41,738 nt of DNA from a virus: positions 1 to 41,738 of IMG/VR virus record IMGVR_UViG_3300037083_000069; one strand, 5' to 3'. This document shows, piece after piece, positions 1 through 41,738 of this stretch. A model generated the notes under the pieces. It ran no database searches. It was not told the DNA's origin and was given only the letters and a program-made list of their open reading frames with translations. The translations under genes and the position numbers were made by a program. Numbering within the stretch: the first letter of the stretch is position 1; each line of letters opens with the position of its first letter.

Positions 1-90
1 TGGGAAGACTATCCGGCAGTGAATCTCCGCAGCCGAAATTATCAGGGCGAATTAGACCGAAGTTTGACGAAGAAGGCCGAAAATCAATGA
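1..90 (+). other. Open frame entering from the left, possible host gene fragment
   Basis: Frame 1 is open from the first base to a TGA at 88-90 and reads WEDYPAVNLRSRNYQG and onward, which has ordinary protein composition. There is no start codon in view. It could be the edge of a host gene into which the phage inserted. A second frame, open to a TAA at 122-124, is also possible, so the call is weak. The window begins with TG, the dinucleotide that starts Mu-type ends. Confidence 0.22.
34..50 (-). repeat. Weak copy of the terminal inverted-repeat motif
   Basis: Read on the minus strand this is TCGCCCTGATAATTTCG. It agrees with the right-end site at 41604-41620 in 13 of 17 positions. It overlaps the coding-looking frame 1-90, so it may be chance. 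If genuine it would be an extra transposase site at the left end. Confidence 0.2.
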
Positions 91-111
91 CTTACGAAGG
101 AACCGGCCGGA

Positions 112-124
112 AACCGGCGGTTTA
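112..124 (+). repeat. 13-bp direct repeat at the left end
   Basis: AACCGGCGGTTTA occurs at 112-124 and again at 208-220, the second copy inside the 3' end of the first minus-strand gene. Bases 111-123 form a small palindrome, AAACC-GGC-GGTTT. It could be a weak hairpin at the end of the early operon or part of the end complex. No T-run follows it on the minus strand. Confidence 0.3.
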
Positions 125-156
125 AGAAGAAATTGCCCAAAACCGGCTGATTGGAA

Positions 157-173
157 TCGCTTTGATATATTTT
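157..173 (+). repeat. Left terminal inverted repeat, candidate transposase site
   Basis: TCGCTTTGATATATTTT here matches the minus-strand reading of 41620-41604, TCGCTTTGATAAATTCT, in 15 of 17 positions, with 11 identical bases at the start. The two sites face each other across the whole phage, as expected for sites bound by a Mu-like transposase. The phage boundary itself cannot be fixed from one window. Confidence 0.42.
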
Positions 174-180
174 CCATGGC

Positions 181-699
181 TCAACCGAACAATGTTAATT
201 GCGATTTAACCGGCGGTTTACCGGCCGCTTTTTTGGGCGTCCCGCTGGCCAGAATCTGACGGGCCGACGCCATCTCACGAACCGGATCAGCGGCGGGTGC
301 GGCCTGCTTGGCGAGCTGGCCGGCCATCATCAAAACATGATCGACCTGGTTGCGGACGGCCTTGGCGGCATCGTAATAATCCTCACCGTGAATCTTGAAG
401 TGGCTCTGGATGACCTGGCGCAAATAGGCGGGCCGGAACTTGACCTTGCTGGTGACGTGGGCGGCGGCCTGGAGGAAGACTTTCACGAAGATTTCCCGGT
501 AGGCATCGCCGTGGATCGTGACGCCCTTACTGGTGAGCCAGCCGGCGGGAAAAAGGACGACCCATTTCAACAACAGCCGGCGATCCTGGTAAAACGATTT
601 GTCATCACCGGCATAGAATTTCGTTCGCAGCAAATTGAGGCACGAGTCGGTCAATTCCTTGGGCGTGGGCTGGGCGAGGCGTTGGAATTTTGGCTTCAT
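181..699 (-). CDS. Hypothetical protein with C-terminal clamp-binding-like motif
   Basis: A 172-aa protein of unknown function, the last gene of the minus-strand early operon. Its start overlaps the stop of the upstream gene as ATGA, which fixes the start and suggests coupled translation. The first 110 residues look globular and mixed alpha/beta. Residues 140-165 are Ala/Lys/Pro-rich and probably disordered, and the chain ends in SQLTLFG. QLTLF at residues 167-171 is close to the bacterial sliding-clamp-binding consensus QL(S/D)LF, and a flexible tail is where such motifs often sit. A replication role at the end of lytic transposition is possible, but this is inference from five residues. Confidence 0.7.
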   Translation of the reverse strand: MKPKFQRLAQPTPKELTDSCLNLLRTKFYAGDDKSFYQDRRLLLKWVVLFPAGWLTSKGVTIHGDAYREIFVKVFLQAAAHVTSKVKFRPAYLRQVIQSHFKIHGEDYYDAAKAVRNQVDHVLMMAGQLAKQAAPAADPVREMASARQILASGTPKKAAGKPPVKSQLTLFG

Positions 700-1178
700 G
701 GATAAACCTCATAAATTTTCTCGTTAAAAGGTTTAGCTTCCACGCGCCGGCCAAGGCGCAAACTGACAGCCGAGGCCAGCGACGTATCGTAGGTAAAAAC
801 GGACGGCGGACGGTTGGCCGACCAGTCGGCGGCGAGCTGCTGCGCCATGTTCTCGACGCGCTCCTCAAAAGCCTTCAGTTCATCCTTTCCAACCGGCGGG
901 CAGGCTTCGCGATACGGACGGATGTTTTTGCGGCCGTTCCACTCCAGACTAGACTGTTCAAATTTGTAGCAGTTGACCACGTTCTCACGCGTGTAATTCG
1001 GCAGCGATTTCCATGTCTCCCAATCTTGCTGGCCGAGATAATAGATCATCGCCATCGCTTCATCCGTCCAGTTATGCGCGTCGGCGGCGCGGTTGGCTTC
1101 CCACTGATCGCGGAGCTTCAATTCAAACGCCAGCTTTTCATCTTCGAGCGGCAGCGGAAATTGTTTGGCGATGTGCAT
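696..1178 (-). CDS. Hypothetical early protein, 160 aa
   Basis: I do not recognise this 160-aa protein. It is acidic to neutral and rich in Trp and Tyr (for example DWETWKSLPNY and SLEWNGRKNIRPYREACPP), with no evident signal peptide or membrane segment, so it is probably a soluble cytoplasmic protein. It starts 4 bases after the stop of the upstream gene and overlaps the downstream gene by ATGA, so it belongs to the same transcript and is likely translated together with its neighbours. Its place among accessory early genes gives no further clue. Confidence 0.72.
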   Translation of the reverse strand: MHIAKQFPLPLEDEKLAFELKLRDQWEANRAADAHNWTDEAMAMIYYLGQQDWETWKSLPNYTRENVVNCYKFEQSSLEWNGRKNIRPYREACPPVGKDELKAFEERVENMAQQLAADWSANRPPSVFTYDTSLASAVSLRLGRRVEAKPFNEKIYEVYP

Positions 1179-1182
1179 ACTT

Positions 1183-1977
1183 TCAAAACGGGTTTTCGCC
1201 CTCGACGGAATCGCCGTTGCCCAGCTCGCAGTCGGCGACGCCGGCCGGCTCGAGTTCGGGATCGAAGTCAGCCCAACTCTCCTCGACGGGCAAGGGCGGA
1301 ATCAAAGCGTGGTGGCGGTGGTCGCCGGTGGCGCAGTCGCAACGGACTCCAGCTTTCATCTTCATCTCGTGCAGGGTGTCGCCGGCCTCCACGCGCAGGC
1401 CGAGCCGGGCGCGCTTGCCACCGCGCAATTTGCCGCTGCCATTCAGGCACGCGCCGAGCGTGTAAACGAGCTGGTCGAGCTGGCTGGGAATCTCGCGGCC
1501 ATCGCGCAGGATGATGGGATCGTCGGTGAGGTCGCGGACGGTCAAGGTTTTCAGCCGGCCGGCGCGGTTAAATTTGTCGTTGATAATTTCGGCGACGAAC
1601 GCGCGCGGCTTGGGAATGTAAACGCCCAGGCATTTGATCTGGTCGCGGATCACGTCGCGCAGCCGGCGCGCACGGCCGATCTCCGGCCGGCCGACTTCGC
1701 CGGTCTCTTTCATCTTGTCAGCGAGCATTCCCAGGCACGCCTTGACGCGGTCCACATCGGCACCGTTGTCGAGGTCGTTGGTGGACTCCAACTGGCGCGG
1801 CGGGGTGCGGTCGCTGTTGATGGCTTCGAGCAGTTCGAGCTGCGTCGGGTTCTGGAGGTTCACCGCCCAAGCGCAGACGCGCAGACGCAAATCGCGGTCG
1901 CTGACCTTCCAGCCCTGGGCACGGCACGCGGCCGGCCACCAATCGGCTTGCAGGGTGATGCGTTGGCGCGGGGTCAT
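1183..1977 (-). CDS. Hypothetical protein, N-terminus resembling small Mu-like early proteins
   Basis: A 264-aa soluble protein. Residues 1-35 (QADWWPAACRAQGWKVSDRDLRLRVCAW) followed by a segment ending DVDRVKACLGML recall the N-terminal helical region of a group of Mu-like phage early proteins related to gp16 (DUF1018). I can only call this a weak resemblance. Residues 215-235 contain a Cys/His cluster (CDCATGDHRHH) that could bind a metal. The C-terminus is acidic. The start overlaps the upstream stop as ATGA. The DNA coding the Cys/His segment partly matches the dispersed hairpin motif found elsewhere in the window. Confidence 0.68.
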   Translation of the reverse strand: MTPRQRITLQADWWPAACRAQGWKVSDRDLRLRVCAWAVNLQNPTQLELLEAINSDRTPPRQLESTNDLDNGADVDRVKACLGMLADKMKETGEVGRPEIGRARRLRDVIRDQIKCLGVYIPKPRAFVAEIINDKFNRAGRLKTLTVRDLTDDPIILRDGREIPSQLDQLVYTLGACLNGSGKLRGGKRARLGLRVEAGDTLHEMKMKAGVRCDCATGDHRHHALIPPLPVEESWADFDPELEPAGVADCELGNGDSVEGENPF

Positions 1978-2636
1978 TTGTAAATTCCCTGGTTGCGATC
2001 CACAAACACATCCTCGGCGTCGGTTGGCCGGGCAATGGCGGCGCGGAACAGGCGATAGTCGGTCTCCAGCGGCGTGAGCAGGTTCAGGCTGTGATTCGCG
2101 GCACGCTGGCGTTTGGTGCCGGCACTGGTGAGATTGAGCGCGTGCCGGGCGGCGCGCAGCCGCTGCATCCGCAGGCGCGATTCAACCTGGATGCGGGCAG
2201 CGCGAGTTGCCGGCGATTCTTCCGAAAAATAGCGGCGCTGGCGAGGCGTCCCGCGTGTGGTGAGCTTGCGGCGGGCGAGCTTGATGCATCGGTTGTGCCA
2301 CGCCCAAAGGCCGCGAGCGCGTCGCGCCACGAGCCGCAGTTCTGGCGAAATAAAATTAGGGGTGCGCTGGTAGGGACGGCCGATGGTGTTCAACCGGCGG
2401 CTCTTGGTCTCGCGCAAATCCCAATAGCCTTGGTAAGGCCGGATGCCGCGCGAAGGTAAGCCCGGCCGCGTCTTATCGGCCGCGGCCGGGCTGTTGTGTA
2501 ATGAGTTCGCTGTGGTGTTCAGGCTCGCGCTACTGGCTTTACGGCCGCTGCCGGCCTTGGGCGTCACGCGAGCGCCAAAGGTGCCTCCTTTCTTGATCGC
2601 CCCATCGCGGGGCAAAATGTGTGGGCGCTGGCTCAT
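1974..2636 (-). CDS. Basic, low-complexity hypothetical protein
   Basis: A 220-aa, strongly basic protein rich in Arg, Ala, Ser and Thr. It has no recognisable domain and no membrane segment. Runs such as RRARGLWAWHNRCIKLARRKL and RTRAARIQVESRLRMQRLRAARH (residues about 105-170) are consistent with helical nucleic-acid binding, but that is only composition. Both ends overlap neighbouring genes by ATGA, which supports it being translated despite its unusual make-up. A shadow of another frame is the main alternative. The ATGA junctions and the lack of any better frame in this interval argue for it. Confidence 0.6.
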   Translation of the reverse strand: MSQRPHILPRDGAIKKGGTFGARVTPKAGSGRKASSASLNTTANSLHNSPAAADKTRPGLPSRGIRPYQGYWDLRETKSRRLNTIGRPYQRTPNFISPELRLVARRARGLWAWHNRCIKLARRKLTTRGTPRQRRYFSEESPATRAARIQVESRLRMQRLRAARHALNLTSAGTKRQRAANHSLNLLTPLETDYRLFRAAIARPTDAEDVFVDRNQGIYK

Positions 2637-3751
2637 TTGTAAAATTCCCGGACGCGCAGATCAGCCGGCCACTCGGCCATGTCACCGCCCTTGGGGTGAT
2701 TGACCTTCGGCGCGGAGTTGTGAAGCGAGTTCCACGGAATAAAAAACTTGGGGTCGTGCCAATGCGCCCGGACATTGTCGAGGCCGTCTTCAGATCGGAA
2801 CTCAAACCCGGCAGCGGTATAGACCGGCTTGGCCCCGAACTGTTTTACAAACACCGGCACGCCCGCCGCCTGGCATTGCCGCACGATGGCACGCGCGCAA
2901 TCCACGTTGAACGGCCTGGCCTTCTGGCCGCTTTCGCCGCCGACAATCACCCAATCAATCTTGGCGTGTTCCACCGGCTCATTCCGGCCATCCAACAATG
3001 TCCAACCGCGCAGGCAGTCGGTCATGTTCACGCCGTCATTATTTACCCGCGTCAAATCCACCGGCCCCAGCATCGGTTCAATGCTCAAGCCCCGGCGCGC
3101 GGCGGGAAATTGCAGCAGCTTTTCAACGCGCCAGTCCTGATCCTGGCTTTCCAGCGTTGAGATGATCATCACATTTTCCGGCGGCAATTTTTCGAGCAGC
3201 CATTCGCACAGCCACAGACCGAGCATCGAATTACCGGTCTTGGTGCAAAGCTCAATGACCTGGTTAATGCGGGCCGGCGCGTGTTCGATCCGTTTCGTGA
3301 CGAGCAGCCAGTCGAGGTTCGGGCAACGGCGGATCACGTCGAACGCATCGGCCAGGTCTTGAACCGGAGCTTCCACGTCAAAGATGTCTCCGAGTGAAAG
3401 CGAGAACACGCGGCGACGGTGAAGCGGTTGGCCGCACTCGGCACAGAATGGCTTGCCGGATTCCAGCTCGGCCTCCGTCCAGGCAAAATCGTCGGAGTAA
3501 AACCGCAAGCCATTTTCCAAGCCGCCGGGCTTCGGGCAGTTGCAAACCCACGGCAGCTTGTTCCATTTCAACGGCTCGTTAAACGACTTGCTGCGGATGC
3601 GCGGAGCGCCCTTGCCCCAATGCGCACCGTCGCTGAAACGAATGTCGCGCGCCTTCGCATAGCAGTTGGCACAGCCAGGGGAAACCTCCGTGCAGCCCTG
3701 CCAGAAATTGTGCGTGGAATCGCACCACTGAATTTTGGTTTGTTCGCTCAT
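2633..3751 (-). CDS. DUF5131 (phage Gp37/Gp68) family, radical-SAM-like protein
   Basis: A 372-aa member of the DUF5131 family found in many phages and mobile elements. Its opening, TKIQWCDSTHNFWQGC followed by SPGCANCYA, is diagnostic. Cys20, Cys27 and Cys30 form the CX6CXXC cluster expected to hold an iron-sulfur centre. Later blocks LLVTKRIE, LSIEPMLGP and DWVIVGGESG are also typical. Cysteine pairs between about residues 69 and 110 (VCNCPKPGG, PFCAECGQPL) look like an inserted zinc-ribbon-like loop. The biochemical role of the family is not established to my knowledge. The stop lies 1 base before the next gene region, and its 3' end overlaps the downstream gene by ATGA. Confidence 0.9.
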   Translation of the reverse strand: MSEQTKIQWCDSTHNFWQGCTEVSPGCANCYAKARDIRFSDGAHWGKGAPRIRSKSFNEPLKWNKLPWVCNCPKPGGLENGLRFYSDDFAWTEAELESGKPFCAECGQPLHRRRVFSLSLGDIFDVEAPVQDLADAFDVIRRCPNLDWLLVTKRIEHAPARINQVIELCTKTGNSMLGLWLCEWLLEKLPPENVMIISTLESQDQDWRVEKLLQFPAARRGLSIEPMLGPVDLTRVNNDGVNMTDCLRGWTLLDGRNEPVEHAKIDWVIVGGESGQKARPFNVDCARAIVRQCQAAGVPVFVKQFGAKPVYTAAGFEFRSEDGLDNVRAHWHDPKFFIPWNSLHNSAPKVNHPKGGDMAEWPADLRVREFYK

Positions 3752-3752
3752 A

Positions 3753-4145
3753 TTATTTTTGCGCGGCCCAGCTCACCCAATGCGGATTGCCCGGCAGCGG
3801 GAAGCCATACGTTTTACGAAAGAACGCGCGTAGCTCGGCGGCGTTGTTGAAACCGTCATGGAACGCCAAGGAGTTCTGTTCGCCGGGCGACCGGCTGATC
3901 CCGTTCAACTGGATGTCGTCCTCGCTGATGAAGATCGGGCAGCAGTCCTGGCAGATAACCTCCCGGAGCTTCCGGCAATCCTTGGTGCGCATCCCGGTGT
4001 AGAGTTTCAGGCGGTCGCCCTTGACCGGTGGCGCGGTTTTCTCGAACAGGCGGATGGTGGAGGTTTTCAAGCCCATCTCGACGGCCGGCGCGAACCGGCG
4101 TTTGAAATTGTAAACGAGCTGCTTTGGCTTTTTTCGTGCGTTCAT
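3753..4145 (-). CDS. ASCH-domain-like small protein
   Basis: A 130-aa protein read from the ATG at 4145-4143 (MNARKKPKQLVYNF). An upstream ATG at 4175 is possible, but the residues between the two look like a shadow of the overlapping gene. The KRRFAPAVEMGLKTSTIRLF segment followed by a GDRLKLYTGMRT strand is typical of ASCH/PUA-fold proteins, with the G-K-T-R pattern of the putative RNA or nucleotide-binding loop. A pair of Cys (CQDCC) follows. Phage ASCH proteins are thought to bind RNA or modified nucleosides; the target here is unknown. The upstream gene overlaps it out of frame in an unusual way (see 3856-4389). Confidence 0.72.
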   Translation of the reverse strand: MNARKKPKQLVYNFKRRFAPAVEMGLKTSTIRLFEKTAPPVKGDRLKLYTGMRTKDCRKLREVICQDCCPIFISEDDIQLNGISRSPGEQNSLAFHDGFNNAAELRAFFRKTYGFPLPGNPHWVSWAAQK

Positions 4146-4389
4146 AAATCTTGGTGTGCTTGTGGATGACGACATGGATCAGGCGTTGCTTTTCCATGCG
4201 GTCGAGGCAGTCCTCGACCTGGTGTTGGTTCGGCACGAGCAGCGGACATCTGCGGTTGAGGGCGATGCGGATTTGGACGCCGGAGAAACGGCCCGACCAA
4301 CCGAAGACGATCCGCCGGACCGCGCCGGCCACGCCGCCATGTTCAAAGACAAGGTCGGCGATGGCCGCGAGGCGGCTGGCATCTGACAT
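3856..4389 (-). CDS. Winged-helix-like protein whose frame runs into the ASCH gene
   Basis: The frame starting at ATG 4389 (MSDASRLAAIADLVFEHGG) looks authentic for about 80 residues, with a winged-helix-like stretch VQIRIALNRRCP and then VEDCLDRMEKQRLIHVVI, down to KIYERTKKA. Its first in-frame stop is at 3856, which would make 177 aa and overlap the ASCH gene by about 290 bases, although every other junction here overlaps by only a few bases. Past residue 85 the composition is that of a shadow frame. Removing one A from the A6 run at about 4132-4137 would fuse it in frame to the ASCH protein. So this is either a one-base assembly error, a +1 frameshift site, or a gene that has lost its stop. 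Confidence 0.5.
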   Translation of the reverse strand: MSDASRLAAIADLVFEHGGVAGAVRRIVFGWSGRFSGVQIRIALNRRCPLLVPNQHQVEDCLDRMEKQRLIHVVIHKHTKIYERTKKAKAARLQFQTPVRAGRRDGLENLHHPPVRENRATGQGRPPETLHRDAHQGLPEAPGGYLPGLLPDLHQRGRHPVERDQPVARRTELLGVP

Positions 4390-4402
4390 GACGGGGTGCG
4401 GT

Positions 4403-4774
4403 TCATTTTCTCCAGCCGTCCGGCAACACGCAGTTGGCCGGCGCGTCTTTGAACATGGGCGCGATTTCCGCCGCGTTGTAACCGCAGATGCCGGTGCCAA
4501 TGGCCGTGACCAGGAATCGCGTGGTCGGGTGAACCTCGACGAAGGCCAGGAACCTTTTAACGTAGTGTTCAATCACGCTTAACGGCAGCGCCTGAAGCCG
4601 CCAGTCCATCGTCGGGATCGCAAACGAGAAACCCGCCTCGCCGAAGCCCTGGCCGATTTGTGCGCCCCAATAAATGTGCGCCTCGCGCGCCGCGCCGCCG
4701 CCGTGCAGGCCGGCCTCGTTGCTGCCAAAGACGAACAGCGTGTGGCCGTCGTTCATGTCGTGGGTGAAGTTCAT
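4403..4774 (-). CDS. A1S_2505-like phage non-structural protein (macro-like fold)
   Basis: A 123-aa protein with the hallmark order HTLFVFGSNEAGLHGGGAA, then GQGFGEAGFSFAIPTMD, then FLVTAIGTGICGYNAAEIAPMF and a C-terminal LPDGW. These are the conserved blocks of the A1S_2505-type phage proteins, a small family with a macro-domain-like arrangement of Gly-rich loops. Macro-like folds often bind ADP-ribose or related nucleotides, so a counter-defence or nucleotide-processing role is conceivable but not shown. The start is fixed by an ATGA overlap with the upstream repeat-protein gene. Confidence 0.85.
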   Translation of the reverse strand: MNFTHDMNDGHTLFVFGSNEAGLHGGGAAREAHIYWGAQIGQGFGEAGFSFAIPTMDWRLQALPLSVIEHYVKRFLAFVEVHPTTRFLVTAIGTGICGYNAAEIAPMFKDAPANCVLPDGWRK

Positions 4775-5814
4775 GCGGCAACGAACTCGCCTTTCACGAG
4801 CTTGTAGAGGACTGCGGCCTTGATGCGTTTGCCGTCAACCTGCTCGGTCTTCACGCAGAGGAGCTTGTATTTTCCGCAGCCGAGATATTCCCATTCGGCC
4901 AGCGTGATCCAGCTTCCCACCGCGCCGGAGGCGCAATTTTCATAACCGATGCCGGCGACCGCTGAATCCTTGCCGGTGGCTTCGAGCTTGGCACCGTAAC
5001 CGGACGACGCGAGCTTGGCACCGTCACCGGACGACGCGAGCTTGGCACCGTAACCGGACGACGCGAGCTTGGCACCGTCACCGGACGACGCGAGCTTGGC
5101 ACCGTCACCGGACGACGCGAGCTGGGCACCGTAACCGGACGACGCGAGCTGGGCACCGTAACCGGACGACGCGAGCTTGGCACCGTCACCGGACGACGCG
5201 AGCTTGGCACCGTCACCGGACGACGCGAGCTGGGCACCGTCACCGGACGACGCGAGCTTGGCACCGTAACCGGACGACGCGAGCTTGGCACCGTAACCGG
5301 ACGACGCGAGCTTGGCACCGTCACCGGACGACGCGAGCTTGGCACCGTAACCGGACGACGCGAGCTGGGCACCGTCACCGGACGACGCGAGCTGGGCACC
5401 GTAACCGGACGACGCGAGCTTGGCATTGCGTTCGCTGCTCACCGTCTCTTTGGAATCCGCAGCCGGCTTGCCTTCCTTCGTAAAGCAAAACGAAAAGACC
5501 AGGCTGATCTGCGCCTTGATCATGTCCGCGAAGGTGATTTCCTTTTTGATGGTGATGTTGCCGGCGACAGACTTGTCGCCATCGTCGCCGCGCACGTCGT
5601 CGCTCTCGACTTCAGCGAAGCGCGTGCCGATCAGGTCGTAGTAGCCGAGGACGGCCAGCGGAAACACGCAGAAGTGAAAACCGCTCTGGCACAATTCGAC
5701 TTTGCCCTTGTGCTGATAGGTTTTGCCGACCTCGTATTTGTGGTCTTTGTAGCAGGTGAAGTCCGACTTGAAGGCTTTGTAGCCGGTCACTAATTTTGAT
5801 TTTTCTTTGCTCAT
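4771..5814 (-). CDS. DUF7666-like protein with 9-residue tandem repeats
   Basis: A 347-aa protein. Residues 1-115 (TGYKAFKSDFTCY, YEVGKTYQHKG, CQSGFHFC, a segment with RFAEVESDD, then DKSVAGNITIKKEITF) match the DUF7666 pattern seen in phage and bacterial proteins. It is followed by about 17 tandem 9-residue repeats of the form (Y/D)GA(K/Q)LASSG, roughly residues 130-278, and a C-terminal domain of about 65 residues (SWITLAEWEYLGCGKYKLL). Regular short repeats like these probably fold as a solenoid or beta-helix. Only two residues per repeat vary. The function is unknown. It has no signal peptide, so it acts inside the cell or rides on the virion. Confidence 0.85.
   Translation of the reverse strand: MSKEKSKLVTGYKAFKSDFTCYKDHKYEVGKTYQHKGKVELCQSGFHFCVFPLAVLGYYDLIGTRFAEVESDDVRGDDGDKSVAGNITIKKEITFADMIKAQISLVFSFCFTKEGKPAADSKETVSSERNAKLASSGYGAQLASSGDGAQLASSGYGAKLASSGDGAKLASSGYGAKLASSGYGAKLASSGDGAQLASSGDGAKLASSGDGAKLASSGYGAQLASSGYGAQLASSGDGAKLASSGDGAKLASSGYGAKLASSGDGAKLASSGYGAKLEATGKDSAVAGIGYENCASGAVGSWITLAEWEYLGCGKYKLLCVKTEQVDGKRIKAAVLYKLVKGEFVAA
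4983..5426 (-). repeat. 27-bp coding tandem repeat, about 16 copies
   Basis: About sixteen and a half copies of a 27-bp unit lie inside the DUF7666-like gene. By eye, all internal copies are identical except at two fixed sites: the first base of one codon (TAC or GAC, Tyr or Asp) and the first base of another (AAG or CAG, Lys or Gln). No synonymous change was seen. This is not a CRISPR, because there are no spacers and the reading frame is kept. Confidence 0.95.
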
Positions 5815-5839
5815 AATTTTGGAGTGTTGGAGTTGAGGT

Positions 5840-6400
5840 TTATTCGCCGTCCACCATCGCCTCGACGAGCTTGGTGATGAGTTTGTTGATCAGTTTTTCC
5901 ACGTCGCCGGCCACGCGCTTCAGCACGACCACGTCGCCCGCGCCTTCGATTTTGCAACCAAGCTTCGCCAGCTCGACAGCAGTCAGCGTGCGCAGCGCAT
6001 CCTTGTTCACCGCCTCGGTCTTGCGGATCAGGGTGTCGGCGTCGTCCTTGCGATATTTTTTAATCAGCGAGATGACGGTCTCTTCGTCGTCGAACTGAAG
6101 GCTGCCGCTGCTCAAGGTGTAACCAACCTTGACGCCGTGAACGGTGATGGTGCGCGGCTTGGTGAACAGGCCGGGAGCGGTCTCGACCAGGCTGTGGAGT
6201 TCCGCCTGGCAGTTGGCGACGATGCTGGCCTGGCGTTTGATGCCGCGCAGGTGCTTTTGTTTGACGGCTTCGAGGTCGGCCTCGAGGTCGGTGATGAGCT
6301 GCTCCAGCCCGGCGCTCTCGCGCTCGTAGCGTTCACAGCCGGTTTCGATTTGCGCGAGCGTCACTTGACGGCCGGCGACTTGTTCCATTGGTGCGATCAT
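5840..6400 (-). CDS. gam: Gam-family host-nuclease inhibitor
   Basis: A 186-aa protein, close to the length of Mu Gam. Residues 10-75 form a long coiled-coil helix (QIETGCERYERESAGLEQLITDLEADL). Then comes LFTKPRTITVHGVKVGYTL, the signature of the Gam family, and a C-terminal helical part. Mu Gam binds double-stranded DNA ends and protects them from host exonucleases; it is related to eukaryotic Ku. Its place just downstream of the transposition genes fits that role. ATG 6400 and the ATG at 6388 (MEQV) are both possible starts. The leader before 6400 is A/C-rich with 7-base periodicity and lacks a Shine-Dalgarno site. Confidence 0.9.
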   Translation of the reverse strand: MIAPMEQVAGRQVTLAQIETGCERYERESAGLEQLITDLEADLEAVKQKHLRGIKRQASIVANCQAELHSLVETAPGLFTKPRTITVHGVKVGYTLSSGSLQFDDEETVISLIKKYRKDDADTLIRKTEAVNKDALRTLTAVELAKLGCKIEGAGDVVVLKRVAGDVEKLINKLITKLVEAMVDGE

Positions 6401-6428
6401 ATCTTTGTTTCGTGATGGGTTGATGGTT
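6401..6428 (-). promoter_or_regulatory. Heptad-phased leader of the Gam gene
   Basis: On the minus strand the 28 bases before ATG 6400 divide into AACCATC, AACCCAT, CACGAAA and CAAAGAT, which abut the start. The first two units are near-repeats. There is no GGAGG. This resembles the late-gene leaders on the plus strand but is less regular. Confidence 0.4.
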
Positions 6429-6714
6429 ACGTTGCGTTGTGGAAAAAATTGGGGTGCCGATGGAATGGGCGCACGTCGTTGTGTTTGATCACGCGCTTGA
6501 GCCAGCGGTTAAAACGGTTGCTACCGATGGTCAACGCGCCGCGTGCCTGGTTGCAAATCTCGCAGGCCAACACCCAATCACCGCCGAGCCGCGTGCGTTG
6601 GCCGTGCTTGCGTGGATGTAAATGGTCGCGGGTCATCTTCACTTCCGGTGTGAGGTATTGGCACCAGAAACAGCGGCCGCCCTGCTGGCGATATTGGGTA
6701 TCGAATTTATTCAC
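6427..6714 (-). CDS. HNH-type nuclease-like protein
   Basis: A 95-aa protein with two CXXC pairs (Cys15/Cys18 in CFWC, Cys51/Cys54 in CEIC) that would hold a structural zinc, a DH pair at residues 30-31 (TRDHLHPRKHG) supplying the catalytic His, and Asn55 after the second pair (CEICNQARG). This is the arrangement of small HNH endonucleases. Mu-like phages often carry one in the early region; the substrate is not evident. It overlaps the upstream gene by 8 bases. The Arg/His-rich C-terminus (HNDVRPFHRHPNFFHN) may contact DNA. Confidence 0.82.
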   Translation of the reverse strand: MNKFDTQYRQQGGRCFWCQYLTPEVKMTRDHLHPRKHGQRTRLGGDWVLACEICNQARGALTIGSNRFNRWLKRVIKHNDVRPFHRHPNFFHNAT

Positions 6715-6961
6715 GGTTGGCCTCCTTAAATTCCACCAGAATCCGGTTGGCGCTGATGTTCAAAATCGTGGTGGGGCGGATGCCGGCGGTCATACCGTGG
6801 TAATCTTTCGGATCAATCTCGATGCACCGCTCACACTGCCATGCGCTGTTGACCTTGCGCGTGGCGCGGTTGCCGCAATCGCACAGCATGGCGGTGCGCT
6901 CCCGGCCGTAGGTTCCTTTTGGGCGTCCGATAGGATTGCCGTATTTAGAAAGGGTTTTCAA
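6707..6961 (-). CDS. Small zinc-finger-like protein
   Basis: An 84-aa hypothetical protein. It starts with a Lys/Arg/Gly-rich segment (GNPIGRPKGTYGRER) resembling an AT-hook-like basic patch, followed by CDC at residues 27-29 and CERC about 14 residues later, a plausible zinc site. The C-terminal 40 residues are mixed. Its start overlaps the stop of the upstream gene as ATGA. A DNA-binding accessory protein is the simplest reading, but I recognise no named family. Confidence 0.65.
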   Translation of the reverse strand: MKTLSKYGNPIGRPKGTYGRERTAMLCDCGNRATRKVNSAWQCERCIEIDPKDYHGMTAGIRPTTILNISANRILVEFKEANRE

Positions 6962-7269
6962 TGGGTGGATAATGCGATAATGAGCTGGCCGGGCAACCGG
7001 CGGTGGTTGTAGTCGTCGAGCAGCTTGGACAGATGCCGGACGCCGGCTTCTGACCAGGATGAATACGCCTTCAGGGTGCCACCACGCTGGATGAAGTCAG
7101 CCAGGTGCGCGGCACAACAGACTTCGTTTTCGTTGGCTGATTCATGGCACGGCTGCTTCGCGTAATATTCATCCTGCTGGTTTGACCAGCGGCGGATCGC
7201 CCGCGCCCGATTCCGGCGTGTGTTGTGCCGGCGCGGGAGTGTTATTCCCAGAATTTGAGTGATGTTCAT
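6958..7269 (-). CDS. Hypothetical Arg-rich early protein, 103 aa
   Basis: Unrecognised 103-aa protein. The N-terminal 30 residues are Arg-rich (LPRRHNTRRNRARAIRRW). The rest contains CCAAH and a helical C-terminus. It follows the MuB-like gene after a 30-base gap and has a strong ribosome site on the minus strand (GGAGG, then GCAAAA, then ATG), the same form as at the MuB-like gene. Its stop overlaps the next start as ATGA. Confidence 0.65.
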   Translation of the reverse strand: MNITQILGITLPRRHNTRRNRARAIRRWSNQQDEYYAKQPCHESANENEVCCAAHLADFIQRGGTLKAYSSWSEAGVRHLSKLLDDYNHRRLPGQLIIALSTH

Positions 7270-7299
7270 TTTTGCCCTCCGTTAATGTTGGTTTAGCGG

Positions 7300-8289
7300 T
7301 CAGTTAAACTCGTAGTCGCGGATCAACTTCTGGTGCGCGTGCTTGACGGCCTCGGCCCAGCTCCAGTCCGGCGCGCCCTTTTTCAAGCGCACGGCCAGCG
7401 CCAGCTCCATTTGCAGGCTGCCGAAGTGCCCGGGCTTGGCGACGATCTGCGCGCAGAGTTTCCGCAGGAATTCCGTCTCGCCGTTCGCGTCCGGGATGAG
7501 CGCCGCGATGTGATGGTTGATGAGCGGCGTGGGGTCCTTGATTTTCAGCCGAGTCACGATGCCGGTGCGGCGCAGGCGCTGGGCGTCGTCCTTCAGCTTC
7601 AGGATCAGGCGCTCGTCGCCGAACAGGGCGATGGGTGCGCCGGTCGTGTCGCGGTAATCGTAGGCGAGCTGCAACGCGCCGCGCGTGAGCTTGTGGGCAT
7701 CGTCCACCAGGATGGGGCGCGTCATGCCCATGGTCTTCTCCACGAAGCTTTCAAAGTCGCGCAGGCCGCGCTTGGACTGCGTCACGTCGGCGGCCTCCAG
7801 CAAACAGTTGGCAAAGCTGTTGGTGTTCCGGTGCCAGGACGAAGTGGTGAACGCGATGGCTAGCTCGTGCGTGGAACAATAGAGGTCAATGCCGCGCGAC
7901 TTGCCGATGCCGGGCGGCCCGATGATGACGCCGATGCGCTTGGCGGTGCGGATTTCCTCGACGGCGGTTTCAATCTGCCGGGAGACGTCGCAGAAGAAGC
8001 TGGTGATGCTGGTGTCGAGCGTGAGGCGGATGTCGCGCAGCCATTCGCGCAGCTTGCCTTCGATCCGCTTGGTGTCGCCGTCGTATTTGTTGCCGTCCGG
8101 GTTGAGGTAGTCGCTGATGACGCGCACGCTCAAGCCGATGCCGGCGGCGATCCGGGCGTTGGTCCATTCGTCCGCGCCGCCCTTGCTGTCGTCGCGAAAT
8201 TTCCGCAACTGCTGGCGCAAGGCTTCGTCGCAGGGATAGTTCTTGCGGACGGTCACGGCCGGTTCAGTTTCGATTTTGGTTTCAGTCAT
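7300..8289 (-). CDS. MuB-like AAA+ ATPase, target-DNA activator
   Basis: A 329-aa protein equivalent to Mu B, which forms ATP-dependent filaments on target DNA, recruits the transposase and gives target immunity. Residues 40-65 form a helix-turn-helix (NARIAAGIGLSVRVISDYLN), as in the N-terminal domain of MuB. Walker A is GPPGIGKS at 124-131. Walker B is PILVDD at 192-197, followed by AHKLT. An arginine-rich region ERLILKLKDDAQRLRRTGIV fits sensor functions. It lies two genes downstream of the transposase. A clear Shine-Dalgarno (CGGAGGGCAAA before ATG) fixes the start. Confidence 0.92.
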   Translation of the reverse strand: MTETKIETEPAVTVRKNYPCDEALRQQLRKFRDDSKGGADEWTNARIAAGIGLSVRVISDYLNPDGNKYDGDTKRIEGKLREWLRDIRLTLDTSITSFFCDVSRQIETAVEEIRTAKRIGVIIGPPGIGKSRGIDLYCSTHELAIAFTTSSWHRNTNSFANCLLEAADVTQSKRGLRDFESFVEKTMGMTRPILVDDAHKLTRGALQLAYDYRDTTGAPIALFGDERLILKLKDDAQRLRRTGIVTRLKIKDPTPLINHHIAALIPDANGETEFLRKLCAQIVAKPGHFGSLQMELALAVRLKKGAPDWSWAEAVKHAHQKLIRDYEFN

Positions 8290-8306
8290 TTTGCCCTCCG
8301 TGTTTT

Positions 8307-8738
8307 TTAGTTGATGGTGAGTTCGATCTGCTTTGGTTCAGCGGCGGGCAGGACCGAGTCCGCCAGCCGCACATTGTTTTTATCGGCCCAGGTGATGGCG
8401 GCGGCGCGGGAGTAAAGCCTATACACCGTCACCCAGCGGCCCTTGGCGTCGCCGTTCTTGTTCTGGCTGCGCCCGCCAAAAATCTGCCGGCTCTCGTCGG
8501 TAAAATTCATCGGCACAGCCTCGATGATTTCCAGGGCGCGCAGCGCGTTCCAGGCGTTGCTGGCCACGCCCTGCCGGTGTTCCTTTTCCACGATCTCCTC
8601 CGGCACGTCGCCCGCGCTCACATACGCCTGCACCAGCGCGCAGCGCACGATGTGCGCCATGACGCGCACGAGCAGCTCGTGCTTGTAGGCGTTCACGGCG
8701 CGCTCGGCGTCGGAGATGGCTGATGGCAGGGTGAGCAT
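8307..8738 (-). CDS. Hypothetical protein between transposase and ATPase genes
   Basis: A 143-aa soluble protein between the MuA-like and MuB-like genes. The N-terminal half is helical (SDAERAVNAYKHELLVRVMAHIVRCALVQAYV). The C-terminal half has GGRSQNKNGDAKGRWVTVYRLYSRAAAITW. I recognise no family. Its position suggests a transposition accessory protein. The start codon lies at the edge of a perfect 6-bp stem hairpin (8738-8752) in the short gap after the transposase stop. Confidence 0.68.
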   Translation of the reverse strand: MLTLPSAISDAERAVNAYKHELLVRVMAHIVRCALVQAYVSAGDVPEEIVEKEHRQGVASNAWNALRALEIIEAVPMNFTDESRQIFGGRSQNKNGDAKGRWVTVYRLYSRAAAITWADKNNVRLADSVLPAAEPKQIELTIN

Positions 8739-8752
8739 AAACGTGACGTTTA
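8738..8752. repeat. Hairpin with TGA loop after the transposase gene
   Basis: TAAACG-TGA-CGTTTA is a perfect 6-bp stem with a 3-base loop. It spans the gap between the transposase stop and the next start. The same loop with changed but still pairing stem bases recurs at 23878-23892 (GAAACG-TGA-CGTTTC) and 21432-21446 (GCAGCG-TGA-CGCTGC). Confidence 0.55.
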
Positions 8753-10759
8753 ATCCGTATTCATGGCGCGGGCCAAAGCTTCGTCGGCGGCGTCGCTCAT
8801 TTCGGCGCGGGCGGTGTGCTGGGATTTGACCACGGTGGAGTTCGCGCTGGTGCGGTTGATGTCGGCGCGGGTTACGCGGCTGGTGACGAACCGGGAATCC
8901 TCCGTTTGGGCGGCGAGGAATTTCCGCTTCTCGGCAAACTGCCGGTGGTTGGTCTGGATCTCGTCACGGCTGTCGCGGCCGTGATAGTTCGCGACGCCGG
9001 CAAAGCTGCCATCTGCGTGATAAAGAAACGCCTTACTGGGATCGCAGCCGTTCACGCGCACCAGGTATTTTTCGCCGGTCTTGAGCGGCTCCTCGGTGCC
9101 GCGCCCGTCGCGCCGGGTCAGGCCGAAGCGCAGCGGCTCGTCCTGGTCCAGCTCCCGCACGCGCACCGGCAGCACGCCGCGCTCCACCACGCACTCCTCC
9201 TCGGTGCTGGTGGGCGGGATGAGCGCCATCAGCAGCGCGGCGACGTGGTCGGGAAGTTTTTTTAATTTCGCCGCGCCGGGATAAAAAACCTCGGCCGGGG
9301 AAAGATTGCGCTCGCGCTTGAGCAGCGGGTTGGCCGCGATTAATGCGCCGAAGGCGGAACGCTCAACGGCGGAAAACTTTTCACTGATGAGTTCCGTGGA
9401 TGGCAGCCAGAGCGCGCTCTGGTGGGGACGCCACTCGACGGCGCGGAAGCCACACTTGCGCCAGCCTTCGAGGGCGTGGTCAATGCGGAAGTTGATCACG
9501 TCCATGATGCGTTCGAGCGCAAAAATCGCGTCGGCAAAATTCAGCATCCCGAGCTGCAACAGTTCAGCGCGTTCCAGTGGCAGGGCGCGGGCGGCCTCAA
9601 TGAGCGCCTTCGTGTCGCGCTCCAGGCCGGCCAACCCTTCCGGCATGGGCAGCCCGGATGAATAGCTGCCGGTCTGGCCGGGAAATTCCAGGAGATGATC
9701 CGTGCGGTTGCGCACCAGGTTGAAATGTGATTCCAACGGGGCCTTCCAGCGCGGGTTGCCGCCGCCCGGCCCGGTGAACAACGCATCAATGCCGGGGCCA
9801 CCGCCGCGTGGCCCGCGCTGCACCGCAATCGGCAGGCCGAAGTTGACAAGGATTTCCTCTACTTCCGGCTTGATGGTGCCGGTGGCTTTTTCGCAGATGA
9901 ACGTCGTGCCGGCGGTCCGGTAGCCGTGCGCCTGCAAATGCGCCGTCGTCAGCCAGATCATTTCTTTGTCCTGCAACCGGCGCTCGATGTCGTGCTCGTC
10001 GGTCAGCGCCGGCTTGTAGCCGCGCTTGCAGTTGTGGCCGCTGGTCAGGTCGAGAATATGGAAGGATAACAGCCGCACCGTCTGCCCAAAGGCGACCACC
10101 TTGAAATCATTCCACGAATCGTCCACCAGATAATACTCGCCCACTTCCGTGCCGACACGGGTGCTGATGATGTGCGGCGCATGGCCGAGATACGCCGCCT
10201 TGGGGCCTCGCTGCACTAGCGTGCGGGAAAATTTGCTGATGCGCTCCTCCACCGCGATTTTCATGTTGTCATAGCTCCAGCCCTTGGGCAGGCCCTTGAC
10301 GGTGTCGGCCGGCGGCGGGGTGACAAAGCCCGGCAGCGCGGCCGTCTCGTCACCCCGGCGCCAGCGGTCCAGCCGCGCGACGATGCGCTGATGAACGGCC
10401 AGAAACTTGTCGCGCTGGGCCAGCGCCCATTCCGAGGCCACAAAGTCCAGGAAGGCGTCCGGCAGGTTGTTGCCGGCGGCGGCGGCATACCAGCGCGGCC
10501 CGGCCAGCGATTTGTTGACCAGGCATTTCCAGTCGCCCGTCTCCATGTAGGCGCGGAACAATTTGTAAAAGCGCTGCTGCGAATAGCCGCGCTGCCCGGC
10601 AAAATCCGCCATCACCGTGCGGCAGCCCGCCGCCAGGCTTTTACTGGCGGCGATTTTTTTGAGCGCGCGCAGGCGCTTGAGCACGTCCCGCTGCGCGCGG
10701 AGCTTCAGGTGTGAGAACAGCTCGCCGTCCCGGTCAATCTGAAAGGTGATGCTGGGCAT
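8750..10759 (-). CDS. MuA-like DDE transposase
   Basis: A 669-aa protein, close to the 663 aa of MuA. It would bind the phage ends and carry out strand cleavage and transfer in integration and replicative transposition. Helical DNA-binding domains lie before residue 180. The RNase H-like core begins at YYLVDDSWNDFKVVAF (first catalytic Asp at 213 or 214). The position of the second Asp appears to be held by Glu290 in TFICEKATGTI, and the final Glu is Glu343 in PLESHFNLVRN. The 53-residue spacing between the last two is close to the 56 of MuA. The Lys/Arg-rich C-terminus fits the MuB-contact region. The start lies 3 bases after the upstream stop. Confidence 0.92.
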   Translation of the reverse strand: MPSITFQIDRDGELFSHLKLRAQRDVLKRLRALKKIAASKSLAAGCRTVMADFAGQRGYSQQRFYKLFRAYMETGDWKCLVNKSLAGPRWYAAAAGNNLPDAFLDFVASEWALAQRDKFLAVHQRIVARLDRWRRGDETAALPGFVTPPPADTVKGLPKGWSYDNMKIAVEERISKFSRTLVQRGPKAAYLGHAPHIISTRVGTEVGEYYLVDDSWNDFKVVAFGQTVRLLSFHILDLTSGHNCKRGYKPALTDEHDIERRLQDKEMIWLTTAHLQAHGYRTAGTTFICEKATGTIKPEVEEILVNFGLPIAVQRGPRGGGPGIDALFTGPGGGNPRWKAPLESHFNLVRNRTDHLLEFPGQTGSYSSGLPMPEGLAGLERDTKALIEAARALPLERAELLQLGMLNFADAIFALERIMDVINFRIDHALEGWRKCGFRAVEWRPHQSALWLPSTELISEKFSAVERSAFGALIAANPLLKRERNLSPAEVFYPGAAKLKKLPDHVAALLMALIPPTSTEEECVVERGVLPVRVRELDQDEPLRFGLTRRDGRGTEEPLKTGEKYLVRVNGCDPSKAFLYHADGSFAGVANYHGRDSRDEIQTNHRQFAEKRKFLAAQTEDSRFVTSRVTRADINRTSANSTVVKSQHTARAEMSDAADEALARAMNTD

Positions 10760-10762
10760 AAA

Positions 10763-11443
10763 TCAGGAAAGTTTGCGGGCCTTGAGGATGCTTTCCACGC
10801 GGTCGTAAACCGCCTTTACCGCCCGGTTAAACTGGATGAGCCGGACGCTCTCATGCGCGCCCAGGGTGGTGTCGTTTGGGTCGGCGATGCTGACCAGGTC
10901 ATTCTCGATGTAGAGGATGTCGTCCACCTTTTCTTTGCCATCGCTCGCCCCGCGCTTGCCGGGCTTGGGGTTGTTGTTTCGGCCCGCGCCGGTGGTGATG
11001 CCAAGCTTTTCAAAAAAATCAGCCTGGCTCATTCCGTTTGTCACTTTATGCAACGCGCCCGAAATCATCTTGGTGTCCCTCTCGCTCCACTCGCTCGGAT
11101 GGGTTTGCAGCAGCGCCTTGAACCGGTCGGCCAGACCGAGTTTTTTAAAATCGGCGCGCACACCCTCCGCCATCTTCACGCGCTCCCGGAACGTGTCGTA
11201 TGAGAACGCAAAAGCCGCCTCCACGGATTCACGAATACCAAGTGCGGAATCGTCCGCACTTGCTCGGTTCCCGCCGTGCTTAAAGCCCATTTCTTTCTTC
11301 CACTCAATGCCCGCGAAGCCACACATGATCTGTGAGGCGACCGATCCGCGCGCGAACTGTGAGGCAAGATTATCCCAATACGCGACGGCGTCTTTGGGAG
11401 TGGTGGGAATGCCGGGTGAGTTTAGTTTTGTGAGGGTGTTCAT
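10763..11443 (-). CDS. Hypothetical protein upstream of the transposase
   Basis: A 226-aa protein of unknown function directly upstream of the transposase gene. It is soluble, with helical segments. A Gly/Asn/Lys-rich linker (TTGAGRNNNPKPGKRG, about residues 150-165) separates two domains. The second half ends in a helical FNRAVKAVYDRVESILKARKL. Its start overlaps the stop of the 53-aa gene as ATGA. A role in transposition or its control is only positional inference. Confidence 0.68.
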   Translation of the reverse strand: MNTLTKLNSPGIPTTPKDAVAYWDNLASQFARGSVASQIMCGFAGIEWKKEMGFKHGGNRASADDSALGIRESVEAAFAFSYDTFRERVKMAEGVRADFKKLGLADRFKALLQTHPSEWSERDTKMISGALHKVTNGMSQADFFEKLGITTGAGRNNNPKPGKRGASDGKEKVDDILYIENDLVSIADPNDTTLGAHESVRLIQFNRAVKAVYDRVESILKARKLS

Positions 11444-11601
11444 ATAGAAAAATCATTGGCGGGCGGGTTGGGGTTGGTCTGGCGGGTGATGAATAGCACC
11501 GGCGCGGAAATGAAATAGCGCTGCGGTTCTCCGCGCAGGTTGGTGAGCGGCACCAGTTTTCCGGCGCTCTCGACGTAGGCGATGGATTCGGTGTGAATCA
11601 T
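11440..11601 (-). CDS. 53-aa hypothetical protein
   Basis: A short gene starting MIHTESIAYVESAGKL and ending NPNPPANDFSI. Both ends overlap neighbouring genes by ATGA (11598-11601 and 11440-11443), which is the main evidence that it is translated. The core (VPLTNLRGEPQRYFISAPVLFITR) could form a small beta sheet. No family is recognised. Confidence 0.6.
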   Translation of the reverse strand: MIHTESIAYVESAGKLVPLTNLRGEPQRYFISAPVLFITRQTNPNPPANDFSI

Positions 11602-11930
11602 GGTTGTTCCATGTGGAAAATTTCCGATGGCAACGGCGACGGTGCCATCGGTGAATGCTGATTGCCCGGATCAGCGGGAAGCTCCCGGGTCTGCGTTGTC
11701 GTCGCCGGCGAGGCCGGGAGCGTGGTGGGTGTTTTTTTCATGGCAGGTCTTTGCAGACGGCCACCTTGGCCGCGCTGCGAAATTGAACGCGAAGGAGAAC
11801 GGAGGGCGGTTTTATGTGTCCCGCGTGCTGGCCGGTTGGCGACAGTAGAGGCTGCCACGTCCGTTCCCTTCGCAAAGTCAGTGCCTGACTGGCAATTGTT
11901 TTTCCCGGTGGCCATGACGCAGTCATTCAT
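11598..11930 (-). CDS. 110-aa low-complexity hypothetical protein
   Basis: Read from ATG 11930 (MNDCVMATGKNN); the frame is open further upstream, but that part shadows the preceding gene. The ATGA overlap with the upstream stop and a GGAGGGAAAT sequence before it support this start. The protein is hydrophilic and rich in Thr, Ser, Pro and Arg, so it is probably disordered. Its first codons coincide with a copy of the dispersed hairpin motif (11907-11926), and another copy lies at 11747-11765. The coding status is moderate: both junctions are right, but the composition is poor. Confidence 0.5.
   Translation of the reverse strand: MNDCVMATGKNNCQSGTDFAKGTDVAASTVANRPARGTHKTALRSPSRSISQRGQGGRLQRPAMKKTPTTLPASPATTTQTRELPADPGNQHSPMAPSPLPSEIFHMEQP
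11747..11765 (+). repeat. Dispersed hairpin motif, TTGC loop
   Basis: GTCT-TTGC-AGAC followed by GGCCACC. This copy is antisense to a low-complexity early gene. It shares its tail with the copies after late-gene stops but has a different paired stem. Confidence 0.5.
11907..11926 (-). repeat. Dispersed hairpin motif at a gene start
   Basis: On the minus strand ATGAC-TGC-GTCAT is followed by GGCCACC. It lies inside the first codons of the 110-aa early gene, read as DCVMAT. It has the same loop and tail as the late copies, with a new but fully paired outer base pair. Confidence 0.55.
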
Positions 11931-12427
11931 ATTTCCCTCCGGTCTTTGAGGAACTTGACAGCCGCGTCCCGCGCGATGACCGGCGAGCCGCCGCGCCCGG
12001 GATGCCAGGTCGTGCCGGGCATTTTTTTGAGCGAGCCTTCGTCCAGCAGATTGATGATGTGCGACGACTTGCAGTTGAACGCCTGTTGCAATTCCAGCCC
12101 GGAGAAAAACGGCTTGGTGTGCGGCGGGAAAATAAACGCGTTGGCGCGGGCTTCGGTGATCGTGAATTTTGAATCCGACTTTTCGCCGAGCGCCTTGAAG
12201 TGGCGGACGCCGGCCATCAGCACGCGCAGCTCGCGCTTGGTGGCGTCCTTCGAGGCGATGTTCCACGCCGGCCCCAAACACCAGTGGTCAAAAATCAGCG
12301 CGAGGACCTCATCCTCGTTGTAGTCCACCAGCTCGCTCACCACGGTGTCCAGGCTCACGAGCGCGCGGGTGCGTTCCACGCTGATGAGCGGACGTTGCAC
12401 GGCGGACTTGTGGAGGGCGGCGCTCAC
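11927..12427 (-). CDS. Hypothetical protein with HTH-like C-terminal part
   Basis: A 166-aa soluble protein. Residues about 108-160 (FFSGLELQQAFNCKSSHIINLLDEG, then GSPVIARDAAVKFLKDR) resemble the helix-turn-helix of excisionase/MerR-like small DNA-binding proteins. Residues 30-90 have a helical EDEVLALIFDHWCLGPAWNIA segment. A regulatory or recombination accessory role is possible. ATGA overlaps mark both ends. Confidence 0.66.
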   Translation of the reverse strand: MSAALHKSAVQRPLISVERTRALVSLDTVVSELVDYNEDEVLALIFDHWCLGPAWNIASKDATKRELRVLMAGVRHFKALGEKSDSKFTITEARANAFIFPPHTKPFFSGLELQQAFNCKSSHIINLLDEGSLKKMPGTTWHPGRGGSPVIARDAAVKFLKDRREI

Positions 12428-12552
12428 AGGATGATGAGCGCGAGGATTGCGGTGGCGACGAGGATGGCGATGCCGATGGCGTCCATGAGCCAGTCTTTGC
12501 GCGTGCCGAGATTGCGCACCGTCCCGATGGCATGGGAAAATATATTATTCAT
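12424..12552 (-). CDS. 42-aa single-span membrane peptide
   Basis: Starts MNNIFSHAIGTVRNLG and ends with an uninterrupted hydrophobic helix, AIGIAILVATAILALIIL, so it is a C-terminally anchored membrane peptide. The open frame extends upstream, but that part shadows the 80-aa gene. ATG 12552 overlaps the upstream stop by 8 bases, and the stop overlaps the next start as ATGA. Small early membrane peptides often act in superinfection exclusion or on host membrane proteins; nothing here shows which. Confidence 0.6.
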   Translation of the reverse strand: MNNIFSHAIGTVRNLGTRKDWLMDAIGIAILVATAILALIIL

Positions 12553-12787
12553 AGATGCCTCGCTTCCGGTCGGCGGCTTTCCGCAGTTGCGTGTAGGTGT
12601 AGGTTTGGGCGATGTCATCCTCGCGCGCGCCGGCCAGCGTGAGCAGCAGGGTCTTTTCCATGTCGGTGAACTTGTCGCTGGCGCGGATCACGTCCTTGAT
12701 GGGCTTGAGATCCAGGATGGTTTTGGCGGCGGCGATGGCCTGGGCGAGTTCGCCAGCGGGACCAGTGAGGACGTTGGGCAGGTTCAT
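12545..12787 (-). CDS. 80-aa helical hypothetical protein
   Basis: A small soluble protein, MNLPNVLTGPAGELAQAIAAAKT and so on, largely alpha-helical with charged surfaces (KPIKDVIRASDKFTDMEKTLLLTLAG). It is unrecognised. Start and stop both overlap neighbouring genes, and the composition is protein-like throughout. Confidence 0.65.
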   Translation of the reverse strand: MNLPNVLTGPAGELAQAIAAAKTILDLKPIKDVIRASDKFTDMEKTLLLTLAGAREDDIAQTYTYTQLRKAADRKRGIYE

Positions 12788-13191
12788 TGGGACTCCTTTT
12801 GACGGGTGGCTAAGGCAACGGCGAATCGCCAGATGCGAATTTGCCGAACATTCCCGAAACGGGTTATCATTCCGAAAAAGAAAAAAGTTGGCAGCGCTCC
12901 ACTAATCCATCCGATTCTCAACGAGTGATCTCGGGTGGCGATCTCAATGCCGGTTCTTTTGAATTCACCATCATGGAAATCCTCCTGGAAACCCCGTAAC
13001 ACGTGGGCGCCAGCGGCACGCTGCTCTTCCCGCTGGTAGTGGGCGATGATCCGGCGCTGCTCCCAAACCTTGAGCGCCCAATAAATGCAGAACAACACGA
13101 GCAACACGGCCACCGCCACGAGCATGATGGTGAAGGCGTAATACTGGAGGCCGTGTTTAACGGGCGCGCTGCTGGCGGCGGCGAGAATCAT
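12784..13191 (-). CDS. One-helix membrane protein, paralogue A
   Basis: A 135-aa protein read from ATG 13191 (MILAAASSAPVKHGLQYYAFTIML); the open frame upstream shadows the preceding gene. Residues 17-40 form a transmembrane helix (FTIMLVAVAVLLVLFCIYWALKVW), followed by EQRRIIAHYQREEQ. These first 60 residues are clearly related to the 62-aa protein at 13606-13794. An extra C-terminal part of about 75 residues is unique and has a second hydrophobic stretch (ALPTFFFFGMI). The gene overlaps both neighbours by ATGA. Confidence 0.7.
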   Translation of the reverse strand: MILAAASSAPVKHGLQYYAFTIMLVAVAVLLVLFCIYWALKVWEQRRIIAHYQREEQRAAGAHVLRGFQEDFHDGEFKRTGIEIATRDHSLRIGWISGALPTFFFFGMITRFGNVRQIRIWRFAVALATRQKESQ

Positions 13192-13568
13192 GCGGCACCT
13201 CCGGGCTTGGGTTGATTGGCATCGTGCGCGGCCTTCGCGGCTTTCACGCTGGCGACATAATCCTGCCACTTGCGGGCGGTGCCTTTTTCTTCGCACTTTT
13301 TGTTCAGCAGAAAACGCAGCGTCCGACAGAACGCCCGGCGCTCGTAGGAATTCTCGGGCGCTGAAATGTCAATGGATCGCACGACGGCCTGAACTTCCTG
13401 CATGGCTTGCTTTTGGTAATCGTGCAGGGGGTAGGGATTCTCCCCGGTGGAGTCTTCCCAGATGCCCCAAGACCGGCGCAGGTGCATTTGCACCATGTGG
13501 CTGTGAATGACTTCCACACAATGCTCTGCGACGGTGAACATCAGGCTGCCGGAGATTTCTAGTTTCAT
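13188..13568 (-). CDS. Hypothetical early protein, 126 aa
   Basis: A soluble 126-aa protein between the two related membrane-protein genes. Blocks include SWGIWEDSTGENPYPLHDYQKQA and YERRAFCRTLRFLLNKKCEEKG; the C-terminus is Lys/Ala-rich. No family is recognised. It has a good ribosome site (GGAGGAGGCAGT before ATG) that lies inside the 14-codon micro-ORF upstream, whose stop overlaps its start as ATGA. Confidence 0.7.
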   Translation of the reverse strand: MKLEISGSLMFTVAEHCVEVIHSHMVQMHLRRSWGIWEDSTGENPYPLHDYQKQAMQEVQAVVRSIDISAPENSYERRAFCRTLRFLLNKKCEEKGTARKWQDYVASVKAAKAAHDANQPKPGGAA

Positions 13569-13609
13569 ACTGCCTCCTCCGTCATTGCGATTTTCGGAAC
13601 AGCGCTCAT
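13565..13609 (-). CDS. 14-aa coupling micro-ORF
   Basis: ATG 13609 opens MSAVPKIAMTEEAV and stops at 13565. Both ends are ATGA overlaps: its start with the stop of the 62-aa gene, and its stop with the start of the 126-aa gene. It contains the Shine-Dalgarno of the next gene and has one of its own (AGGAGGGCAA). It may serve only to pass ribosomes along the operon, or it may be a functional peptide. Confidence 0.5.
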   Translation of the reverse strand: MSAVPKIAMTEEAV

Positions 13610-13794
13610 TTGCCCTCCTTTTTCTTTAATTGTTCCTCGCGGCGGTAGTGGGCGATGATCCGCCATTTCTCCCAGACATTGAGCGCCCAATAAATCAGCT
13701 TCAAGCACGCCAGCAGCACCAGCGCCAAGATCAGGATGGTGAAGGCGTAATACTGGAGGCCGTGTTTGGCGGGAATGGTGGCGGCGAGAATCAT
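13606..13794 (-). CDS. 62-aa one-helix membrane protein, paralogue B
   Basis: Read from ATG 13794 (MILAATIPAKHGLQYYAFTILI). One transmembrane helix (YAFTILILALVLLACLKLIYWALNVW, about residues 15-40) is followed by a basic cytosolic tail, EKWRIIAHYRREEQLKKKEGK. It is related to the N-terminal 60 residues of 12784-13191 at protein and DNA level, so the pair arose by duplication around the 126-aa gene. A ribosome site GGAGG lies inside the end of the HTH gene, and the start overlaps that gene's stop as ATGA. Confidence 0.72.
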   Translation of the reverse strand: MILAATIPAKHGLQYYAFTILILALVLLACLKLIYWALNVWEKWRIIAHYRREEQLKKKEGK

Positions 13795-13973
13795 TTGACA
13801 CCTCCAACAAGTTCTCGGTGCGCCTTGATGAGCCGGCGGCTTTCGCGTTTGCCGTTTAGCACCCGGTTCAAATGTTCGCGGGTGACTCCAAGGATTTTGG
13901 CGGCGCGGCCCTGCGGTAAAGGCTTGTGGTTTTCCTTCCGGGTTGCCACTGTGTTTGAGTTGTGACGGGTCAC
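13791..13973 (-). CDS. Ner-like small HTH regulator, first early gene
   Basis: A 60-aa protein starting with GTG at 13973. Residues 20-50 (PQGRAAKILGVTREHLNRVLNGKRES) form a helix-turn-helix of the XRE/lambda-repressor type. As first gene of the transposition operon it occupies the place of Mu ner, which shuts down early transcription. Its start codon falls where transcription should begin (promoter at 13980-14009), so the message may be leaderless. The start also lies within a 7-bp-arm palindrome (13960-13975), allowing direct autoregulation. The in-frame TAA just upstream rules out a longer form. Confidence 0.75.
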   Translation of the reverse strand: MTRHNSNTVATRKENHKPLPQGRAAKILGVTREHLNRVLNGKRESRRLIKAHRELVGGVK

Positions 13974-13975
13974 AA
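13960..13975. promoter_or_regulatory. Operator-like palindrome over the early start site
   Basis: TTGTGAC-GG-GTCACAA is a perfect 7-bp inverted repeat. It covers the predicted transcription start and the GTG codon of the leftward HTH gene, so a bound dimer would block initiation. Confidence 0.6.
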
Positions 13976-13979
13976 AGAA

Positions 13980-14009
13980 ACATTACACAAAGTTGCACAT
14001 TACGTGCAA
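13980..14009 (-). promoter_or_regulatory. Early leftward promoter, likely leaderless message
   Basis: On the minus strand TTGCAC (14009-14004) is followed after 18 bases by TAATGT (13985-13980), both close to the sigma-70 consensus. The GTG start of the Ner-like gene begins 6 bases after the -10 element, the distance at which transcription normally starts. Confidence 0.62.
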
Positions 14010-14010
14010 C
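13992..14010. promoter_or_regulatory. Operator-like palindrome over the -35 element
   Basis: GTTGCAC-ATTAC-GTGCAAC is a perfect 7-bp inverted repeat containing the leftward -35 element. Two more half-site-like sequences (TGCAAC at 14018, GTGCAA at 14027) follow toward the rightward HTH gene, suggesting cooperative repressor sites. Confidence 0.6.
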
Positions 14011-14026
14011 AGGAAAATGCAACAAA

Positions 14027-14221
14027 GTGCAAACTATTTTTGACCGACTTGAAAAGCTCCGGAATGTTAAGAATCTGACATGGGAGCATTTGGCCGAGAA
14101 ACTCGAATTAAGCGTCTCCATGCTCATGATGGTTCGGCGTGGTGAACGTCAATTAAGCGACAAGGCACTCCACCGGCTGGGCGAGGTTGAATGGTCAGAG
14201 GGGATTGCTCACAGATGGTAA
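14027..14221 (+). CDS. Small HTH protein, candidate phage repressor
   Basis: Divergent to the Ner-like gene. With GTG 14027 as start the product is 64 aa (VQTIFDRLEKLRNVKN). The frame continues upstream, but those residues lie over the operator region and look non-coding. Residues 17-45 (LTWEHLAEKLELSVSMLMMVRRGERQ) form an XRE-type helix-turn-helix. Position and polarity match the Mu c repressor, though it is much shorter and has no visible oligomerisation domain. An AGGA lies 12 bases before GTG, which is rather far, so the start is not certain. Confidence 0.62.
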   Translation: MQTIFDRLEKLRNVKNLTWEHLAEKLELSVSMLMMVRRGERQLSDKALHRLGEVEWSEGIAHRW

Positions 14222-14420
14222 GGTGATCGAGACCCCAAAAATCCCCGCGTCGTTCGATGCCCATACCAGTTCGGGGATAACCACGGCCGCGCCTTAATTC
14301 AAATGCCGGTAAAGTCAACCGGGGTGAACACCTGACCGGGTTTTACCTAATGGCGCGGAGCGGCGTGCTTAAATAATTTTCTCGACGGTTGGTTGCGGGT
14401 TGTGATTAAGTAGCAGGCAC
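14222..14420. other. Non-coding gap after the repressor gene
   Basis: No convincing gene on either strand; the minus-strand frame at 14124-14318 has shadow-like composition. The stretch 14370-14400 is AT-rich (TTAAATAATTTT) and could hold a late or secondary promoter, but no clear -35/-10 pair is visible. Confidence 0.4.
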
Positions 14421-14453
14421 ACGGAGGGCATCTTCGCCTTCCGTTTTATTTTT
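14421..14453 (+). terminator. Intrinsic terminator after the repressor gene
   Basis: ACGGAGGGC, a 6-base loop ATCTTC, then GCCTTCCGT form a 9-bp stem with one G-T pair, followed by TTTATTTTT. This is a standard rho-independent terminator on the plus strand. It would end the repressor message and insulate the late operon. Confidence 0.8.
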
Positions 14454-14547
14454 CAAAAAATGCAGTAATTCCCACCGTGGGCGAACATCGCCTGCGGGGT
14501 TTTGTTTTACTGCGGGCGTGCAGGGCAAACTTTCATTCAACCAATTT

Positions 14548-14572
14548 GAGACCGCTGGTTCCCGGCGGTCTC
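14548..14572 (+). other. Strong hairpin in the leader of the late region
   Basis: GAGACCGC and GCGGTCTC pair perfectly over 8 bp around a 9-base loop, about 110 bases before the first late gene. CTGGT in the loop could instead pair with ACCAG just downstream, giving two mutually exclusive folds. No T-run follows, so it is not a simple terminator. It may be a regulatory leader structure. Confidence 0.4.
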
Positions 14573-14683
14573 ACCAGTCGTGCGGAATGTTCCCGGTTTG
14601 CCCTCCGTGTTCCCGTGCGGCTGGCCCTTTCCAGGGCGGCACCATCGCCGCCATTAACCAAACAGTAAACCTCCGATAATCCT

Positions 14684-15259
14684 ATGAAAAATAAAAACAC
14701 ACTCCTCAAAGTCTCACTCCTGGCGGGCGTTCTCGCCATGGGGTCTATTACCCAAGCGTCCGCGCAGGTCGCGGCCACCAACGCGCCCGCCAGTTTCCTG
14801 GGCAGCGTCCAGGGCTACTTGACGGACATCAACACGAACTATTCCTTCACCAACGTCACGCTGGAGGCCAGCACCGGCTACAAGCAGGTGAACGGCGCGA
14901 ACGCCGCCAGCGAGCTTTATGCGCAGTTCGACCACGGCAACTGGGACGCGATGGTCAACGTGCAGTTCTCCGGCGTCGGCTCGGCGCTGAACGCGGCGGA
15001 GGCTGGCGGCGGCTATGCGTTCATCAACCACTATGACACGAAGGTTCAGGCCGACATCCTGGCCGGCTGGGATTCCACGAAAGGCACGACGGTCAAGGGT
15101 GTGAACCAGGGCTGCGTGGTGGTGGAGCCGCGCGTGGCGCTGAAAAAGAAGCTGTCGGTGAACACCTACGCGGAGACCGCGGTGAGCGTGCCTTTTTATT
15201 CCATCGGCAAGGTGAACACCCAGCCGAGCATCTACGTCGGCGTCGGCTTCACCTACTAA
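14684..15259 (+). CDS. Exported barrel-like outer-membrane protein
   Basis: A 191-aa protein. Residues 1-28 are a classical signal peptide (MKNKNTLLKVSLLAGVLAMG, cleavage expected after ASAQ). The mature part is Gly/Thr/Asn-rich with alternating aromatic and polar residues (YGYL-type strands such as SFTNVTLEASTGYKQV and PSIYVGVGFTY) and ends in Tyr, as do many outer-membrane beta-barrels. It stands first in the late region, next to a lipase and a membrane protein. It might alter the host surface (lysogenic conversion or superinfection exclusion) or help lysis. No Shine-Dalgarno is seen. I recognise no named family. Confidence 0.75.
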   Translation: MKNKNTLLKVSLLAGVLAMGSITQASAQVAATNAPASFLGSVQGYLTDINTNYSFTNVTLEASTGYKQVNGANAASELYAQFDHGNWDAMVNVQFSGVGSALNAAEAGGGYAFINHYDTKVQADILAGWDSTKGTTVKGVNQGCVVVEPRVALKKKLSVNTYAETAVSVPFYSIGKVNTQPSIYVGVGFTY

Positions 15260-15278
15260 GTGACTGCGTCACGGCCAC
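15260..15278 (+). repeat. Dispersed hairpin motif after the barrel-protein stop
   Basis: GTGAC-TGC-GTCAC followed by GGCCAC. It starts at the last base of the TAA stop. It is one of about ten copies with the same loop and tail but different, still pairing stems. Confidence 0.6.
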
Positions 15279-15284
15279 TATCCG

Positions 15285-15312
15285 GCAAATCATCAATCGC
15301 AAATCGCAAATC
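15285..15312 (+). promoter_or_regulatory. Heptad leader of the lipase gene
   Basis: Four 7-base units end exactly at the GTG start: GCAAATC at 15285, 15299 and 15306, with a variant ATCAATC at 15292. There is no Shine-Dalgarno sequence. Confidence 0.65.
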
Positions 15313-16080
15313 GTGAATTTGAACGCCACTAAATTCGACATCGGCAACGCCCGCGCCTGCGGGACGGCGTCCGCGGTGGCGTATCAGGACGCGCCGACCG
15401 TGCGGTGCGACCGCACGGACACGCAGGCGGTGGTGATTGAATTGCCGGACTGCCGGATCGTCGCCTTTCGCGGCACGAGCAATTTGCGCGACTTCATCAC
15501 CGATGCCGAGTTCTGGCGCGAGACGCTGGTGGTAGAGGCGGATGGCGCGGACTGCCAGGTGCATCGCGGTTTTCTCGCCGCCTACGAGAGCATCATCGAG
15601 GAACTGGCGGCGCATCTGCGCGGCCAACCGCAACTGCCGCTCTTTATCACCGGCCATTCGCTCGGCGGCGCGCTGGCCATCCTAGCGGCGCTGGAATTGC
15701 AGCGGCAGAAATTTCCCATCGTGCAGGTCTATACCTTCGGCCAGCCTCGCGTCGGTAACGGCGCGTTTAAGCGGCTTTACGAATGGTCGCTCGGCGCGCA
15801 GACCTTCCGCGTGGTGTTCGAGGAGGACTGCATCGCGCGCATCCCGCACCTCCCGCACTTCACTGATCCCTACCGGCACGCGGCCACCGAGGTCTTGATT
15901 TCATCCGTCACCCGGCAGGCCGTCATTGCGCCGACCGTGGCCGCGCTGCTCTGGTCGGACGCGTGGGGTCTCTGGCGCGCGTATCGCGCCGGGAACGTGC
16001 CGGCGCTGCTGGACGACGCGCTGGCGGATCATCATGTGAACAACTACGTCAACGCCTTTTTGCCGAAAGACAATTTATGA
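15313..16080 (+). CDS. Class 3 lipase-like alpha/beta hydrolase
   Basis: A 255-aa protein with the lipase class 3 pattern: VIAFRGTSN-like strand and oxyanion loop (IVAFRGTSNLRDF, residues 49-61), a VHRGF segment (84-87), the nucleophile elbow GHSLGG at 114-119 (Ser116), FGQPRVGN at 142-149, Asp172 in VFEEDCIARIP and His240/241 in ADHHVNNY. All triad members are present, so it should be active on lipid or other esters. It has no signal peptide. It sits where Mu-like phages carry lysis genes and overlaps the next membrane-protein gene as ATGA, so membrane attack during lysis is a reasonable inference. Confidence 0.88.
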   Translation: MNLNATKFDIGNARACGTASAVAYQDAPTVRCDRTDTQAVVIELPDCRIVAFRGTSNLRDFITDAEFWRETLVVEADGADCQVHRGFLAAYESIIEELAAHLRGQPQLPLFITGHSLGGALAILAALELQRQKFPIVQVYTFGQPRVGNGAFKRLYEWSLGAQTFRVVFEEDCIARIPHLPHFTDPYRHAATEVLISSVTRQAVIAPTVAALLWSDAWGLWRAYRAGNVPALLDDALADHHVNNYVNAFLPKDNL

Positions 16081-16484
16081 TGATTGCTGAAGCAACGAAC
16101 GAATTTGCCGGTCAATGGGTTTTCATCGCCATCGCCGTGGTGGTGGGCATCGCAACCATCCTGGGCGTGGCTGCGTATTTCGCGACATCCCGGGAGCTGA
16201 CCACGGTGGTGGATACGATGGATGCCCTGACTAAAACCATCGCTGAATCAAACCGGATCAACGAAGAGCGCGCGGCGGACATTCACGGCCGGTTGAATCC
16301 CATCGCGGAACTGGTGGCGGAAAACAAGGGCAAGATTGCGGCATTCGAGATGAGCTTTGAAAAATTCACGCGGGTCATTGAGTCAAACGCGCGCGCCAAC
16401 AACGACACCATCCGCGCCTTCACGCAGTCACTCGAAACCTTTGCCCGGGTGCTGGACCAAAATTCACGGAGGGAACACAAATGA
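16077..16484 (+). CDS. Membrane protein with long helical tail, holin candidate
   Basis: A 135-aa protein starting at ATG 16077, overlapping the lipase stop as ATGA; the open frame upstream shadows the lipase. One transmembrane helix lies at residues 14-36 (WVFIAIAVVVGIATILGVAAYF), followed by a heptad-rich, probably coiled-coil domain (VVDTMDALTKTIAESNRINEERA to the end). The topology fits a class III-like holin or a spanin-like protein, but no family match is recognised. Coupling to the lipase gene supports a lysis role. Confidence 0.65.
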   Translation: MMIAEATNEFAGQWVFIAIAVVVGIATILGVAAYFATSRELTTVVDTMDALTKTIAESNRINEERAADIHGRLNPIAELVAENKGKIAAFEMSFEKFTRVIESNARANNDTIRAFTQSLETFARVLDQNSRREHK

Positions 16485-16735
16485 TTACGCGCGCCGAACT
16501 TGAAAAAAACATCTTGCTCGCATTGAACGCGGCGGACGGCGTGCCGATGCCGGAGTCGGCGCTGGTGCGCGGCGTCCAGGTGCTGTCGCGGCCGGACGCG
16601 CCGTCAATTAGCGACGTGCTGGACGCGCTGAAGTTTGTTGAATCCAAAAAATATGCGGACGCGGCCAGCGTGGACTTGGAGGAACGCTCCTGGACCCTGA
16701 CGACCGCCGGCATCCACAAAGCCCGGAAACTCTGA
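16481..16735 (+). CDS. Small winged-helix-like protein before the terminase genes
   Basis: An 84-aa protein with a clear ribosome site (CGGAGGGAACACAA before ATG). The pattern ITRAELEKNILLALNAADGVPMPESALVRGV, a central helical part, then SWTLTTAGIHKARKL looks like a winged helix. Similar small proteins stand at this place (Mu gp26 position) in many Mu-like phages. It may assist packaging or regulate late genes. Confidence 0.7.
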   Translation: MITRAELEKNILLALNAADGVPMPESALVRGVQVLSRPDAPSISDVLDALKFVESKKYADAASVDLEERSWTLTTAGIHKARKL

Positions 16736-16741
16736 TGCGCC

Positions 16742-17317
16742 ATGCCCAAACAAAAGAAATCCAAGCTGGACCAGTATGCGGTGACGCTGCTGGAAATGGA
16801 CGCCGCCAAGAAGACGCTGCCGGAAATCCTCGCCTGGCTGAAGGAAGAAGGCGTTTCCGTCGCGCCGTCCACCTTGTCGGTCTATTTGGAATCTGCGCGT
16901 TCGGCGCGCTTGAAGCAAAAACTTTTGGGGCAGATCACTTCGGGAGCGCGGCAGTGCCGGGAAGTCGAGCAGGAGTTTGCGAAAAATCCCGCGCCGGAAC
17001 TGGAGACGCTGATCAAGCTGCACCGGGTGCTGATCCTTCAGCTCTCGACGCAGGGCAATACCGACCCGGAATTTTTGAAGCTGTCGGACCAGTTGACCAA
17101 CACGGTGTTGAGCTGTCTCAGCGCGCAGACGAAGGCCGCGTTCAAGGAACGGGAAATTTTCCTGAAGGAAACCCAGGCGCTGGAGGCCAAGAAATCCGAA
17201 CAGCAAAAGGCGCTGGAATATTGCCTGGCGGAAGCGAAGGGCACGCCGGCCGAGGAATTATTTACCCAGGCATTTTTAGCCTTGAAGAAAGTCCGTGCCG
17301 GACTGGCCAAAGCATGA
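16742..17317 (+). CDS. DUF3486-like small terminase subunit (Mu gp27 type)
   Basis: A 191-aa helical protein. Residues 1-60 form an HTH-like N-terminus (LLEMDAAKKTLPEILAWLKEEGVSVAPSTLSVYLESAR) as in DUF3486 proteins. The remainder is coiled-coil rich (KAAFKEREIFLKETQALEAKK). In Mu-like phages this subunit recognises the phage end for packaging. The stop overlaps the large subunit's start as ATGA. A longer frame beginning at 16735 in another phase is a shadow over this gene. Confidence 0.82.
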   Translation: MPKQKKSKLDQYAVTLLEMDAAKKTLPEILAWLKEEGVSVAPSTLSVYLESARSARLKQKLLGQITSGARQCREVEQEFAKNPAPELETLIKLHRVLILQLSTQGNTDPEFLKLSDQLTNTVLSCLSAQTKAAFKEREIFLKETQALEAKKSEQQKALEYCLAEAKGTPAEELFTQAFLALKKVRAGLAKA

Positions 17318-19437
17318 AAAAACAACGGGACATTTTGGAGATCGGTGACAGCTCGCTCGGCGCGCTGGGTAAGATGTCCATTCCCGAGATCCGCCACTTC
17401 CGCGATTTTCTGTTGCAGCAGGCTAAGGTGCCGACGTCGGATTTCAAACGCGCGGGTGAGTTCGATCCGTTTTCATTCTTCGGCCGCGAGATCCTTTTTG
17501 AAGCCTGCCGGGTGCTGGATGAGATTCTCGGCAGCGACACGGGTGTGCCGTTGAAGGATTCCACCTTCGCGCTCTGCGGCGGCGCACAGTTCGGCAAGAC
17601 GATCCTTGAGCTCTATCTCGCGGCCTATATCACCTCGCAACGGTTTTTGAACGTGGGCGTCTATCTGCCGGACGATGGCCTGGCCGACGGCATCGTGGAC
17701 ATGAAGTTCCGGCCGGTGGTCCTGGACAACATCGGCTGGCTCGCGCAGATGACACAGATCGGGAAGACGCTCAATAAGTCCGGCAAGAGCGTGAACACCA
17801 AGGGCGCGTTCCTGGTCACGGACGGCAATAAGCGCAAAGCCAGCGGAATGTTTCGCGGCTTGAAAAAAGTCCCCACCACGTTCAGCGCCGACGTGGTGAT
17901 CCGCGACGAGGAGGACGACATCCCGCGCGCGAACGCGAAGTTTCTCTCCGGTCGTATGACCGCCTCGCAGCTCCGGCTGCAGATCGTGGTTGGCACGATG
18001 CGCGTCCACGGCGCGGGCCAGAACAAACAGTTCGAGGCCGGCAGCCAGGGCGTGAAGCTCATCGGTCCTTGCGGACGGCCACCATCGCCAAAGCTCATCA
18101 TTGCACGCTCGGCGGAAACATGCTTCGTGGTTTCAGCGGTGCCGCCGGGCTGGATCAACCCGGAAGAAAATTGGCCGCAGATCTGCCGCGTGCAGTTGGG
18201 CGCGAAGCCGTCGCCGTCCGATCCGCGCCTGACTTACGAGGGCGATTTCCGCCACGCCAATTCCACGGAGGTGGCCGCCGTCTATACGCCGGACGCCCTA
18301 TACTATTATGCGCACCCGGAGACGGGCGCTGAACTCGACGCGCACATGACGGCCGTCCACTACCGGATGCCGGAGCGCATCAAGCAGCGGCGCTGGTCGC
18401 TGCGCGTGGCGCAGATCGGCACGCCGGCGATTGACCTGGCGCAGATCGTTTCCCATTGGACGCGGGCCGTGATGGACGATGAAGAAATGATTTCGTTCTG
18501 CTGCGATCGCAAAGCGATGCCCAAGAGCGCGGCGCAAAGTCTCTCACCACAAATCCTAAACCGCTCGCGCGCGGTGACGCCCTTCAGCTTCGGCACGCTG
18601 ACGCCGGAAAAAATCCGCGTGGCCGGCCTGGACACCGGTGGCCGTTGCTGGCTCTACACCCGCGAGATCCACAGCCCGGCGGAAAAGCGCTGCGTGGCCG
18701 TGGACAAGATCGCGCTGGGCGACATGGTTGCCCGCGTGCGGCTGCTGTGCGAGGCGCGCGGCATCTCGGCGCTGATGATTGACGAGAACCCGGCCGTGGA
18801 CGAGGCGCGCACCCTGGCGCTGATCCTGAACGGCCTCGACACGCTGGCCAACTGGCCGCGCGTGGATTTCAAATCGAAGGACTCCAGCTTTGCCTGCGGT
18901 AAATTATCCTGGGACGGCAGCCGGCAGGAATGGCGCGGACTCAAATGTGCGGTTGTGCGCTTCTCTAAAAAACAACTTGGCATGGGCATCGAGCAGGGTG
19001 CCGTGGAGTTTGACCAGGGCGGCCAGAAAAAGTTTGTCCCCTACATCGCCTGCAACCGGTTTGAATCCATCGACCGCGTGGTGAAGGAATTTTTGACGCC
19101 GTCCGAAAACGTCATCGAAGTGGTGAGCATTGCCGGCAAACGCACCGTCCGCCAGCAACCCGTCATGCGGCTGCCGCTCCGCGCGCCCGGCGCTCCAGGC
19201 ATTCTCGAAACGCTCGACGAGCATCTGCTGACCGGCAGCCAGCGCGCCAAGGAAGAGAAGACCGGCGAGCTGGGCGACTACGTGGACAAATGTGACAACC
19301 ATTTTCTTTTGGCCGACGCTTATAGCGGACTGGCCGAGGTCTGCGGCGTGGGTGGTGGCACCGGGAAATTCGCCTACCAAAAAATCAGCCTGCCGGGTCG
19401 GAACGGCATCGGGCGTTCGAAAGGACTTCTGGGATGA
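17314..19437 (+). CDS. Terminase large subunit
   Basis: A 707-aa protein read from ATG 17314, which overlaps the stop of the small subunit; the frame is open back to 16735, but that part is a shadow. Walker A-like GGAQFGKT is at residues 89-96 and Walker B DVVIRDEED at 193-201. The C-terminal nuclease region includes IRVAGLDTGGRCWLY and LMIDENPAVDEAR, which supply acidic residues. The overall pattern is that of phage packaging ATPases of the GpA-like/Mu gp28-like group. It would cut and pump phage DNA into proheads. A hairpin-motif copy (18065-18083) is embedded in it. Confidence 0.85.
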   Translation: MKKQRDILEIGDSSLGALGKMSIPEIRHFRDFLLQQAKVPTSDFKRAGEFDPFSFFGREILFEACRVLDEILGSDTGVPLKDSTFALCGGAQFGKTILELYLAAYITSQRFLNVGVYLPDDGLADGIVDMKFRPVVLDNIGWLAQMTQIGKTLNKSGKSVNTKGAFLVTDGNKRKASGMFRGLKKVPTTFSADVVIRDEEDDIPRANAKFLSGRMTASQLRLQIVVGTMRVHGAGQNKQFEAGSQGVKLIGPCGRPPSPKLIIARSAETCFVVSAVPPGWINPEENWPQICRVQLGAKPSPSDPRLTYEGDFRHANSTEVAAVYTPDALYYYAHPETGAELDAHMTAVHYRMPERIKQRRWSLRVAQIGTPAIDLAQIVSHWTRAVMDDEEMISFCCDRKAMPKSAAQSLSPQILNRSRAVTPFSFGTLTPEKIRVAGLDTGGRCWLYTREIHSPAEKRCVAVDKIALGDMVARVRLLCEARGISALMIDENPAVDEARTLALILNGLDTLANWPRVDFKSKDSSFACGKLSWDGSRQEWRGLKCAVVRFSKKQLGMGIEQGAVEFDQGGQKKFVPYIACNRFESIDRVVKEFLTPSENVIEVVSIAGKRTVRQQPVMRLPLRAPGAPGILETLDEHLLTGSQRAKEEKTGELGDYVDKCDNHFLLADAYSGLAEVCGVGGGTGKFAYQKISLPGRNGIGRSKGLLG
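18065..18083 (+). repeat. Dispersed hairpin motif inside the terminase gene
   Basis: GTCC-TTGC-GGAC followed by GGCCACC. This is a coding copy with the TTGC loop form. It matches the copy at 11747-11765 except for one compensated base pair. Confidence 0.5.
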
Positions 19438-19589
19438 GTAACTGCGTTACAGCCACCATTTTTCCCGCGCCTTGGGATGGCCCAGGCGGCGTTTTGGCCG
19501 TGTTGACCCGCCCTGGGGGGCATCACGCGCCCAGCGGGGCAGCTAACGGCCAGCTAATGGCCTTTAAGAAGGGGGTTAGCCATGCGTAA
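19434..19589 (+). CDS. Possible 51-aa ORF between terminase and portal
   Basis: ATG 19434 overlaps the terminase stop as ATGA; the frame reads MSNCVTATIFPAPWDGPGG and stops at 19587-19589, just inside the portal gene. The junctions fit coupled translation, and the interval has no other content. The product is Gly/Pro/Ala-rich and unrecognised. Its first codons are a copy of the hairpin motif (19438-19457), so it may be a linker rather than a real protein. Confidence 0.35.
   Translation: MSNCVTATIFPAPWDGPGGVLAVLTRPGGHHAPSGAANGQLMAFKKGVSHA
19438..19457 (+). repeat. Dispersed hairpin motif after the terminase stop
   Basis: GTAAC-TGC-GTTAC followed by AGCCACC. Compared with the copy at 15260, the central G-C pair is replaced by A-T on both arms, a compensatory change. 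Confidence 0.6.
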
Positions 19590-21459
19590 ATCCGCCAAAA
19601 AGGGTGGGGTGAAATCCATTGGCCTCGAAGCCCGGCTCGCCGCGGTGGTTTCCGGCTTCCAAAAATTGTCCGGCAAGGATCAGCGCCGGTTCGCGAATGC
19701 CGTCTCCAACGAGTTTCCGACCAACCCCAAGCTCGGCAACTCCTCGCGCCAGTCGCGCGGCGCGGATCAGGTGCCGGCCACCAGCCAGTTCGGCAAGCCA
19801 AGTCCCGACCAGGAGGATTATTTCCGGCAGCCGCGCGATCGCGCTGGCCAATATAAGAATGCGCCGGACGCCAGCATCACGCCGGCGCGCGTCACGCTCT
19901 CGGTGCGGATGCGCAACAATCCGATCAAGGGCCTGACCTTTGAGCGCCTCGTCACGGCGCTGGACCAGTGGCGGCTCGGTTTCTTCCGCACGGCTGGCAT
20001 GGCGTGGGACACGATGGAGCGCCGCGACTACCAGCTCCAGATCTGCCGGCCCAAGCGGATGAAGAGCGTCGCGCGCCATGGCTATGACATCCTGATCCGC
20101 GACGACGTGGACGATTCGCAGAAAGCCCTGGCGCAGCAGCAAAAGGATTTCCTCGACAATTTTTACGCCAACGTCTCCGCCACGACCGCGCTGAACCCGG
20201 ATGAGGAGGGCGGCTTCTCGCTGCTGGTCCGGCAGATGATGGACGCGGTCGGCAAATACTATGCCGTCCACGAGATCGTCTGGCAGCCCATGGCGGCCGA
20301 TGACGCAGTTGAAGGTGGCGAGCTGACGGCGAAATTCATCTTCTGTCCCATCTGGTGGTTTGAGGGCACGCGCGGGAAGCTACGTTTCCTGCCCAGTGAA
20401 TTTCAGATCTACGGCAACGAGATGATGCCAGGCGAATGGCTGGTGACCTGCGGCGACGGCATCATGGAGGCGTGCAGCGTCGTCTATCTGATGAAGTCGC
20501 TGGTGCTGAAATCCGGCCTGGCGTATCTCGACAAGTTCGGGATGCCGGGCATTCACGGCAAGACGGACGCGGTCAAGGATTCACCGGAATGGAATGATTT
20601 TGTGATGGCGGTGGAGGACTTCGCGCAGGAATGGAGCGCGGTGACTAACCGCAACGCCGACCTCTCGCTCGTCGAGGCCAAGGCCAGTGGCGAGGCCGGC
20701 TTTGAAAAGTTCCTGGCCATCTTTGACCGCTCCATCACCCAGCTCTGGCGCGGCGCAGATCTAGGCACGACTAGCAGCCAGCGTGGCGCGGGCGCATCCT
20801 TGCAGGAAGACGAGTCGGAAATTCTGGAGACCGACGACGCGAAGCTGCTGGAGGAAACCCTCGACAGCAAGGTCACGAAGTTTGCGCTCGCGTGGAAATT
20901 TGGCCCGGACACGGAACGCCTGGCCTATGTCAAGCTGCGCACCACGCCGCGCCGGAACATCCAGGACGACATCGCCGTGGACACCTTCCTCGCCGGCTTC
21001 AAGGATTCCGAGGGCAAGACGATTCTCGGCACGGCGGAAACACTGGAGCGCTATTCGCGGTCGCTGCCCAAGCCGGGCGAGGACACGCTCACGGCCACGC
21101 CGCCGCCGGCCGCGCCCGGAGCCGGCGGTCCCAGTGGCGAGAAAGTCATTCCGCCCGGCAAGACGGATGCGAATCCCGAATTTGCCAATGCGAACCCGCT
21201 GGATGAAAAAAGCCACGCGCTCGTCGTCGAGGCGGTGCTGTCCGAGTTTGGCTCCATCAACAAACGCCTGGCGGCCGTGGCGGAAATAACCGACGCGGCG
21301 GTGCAGAAACAAAAGCTCACCGCGATCCTCGCCGACCTGGACAAGTTGAAAAAAAATCTCGACCACGATCCGGCCGTGGCCAACGCCATCTACAAAATCC
21401 TGTCGGCGAACCTCGCCAACGGCATCGCCGGGCAGCGTGACGCTGCACCCCAATCATGA
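19582..21459 (+). CDS. Portal protein, DUF935 (Mu gp29 type)
   Basis: A 625-aa protein. The core, residues about 100-500, has the DUF935 pattern (ARVTLSVRMRNNPIKGLTFERLV, KYYAVHEIVWQPM, GIMEACSVVYLMKSLVLKSGLAYLDKFGMP, WRGADLGTTSSQ). The portal forms the dodecameric DNA gate of the capsid. It has a Shine-Dalgarno (AGAAGGGGGTTAGCC before ATG). Unusual features are two Phe-Ala-Asn motifs, FANA at 37-40 and FANA at 534-537. The second separates a Pro/Gly linker from a C-terminal coiled coil of about 88 residues, which could be a removable scaffold-like tail. The stop overlaps the protease start as ATGA. Confidence 0.88.
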   Translation: MRKSAKKGGVKSIGLEARLAAVVSGFQKLSGKDQRRFANAVSNEFPTNPKLGNSSRQSRGADQVPATSQFGKPSPDQEDYFRQPRDRAGQYKNAPDASITPARVTLSVRMRNNPIKGLTFERLVTALDQWRLGFFRTAGMAWDTMERRDYQLQICRPKRMKSVARHGYDILIRDDVDDSQKALAQQQKDFLDNFYANVSATTALNPDEEGGFSLLVRQMMDAVGKYYAVHEIVWQPMAADDAVEGGELTAKFIFCPIWWFEGTRGKLRFLPSEFQIYGNEMMPGEWLVTCGDGIMEACSVVYLMKSLVLKSGLAYLDKFGMPGIHGKTDAVKDSPEWNDFVMAVEDFAQEWSAVTNRNADLSLVEAKASGEAGFEKFLAIFDRSITQLWRGADLGTTSSQRGAGASLQEDESEILETDDAKLLEETLDSKVTKFALAWKFGPDTERLAYVKLRTTPRRNIQDDIAVDTFLAGFKDSEGKTILGTAETLERYSRSLPKPGEDTLTATPPPAAPGAGGPSGEKVIPPGKTDANPEFANANPLDEKSHALVVEAVLSEFGSINKRLAAVAEITDAAVQKQKLTAILADLDKLKKNLDHDPAVANAIYKILSANLANGIAGQRDAAPQS

Positions 21460-22826
21460 AGACCAAATCTTTCAAACCGTTTTTCGCCAATAGTGGCCGT
21501 GACGCAGTCACCGCCACGCTGGTTGGCTTCTGCAACGAGATCAGCATCGGCAGCGACGGCTGGGCGATGATTGCGCCGTTCGGCGACCATCCGTCGCCGG
21601 CGCTCATCCCGGACGGCAAGGGCGGCCTGAAGAAGGTGCCCGCCATCCAGCGCATTGATAAGACCGGCGCGGACGCGATGGTGGCCACGTTCCACAACGA
21701 GCGGCGCGGCCTGCGGAAATTTATCACGGGCTGCAATATCTATGTGGGCCACCCGCACGTTCCCGGCCTGGGCAAGTTCTATCCGGACAAGGAACCCAAG
21801 GGCGTGTTCGCCGATCTCGAAGTCCGCGCCGATGGCCTCTACGGCCTGCCGGTGTTCACCAACGAAGGCAGCGACCTGGTGGAGAATGCCAACCCCGGCA
21901 AACGCCTGAAGGGTTTCAGCGGCGACCTGTGCGATTCCGAGGACTGCGGGCTGGTCGGCGGCAAACCCTGCTACCGGCCCATGAAGATTGTCAGCGCCGG
22001 CCTGACGAACAACCCGCACCTGCCCGTTCACTTTTTTAACGCCGACGACACTCTGGCCGAACCCACGGATGTGGCGCCGGCAAACGTAAACAACAACAAA
22101 CCAACAAACATAATGAAAAAGAAACTGATCGCGCTGCTCGCAGCGCTCTCGCTCAAGCCGACGTTTGCCAACGCGGCCGAACCAACGGACACCGAGGCGG
22201 AAGCCGCCCTGGGTGAAATCGAAACCAAGGTCGCGACCTTCGCGAACGAACGCAACGCGTGGGAAACCGCCACGACGGGCATCAAGAAAAAACTGGTCGG
22301 CCTCGCCGCGCTGGTGAAGATCAGCTTCGCCAACGAAGCGGAAATCACCGACCCGGCCGCGACGATCGCGCAGATCGAGGAGAAGGTGAAAACCTTCGAC
22401 ACCGACCTGACGGCCGCCCGCACGAGCTTCGCCAACGAGCGCACCGCGCGCATCGGCGACGAGCTGGCCGCCGCGCTGCAGTCCGGCCACATCACCGCGG
22501 CCGAGCAACCCACCTGGGAAGGCCGGCTCAAAGTCGAGGCGCAGTTCGCCAACGAACGCACCGCCCTCCGCGCGCTCGCGCCGAAGGTCAAGACCACGTC
22601 CATCACGCTGCAACGCGGCGGCAAGACGGAACAGGTGGACATCTCCGATCCAAGGGCCCGCGCGCAGTTCGCCAACGAGGTCATGGGCGGCATCGCCCAG
22701 GAGCTGAAGCTCAACCGCACCAAGGACCACAACCGCATCTATGCCGAGGCCCAGCGCCGGCACCCCGCGCTGTTCGAGGGGATGCAGTCGGTGGACATCA
22801 AAATGCCTGGCTCGAAGAAAAAGTGA
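21456..22826 (+). CDS. Prohead protease (Mu gpI type) with C-terminal scaffold
   Basis: A 456-aa protein. Residues 1-200 correspond to Mu-like protease I: His99 in YVGHPHVPG and Ser155 in KGFSGDL are the likely catalytic pair, followed by the family's AGLTNNPHLP. Residues 220-456 are a helical, charged scaffold (IETKVATFANERNAW and so on). An internal ATG at 22113 would express the scaffold alone, as in Mu I/Z. FAN motifs recur at residues 10, 237, 262, 291, 325, 364 and 405, plus FCNE, FHNE and FTNE at 25, 79 and 134. These are candidate cleavage sites for self-digestion of the scaffold. Confidence 0.88.
   Translation: MKTKSFKPFFANSGRDAVTATLVGFCNEISIGSDGWAMIAPFGDHPSPALIPDGKGGLKKVPAIQRIDKTGADAMVATFHNERRGLRKFITGCNIYVGHPHVPGLGKFYPDKEPKGVFADLEVRADGLYGLPVFTNEGSDLVENANPGKRLKGFSGDLCDSEDCGLVGGKPCYRPMKIVSAGLTNNPHLPVHFFNADDTLAEPTDVAPANVNNNKPTNIMKKKLIALLAALSLKPTFANAAEPTDTEAEAALGEIETKVATFANERNAWETATTGIKKKLVGLAALVKISFANEAEITDPAATIAQIEEKVKTFDTDLTAARTSFANERTARIGDELAAALQSGHITAAEQPTWEGRLKVEAQFANERTALRALAPKVKTTSITLQRGGKTEQVDISDPRARAQFANEVMGGIAQELKLNRTKDHNRIYAEAQRRHPALFEGMQSVDIKMPGSKKK
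21493..21511 (-). repeat. Dispersed hairpin motif inside the protease start
   Basis: On the minus strand GTGAC-TGC-GTCAC follows the reverse pattern, with GGCCAC after it. The stem and loop are the same as in the copy at 15260 but inverted, and lie within codons 13-19 of the protease gene. Confidence 0.5.
22092..22112 (+). promoter_or_regulatory. Heptad leader of the nested scaffold start
   Basis: Within the protease reading frame, AACAACA, AACCAAC and AAACATA abut ATG 22113. The A/C-rich, G/T-poor composition and phase match the leaders of the capsid and decoration genes, although this stretch also codes for protein. Confidence 0.6.
22113..22826 (+). CDS. Nested capsid scaffold gene (Mu Z-like)
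   Basis: In-frame internal start giving a 237-aa product that equals the C-terminal part of the protease. It begins MKKKLIALLAALSLKPTFAN, a short positively charged and hydrophobic start like a signal or anchor sequence, followed by FANA. The rest is helical and charged, as expected for a scaffold. Five further FAN(E) sites are spaced 25-41 residues apart. The upstream A/C-rich heptad leader, shared with neighbouring strongly expressed genes, is the main support. Nested scaffold starts are established for Mu and lambda. Confidence 0.7.
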   Translation: MKKKLIALLAALSLKPTFANAAEPTDTEAEAALGEIETKVATFANERNAWETATTGIKKKLVGLAALVKISFANEAEITDPAATIAQIEEKVKTFDTDLTAARTSFANERTARIGDELAAALQSGHITAAEQPTWEGRLKVEAQFANERTALRALAPKVKTTSITLQRGGKTEQVDISDPRARAQFANEVMGGIAQELKLNRTKDHNRIYAEAQRRHPALFEGMQSVDIKMPGSKKK

Positions 22827-22841
22827 TTTGCCACGGCCACC

Positions 22842-22876
22842 ATTAACCAACCGCAAAAACTAAAATCGCAAACATC
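22842..22876 (+). promoter_or_regulatory. Heptad leader before the 93-aa gene
   Basis: Units ATTAACC, AACCGCA, AAAACTA, AAATCGC and AAACATC abut ATG 22877. Four of the five begin with AA, and none contains a Shine-Dalgarno sequence. A degenerate GGCCACC hairpin remnant (22823-22841) lies between the scaffold stop and this leader. Confidence 0.6.
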
Positions 22877-23158
22877 ATGAAAGAACAATTGCTGAAACTG
22901 TTGAACCTGCCGACCGACATGTCGGATGAGAAGCTGGTCGCCGCCGTGGGTGACCTGGTCACCAAGAACGCCGAACTCTCGACGGAGATCGACGAACTGC
23001 TCAACGCGCCGGAGACCGACGCCGTGAAACTGGAAAAACGCATCCAGAAGAAAATCGCCGAATCCGGCGGGGCGCTCAACCGCACGCAGGCGCTCGTCGC
23101 CATCAACCACCAGGACGAAGCCCTCGCGGTCGCCGCGAAGGCCAAGAAGAAAAAATAA
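22877..23158 (+). CDS. Small helical head-region protein
   Basis: A 93-aa protein, helical and strongly charged (MSDEKLVAAVGDLVTKNAELSTEIDELL), ending in a Lys-rich tail (AVAAKAKKKK). It lies between the scaffold and decoration genes. The segment SGGALNRTQALVAINHQDE resembles C-terminal pieces of some phage scaffold proteins. A minor scaffold or head assembly factor is likely but unproven. Confidence 0.68.
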   Translation: MKEQLLKLLNLPTDMSDEKLVAAVGDLVTKNAELSTEIDELLNAPETDAVKLEKRIQKKIAESGGALNRTQALVAINHQDEALAVAAKAKKKK

Positions 23159-23223
23159 ATCACCGCCATGCCGCGCCTCCGGCGCGGCCGGGCACAACCA
23201 AAACAACAAACGAAAAAACGAAA

Positions 23224-23877
23224 ATGAAAATGAACACACTGTTCCTCGTCGTCGCGCTCGTCGCGGTTGTGGTCGCCATGTTTGCCTTGGCGGTCGCAGC
23301 TATCCAAAAGGCACGCCAACCCCACCGTCGCCCAGTGATCGGCAATGCCAACCGGAAATTCTTCCGGGCGCACATGCGCCGGGTTTATCTGGCGCCGCTG
23401 CTGGTCCAACGGATGTTCAGCTTTTTGCTGGACACGCCCAAGATGGGTGCCGGCTCCGCCTGCTTCGCCAACATCGGCGATGGCGACTTCGACACCGGCA
23501 AGCGGTCCTACACGCCGGACGCCTCCGCCAACGGCCGTTACCTGATCTATAAGGTCGGGTCGGACGCGGACCACTGCGCGCTCGCCGGTTTGAACGATGT
23601 CGCCATCGGCGTCTCGTATGACCAGGCGGACATCACCAACCTGGAGCCGATCACCATCCGGCTGTTTGGTTCCTGCCCCGGCACCATGCGGGTGCAGACG
23701 GACGGCACCATCGCCAACCTCGCCTATGTCAAGGCCGGCGCGAACGGCCAGGCCACCGCCGCCGCCAGCGGCGACGCCGGCATCTTCGGCCGGGCGCTCT
23801 TCGGCACGGACACCACCTCGAACGCCGGCGATGTCATCACCGTCGTCCACGACGTGCCCAGCAAGGTCTCGTTCTAA
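23224..23877 (+). CDS. Decoration-like protein with N-terminal membrane helix
   Basis: A 217-aa protein. Residues 5-27 form a membrane helix (TLFLVVALVAVVVAMFALAVAAI), followed by a basic region to about 75. FAN occurs at 81-83, and then comes a domain of about 130 residues (GVSYDQADITNLEPITIRLFG, DAGIFGRALFGTDTTSNAGDVITVV) like DUF2190-type capsid decoration proteins. These normally lack any membrane segment. Cleavage near residue 83 would free a decoration protein of ordinary size. The A/C-rich leader lacks a Shine-Dalgarno and is only loosely heptad-like. Confidence 0.75.
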   Translation: MKMNTLFLVVALVAVVVAMFALAVAAIQKARQPHRRPVIGNANRKFFRAHMRRVYLAPLLVQRMFSFLLDTPKMGAGSACFANIGDGDFDTGKRSYTPDASANGRYLIYKVGSDADHCALAGLNDVAIGVSYDQADITNLEPITIRLFGSCPGTMRVQTDGTIANLAYVKAGANGQATAAASGDAGIFGRALFGTDTTSNAGDVITVVHDVPSKVSF

Positions 23878-23892
23878 GAAACGTGACGTTTC
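23878..23892 (+). repeat. Hairpin with TGA loop after the decoration-gene stop
   Basis: GAAACG-TGA-CGTTTC starts directly after the TAA stop. It has the same inner stem and loop as 8738-8752, with the outermost pair changed from T-A to G-C. Confidence 0.55.
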
Positions 23893-23896
23893 ATCC

Positions 23897-23931
23897 AATC
23901 GAAAAACAAAAACATCAAACGACCAAATAAA
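23897..23931 (+). promoter_or_regulatory. Heptad leader of the major capsid gene
   Basis: AATCGAA, AAACAAA, AACATCA, AACGACC and AAATAAA abut ATG 23932. Every unit begins with AA. AACGACC also ends the leader of the next gene at 25220, and AAATAAA also precedes ATG 25784. Confidence 0.65.
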
Positions 23932-25140
23932 ATGAAAAAGAACATTAAATTGACGGCGGCGCTGGCCCTGGCCGGCGCCCTGCCTTCCTTCGGTAAAATC
24001 ACCCTGCCGCAGTTCGCGAACGAGATTGATTCGCAGGCTCCGATCGTCGGTCAGGATCGCGGCCAGGGCTATCGCGCCGGCCAGGTGCTGTTCGCCAACG
24101 ACGGCAGCTACCATCCCGGCCATTACGATGAACGCCTGTCCGGCTTCATGAACACGAACCCGCGGCTCGCGGCGATCTTCGCCAACGATTCGCAGTTCAT
24201 GGAAACCTACTACAGCGAGCCGCTGACCAACTTCTCCACCGGCTGGCGCGATCCGAACGACATTGAAGCCACGCTTCAATTCTTCGCGCCCGCTGTCCCG
24301 GTTGGCCGCCGCTTCGAGTGGAAGGCGCCGAACAACGCCGAGGAGTTCATGTCCGAACTCGTGGACGACCAGCGCGCGATCGGCGCGGACTTCAAGTCTG
24401 TGAAATACACCGGCACGGATGTGAACGACAAGACGTTGAACCGCGGTCTCACGATCATCGTGGATCTGGACAACGTGTCCGACACCGGCATCGGTGCCGG
24501 TCAGGTGCCCGGCTGGCAGCAGAACGCGGTGGCCAAGCTCACGCGCCGGCTTTACCGCAACAGCTACCGCCGCGCGCTCGCGGCGATCGCGGCGGCGGCC
24601 GTGCCAAACAACCTGGTCTGGGCCCCGCAGCCGGTGAACGCCGGCGTGATCCCGGTGAACCCGGACATGGACGTCGTCGCCGACCTCGTGGCGCAGACGA
24701 ACATCACCGGCATCCGCAACAACCGCGTCGCCTATGGCGACACGGCCGCGCTCTACCGCCAGCAGGCGTATGGCGCGCAGAACAACCCGGCCGGCTATCT
24801 CGGCTACGGCACGGACCCGGAAGCCGCCCTGGCGGCCGCGCTCGGCGTGGACAAGGTCTATGTCAGCCGCGAACGCTATACCACCGGCGCGAACGCCAAG
24901 GGCGAAATCCTCGGCGCGAAGGTTTATTCCTTCTTCGCGCAGGACAACGTGGACACGGAAGACCCGTCCAACATCAAGCGCTTTGTCTCGACCTTCGACG
25001 GCGAGCAGGGCGGCGGCCTGTTCCGGGTGTATGTCCAGCAGATCAGCTCCAAGCTCGTCGCCATCACGGTCGAGTTCTACGAGAAGATCGTCATCACCTA
25101 CGCCGGCGGCATCCGCCAGTTGAACATCGCGAACCAATAA
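23932..25140 (+). CDS. Major capsid protein with signal-like propeptide
   Basis: A 402-aa protein in the major head position after protease, scaffold and decoration genes. It starts with a charged and hydrophobic segment (MKKNIKLTAALALAGALPSF) unusual for a capsid. FANE at 28-31, FAND at 54-57 and FAND at 83-86 all lie in the first 86 residues. The remaining 316 residues are a typical globular capsid subunit (VGRRFEWKAPNNAEEFMSELVDD, LTRRLYRNSYRRALAAIAAAA, the late VYVQQISSKLVAITVEFYEKIVITYAGGIRQL). Removal of an N-terminal propeptide by the head protease is known for other phages. The 86-residue arm with three motif copies fits that. Confidence 0.82.
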   Translation: MKKNIKLTAALALAGALPSFGKITLPQFANEIDSQAPIVGQDRGQGYRAGQVLFANDGSYHPGHYDERLSGFMNTNPRLAAIFANDSQFMETYYSEPLTNFSTGWRDPNDIEATLQFFAPAVPVGRRFEWKAPNNAEEFMSELVDDQRAIGADFKSVKYTGTDVNDKTLNRGLTIIVDLDNVSDTGIGAGQVPGWQQNAVAKLTRRLYRNSYRRALAAIAAAAVPNNLVWAPQPVNAGVIPVNPDMDVVADLVAQTNITGIRNNRVAYGDTAALYRQQAYGAQNNPAGYLGYGTDPEAALAAALGVDKVYVSRERYTTGANAKGEILGAKVYSFFAQDNVDTEDPSNIKRFVSTFDGEQGGGLFRVYVQQISSKLVAITVEFYEKIVITYAGGIRQLNIANQ

Positions 25141-25166
25141 CCCACTGCGTGAGGGCCACCGGGCGA
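25138..25166 (+). repeat. 29-bp direct repeat, left copy
   Basis: Begins at the TAA stop of the capsid gene and matches 25724-25752, which begins at the TAA of the next gene, with one difference (A at 25152, G at 25738). The two copies bracket a single gene for a secreted protein. The repeat contains the hairpin motif CCCAC-TGC-GTGAG followed by GGCCACC. Confidence 0.85.
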
Positions 25167-25184
25167 AAAGAAAACCCGGTGGCC
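25154..25184 (+). other. 10-bp perfect hairpin after the capsid gene
   Basis: GGCCACCGGG pairs with CCCGGTGGCC around an 11-base A-rich loop. No T-run follows, so it is more likely an RNA-stability or processing element, or a weak terminator, than a canonical terminator. It could set the capsid message level. Confidence 0.6.
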
Positions 25185-25191
25185 TGATCGC

Positions 25192-25219
25192 AAAACCAAA
25201 ACATCAAATTAAAACGACC
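25192..25219 (+). promoter_or_regulatory. Heptad leader before the secreted-protein gene
   Basis: AAAACCA, AAACATC, AAATTAA and AACGACC abut ATG 25220. All begin with AA. There is no Shine-Dalgarno. Confidence 0.6.
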
Positions 25220-25726
25220 ATGAAAAAATTATTCCTGATTCTCACTGCCGCCGCGCTGCCGCTCCTCGGCCGCGCCCAGGCGGTGGCTCCGAAAATCGCA
25301 CCGTTGACCAACCTGGCCATCGGCACCAATGCCGCGACGTTCACCCTGGCAGGTGGCGCGCTGCTCATCCCGGCCAGCACCACCACCAACATCTATTCGC
25401 AGCCGTTCGCGCTTTACCGCGATCGCGGCTTTGCGGGCAATGTCGGCTTCTGGTCCACCAACGCGGTCACGGCGAACACGAGCTTCGTGTTCCAGTTCGC
25501 CACGCCGGTCAAGGTGGGCACGGCCTATATCACCAACTGGTTAAGCTCGCCCACGGTGACGAACACCTATGCCGCCAACGGCACCAACGAGGTTTATGCC
25601 GCCACGCTGACTGCCAGCACCACGGCGCAGAACTTCGCGATCGCGCGGCTGGCCCAGGTCATTACGGCCTCCGCCGCGCCGATATACCTGGACCCGACGA
25701 ACACGTTTGCCGGCATCGTCCCCTAA
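25220..25726 (+). CDS. Signal-peptide protein next to the capsid gene
   Basis: A 168-aa protein with a classical signal peptide (MKKLFLILTAAALPLLGRAQ, cleavage after RAQ). The mature part is Ala/Thr/Asn-rich and probably beta-sheet (TNAATFTLAGGALLIPASTTTNIYSQPF, VFQFATPVKVGTAYITNW). The composition is like that of exported Verrucomicrobiota proteins. It is unrecognised. It could be a capsid decoration or surface protein, or a passenger gene: 29-bp direct repeats bracket it exactly from stop codon to stop codon. Nothing shows that it is part of the virion. Confidence 0.68.
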   Translation: MKKLFLILTAAALPLLGRAQAVAPKIAPLTNLAIGTNAATFTLAGGALLIPASTTTNIYSQPFALYRDRGFAGNVGFWSTNAVTANTSFVFQFATPVKVGTAYITNWLSSPTVTNTYAANGTNEVYAATLTASTTAQNFAIARLAQVITASAAPIYLDPTNTFAGIVP

Positions 25727-25752
25727 CCCACTGCGTGGGGGCCACCGGGCGA
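25724..25752 (+). repeat. 29-bp direct repeat, right copy
   Basis: Second copy of the repeat at 25138-25166, starting at the TAA of the secreted-protein gene. It includes the hairpin motif with a perfect stem, CCCAC-TGC-GTGGG, followed by GGCCACC. Confidence 0.85.
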
Positions 25753-25764
25753 CCGGTGGCTCCC
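25737..25764 (+). other. 12-bp hairpin with GCGA tetraloop
   Basis: GGGGGCCACCGG pairs with CCGGTGGCTCCC (one G-T pair) around GCGA, a GNRA-type loop. It follows the secreted-protein gene. There is no T-run, so an RNA end or processing structure is more likely than a standard terminator. Confidence 0.6.
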
Positions 25765-25783
25765 ATGCCATTATTAAAATAAA

Positions 25784-26239
25784 ATGTCACGCTGGATCGC
25801 CATCACGATTGCCGACCTTTACAACTCGAAGGTCTCCCCGCTGATCACCGCCGCCGACACCACGGCGCTGGCGGCCGGCCAGACCGGCCGCGTGGCCGGC
25901 GTGATTGCGGACGTGACCCTGGAGATCCGCCGTAAGGTGGCGAGCGCCAACCAGCTCGACGCGGATGTGACCAAAATCCCCGGCGGCCTGAAACCGCTCG
26001 CCGTGGACATTATTTTCTGCCGGCTGAAAGTGGCGCTCGAAATGGACCTGTCGGAAGCCGAGCGCGATTCCTTGAAGGCGCGGCAGCGCGACCTGGACCG
26101 CATCGCCAACGGAGATGACATGGTGGACGCGCCGGACAATCCGATTTCTTCCGGGCAGGTGATGCAGAGCAGCAACCCGGTGCAGTCCAGCGCGGAGAAA
26201 CGCCAAGCCACGCGCTATAAAATGGGAGGGCTGATATGA
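25784..26239 (+). CDS. DUF1320-like (Mu gp36) head-tail connector protein
   Basis: A 151-aa protein in the connector position after the capsid. It is helical and acidic, with the gp36-like arrangement of an N-terminal TIADLYNSKVSPLITAA, a central ALEMDLSEAERDSLKARQRDLDRIANGD and a disordered C-terminus ending KMGGLI. Mu gp36-type proteins sit at the head-tail interface. AAATAAA directly precedes the ATG. The stop overlaps the next start as ATGA. Confidence 0.68.
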   Translation: MSRWIAITIADLYNSKVSPLITAADTTALAAGQTGRVAGVIADVTLEIRRKVASANQLDADVTKIPGGLKPLAVDIIFCRLKVALEMDLSEAERDSLKARQRDLDRIANGDDMVDAPDNPISSGQVMQSSNPVQSSAEKRQATRYKMGGLI

Positions 26240-27051
26240 TCGCCGTCGAACCCATGCCCTTCGCCGAGGCCATCAAGGCGCTCGCGGAAAAAGACCTGCT
26301 GCCTGATTTCATGACCAGCGCGGACATCCGCGCGCTCGCCGCCGCGCTGAAGAACCAGTCGTTCTTCTCCGCGCAGACCACGGATGAATATCTGCTGCAG
26401 CTTTACCAGGATAAGATCGGCGGGATGCTCAACCCGGTGCGCGTGGCCGGCCAGGCCACCACGGAATACAGCCCGGCGTATGTCGCCCGCGCCATCAAGG
26501 ATTTCCTGATCTCGGTCAACTACGCGCCGGCGCCGGAAGATGCCGGCACCATCAAAGATTTGAGCAGCGACGCCCGCGTGTCGCTCGTGCTGCAGACGAA
26601 CAAGCAGCTCGCCCAGGGCCAGGGCAACTGGCTCCAGTCGCAGCGCGCCGGCGTGCTCGACAGTTTTCCGGCCGATGAATTGTTCCGGCTCGAAGATCGC
26701 GTGAAAAAGCGCGACTGGCTCGCCCGCTGGCGGCTGGCCGGCGAGCAGACGGATGATCCCATCGGCACCGGCTGGACCATCACGCCGGATGAACGCCTGA
26801 TCGCACTGAAGAACCACGACATCTGGAACTGGATTGGCTCGTCGGATTTGTTCGACGACGCGCTCGATGTCATCTGGCCGCCGTTCGCGTTTAATTCCGG
26901 CATGTGGGTCAAGGATGTTTCCCGCGCCGACTGCGAGGAGGTTGGCCTGCTCGATAAAGGCGAGGCCGCGCCGGAACCGGCGAACATCGTCTCGGCCATC
27001 GAATCCTTCTCCAATAAAATTTCAAAGTTCGCCGAGGAGGTGGCCGCGTGA
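26236..27051 (+). CDS. Virion morphogenesis protein of Mu-like phages
   Basis: A 271-aa protein. Its opening (PFAEAIKALAEKDLLPDFMTSADIRALAAALKNQSFFSAQTT) and the block GTIKDLSSDARVSLVLQTNKQLAQGQGNW are familiar from a conserved protein next to gpG in many Mu-like prophages, often annotated as head morphogenesis. The middle holds an aromatic-rich segment (DIWNWIGSSDLFDDALDVIWPPFAFNSGMWVKDVSR). Its precise step is unknown. It overlaps both neighbours by ATGA/GTGA. Confidence 0.7.
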   Translation: MIAVEPMPFAEAIKALAEKDLLPDFMTSADIRALAAALKNQSFFSAQTTDEYLLQLYQDKIGGMLNPVRVAGQATTEYSPAYVARAIKDFLISVNYAPAPEDAGTIKDLSSDARVSLVLQTNKQLAQGQGNWLQSQRAGVLDSFPADELFRLEDRVKKRDWLARWRLAGEQTDDPIGTGWTITPDERLIALKNHDIWNWIGSSDLFDDALDVIWPPFAFNSGMWVKDVSRADCEEVGLLDKGEAAPEPANIVSAIESFSNKISKFAEEVAA

Positions 27052-27683
27052 GTGCATTAGTCGTCAGGGTCCAAAGCGAGGCGCTCACCGCGCTGGGCGC
27101 GCGCGCGCGCGCCGCGCTGGCGGAAGAGCCGATGGCCGACGCCGGCGGCCGCGCTGTGAAACTCTTGCTCGTGGATCACTTCACGGAGCTGAACGAGGAG
27201 CGGCACCGCGCCGGCGGCGAAAATTTTTATGCGGACGCCGCGCGCTCGGTCCAAAACCCGGAGACGGTGGACGGCACGGCCATGATCGCCATTGACAAGA
27301 TCGGCCTGGCGCAGCGGCTGTTCGGCGGGACGATCCGCGCCATCAACGGCAAGTATCTCGCGATCCCCGTCGAGGGCACCGACGCCGTCGGCAAGGTGCC
27401 GGCGGATTTTACGAACCTGCAATTTTTCAAGACCAAGCGCGGCGGTGGCCTGAAGCTGCAGCGCGCGGTCGCCTCCGTCGTCGGCCACCTCCGCACTGGC
27501 AAGCACAAGGGCAAGTCGCGCAACGAGGCGGACATCCTCGGCGACGTGGTGTTGTTCTGGCTGGTGCCGTCCGTGGATCAGGCCGCCGACCCGACCGTGC
27601 TGCCGGCCGACGAGGAGATGCAGTCGGTGGCCTATGATGCGATGGACCAATTCCTAACCCGACGCCTGGCGTCGAATAACTGA
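27048..27683 (+). CDS. gpG-like virion morphogenesis / tail completion protein
   Basis: A 211-aa protein starting with GTG 27048, overlapping the upstream stop. The segment LLVDHFTELNEERHRAGGENFYADAARSV is typical of the Mu gpG family (phage virion morphogenesis), which acts in joining heads and tails. The middle has a strand-rich part (GGTIRAINGKYLAIPVEG) and the C-terminus is helical. Confidence 0.72.
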   Translation: MSALVVRVQSEALTALGARARAALAEEPMADAGGRAVKLLLVDHFTELNEERHRAGGENFYADAARSVQNPETVDGTAMIAIDKIGLAQRLFGGTIRAINGKYLAIPVEGTDAVGKVPADFTNLQFFKTKRGGGLKLQRAVASVVGHLRTGKHKGKSRNEADILGDVVLFWLVPSVDQAADPTVLPADEEMQSVAYDAMDQFLTRRLASNN

Positions 27684-27684
27684 C

Positions 27685-28158
27685 ATGGGCGCGCTCTCCA
27701 ATTTGACCGACGCCGTTAATAACCGTTTAACAACCGGTTTGGCGAAGCTGTCCAACGTCAACCCGGCAGCCGCGCCGCAGATGGCCGGCATTGCGGTGCT
27801 GACCGAGGACACCAACGATCTCACGACGAAGATTGCGAAGGCGATTGACCAGATCGGGATGCTGGTGCTGATCGGCGAGCCGCACTACGTGAACAGCACG
27901 CCCACCGCGCCGCAGTCCGGGCTGAAGGTGAACTTTGCGATCGCGGTGGGCGAGACGCCCATCATCTGGCGCGACGCCGCCAACCTGAAGCCGCACTGCA
28001 AGGATGTCTCGGAATATGTGAATCAGCTCCTCGCGCAGTTTCCCGTGGCTGGCTTCCTGCCGCTGCGCGTTTTAAGAAATGATTTCGTGCCGGACAAGAA
28101 ACGCAACCTGCGCGAACTAACCATCGAGGCCATCACCACGTTAAATCCGATCCCGTAG
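27685..28158 (+). CDS. Mu gp37-like / tail terminator-like protein
   Basis: A 157-aa protein between gpG and the tail tube gene, the place of Mu gp37 and of tail terminator proteins in siphophages. Features are a helical N-terminus (LTDAVNNRLTTGLAKL), ALTED-type strand, DQIGMLVLIGEPHYVNST, and SGLKVNFAIAVGETPIIWRD. The assignment rests on position, size and fold-like pattern, not on a firm motif. It starts 1 base after the upstream stop. Confidence 0.58.
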   Translation: MGALSNLTDAVNNRLTTGLAKLSNVNPAAAPQMAGIAVLTEDTNDLTTKIAKAIDQIGMLVLIGEPHYVNSTPTAPQSGLKVNFAIAVGETPIIWRDAANLKPHCKDVSEYVNQLLAQFPVAGFLPLRVLRNDFVPDKKRNLRELTIEAITTLNPIP

Positions 28159-28207
28159 CAACCAAAACAAAACAAACAAACACACGCCCCTGAGCCCCAA
28201 ATAAATT

Positions 28208-28762
28208 ATGCAAACACAACCATCCGTCATCGCCACCGGCGATTTCCTCTACTTCGCGCCTGGCGGCCAGGCGTTCACCATCCCTGGCGCCGGCACCGTC
28301 GGTGCGGCCGCCAAGCCGGGGCCAACCGATCCCATCTGGACCACGTTCGCGCTCGGCTCCGTCAAGAAGCCGGCCGTGGATAAGATCACCAGCAAGGAGG
28401 TCAAGGTCACCGCGCCCATGCCGGGCACGGGCATCATCACCACCAAACAGGTCCTGCGCACTGAGCATGACCTGATGATGACGGTGGAGATGAACGAGAT
28501 CTCGCGCCTCGCAGTCGCGGGCTTCTACAAGTCGCCGCTGATCCAGCTCACGGACACCGGGTTCTTCCCGCTGTCCGGCCCGAGCAGCTTCACCGGCTGG
28601 CTCAAGCGCCAGCGCTACGATGCCAGCAACGGCCTCTGGGTGGTGGACGACTGGTGGGTGGACCTCAACGTCACCGACATCAAGGCCGGCGAGAATAACG
28701 TCATTAACCCGACGTTCGCGTTCACCTGGCTGTATTCGGCGCTGGCTGGGTCCGCGATCTGA
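28208..28762 (+). CDS. Major tail tube protein
   Basis: A 184-aa beta-rich protein (VEMNEISRLAVAGFYKSPLIQLTD, WWVDLNVTDIKAGENNVINPTFAFTWLYS) in the tail tube position, before the tail chaperone and tape measure genes. Tube proteins of Mu-like siphophages have this size. It has a long A/C-rich leader of about 50 bases without a Shine-Dalgarno, fitting high expression. No tail sheath gene is present, so the tail is non-contractile. Confidence 0.72.
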   Translation: MQTQPSVIATGDFLYFAPGGQAFTIPGAGTVGAAAKPGPTDPIWTTFALGSVKKPAVDKITSKEVKVTAPMPGTGIITTKQVLRTEHDLMMTVEMNEISRLAVAGFYKSPLIQLTDTGFFPLSGPSSFTGWLKRQRYDASNGLWVVDDWWVDLNVTDIKAGENNVINPTFAFTWLYSALAGSAI

Positions 28763-28771
28763 CCGGGCTGA

Positions 28772-28806
28772 AACATTCAACATTCAACATTCAACACTGA
28801 AAAAAT
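28772..28806 (+). promoter_or_regulatory. Heptad leader of the 52-aa gene
   Basis: AACATTC three times in tandem, then AACACTG and AAAAAAT, exactly abutting ATG 28807. This is the most regular array in the window, with no Shine-Dalgarno. Confidence 0.7.
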
Positions 28807-28965
28807 ATGTTCACCAAAGATAAAATTGAAGCCATTGACCACAAGAATCCGCCGAAGCCGCACACGCCGGAAGCGCTCGCCAAGCTGAACGCCGATCAGG
28901 CCGCGAAGGACGCCGCCGCCAAACCGGTTCCCCCGGTGGCCGTGACGCCGTCACCGAAGCCCTGA
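28807..28965 (+). CDS. 52-aa charged tail-region protein
   Basis: MFTKDKIEAIDHKNPPKP and onward: Lys/Ala/Pro-rich, probably extended or disordered, ending in VAVTPSPKP. A strong heptad leader ends at its ATG, which argues that it is translated. The 3' end contains an inverted copy of the hairpin motif (28935-28954). It lies between the tail tube gene and a secreted repeat protein. The function is unknown. Confidence 0.6.
   Translation: MFTKDKIEAIDHKNPPKPHTPEALAKLNADQAAKDAAAKPVPPVAVTPSPKP
28935..28954 (-). repeat. Dispersed hairpin motif, inverted copy
   Basis: On the minus strand GTGAC-GGC-GTCAC is followed by GGCCACC. The loop differs (GGC). It lies in the last codons of the 52-aa gene. 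Confidence 0.45.
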
Positions 28966-29017
28966 ACCACGCCACGCCGGCGCGGGCAGGAGTCTGCGCG
29001 CGCCGGCAAATTTATTT

Positions 29018-29818
29018 ATGAAATTATCTCGTTCCTTTTTTCTTGGCGCCCTGGGCGTCTTGGTGGCTGGCTCCGCCCTCGCGCAGTTCGGCACCAACTA
29101 TCCCATGAGCATCACCGCCAACACCGCCTTTGGGACGAACGCGCCGGGCAGCTTGACGGCCTCCAACCGTTTTGGGACGAACGCGCTGGGCTGGTTGACG
29201 GCCTCGAATTATTTTGGGACGAACGCGCCGGGCAGCCTGACGGCCTCCAACCGTTTTGGGACGAACGCGCCGGGCTGGCTGACGGCCAGCAATTCATTTG
29301 GCACGAACGCGCCCGGCTGGCTGATGGCCTCAAATTCTTTCGGCACCAATGCACCGGGATTTTTGACGGCCAGCAATTCTTTCGGCACGAATCATCCCGG
29401 CAGTCTGACGGCCACGAATGTGTTTGGCACGAACGCGCCCGGCAGCCTCACCGCCAGCAACACCTTCTCCGGTGGGGCGCAGCGCGTTGGGGTTGTCAGC
29501 ACTAACTGGGTGACGATCACTAATTCTAGCACTAATTATTTGGTGCTTGCGGGGAATACTTACGGCGCGGGCGATTACTATGCGAGCAACAGTCTTTATT
29601 ACGGCACGAACGGCTTTAGTTTTTCCTTCAACGGCGTGGCCGGCGGTATCTGGATAGTGGTGAATCCGTCGGGCCAAGCGGTTTATTCGAAGTATCAGCA
29701 GACAGATCCAACCGGCGAATATGGCGACAACGGCTGGGGAACGTGTGTGGTGTCGAATGGCACAGGCACATTTCTCTGGAACGCCACCACTCAAATCATC
29801 ACCACCAACTATCCCTAA
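29018..29818 (+). CDS. Signal-peptide protein with 14-residue repeats
   Basis: A 266-aa protein. Residues 1-22 are a signal peptide (MKLSRSFFLGALGVLVAGSA, cleavage after LAQ). Residues 23-150 hold one divergent and eight clear copies of a 14-residue repeat with consensus xFGTNAPGSLTASN. Position 9 of the repeat alternates among Ser, Trp and Phe. The C-terminal 110 residues are Asn/Tyr/Gly-rich (TYGAGDYYASNSLYYGTNGFSFSFNG), probably a beta-rich surface domain. A gene for an exported protein between the tail tube and chaperone genes is unexpected. It may be a tail decoration or adhesion protein, or a passenger gene. Confidence 0.72.
   Translation: MKLSRSFFLGALGVLVAGSALAQFGTNYPMSITANTAFGTNAPGSLTASNRFGTNALGWLTASNYFGTNAPGSLTASNRFGTNAPGWLTASNSFGTNAPGWLMASNSFGTNAPGFLTASNSFGTNHPGSLTATNVFGTNAPGSLTASNTFSGGAQRVGVVSTNWVTITNSSTNYLVLAGNTYGAGDYYASNSLYYGTNGFSFSFNGVAGGIWIVVNPSGQAVYSKYQQTDPTGEYGDNGWGTCVVSNGTGTFLWNATTQIITTNYP
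29072..29470 (+). repeat. 42-bp coding tandem repeat, about nine copies
   Basis: The unit encodes xFGTNAPGSLTASN. The copies differ by several silent and amino-acid changes, unlike the nearly identical 27-bp array at 4983-5426, so this array is older or under different selection. Confidence 0.85.
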
Positions 29819-29824
29819 AAAATT

Positions 29825-30274
29825 ATGGACCTGAAAAACATCGCCCTCAACGGCGGCCTGAAACACACCGTCAACTTTGAAGTCCTGGCTGATGGCACGC
29901 TGCCGCCCGCCACGGAAATAAAAATCCGCCAGATTCCCGTGCGCGATTATGACGCCGGCTTTGGCTTTGTGGACGACGAACCGGCGCTGGTCGGGTTTTT
30001 GTGCGCCAAGGACAAGGCCTGGGCGCTGACGCTCGCGCCGGACAGTTACGAGGACGTCCTCGTGAAAGGGCGCGCGGTGAATCAGAAGGGTTTTTTTTCC
30101 TTCTGCCAGCGCCGTATGGAACGCGCGGAAAAACAAAATGCTTCCATGATCTCCGCGATGGCCACGCTGCCGGCGGACGTGGTGAAGCTGGCGATGGAGA
30201 CGGGGCTGGCGAAACAAAACCGGTCAGCCTCGCCGACGCCGTTGCCCGGATTTGCGCCGCCACCGGGACGCTAG
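29825..30274 (+). CDS. Tail assembly chaperone, upstream frame
   Basis: A 149-aa protein in the slot between the tail tube and tape measure genes, where lambda G/GT and Mu gp41/gp42-type chaperones lie. The globular part runs to about residue 125 (VKLAMETGLAKQN). The tail after that, SASPTPLPGFAPPPGR, looks like read-through of a non-native frame. The downstream protein-like sequence continues in the -1 frame (30202-30444), so the full chaperone is probably made by a programmed frameshift. Confidence 0.75.
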   Translation: MDLKNIALNGGLKHTVNFEVLADGTLPPATEIKIRQIPVRDYDAGFGFVDDEPALVGFLCAKDKAWALTLAPDSYEDVLVKGRAVNQKGFFSFCQRRMERAEKQNASMISAMATLPADVVKLAMETGLAKQNRSASPTPLPGFAPPPGR

Positions 30275-30444
30275 ACCGTGAGCTGGTCGTGGCGCAGTCC
30301 CTGGAGTGGCTGCAACTGGTGGCGGAGGCCAAGGGCCGGCAGCGCGCGGTGGAGCTGCTGGACAATAGTTACGCCGCCCGCGCCGGGCAGGCCACTGAAA
30401 ACGGGTTCAAGGAATTTATCAGCGCCCTGAAAAATAAATTATAA
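30202..30444 (+). CDS. Tail assembly chaperone, -1 frame extension
   Basis: The -1 frame reads AGETKPVSLADAVARICAATG, then LDRELVVAQSLEWLQLVAEA and ends FKEFISALKNKL, a good helical domain with no start codon of its own nearby. A slip on the GGGG at 30202-30205 (0-frame GGG to -1 GGG) or at CAA-AAC (30215-30220) would join it to the upstream frame. The joined product would be about 205 aa. Confidence 0.65.
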   Translation, partial: GAGETKPVSLADAVARICAATGTLDRELVVAQSLEWLQLVAEAKGRQRAVELLDNSYAARAGQATENGFKEFISALKNKL

Positions 30445-30445
30445 A

Positions 30446-32860
30446 ATGAGCGAACCGGTTAAAATAATCGTGACCGCCGAGACCGCGCAGGCGGCGGCGG
30501 ATCTCGCGCGGTTTGTCTCCCAGGCCGGCAGCGGCCTGCGCTCGCTCGCGCCGGCGGCGGCAGCATCAGGCGAAGCGCTTCAGAAAATGCGCGAATCCTC
30601 ACTGCTTTTACGCGAGGGAATGCACGGGGTTGAATTGGGCGCGATGTCGCTGGCGGGAACCAAGCTGCCCGCACTGGCGGAAGCTATTATGGGTCTGCGC
30701 CTGGCGATCAATGGCACACGCACGGGGGCGATGCTGTTTGGCCTGACACTTTCGGAAATGTTGCTACCCATCGCGGGCATCGCAGCGGCCCTGGGCGGCG
30801 GCTGGCTGTTGTGGGAAGGTTATGGCAACCACATGGAGAGCGCGGAGACCAAGGCGAAAAATCTGGCGGCGGCGCTGGAGAAACTGCCGGACATCCTAAA
30901 GCAAATCAGCGCGGCCCAGGCGGGCGGACTGATTGGCGATCAGCAGGCGAAAAAGTGGCAGGATATGTTGAGCGGTGCCACACCACTCTATCGCAACTCC
31001 GGTTCAATGGGTGGACAGGACTTAACAACCGATCCCAACATCCGCAACTCGCGCACGGGTGGTGTCATCGGCACGCGTGACGAGGCGAGCCAGGATGAGA
31101 AACAGAAGTATGTCGAACAACAGATTTTGATGGCTGGCCTGAACAAGACGCAGAGCGACGCCGCGCAGCAGTTGAAAGAGATTCACGATCAGGACGCCGC
31201 CGAATCGCTGGCCGGGGTGCAAAAGAAGATTGCCGCTGAACAGGATCGTTTCCAAAAGGAGATGGAGCATATCCGTGAGCTGCATGACACGGCGGTTGCG
31301 GCCGGTGGCAAGGATGATTCCGGCGCGGCCCAGGCCGCGCTAGACCGGCACAACGCCACCATTGACGAAATCAACCAGAAGGCGGCATTGGAAAAAGTGA
31401 CGGCGGAAAAGAAGGCGCAGGCGGAATTGGATAAGCAGATATTGGACTTTCAGAAAGAGATCGAGGCGTTCATAAAAAAGAACGTCGAGGAGGAAACGCG
31501 GCTCACGGAAGAAAAAAGAAAACAGACGGCGGAGGCGTTGAAACAGTTGGAACTTCAGCAGGCGATTGCGCGCAGCCAGACCGAGGCGCAATTAAAACAA
31601 ATCCGTGAAAACCCGTTTCTGAATAATTACGACAAGGGGCAGGCATCCATCGGGCCGATCCAAACGCTCATGTCGCAGAACGATCAGAGCATGACGAGCC
31701 TGGCGGACACCGCCAACCAGCCCGGCGTGGACGAGACGGCCCGGCTGGAGGCGATGCAGAAAATCAACCAGCTCATGGCGCAGCAGGTGGATTTGCAGCA
31801 TCAACTGGCCGAGGCGCAGGACGCGGACAGTTTTAATTATCAGCTCGGCCAGACCATCGTGCGGCTACAGAACATCGGCACGCTGGCGCAGCAAAGCGCG
31901 CAGGCCTTCGCGGCGGTGTGGCAGACCGCCACCAATAGCATCACAAAAAACATTTCCGGCCTGGTGGACGGCACCGAGAAATGGGGGCAGGCCATGCGGA
32001 GCATCTACAACTCCATCGTGGAGGAGATCGTCCAGCAGATCGTCCACATGGCGGTGCAATGGGCCTTGCAGCACACAATCATGGCGGCCATCAGCTCCAT
32101 CTTTAATGTGCAGGAGGCCGCCAAGGCGGCGGCGAGCCAGGCCACCATCGTCACCATCACCGGCACCGGCGCCGCGCAGCGCATCGTGATCCGCACCGCC
32201 GAGGCCGCGCACGACGCGACGATGACCGCCACGCAGGTGGCCGCACATGCGACGGGGGAAGGGGCCAAGACCACCTCCACCATGCTGGGATCTTTGATGC
32301 GTGGCATTATCCGCCTGACGGAAACGGTGTATCACAACATTCTGGTGGTGGCGCGCACGTCGGCGCATGTTTTGGGTGAAATTTTGAGCACGGCCGCCAC
32401 GCTGGCGCAGGCCACGATCCGCGCGATCGCGTGGGGCATCAGCGCGATCATCGGCGCGATTTCCGCCATGGCCAGCATTCCTTATGTCGGGCCAATCCTG
32501 GCCGTGGCGGCGGCGGCGGCGATGGCCGCGCTGGTGGCCGGCGAGATGGGCGCGTTTGAAGCCGGCGGTTACACCGGCGACGGGCCCAGCAACCAGCCGG
32601 CCGGCATCGTGCATCGCGGTGAATATGTTTTCCCGGCGTCGGCGGTGGACCGCATTGGCTTGGGCACACTGGCGGCGCTGCACCAAGGCGGCAGTGCTTC
32701 CGCCGGGGCGGCGCTGGGCGGCGGCGGCGCGGCGGGCAAAGGTGTCTCCGTCTATTCCTTCACCGATCCGCGCCAGATGGCTGATCACCTCCAGAAAAAT
32801 GATGACCATGAAAAATGGGTGGTGGACGTGATGAGCCGCCACATCCACAAATTCCGCTGA
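30446..32860 (+). CDS. Tail tape measure protein
   Basis: An 804-aa protein, the usual place and form for a tape measure. It has a helical N-terminus, hydrophobic segments at about 88-125 (LGLTLSEMLLPIAGIAAALGG region), a long Gln/Glu/Lys-rich coiled coil (about 200-470), and a hydrophobic region at about 640-700 (AIAWGISAIIGAISAMASIPYVGPILAVAAAAAMAALVAGEMGAFEAGGYTG) typical of tape measures. The C-terminal GIVHRGEYVFPASAVDRIG is also characteristic. It sets tail length and is ejected at infection. Hairpin motif copy f overlaps its stop. Confidence 0.88.
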   Translation: MSEPVKIIVTAETAQAAADLARFVSQAGSGLRSLAPAAAASGEALQKMRESSLLLREGMHGVELGAMSLAGTKLPALAEAIMGLRLAINGTRTGAMLFGLTLSEMLLPIAGIAAALGGGWLLWEGYGNHMESAETKAKNLAAALEKLPDILKQISAAQAGGLIGDQQAKKWQDMLSGATPLYRNSGSMGGQDLTTDPNIRNSRTGGVIGTRDEASQDEKQKYVEQQILMAGLNKTQSDAAQQLKEIHDQDAAESLAGVQKKIAAEQDRFQKEMEHIRELHDTAVAAGGKDDSGAAQAALDRHNATIDEINQKAALEKVTAEKKAQAELDKQILDFQKEIEAFIKKNVEEETRLTEEKRKQTAEALKQLELQQAIARSQTEAQLKQIRENPFLNNYDKGQASIGPIQTLMSQNDQSMTSLADTANQPGVDETARLEAMQKINQLMAQQVDLQHQLAEAQDADSFNYQLGQTIVRLQNIGTLAQQSAQAFAAVWQTATNSITKNISGLVDGTEKWGQAMRSIYNSIVEEIVQQIVHMAVQWALQHTIMAAISSIFNVQEAAKAAASQATIVTITGTGAAQRIVIRTAEAAHDATMTATQVAAHATGEGAKTTSTMLGSLMRGIIRLTETVYHNILVVARTSAHVLGEILSTAATLAQATIRAIAWGISAIIGAISAMASIPYVGPILAVAAAAAMAALVAGEMGAFEAGGYTGDGPSNQPAGIVHRGEYVFPASAVDRIGLGTLAALHQGGSASAGAALGGGGAAGKGVSVYSFTDPRQMADHLQKNDDHEKWVVDVMSRHIHKFR

Positions 32861-32876
32861 CTGCGTCAGTGCCACC
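32857..32876 (+). repeat. Dispersed hairpin motif between tape measure and next gene
   Basis: CTGAC-TGC-GTCAG followed by TGCCACC and then directly ATG 32877. The tape measure stop TGA is inside the left arm. The outer pair is C-G here, against G-C at 15260. Confidence 0.6.
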
Positions 32877-33071
32877 ATGAAAACTGATTTTGAATCCACC
32901 CTCGCGATCGTGCGCGAACTTTCGGAAAATGCCACGCTCCGGCCGGCCGCGAACAAACCACGCTGCGTTCCGCTGCGGGCGTATGCCGCGCCGCCGGCGC
33001 CGCCGGTGTGGAAGTTCAACCGCGACCTGCTCATCTCGTCACTCGCCACTTGTCACCCGTCACTGGCATGA
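32877..33071 (+). CDS. 64-aa hypothetical tail-region protein
   Basis: MKTDFESTLAIVRELSENATLR and onward, a small protein with a Pro/Ala-rich centre (AYAAPPAPPVWKFNRDLL). The last dozen codons coincide with the heptad array that leads the next gene, so its true C-terminus may be set by that leader. It overlaps the next start as ATGA. The function is unknown. Confidence 0.55.
   Translation: MKTDFESTLAIVRELSENATLRPAANKPRCVPLRAYAAPPAPPVWKFNRDLLISSLATCHPSLA
33040..33067 (+). promoter_or_regulatory. Heptad leader of the 671-aa tail gene
   Basis: CACTCGC, CACTTGT, CACCCGT and CACTGGC abut ATG 33068. All four units begin with CAC. The array lies inside the end of the preceding small gene. Confidence 0.65.
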
Positions 33072-35083
33072 TTCCCGTCAGCTTCAACGCGACCACCGCT
33101 TACCTGCTCGATGACGTGCCGGATTGGAACACGGCGGTCAGCCTCGAGGCCAGCCTGCCGGCGAGCTACGAGCGCGGGCTGTCCGGCCGCGAGACGCGGC
33201 GGCCCACCGGCGACACGCTGCGGCTCACCTGTAGTTACTCGGCCACGCTGGCCTCGCTGACCGCAATTACCAATCTGCGGAACTCGCTCCAGGCGATTTC
33301 CCAGGAATTTGTTTTGTGCCCGTTCTGGCCGGCGGGCTTCATCGCCGGCGGCACGCCGCCGGTCACGGCCGCGTTCTACGCGACGTTTAATGCGGACGGC
33401 AGTTTTAATTCCGTGCAGCCTGCCTCCGCGCTGCCCTTCGCGCTGTTCGCCTATCCGCTAATGGTCGGGATTTTGTCCGAGATCCCTGATCCGCAGATGC
33501 TGGCCGGCGGGGCGCAGACGGTGGCCTACAAGTTTGCCGACAACGGAAATTATCCGCTCACGCCGGCGGCGTTCATCGCGCCGAATGGTTTGGTGGCGGC
33601 CGGCGGCCTGCGGCCGCTCTTCCCGTTCGTGCCGGACTGGTCCACGCTGCCCAACTCCGGCGCGAGCGAAGTGGATCTGACGCGTCAGCCGCTCGGTAGT
33701 CTGCGCACGCTCGCCACGGCTTACTACGCGCAGCGCGGCCGCCGCACGGTCAAACAGTCCTTCACCCTGCGCGATAATTATCCGTTCCATCTACTCGCGT
33801 TCTTTGCCGCCATGGGCGGCGAGCAAAATAATTTCTGGCTGGGCGCGGCGCTGACGGAATGCAACCTGGCCGTGAACCTCGGCGCGGCGGACGGCACGCT
33901 GACCGTGGACAACGGCGCGGCGTTGGGGACCAACGCATACATATTGGTGGGCGACGGCATCAACCGCGTGCCCTTGGCCGTCAGCAGCGTGGCGGGCAAT
34001 GTGTGGACGCTCGCGGCCGCGCCGGGCACGGCCTTCAACGTGGGCATGGCCACCATCGAGTCCATGGTGCTTGCGCGGTTTGACACCCTCAAGCTGACGT
34101 TGAAATTCAGTTCGCCGATCCTGGCCGACTGTAAAATCCAGTTCAAGGAACTGCCCTGGGAGACGAACGCGGTGGCGGGCGAGACTTACGGCACCACGAT
34201 GGGCGCGCTGCCGGTCACGGCGAGCTTCTTTCAATTCACGCTGACCAATCCGGCGGGCGCAACGACTTGGTATTTTTGCAGCTACGAACGGAATTTATCC
34301 GACGGCGTGAACCTCTGGCTTTCCGCGCCGATGGAGTTTGACACCATCACGGACACCGCCGATCTGAAGCGCACGGCGACGACGTTGAAAAGCCGGAACT
34401 TTGCCGGCAACCCGCTCGCGCTCCTGTTCCCGCTCGCGCTGGAGTGGCCGCTCATGCTCCAGATTTTTGAGGGCGACATCAATCCGGCGGCCAGCAGCGT
34501 TTCCAATCTGCGCTGCTATTTTTACGGCGAAGTCGGCGGCACCAAGGTGGCGCCGCCATTCATCACCGCCGATTGTGCGACGCTCTCGCACATTTTCGAC
34601 CGGCAGTTGCCGCGCCGGCAATATCAGGTGACGGACAACTGGTGCCTGTTTGAGCCGGCCAACAAGCTGCTGCCGGCGAACTGGCAATGGAACGCCGTGG
34701 CCGTGAGTTATGACGCGCCGACCGGCACGCTGATGGGGGGCACCCTGACCAGCCCCAACGCGGCCGTGCTCGCGGCGCATTATTTTGCGGCGGGTTATCT
34801 TATCATCACCGCCGCCGCCACCGGCGCGCAGCAGGTGCGGATGATCGCCGACAGCCTCGCCATCGTCGCCGGGCAGATCACCCTGTATCTCGCCACGGCG
34901 CTGGCCGTGGCGCCGGCCGCCGGCGACGTGGTCGCGCTTTATCCGGGCTATGACGGTCAGGCGGTCACCGCCCAAACCAAGTTCAACAATTATCAGCAGA
35001 ACTTCGGCGGCTTCCCGTTCATGCCGGTGGGAAATCCGACCGTGCTGCGGATCACCCAACCCACCGGCGGCGGCAAAAAGTAA
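33068..35083 (+). CDS. Large tail protein, distal tail or baseplate-like
   Basis: A 671-aa protein read from ATG 33068 (MIPVSFNATTAYLLDDVPDW); the 20 codons upstream in frame overlap the previous gene and the heptad array and look non-native. It is beta-rich, with aromatic and Asn/Thr-rich strands (GETYGTTMGALPVTASFFQFTLTNPAGATTWYFC). Its place between the tape measure and tip genes fits a distal tail or baseplate protein. No specific family is recognised. Confidence 0.7.
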   Translation: MIPVSFNATTAYLLDDVPDWNTAVSLEASLPASYERGLSGRETRRPTGDTLRLTCSYSATLASLTAITNLRNSLQAISQEFVLCPFWPAGFIAGGTPPVTAAFYATFNADGSFNSVQPASALPFALFAYPLMVGILSEIPDPQMLAGGAQTVAYKFADNGNYPLTPAAFIAPNGLVAAGGLRPLFPFVPDWSTLPNSGASEVDLTRQPLGSLRTLATAYYAQRGRRTVKQSFTLRDNYPFHLLAFFAAMGGEQNNFWLGAALTECNLAVNLGAADGTLTVDNGAALGTNAYILVGDGINRVPLAVSSVAGNVWTLAAAPGTAFNVGMATIESMVLARFDTLKLTLKFSSPILADCKIQFKELPWETNAVAGETYGTTMGALPVTASFFQFTLTNPAGATTWYFCSYERNLSDGVNLWLSAPMEFDTITDTADLKRTATTLKSRNFAGNPLALLFPLALEWPLMLQIFEGDINPAASSVSNLRCYFYGEVGGTKVAPPFITADCATLSHIFDRQLPRRQYQVTDNWCLFEPANKLLPANWQWNAVAVSYDAPTGTLMGGTLTSPNAAVLAAHYFAAGYLIITAAATGAQQVRMIADSLAIVAGQITLYLATALAVAPAAGDVVALYPGYDGQAVTAQTKFNNYQQNFGGFPFMPVGNPTVLRITQPTGGGKK

Positions 35084-35104
35084 GCGCGTCACGGCCATTA
35101 TTTT

Positions 35105-35593
35105 ATGAAAACCAAAACCATCCTAAAAAAAATCCTCCTCGCGGCCGCCCTTTCGCTGGCGTCGCTCGCGGGCGCGGTCGACTGGACCAACTATCCCGTC
35201 GGCGTGCCGCAGCCGGGCGACACGTTTCTGTTTGGTGCGCTGGGCACCAATCAGTTTGGCTGCCCAACCAACGGCCAGATCGCCGCGACCAATCTGGGGG
35301 CGTGGCTCGCGAACAATCCAGCGTCATCGCGCGTGGTGAATCCGCTCGCCAGCGGCGTGAACTACACGTCGCCGCCGATCCCCGGCTGGCTCATGGTGAA
35401 CGTGATCTACACCAACAGCAGCGCGGCGCGGATCACCAACCTGACCACCGCCGCGTCGCAGACCTTGGGCGCGATCAACGCCCTGGGCACAAACTACGAA
35501 TCGGTTTATGTGCGGACGGCGTCCAACAACATCGTCCTGTTCACCAATGTGGCCGGCGTCGTGCCGATCCAATCCAGCTCGTGGCAGCCGTGA
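35105..35593 (+). CDS. Signal-peptide protein in the tail-tip cluster
   Basis: A 162-aa protein. Its signal peptide is MKTKTILKKILLAAALSLAS, with cleavage after AGA. The mature chain is Asn/Thr/Ser-rich (TNYPVGVPQPGDTFLFGALGTNQFGCPTNG, VNVIYTNSSAARITNLTTAAS). It is unrecognised. It overlaps the next secreted-protein gene as GTGA, so the two are probably made together. A degenerate hairpin motif copy (CGCGTCACGGCCAT) lies in the gap before it. Confidence 0.66.
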   Translation: MKTKTILKKILLAAALSLASLAGAVDWTNYPVGVPQPGDTFLFGALGTNQFGCPTNGQIAATNLGAWLANNPASSRVVNPLASGVNYTSPPIPGWLMVNVIYTNSSAARITNLTTAASQTLGAINALGTNYESVYVRTASNNIVLFTNVAGVVPIQSSSWQP

Positions 35594-35877
35594 GAACTTT
35601 TTATTTAATCCTGTGTCTCTCGCTCCCCAGCCTGGGGTCGGCGCAGCGCGGGGTCGGCACGCGCGCAGCCGTTGCGTTGCCGCTGGCCTACCCCACCCTG
35701 ACGTTGGCGTGGCAGCCCAATCCGGCAGCCTTTGTCACCGTGATTGTTTCCTCGACCAACCTGCTGCTCCCGGTGGAGTCGTGGCCGGTGCGCGCGGTGG
35801 TTTTTAATGACCTCACGAATTCGGTCACACTAACCATGACCAACCAATGGGAATTTTTCCGCGCTTACAGCCAATGA
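35590..35877 (+). CDS. Small signal-peptide protein, 95 aa
   Basis: Starts at GTG 35590, overlapping the upstream stop. The N-terminus MRTFYLILCLSLPSLGSAQR is a signal peptide. The mature part of about 75 residues is beta-rich (LTLAWQPNPAAFVTVIVSSTNLLLPVESW). The frame upstream of GTG shadows the previous gene. It overlaps the NlpC/P60 gene as ATGA. The function is unknown. Confidence 0.6.
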   Translation: MRTFYLILCLSLPSLGSAQRGVGTRAAVALPLAYPTLTLAWQPNPAAFVTVIVSSTNLLLPVESWPVRAVVFNDLTNSVTLTMTNQWEFFRAYSQ

Positions 35878-36353
35878 AACCTTTTTTTAACCATCCCGAA
35901 AAAATTGCGCGCCTGCAGGTGCACGCGCTGGCGTGGCTGGGCACGCCGTTCATGCCCAACGCGGCGATCAAGGGCCGGGGCGTGAGCTGCCAGATGCTCG
36001 CCGGCGCGATCTATCGCGAGCTGGGCGTGCTGCCCGCCGGTTACGAGATTGCGACCGGGCCAATGGATTGGAGCCATGCCCAAACCGAAAGCCGGCTGGC
36101 CCAGGCCGTCGCCGATTTGCCGCAGTTCGCGTCCGTGCCGTGGCCGGCCCGGCCCGGCGATCTGCTGGGCATCCAGCTCGGCGGTTGCATTCACCATTGC
36201 GGCGTCGTGCTGGGGGTGGATGGCAAATTTATCCACTGCTTGCGCGGCGCGGGTGTGGTCTTGAGCAGCGTGCGCGACGCGAGCTATCTAAAGCGCATCA
36301 AAAAAATCTGGCGGCCCGTCTTGGCGGATGCGGCCCCCGCTCGCAACCCCTAA
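35874..36353 (+). CDS. NlpC/P60-type peptidase, tail-tip cell-wall hydrolase
   Basis: A 159-aa protein read from ATG 35874 (MKPFFNHPEKIARLQVHALAWLG). The catalytic Cys39 lies in GVSCQMLAGAIYRE, His108 in CIHHCGVVLG and a possible third residue His121 in KFIHCL; PWPARPGDLLGI is the usual strand before the His. This is the lambda K-type component of siphophage tail tips, which opens peptidoglycan during infection. An earlier in-frame start at 35847 overlaps the upstream gene more and is less likely. Confidence 0.85.
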   Translation: MKPFFNHPEKIARLQVHALAWLGTPFMPNAAIKGRGVSCQMLAGAIYRELGVLPAGYEIATGPMDWSHAQTESRLAQAVADLPQFASVPWPARPGDLLGIQLGGCIHHCGVVLGVDGKFIHCLRGAGVVLSSVRDASYLKRIKKIWRPVLADAAPARNP

Positions 36354-36374
36354 CTCTTAACTCATAACTTTTAT
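36347..36374 (+). promoter_or_regulatory. Heptad leader of the 63-aa gene
   Basis: CCCCTAA, CTCTTAA, CTCATAA and CTTTTAT abut ATG 36375. Each begins with C, and three end in TAA; the first overlaps the stop of the NlpC/P60 gene. Confidence 0.6.
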
Positions 36375-36566
36375 ATGATGGGGAATTCTTCCACGCCGCC
36401 GACGGCCAAACCGTTTGGCGTGCAGGACCAGATGACCGCCAATCAGCAGCAGGCGCTGCCGGTGGCGTATGTGGCCGGCACGCGCAAGTTGGCCATCAAA
36501 TGGCTCACGCCGATCTACAACCTGCGCAGCGCGCCCGCGCCCAACCAAATGCAAGGCAAGAAATGA
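36375..36566 (+). CDS. 63-aa tail-tip accessory protein
   Basis: MMGNSSTPPTAKPFGVQDQM and onward. It is a small protein with AYVAGTRKLAIKWLTPIYNLRSAP, resembling short proteins encoded just before J-like tip proteins in Mu-like siphophages. It may act in tip assembly (lambda I-like position). Its stop overlaps the start of a 20-codon micro-ORF as ATGA. Confidence 0.6.
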   Translation: MMGNSSTPPTAKPFGVQDQMTANQQQALPVAYVAGTRKLAIKWLTPIYNLRSAPAPNQMQGKK

Positions 36567-36625
36567 TGACAATGAATTCCGCACTCCGCACTCCGCCGGC
36601 CGCGTTGGGAAAGGGGGGTTGCTGA
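36563..36625 (+). CDS. 20-aa coupling micro-ORF
   Basis: ATG 36563 overlaps the previous stop as ATGA; the frame reads MMTMNSALRTPPAALGKGGC and stops at 36623-36625, one base before ATG 36627. It contains the ribosome site (AAAGGGGGG) of the J-like gene. It is parallel to the 14-aa micro-ORF at 13565-13609. Confidence 0.4.
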   Translation: MMTMNSALRTPPAALGKGGC

Positions 36626-36626
36626 T

Positions 36627-39533
36627 ATGGGCTCGGGCGGCAAAGCCGGCGGGGCGGGCACGACGTATGATTATTATGGCACGCTCGCGGGCGCGGTCTG
36701 TATCGGGCCGGCTGAGAACCTGGTCGCCATCATCATTGACGGGCAGGAAGTCTGGCCCAAAGGCACGGCGTGGGTGTTGGGCGGCCTCTGCACCGCCAAC
36801 ACCCTTTATGTCTTTGACGCGCAGACTTGGGAATGCACCAACACCCACGTCGCCACCGCCGCGACCGCGCCGGGCGCGGATGCCAGCACCCCTGGCTGGG
36901 TGAACGAGGGCTGGCTCGAATACACCTTCGCGCGCAGCGCGGAACTGTTTGATAATTTTTCCCTGACGGGGAGCGACGGCACGGCTTATGGCGTGCTCAC
37001 GTTTTATTGGGGCACCCTGGCGCAGACGGTGGATGCGCTGATGGCGGCCACCGGCAACGACGGCGGCGTGAAGGGCAATCTCGGCCAGGGCGATCAGCAT
37101 CCCGACTACGAAGGACTAGTCTATGTGGTGGTGCGCGATTTTTTGCTGGGGCAGGAAGTGCAGAGCGGTCCGAATCTGGAGATCGTCGTGCGGCGCGCGC
37201 CGAACCAGGCGCTGGTCACCGGCGCGGCCGCCGGCATCACCGACGGTCAGGCGAATCTCGCGGCCGTGATGGCGGAAATTCTGACGGACGAAAACTGTCT
37301 GGCGCTGCCCGCCGCGCAGGTGGACACCGTGAGCCTGCAGGCGGTGGCCGATTACTTGCAGGCCAACCAGACGATGTTCGGCGCGAGCGTGCTGCTCGAT
37401 GCGATGACCACCGTGGCCGCGTTCTTTGATGACCTGGTGCAGATGTTCGACGGGTATGTGCGGTTCAATCCCACCACGCAGAAAATTGAGGTGGGCGTTT
37501 ATCAGCATGGCCTGATCCCGGCCGCGGGCAGTTATGTGACCCTGACGGCCGACAGTTTTACCAAGATCCCGACGTTCAACGTCAAGAGCTGGCAGCAGAC
37601 CATCAGCCGCGCGACGGTCCGCTACAACTCGCGCCAGATCAATTATCAGCAGACCAGTGTGCAGGTGGACGATCCGCGCGCATTCTTTGTGCTGGGCACC
37701 GTGCGCGAGCAGGCGGTGGACCGGCCGTGGATCGCGCGCCAGGCGCAGGCCATCTTGCACGGCCGCGAAACGCTCCGCGTGATCGGCCATGCGCAGATGA
37801 CGGGCGAGCTGGAAGTCCGCCGGGAAATCGGCCGCAGCATCCGCGCCGGCGACTATGTGCTGGTGGATGTGGACCTGGAACCGGATGCGAACACCCTTTA
37901 CCAATTTTTCCGCGTAACCCAGCGCAAGATTCCGCCGACGGGACCAATCACGTTGAGCGTCTTTGCGGATAACACGTTAGCGCCGGTGCCATGGAATGGA
38001 TCCACCGCGCCGGTGACGGTGTCCGAACCAGTCGTGCCACCGGTCACGAACTGGCGCGTGATCGAGGCGCCCTTTCTCTTGAGCGGGGAAGTCGGCGCGA
38101 TTGTGGTGCTGGCGCAGCGGCCGAACAATCTCATCACCTCCATGGCCATCTATTTGGACACGAATCCGGCTGGCACCTTTTCGCTGTTGGGCATCCAGAA
38201 TAATTTCGCCGCGCAGGCCACGCTCCGCCACGCCGTGGCGGTGGGCGACACCACGCTTCAGCTCGCCGTGGACCTCACGCAAGTGGACGCCGACTATCTC
38301 ACCCAGCAGTATTCGGCCAACGACGCCGTCAACGATGTGATGTTGGCCATCCTGGTGGATGTTTCCGGCGCGGCTGCGGCTGGCGGCCAGGTGGTGGAGT
38401 CCGGCGGCTATGGCATCCTCGAGATTTGCAGCGTGAGCGTGTCGGCGCTCGTCAATCCGCCGCTGGCCGGCGCTGGTGGCGACACCATCGGCGGGGTGGG
38501 CGGCGACACCGTGGCCGGCGTGGCGGACAGCAACACCGGCTATTACAACCTCACGGTGCTGCGCGGCCGCAAGAACACCGCGCCCACGGCCTTTGCCACG
38601 GCCACCACGGAAGTGTGGCTGGTGCCGGCGGCACTGTTGTCATTCTTCACGGCCAATATTTTTGACCAGATCCGCGCGAACCGGCTGCTGGGACTCACCC
38701 CCAACGAGATTCAGCTCCGGTTCTGCCCGGCCACCTTTGTGGACGCGCTGGCGCTCTCGGCGGCGACGAGCGAGGCGTTCCAGTTCCCCCTCAACTCGGC
38801 GAGTGTGCCGTCGCTCACGCTCACCACGCCGGCCACTTTCGCCCAGAACCTGATTTCCGCCACGCTCCCGGTGACACTGAAGGTGGCCGGCTTTTGGGCC
38901 ACCCAGGACAATGCATTGGTGAAAATCCAGGTATTGATCCGGTTGGCGACGGACACTGCCGACCGCGTGGTGATCTCGGAAAACTTTGCCGGCACGGGCA
39001 AAAAAACTTTTGCGACGGCGGTGCAATTTGACCACGCCGGGAGCTGGACCGTGAAGCTGATCGCCCAGGAAGCCACGGGCATCATCGTGGAACGGGACAT
39101 CGCGGTGACGGTGACCAGCACGGGCGGCATCAAGTGTGCGCTGCCGCAGATGTTTGACGTGAACGGGAATGAGGTGACCGATGTGAGCGGGGCACCGGTG
39201 ACGGAGCCATCGCAATCCGGCTGGTATGTCACGCCGGGCAGCTTCATCCCCTACGGCGCCCTGGCGTTGCAATGCACCACGCCGGGCGCAACGATCTTCT
39301 TCCAAACCAATGGCCCGGTGCTGCTGGCGGGTCAGTTGGGGGCTTCGGCGGCCACGCAAACCTATGCGCTCGGCTATAATCAGCCGTTCCTGATGCCGGT
39401 TGACAGCGCGACGGTAATCAGTAATTCCAACAACATGGACTGGCTGTTTGTCGAGGTCTGGGTCACCGCGCCCGGCTACACCAAAAGCGACACGCTCACT
39501 TTCAGCCTGCCTTTAGCCTATTCGCCCACATGA
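36627..39533 (+). CDS. J-like tail tip / host-attachment protein
   Basis: A 968-aa protein following the NlpC/P60 gene, the lambda J position. The N-terminal third (GLVYVVVRDFLLGQEVQSGPNLEIVVRRAP, FDDLVQMFDGYVRFNPTTQKIEVGVYQ, TFNVKSWQQTISRATVRYNSRQINYQ) is typical of the central tail tip hub proteins of Mu-like siphophages. The C-terminal half is made of beta-sandwich-like domains (WTVKLIAQEATGIIVERDIAVTV) that could contact the host. There is no signal peptide. The stop overlaps the fibre gene as ATGA. Confidence 0.8.
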   Translation: MGSGGKAGGAGTTYDYYGTLAGAVCIGPAENLVAIIIDGQEVWPKGTAWVLGGLCTANTLYVFDAQTWECTNTHVATAATAPGADASTPGWVNEGWLEYTFARSAELFDNFSLTGSDGTAYGVLTFYWGTLAQTVDALMAATGNDGGVKGNLGQGDQHPDYEGLVYVVVRDFLLGQEVQSGPNLEIVVRRAPNQALVTGAAAGITDGQANLAAVMAEILTDENCLALPAAQVDTVSLQAVADYLQANQTMFGASVLLDAMTTVAAFFDDLVQMFDGYVRFNPTTQKIEVGVYQHGLIPAAGSYVTLTADSFTKIPTFNVKSWQQTISRATVRYNSRQINYQQTSVQVDDPRAFFVLGTVREQAVDRPWIARQAQAILHGRETLRVIGHAQMTGELEVRREIGRSIRAGDYVLVDVDLEPDANTLYQFFRVTQRKIPPTGPITLSVFADNTLAPVPWNGSTAPVTVSEPVVPPVTNWRVIEAPFLLSGEVGAIVVLAQRPNNLITSMAIYLDTNPAGTFSLLGIQNNFAAQATLRHAVAVGDTTLQLAVDLTQVDADYLTQQYSANDAVNDVMLAILVDVSGAAAAGGQVVESGGYGILEICSVSVSALVNPPLAGAGGDTIGGVGGDTVAGVADSNTGYYNLTVLRGRKNTAPTAFATATTEVWLVPAALLSFFTANIFDQIRANRLLGLTPNEIQLRFCPATFVDALALSAATSEAFQFPLNSASVPSLTLTTPATFAQNLISATLPVTLKVAGFWATQDNALVKIQVLIRLATDTADRVVISENFAGTGKKTFATAVQFDHAGSWTVKLIAQEATGIIVERDIAVTVTSTGGIKCALPQMFDVNGNEVTDVSGAPVTEPSQSGWYVTPGSFIPYGALALQCTTPGATIFFQTNGPVLLAGQLGASAATQTYALGYNQPFLMPVDSATVISNSNNMDWLFVEVWVTAPGYTKSDTLTFSLPLAYSPT

Positions 39534-41521
39534 AATCAATCCGCCTGCTCACCCTGCTGGCGCTGCTGGCCACGCCCGGCCGCGCGCAATACCTCTCGAC
39601 CAACCCACCAGTATCGGCCAGCGAGATCACTGTCTATGTGACCAACGTGGACTCCCTTTATCTTGATGGTTTTTACACCAACACATTCAACGGCACCAAC
39701 TGGCCGGCGGGGATTTTTTACAGCGTCAGCGCTGGTGCGAGCTACTACAACCTGCAATGGGCGACGAACGGGGTGTGGTGGCTGAGCACCGGCGACTGCA
39801 GTTATTCAATGTCCGGCGGCCCAACCAACTTCGCTGGAACTTACACCCCGTATCCCGGCTGTGGCTTGACGAATTATCCGGTGGTCTCGCTCTACACTCC
39901 GCCCGTTCCGCCCGTGCCGCCGATTGTGCTAGTCAGCGGCAACCTCACCAACTTCTGGCTGACGAACGGCAGCCGCGTGGTGTTCGCCGCGAGCGGCTGG
40001 AATAATTCGGTGACGGCCTCCAACGACTTTTCCATTCTGCTGGCCAGCAATGTGATTTTCACCTCGCCCTCTTCCTGCGGTCGGGGACACGCTTTCCGCC
40101 TCTCTGGTTTCTTTGATTTCGACGGCACCAACCTGGCTACGAGCGTGCAATATGCGTCCGGCGATCCGGCCAATCCGCTCGGCAGCGCCTTCACGACGAT
40201 CAGTAATTTCAACATTAGCGCACCGAACTTCGCCATCAATCTCGACGCCACGGCAGACACCAATCTGTTACTGACGTCCGGTGCGCTCCAATCGGCCGTT
40301 TATATCCCTGGCACTGGCCCGGCATTCTTGAGCCTGGTGCCGGTGACGGCCAATAGCGTCTCCAATCTGGTCATCACCTACACCAACCTCGCGGCCGGCA
40401 TTCCTGGCTTCGTAACGAACACCGGCATCATCGGTGGCAACGCTTACGTTTATATCGGCCTCGCTTCCGGCACTAACGGGTTGATGGGCGCGACCGGCGC
40501 GATGGGGCCGCCCGCCACCAACGCCGTTTATCCCACGCCGCAATTCACTATGACCAATACGCTGGTCACTTTTTCTGGCAGCAATTACATCGGGACATTT
40601 CCGCAGTTGTTTGGCTACACGCTGAACACTCCGCTGCTGGGTGGTGGTGGCATTACGCCCAACGGTTCAAACATGAATGAGACCATCACTTGCAGCACAA
40701 ACGGAGGCACCAACTGGTTCACATATTCAGCGGTGATTTTTCCACCGGCCGCGCCGAGCGGTGTCATGGTCAGCATCGTGGGTGACAGCGATGGCGGAAC
40801 GAACGTCGGCTCAATCATCCTGTATGGCCTGGGAAACTCTGCAAATTATGGCGCGACGAACGATCTGACCAGCCAGCACACCTACGTCTCGACGCCGCTG
40901 GTGCCACAGGAGGTCGCCAGCAAGGGGTATGTGGACGGCCAGTTGTCGCTCATCACGGCCAATCAATGGAGCGCGCTGCCAAATACCAATGGCATCATGT
41001 ATGCACCAGCCGGCGTGACCAACCTGGTGATGACGGCCGCCAAACTAAACGGCTCGCTGGTCAGCTCCGTGCGCGCGACTTCGACGAACTTTTTGATCAA
41101 CGTCCTTCAGACAAATTTCTGGCCGAATTGGGTGCTGGAAACTTCAACGAATATGAACCTCGGCCAGAACGGATTTTACATCGTGCCAACGTCTGGCTAT
41201 TCGCTCTCCACGAACAGCGGCATGGTGACGATCTCGGTGCCATACGCATTCGGATATTATTTCTTCCGCGTGGTGCAACCGCTGGTTGCTTCGATCACGG
41301 CCTACGCGCCGATCACGGCCTACGCGCCGATCACGGCCTACGCGCCGATCACGGCCTACGCGCCGATGATTATCCCGTCAAACTCGTGGGCGGTCGCCTA
41401 CGGCGCGGCGACGAACCTTTTGCAGCCTGGCGGCACGGCGTATTTTGTAAACTCGAACGGCGCGGGCAACTACGAGGTGTTCAACTCAAACGGGGTGTTT
41501 GTGGTCACGCGGCAGCCGTGA
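39530..41521 (+). CDS. Putative tail fibre with signal peptide
   Basis: A 663-aa protein. Residues 1-20 (MKSIRLLTLLALLATPGRAQ) are a signal peptide. The body is Asn/Thr/Ser/Gly-rich and beta-like. GLMGATGAMGPP (about residue 320) is collagen-like, and TPLVPQEVASKGYVDGQ (about 456-475) is the familiar hinge motif of phage tail fibres. Near the C-terminus ITAYAP is repeated four times. It lies last in the late operon, the usual place for fibre genes. A fibre with an export signal is odd: either it is an exported host-surface protein adopted by the phage, or fibres are delivered outside the cytoplasm. Confidence 0.7.
   Translation: MKSIRLLTLLALLATPGRAQYLSTNPPVSASEITVYVTNVDSLYLDGFYTNTFNGTNWPAGIFYSVSAGASYYNLQWATNGVWWLSTGDCSYSMSGGPTNFAGTYTPYPGCGLTNYPVVSLYTPPVPPVPPIVLVSGNLTNFWLTNGSRVVFAASGWNNSVTASNDFSILLASNVIFTSPSSCGRGHAFRLSGFFDFDGTNLATSVQYASGDPANPLGSAFTTISNFNISAPNFAINLDATADTNLLLTSGALQSAVYIPGTGPAFLSLVPVTANSVSNLVITYTNLAAGIPGFVTNTGIIGGNAYVYIGLASGTNGLMGATGAMGPPATNAVYPTPQFTMTNTLVTFSGSNYIGTFPQLFGYTLNTPLLGGGGITPNGSNMNETITCSTNGGTNWFTYSAVIFPPAAPSGVMVSIVGDSDGGTNVGSIILYGLGNSANYGATNDLTSQHTYVSTPLVPQEVASKGYVDGQLSLITANQWSALPNTNGIMYAPAGVTNLVMTAAKLNGSLVSSVRATSTNFLINVLQTNFWPNWVLETSTNMNLGQNGFYIVPTSGYSLSTNSGMVTISVPYAFGYYFFRVVQPLVASITAYAPITAYAPITAYAPITAYAPMIIPSNSWAVAYGAATNLLQPGGTAYFVNSNGAGNYEVFNSNGVFVVTRQP
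41295..41366 (+). repeat. 18-bp coding tandem repeat, four copies
   Basis: GATCACGGCCTACGCGCC is repeated four times without change (the last ends in ATGATT), coding for ITAYAP. Perfect identity suggests recent slippage or expansion near the fibre's C-terminal end. Confidence 0.85.
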
Positions 41522-41529
41522 GGGGTTTA

Positions 41530-41586
41530 ATGGCCGGCTACTGGCATATTAACTGGCTGCTAAAAACGCCGTGGTGGGCATCGTAG
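41530..41586 (+). CDS. Possible 18-aa peptide at the right end
   Basis: ATG 41530 opens MAGYWHINWLLKTPWWAS and stops at 41584-41586. It is aromatic-rich and amphipathic and could touch a membrane. There is no clear ribosome site, so translation is uncertain. Confidence 0.2.
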   Translation: MAGYWHINWLLKTPWWAS

Positions 41587-41603
41587 AGAGTCGCCAAAAG
41601 GGC

Positions 41604-41620
41604 AGAATTTATCAAAGCGA
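41604..41620 (-). repeat. Right terminal inverted repeat, candidate transposase site
   Basis: The minus-strand reading TCGCTTTGATAAATTCT matches 157-173 in 15 of 17 positions. Immediately outside it, 41640-41621 reads CGACTTGATCAGAATTTGAG, a looser relative in the same orientation. Two tandem sites of about 20 bp would resemble the R1/R2 arrangement at the right end of Mu. Confidence 0.42.
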
Positions 41621-41632
41621 CTCAAATTCTGA

Positions 41633-41738
41633 TCAAGTCGGGCGCGTTTTTACACCAGCGACCGGGAAATCCACCGCGCGATTTTTCCCGGCGATTACGT
41701 CCGGCTCATCCGGCAGACGGAGCAGGGGACATATCTCA
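41633..41738 (+). other. Open frame leaving on the right, possible host gene fragment
   Basis: After an in-frame TGA at 41630-41632 the frame reads SSRARFYTSDREIHRAIFPG and on to the window end with protein-like composition, but has no start codon. That is what a host gene cut by the phage's right end would look like. The window ends in CA, as Mu-type right ends do, so the end of the phage could instead be the end of the window. Confidence 0.25.

Follow-up and report, generated by a model that had tools for sequence, protein, structure and literature searches.

Phages related to the window, by which we mean the whole 41,738-nt stretch of DNA analysed here, carry tandem arrays whose repeat length stays at 7 nt while the repeated unit varies. 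These arrays are enriched in the phage lineage, are associated with start codons, show a strand bias and turn over at orthologous gene junctions. They are probably short-lived 7-bp tandem repeats, produced by duplication or slippage with a 7-nt step and then subjected to a selective filter at gene leaders. A dedicated, phased device for translation initiation, as proposed in a first-pass annotation of this DNA, is not supported.

Heptamer arrays in the window

The window is from a Mu-like transposable siphophage of Verrucomicrobiota, with clear matches to MuB (PHROG 296, E=9e-26) and Mu Gam (PF07352, E=1e-8) and only a weak match to MuA (PHROG 310, E=6e-4). TerL comparison identified no named phage relative. 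The first-pass annotation had reported 7-base repeats before the start codons at 15313, 28807, 33068 and 36375, and TRF, lag-7 shuffles and the printed leaders all show these four arrays to be real (Table 1). Before GTG 15313, imperfect units (GCAAATC ATCAATC GCAAATC GCAAATC) reach the start codon. The start of this gene is uncertain: the gene finder favours TTG 15319 over GTG 15313, and the PHROG esterase profile alignment begins near GTG 15313. AACACTG AAAAAAT separates the second array from ATG 28807, and the units before ATG 33068 read CACTCGC CACTTGT CACCCGT CACTGGC. At lag 7, the leaders of 28807, 33068 and 36375 gave 22, 18 and 19 matches out of 28, respectively, and 0 of 2000 shuffles scored as high in each case. 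Other lags from 4 to 12 were not extreme in the last 35 nt of any of the four leaders. Of the two small proteins encoded behind arrays, the one starting at 28807 has a homologue in L014 (74% identity), and the one starting at 36375 has homologues at 72–92% identity and matched no PHROG family. The fifth array ends 30 nt 5' of ATG 36627 and is followed by a G-rich, SD-like tract.

Table 1. Heptamer arrays in the window and the genes that follow them.
Feature	Coordinates	Strand	Basis
Heptamer array (AATCGCA)2.7	15295..15313	+	TRF; lag-7 p=0.001
Esterase/lipase-like gene, GTG start uncertain	15313..16080	+	PHROG 21992, E=2e-22
Heptamer array (AACATTC)3.6	28772..28796	+	TRF 100% match
52-aa ORF 3' of AACATTC array	28807..28965	+	ORF list
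Imperfect heptamer array, 4.3 copies	33035..33064	+	TRF 73% match
Tail assembly gene 3' of third array	33068..35083	+	PHROG 778, E=8e-26
Imperfect heptamer array (TAACTCT)3.3, before ATG 36375	36351..36373	+	TRF
63-aa ORF 3' of fourth array	36375..36566	+	ORF list
Fifth array (TCCGCAC)2.7, missed by the first-pass annotation	36578..36596	+	TRF 100% match

As that annotation had stated, SD sequences are present at 7269, 8289, 13609 and 16481 and absent from the four array starts. Its further claim of looser, A/C-rich leaders with period 7 failed for 22877 (p=0.12), 23932 (p=0.21), 25220 (p=0.49) and 22113 (p=0.16); taken individually, these leaders were rejected as arrays and are merely A/C-rich. 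Nor is a use of the arrays for strongly expressed genes, as had been suggested, supported: the leader of the major capsid gene (23932) lacks significant period 7, and two of the four array genes are those for the 52- and 63-aa proteins, which have no assigned role.

Enrichment, placement and turnover of the arrays

We compared 39 related phages and prophages (837 called starts) with Verrucomicrobiota chromosomes (777 starts) and a random sample of IMG/VR viruses (388 starts). On B3, our own gene finder recovered 19 of 45 annotated genes, 14 of these 19 with the correct start. Period-7 array leaders were found at 54 of the 837 phage starts (64.5 per 1000), compared with three in the chromosomes (3.9 per 1000) and none in the random viruses. 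Array density followed the same order, with 13.0, 3.6 and 0.2 arrays per 100 kb, respectively. Three prophages exceeded their own host DNA in arrays per 100 kb (91.6 versus 7.6, 22.6 versus 2.0 and 17.9 versus 0), which rules out a property of the host genome alone as the cause for these pairs. Three other prophages of the group (L022, L024 and L025) have no arrays. The hosts of G002, G009 and G074 have arrays of their own.

The lag-7 autocorrelation proposed as a check by the first-pass annotation revealed a clear excess in the leaders of relatives (z = 19.9), with neighbouring lags far lower. Within the phage spacers, runs matching exactly at lag 7 occurred 109 times with a length of 6–7 bases (34 expected), 16 times with 8–9 bases (4 expected), 26 times with 10–13 bases (0.4 expected) and 14 times with at least 14 bases (0 expected). 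For periods 5, 8, 10, 11 and 13, short runs were near expectation and long runs far fewer than for period 7. The arrays measure ∼27 nt, with a median of 3.9 and a maximum of 5.6 units, and the 121 arrays of the phage set comprise 83 distinct canonical units. The idea that the unit varies while the period stays at 7 was thus borne out, as a property of the phage lineage associated with starts. GGG occurs in few units, and we rejected G-quadruplex formation as their basis. Mu-type replication was likewise rejected as the cause: period-7 arrays are absent from Mu, B3 and D3112 and numerous in viral contigs (L233, L237 and L234) that lack any terminase recognisably related to the window's.

Only 33 of the 121 arrays lie inside called genes, although these make up ∼83% of the DNA, and spacer arrays are co-directional in 74 cases and divergent in seven. 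In a test independent of gene calls, 67 of the 121 arrays had an ATG within 30 nt that opens an ORF of at least 60 aa (∼32 expected). Inside co-directional spacers, start enrichment is only ∼1.6-fold (31 versus 19.6). Array leaders contain an SD less often than other leaders (11% versus 24%, p=0.04), have less G than SD-free leaders (12.0% versus 18.3%, p=5e-5) and are more weakly structured (median MFE −2.25 versus −6.65 kcal/mol, p=2e-5); composition accounts for most of the weak structure (+0.3 kcal/mol relative to shuffles). C exceeded G in 30 of 33 start-proximal arrays, compared with 16 C>G and 13 G>C among stop-proximal phage arrays (difference p=0.011; the host sample is small). Stop codons in all frames were discarded as a purpose, as only 24 of 54 array leaders contain any stop in the array. 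The first-pass annotation had described arrays in exact phase with the start codon. For a single array such a statement is empty, because any tandem array that reaches the start can be cut to end there. Across the 54 array leaders, composition by position modulo 7 resembled a random rotation (chi2 83.6 versus a mean of 67.6, p=0.23), and the distance from array end to start ranged from 0 to 25 nt with no fixed value.

Orthologous leaders do not keep their arrays. Both members carried one in 27 pairs, compared with 21 expected by permutation (p=0.14), and the units differed in 26 of these 27, which equals the null. At homologous junctions with flanks 75–90% identical, 13 had a different unit, five the same unit and 16 no array. 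At 28807, 33068 and 36375, the closest relative lacks any scored array. The leader orthologous to 33068 has AAGGCTG in G091, and the 36375 junction carries other heptamers in L019 and G091; in L014 it reads ...CCAATGCT directly before ATG, with GGAGG and no array. At the 36627 junction, G091 and L019 have heptamer arrays that differ from that of the window. Renewal of arrays by slippage, as had been suggested, was not seen: near-identical records have the same arrays with the same copy numbers (a very small sample, probably of the same strains), and what is observed instead is turnover with new units. Units are shared by 22% of array pairs within a record and 2.7% between records, indicating that some arrays are dispersed copies rather than independent births. 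In G098, spacer cassettes are duplicated whole (6634 and 12519).

Origin and possible use of the arrays

Even simple duplications of 7 bases, with two copies, are in threefold excess, as step-wise birth predicts, and the arrays therefore appear to be of recent origin through 7-nt tandem duplication and to disappear soon. We favour a model in which a tandem duplication or slippage process with a 7-nt step would be unusually active in these Verrucomicrobiota phages, such that any 7 bases in a gene spacer may be copied two to five times. The copies would decay through substitution, and an array of a new unit would later arise at the same place or elsewhere. Since 7 is not divisible by 3, arrays would be tolerated mostly between genes, and as phage spacers are short, many would fall in ribosome-binding regions. 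A filter could then retain units with little G on the mRNA strand, giving a weakly structured leader at which SD-less initiation would be possible. The low G, few SDs and weak structure of arrays near starts make such a selective filter for usable leaders likely. The duplication mechanism, the reason for the 7-nt step and the use of arrays in SD-independent initiation are inferred. The narrow size range (at most 5.6 units) could alternatively reflect selection for length.

A selected initiation device would instead make the arrays a single-stranded standby or landing tract for the 30S subunit, S1 or a cold-shock/OB-fold protein, with one 7-nt unit per domain, the period being selected and the sequence free. 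The association with starts, the depletion of SD, the weak structure, the low G and the array size fit this idea, as does the OB-fold protein CspB, cited at one protein per heptamer for the similar TAACTGA case (PMC4679880). However, the absence of phase, the loss of arrays from orthologous leaders, the modest start enrichment within co-directional spacers, a leader structure owed mostly to composition and the occurrence of arrays at stops and in hairpins make it unlikely, though it keeps some weight. Slightly less probable still is its phage-specific form, in which any G-poor heptamer array, conserved in repeat length only, would be read in 7-nt steps by the ribosome or an OB-fold protein of S1 or cold-shock type. 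Contrary to arrays being confined to starts, gene ends also carry them, sometimes as inverted pairs folding into strong predicted hairpins (L029:7225-7345, −53.8 kcal/mol, z=−6.3; L029:11930-12050, −50.3 kcal/mol, z=−5.3). The arrays might thus be arms of intergenic hairpins acting as terminators, insulators or RNA-stability elements, with the window's single arrays as remnants or one-armed versions. Inverted pairs in L029, G098 and hosts (seven inverted versus two direct similar pairs in hosts) and the inverted heptameric repeats of Xanthomonas, with their start/stop strand rule (PMC4692102), agree with this. We regard it as doubtful, as phage pairs are inverted in five cases but direct in six, leaving inverted pairs unsupported as a general phage architecture, and the folding of the four window leaders does not clearly exceed that of shuffles (z −1.2 to +0.4), nor was an inverted partner seen next to them.

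Recombination linkers, that is, arrays offering short homology for mosaic exchange at junctions between modules, would account for the extra array-bearing spacer at the window's 36375 junction, which in L014 is tight with GGAGG, for the cassette duplication in G098 and for units common within records. Yet units differ between phages at the same junction and hence provide no shared homology, and the 33068, 36375 and 36627 junctions lie inside the tail module with homologous neighbours on both sides, making this very improbable. Chance periodicity of low-complexity, A/C-rich leaders holds for the four looser window leaders, but is hardly credible otherwise and is refuted for strict arrays, which outnumber those of the shuffled and random-virus controls more than tenfold.

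We know of no accepted cause for the over-representation of heptanucleotides in bacterial genomes. The phages studied here offer a compact setting in which new heptamer arrays, with many different units, arise and vanish at known gene junctions, and in which their birth rate, their 7-nt step and any effect on initiation are measurable. If functional, the arrays would constitute a regulatory element defined by its period alone.

Comparison with known repeats

The first-pass annotation knew of no described mechanism for such leaders. This needs qualifying, as over-representation of heptamers among bacterial SSRs is known (PMC4692102, PMC4679880) and binding by cold-shock proteins, one per heptamer and with weak sequence preference, has been proposed for such repeats (PMC4679880). 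In the literature we searched, which left out most subscription journals, we found no paper on heptamer repeats in Verrucomicrobia and no described system that combines a fixed repeat length with a free sequence. According to the articles that cite them (PMC4679880, PMC4692102), Mrazek et al. (2007) found period 7 to be the most abundant class of 5–11 nt repeats in most surveyed genomes and suggested a polymerase-linked slippage length of 7. Their survey covered whole genomes, mostly from other phyla, and dealt with long arrays; the citing text mentions neither start association nor unit turnover between orthologues.

Rehm et al. (2015) described G-rich heptameric repeats in Xanthomonas (GGGAATC) and Nostoc (GGGGA(T/C)T), with the G-rich strand antisense within 50 bp upstream of ORFs and sense after stops (PMC4692102). 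Like these, the phage arrays are over-represented 7-nt tandem units between aligned ORFs, scarce in coding sequence and at times in inverted pairs. Whereas Xanthomonas and Nostoc have one fixed, G4-forming unit per genome on cellular chromosomes, the phage arrays have ∼80 units, mostly without GGG and with no single G4 consensus, which differ at orthologous sites. The TAACTGA direct repeats of marine Beggiatoaceae (MacGregor 2015; PMC4679880) resemble the phage arrays, which in 54 leaders end close to the start codon, mostly without SD. They are, however, a single unit in a bacterial genome, with related heptamers rarely or never repeated, in contrast to the many units of the phage lineage, which are not confined to TAACTGA. 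The SAS/ESAS of Cluster K mycobacteriophages (Pope et al. 2011; PMC3203893) are also short sequences immediately 5' of phage start codons, about half of them with inverted repeats. They share one conserved 13-bp consensus, and ESAS are kept at homologous genes, whereas the heptamer arrays keep neither unit nor presence.

Period-7 arrays in a transposable phage

The phage in the window, a 41.7-kb viral contig from IMG/VR, carries MuA-, MuB- and Gam-like genes on the minus strand and is thus a transposable phage of Verrucomicrobiota, whose gene order resembles that of the B3 type. Relatives of its TerL were found in IMG/VR contigs and in MAGs of Opitutaceae, Akkermansiaceae and other Verrucomicrobiota, with a contig labelled Moraxellaceae as the single exception among the MAGs; a TerL search of the named-phage collection gave no match.

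Genes of the window phage and heptamer arrays of host records
Feature	Sequence	Position	Strand	Match
MuB-like transposition ATPase	window	7300-8289	minus	PHROG 296, E=9e-26
MuA-like transposase, weak match	window	8750-10759	minus	PHROG 310, E=6e-4
Mu Gam	window	5840-6400	minus	
TerL	window	16735	plus	
Portal	window	19582	plus	
Scaffold-like gene	window	23224	plus	
Tape measure	window	30446	plus	
Tail genes	window	33068 and 36627	plus	
Host heptamer arrays	L067	4465-4575 and 11279-11432		
Host heptamer arrays	L105	12819-14178		
Host heptamer arrays	L109	18630-18751		

Strict arrays of a 7-base unit precede GTG 15313 and ATG 28807, 33068 and 36375, as the first-pass annotation had described, and in single-leader shuffles these leaders reached p ≤ 0.001 at lag 7 only. 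A fifth strict array, absent from that annotation, lies upstream of ATG 36627. The looser A/C-rich leaders that it had added (22877, 23932, 25220 and the nested start 22113) showed no periodicity in such shuffles (p = 0.12-0.49). Arrays in the window are unpaired, and their folding was not clearly above shuffles. Inverted array pairs around a short middle occur in the prophage record L029 (7225-7345; -53.8 kcal/mol, z = -6.3), in the collected record G098 and in several hosts.

The window also holds other repeats. A perfect hairpin, GGCCACCGGG...CCCGGTGGCC, lies 3' of the capsid gene (25140-25219, between MCP and 25220), and at this site three relatives (L014, G095, L004) carry a hairpin of different sequence that looks equally strong, suggesting that structure is conserved without sequence conservation. 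A second such hairpin lies upstream of 25784. Within genes we found a 27-bp coding repeat (4983-5425, 16.4 copies, 96% identical; gene 4771-5814, DUF7666), 42-bp coding repeats specifying a FGTNAPGSLTASN-type peptide (29129-29443, ~7.5 copies; gene 29018-29818) and an 18-bp repeat (41292-41367, 4.2 perfect copies; gene 39530-41521).

Distribution among phages and hosts

Three sets were surveyed: a phage set totalling 929 kb, made up of 28 phage records plus 11 prophage loci; 1.23 Mb from ~29 Verrucomicrobiota genomes; and, as random-virus control, 62 viral contigs (537 kb) picked via an arbitrary 15-mer. Genes were called with a conservative home-made hexamer model; of the 45 genes annotated in B3 it recovered 19, and in 14 of these its start agreed with the annotation. 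Leaders with a period-7 array in the last 50 nt, ending at most 25 nt from the start, numbered 54 of 837 in the phage set, 3 of 777 in chromosomes and 0 of 388 in random viruses. Other periods occurred in phage-set leaders at 0-8 per 1000 starts, the harmonic 14 excepted. The 7-base autocorrelation that the first-pass annotation had proposed for related genomes peaked at lag 7 in phage leaders (z = 19.9), and the harmonic lags 14 and 21 gave 8.6 and 5.0; lag-7 values were -1.7 in chromosomes and -1.0 in random viruses. In phage spacers, the period-7 excess was already visible for two-copy duplications (109 vs 34 expected) and rose with length.

Prophages were compared with other contigs of their own MAG. 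Array densities per 100 kb were 91.6 vs 7.6 for L029, 22.6 vs 2.0 for L023 and 17.9 vs 0 for L031; prophage L022 had none, against 15 for its host. These densities indicate that the trait belongs mainly to phages, that its occurrence is patchy, and that some hosts show it to a lesser degree. Other types of viral contig (L233, L237, L234) have arrays too, although this sample is biased by its recovery through one of the repeat units. Heptamer arrays, long or inverted, are also native to some Verrucomicrobiota chromosomes; they reach ~17 units and are often found where genes end, paired in hairpin-like fashion.

Unit turnover and position

The 121 arrays comprised 83 distinct canonical units. 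At homologous junctions with flanks 75-90% identical, the array of the other phage differed in unit in 13 comparisons and matched in 5, and in 16 the other phage had no array, some comparisons being reciprocal. Before ATGAAACCACC, the units were CCTGAAA, AAGCACT and AAATCCG (L249, G090 and L029). CACTCGC-type units at 33068 in the window correspond to AAGGCTG in G091 and, in the near relative L014, to AAATCGTAAATCGAAA only, which is under the scoring threshold. At 36375 we found TAACTCT in the window, TTCATCC in L019 and ACCCTCA in G091; L014 has no array there, its junction being tight and carrying GGAGG. At 36627 the same four sequences had TCCGCAC, TCATCCC, CTTTAGC and again no array, respectively. 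Among 595 orthologous leader pairs, both members had an array in 27 (21.1 ± 4.9 by permutation, p = 0.14), and the unit differed in 26 of these, a rate equal to that of unrelated leaders. Thus, neither unit nor presence was detectably conserved between orthologous leaders. Unit families were shared by 22% of pairs within a phage vs 2.7% between phages and G098 has duplicated whole spacers, showing that arrays also disperse inside a genome. Positions 6634-6725 and 12519-12611 of G098 hold a common cassette, in which inverted heptamer arms flank a conserved middle; it looks as though the entire spacer had been duplicated.

In co-directional spacers, arrays ended within 14 nt of the start in 31 of 74 cases and began within 14 nt of the stop in 26, random placement predicting 19.6 for each. 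Independently of gene calls, 67 of 121 arrays had, no more than 30 nt downstream, an ATG that starts an ORF of ≥60 aa (~32 expected). The sense strand of start-proximal arrays was G-poor (C>G in 30 of 33), which differed from stop-proximal arrays (16 vs 13; p = 0.011). Array leaders had less G than SD-free array-less leaders (12.0% vs 18.3%, p = 5e-5), fewer SD-like motifs than comparable others (11% vs 24%, p = 0.04) and weaker folding (p = 2e-5), for most of which composition accounts. The fixed phase relative to the start claimed in the first pass did not hold across arrays (p = 0.23).

Origin and known systems

The simplest account of the arrays is mutational: tandem duplication in 7-nt steps would generate them, they would be born and lost rapidly in spacers that tolerate them, and selection for a usable ribosome-binding region would act as a filter. 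If instead the period itself were selected, through the ribosome or a reader of OB-fold type, both start association and freedom of unit would be accounted for, but arrays should then be kept at orthologous genes, a retention not seen in the leader pairs; we consider this alternative unlikely. Neither account explains the 7-nt step or why the trait is so strong in phages. Mu-like replication as such was ruled out as the cause.

One study describes heptamers as the dominant class among 5-11 nt SSRs in many bacteria, together with the suggestion that slippage has a polymerase-linked length of 7 nt (PMC4679880). Heptamer repeats over ribosome-binding sites without SD have already been described (PMC4679880), and GGGAATC repeats follow a similar start/stop strand rule (Rehm et al., PMC4692102). 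Whereas these cases involve one unit per genome, the phage arrays have many; as far as the searched literature shows, the many units, the phage setting and the complete turnover across orthologous junctions are new here.
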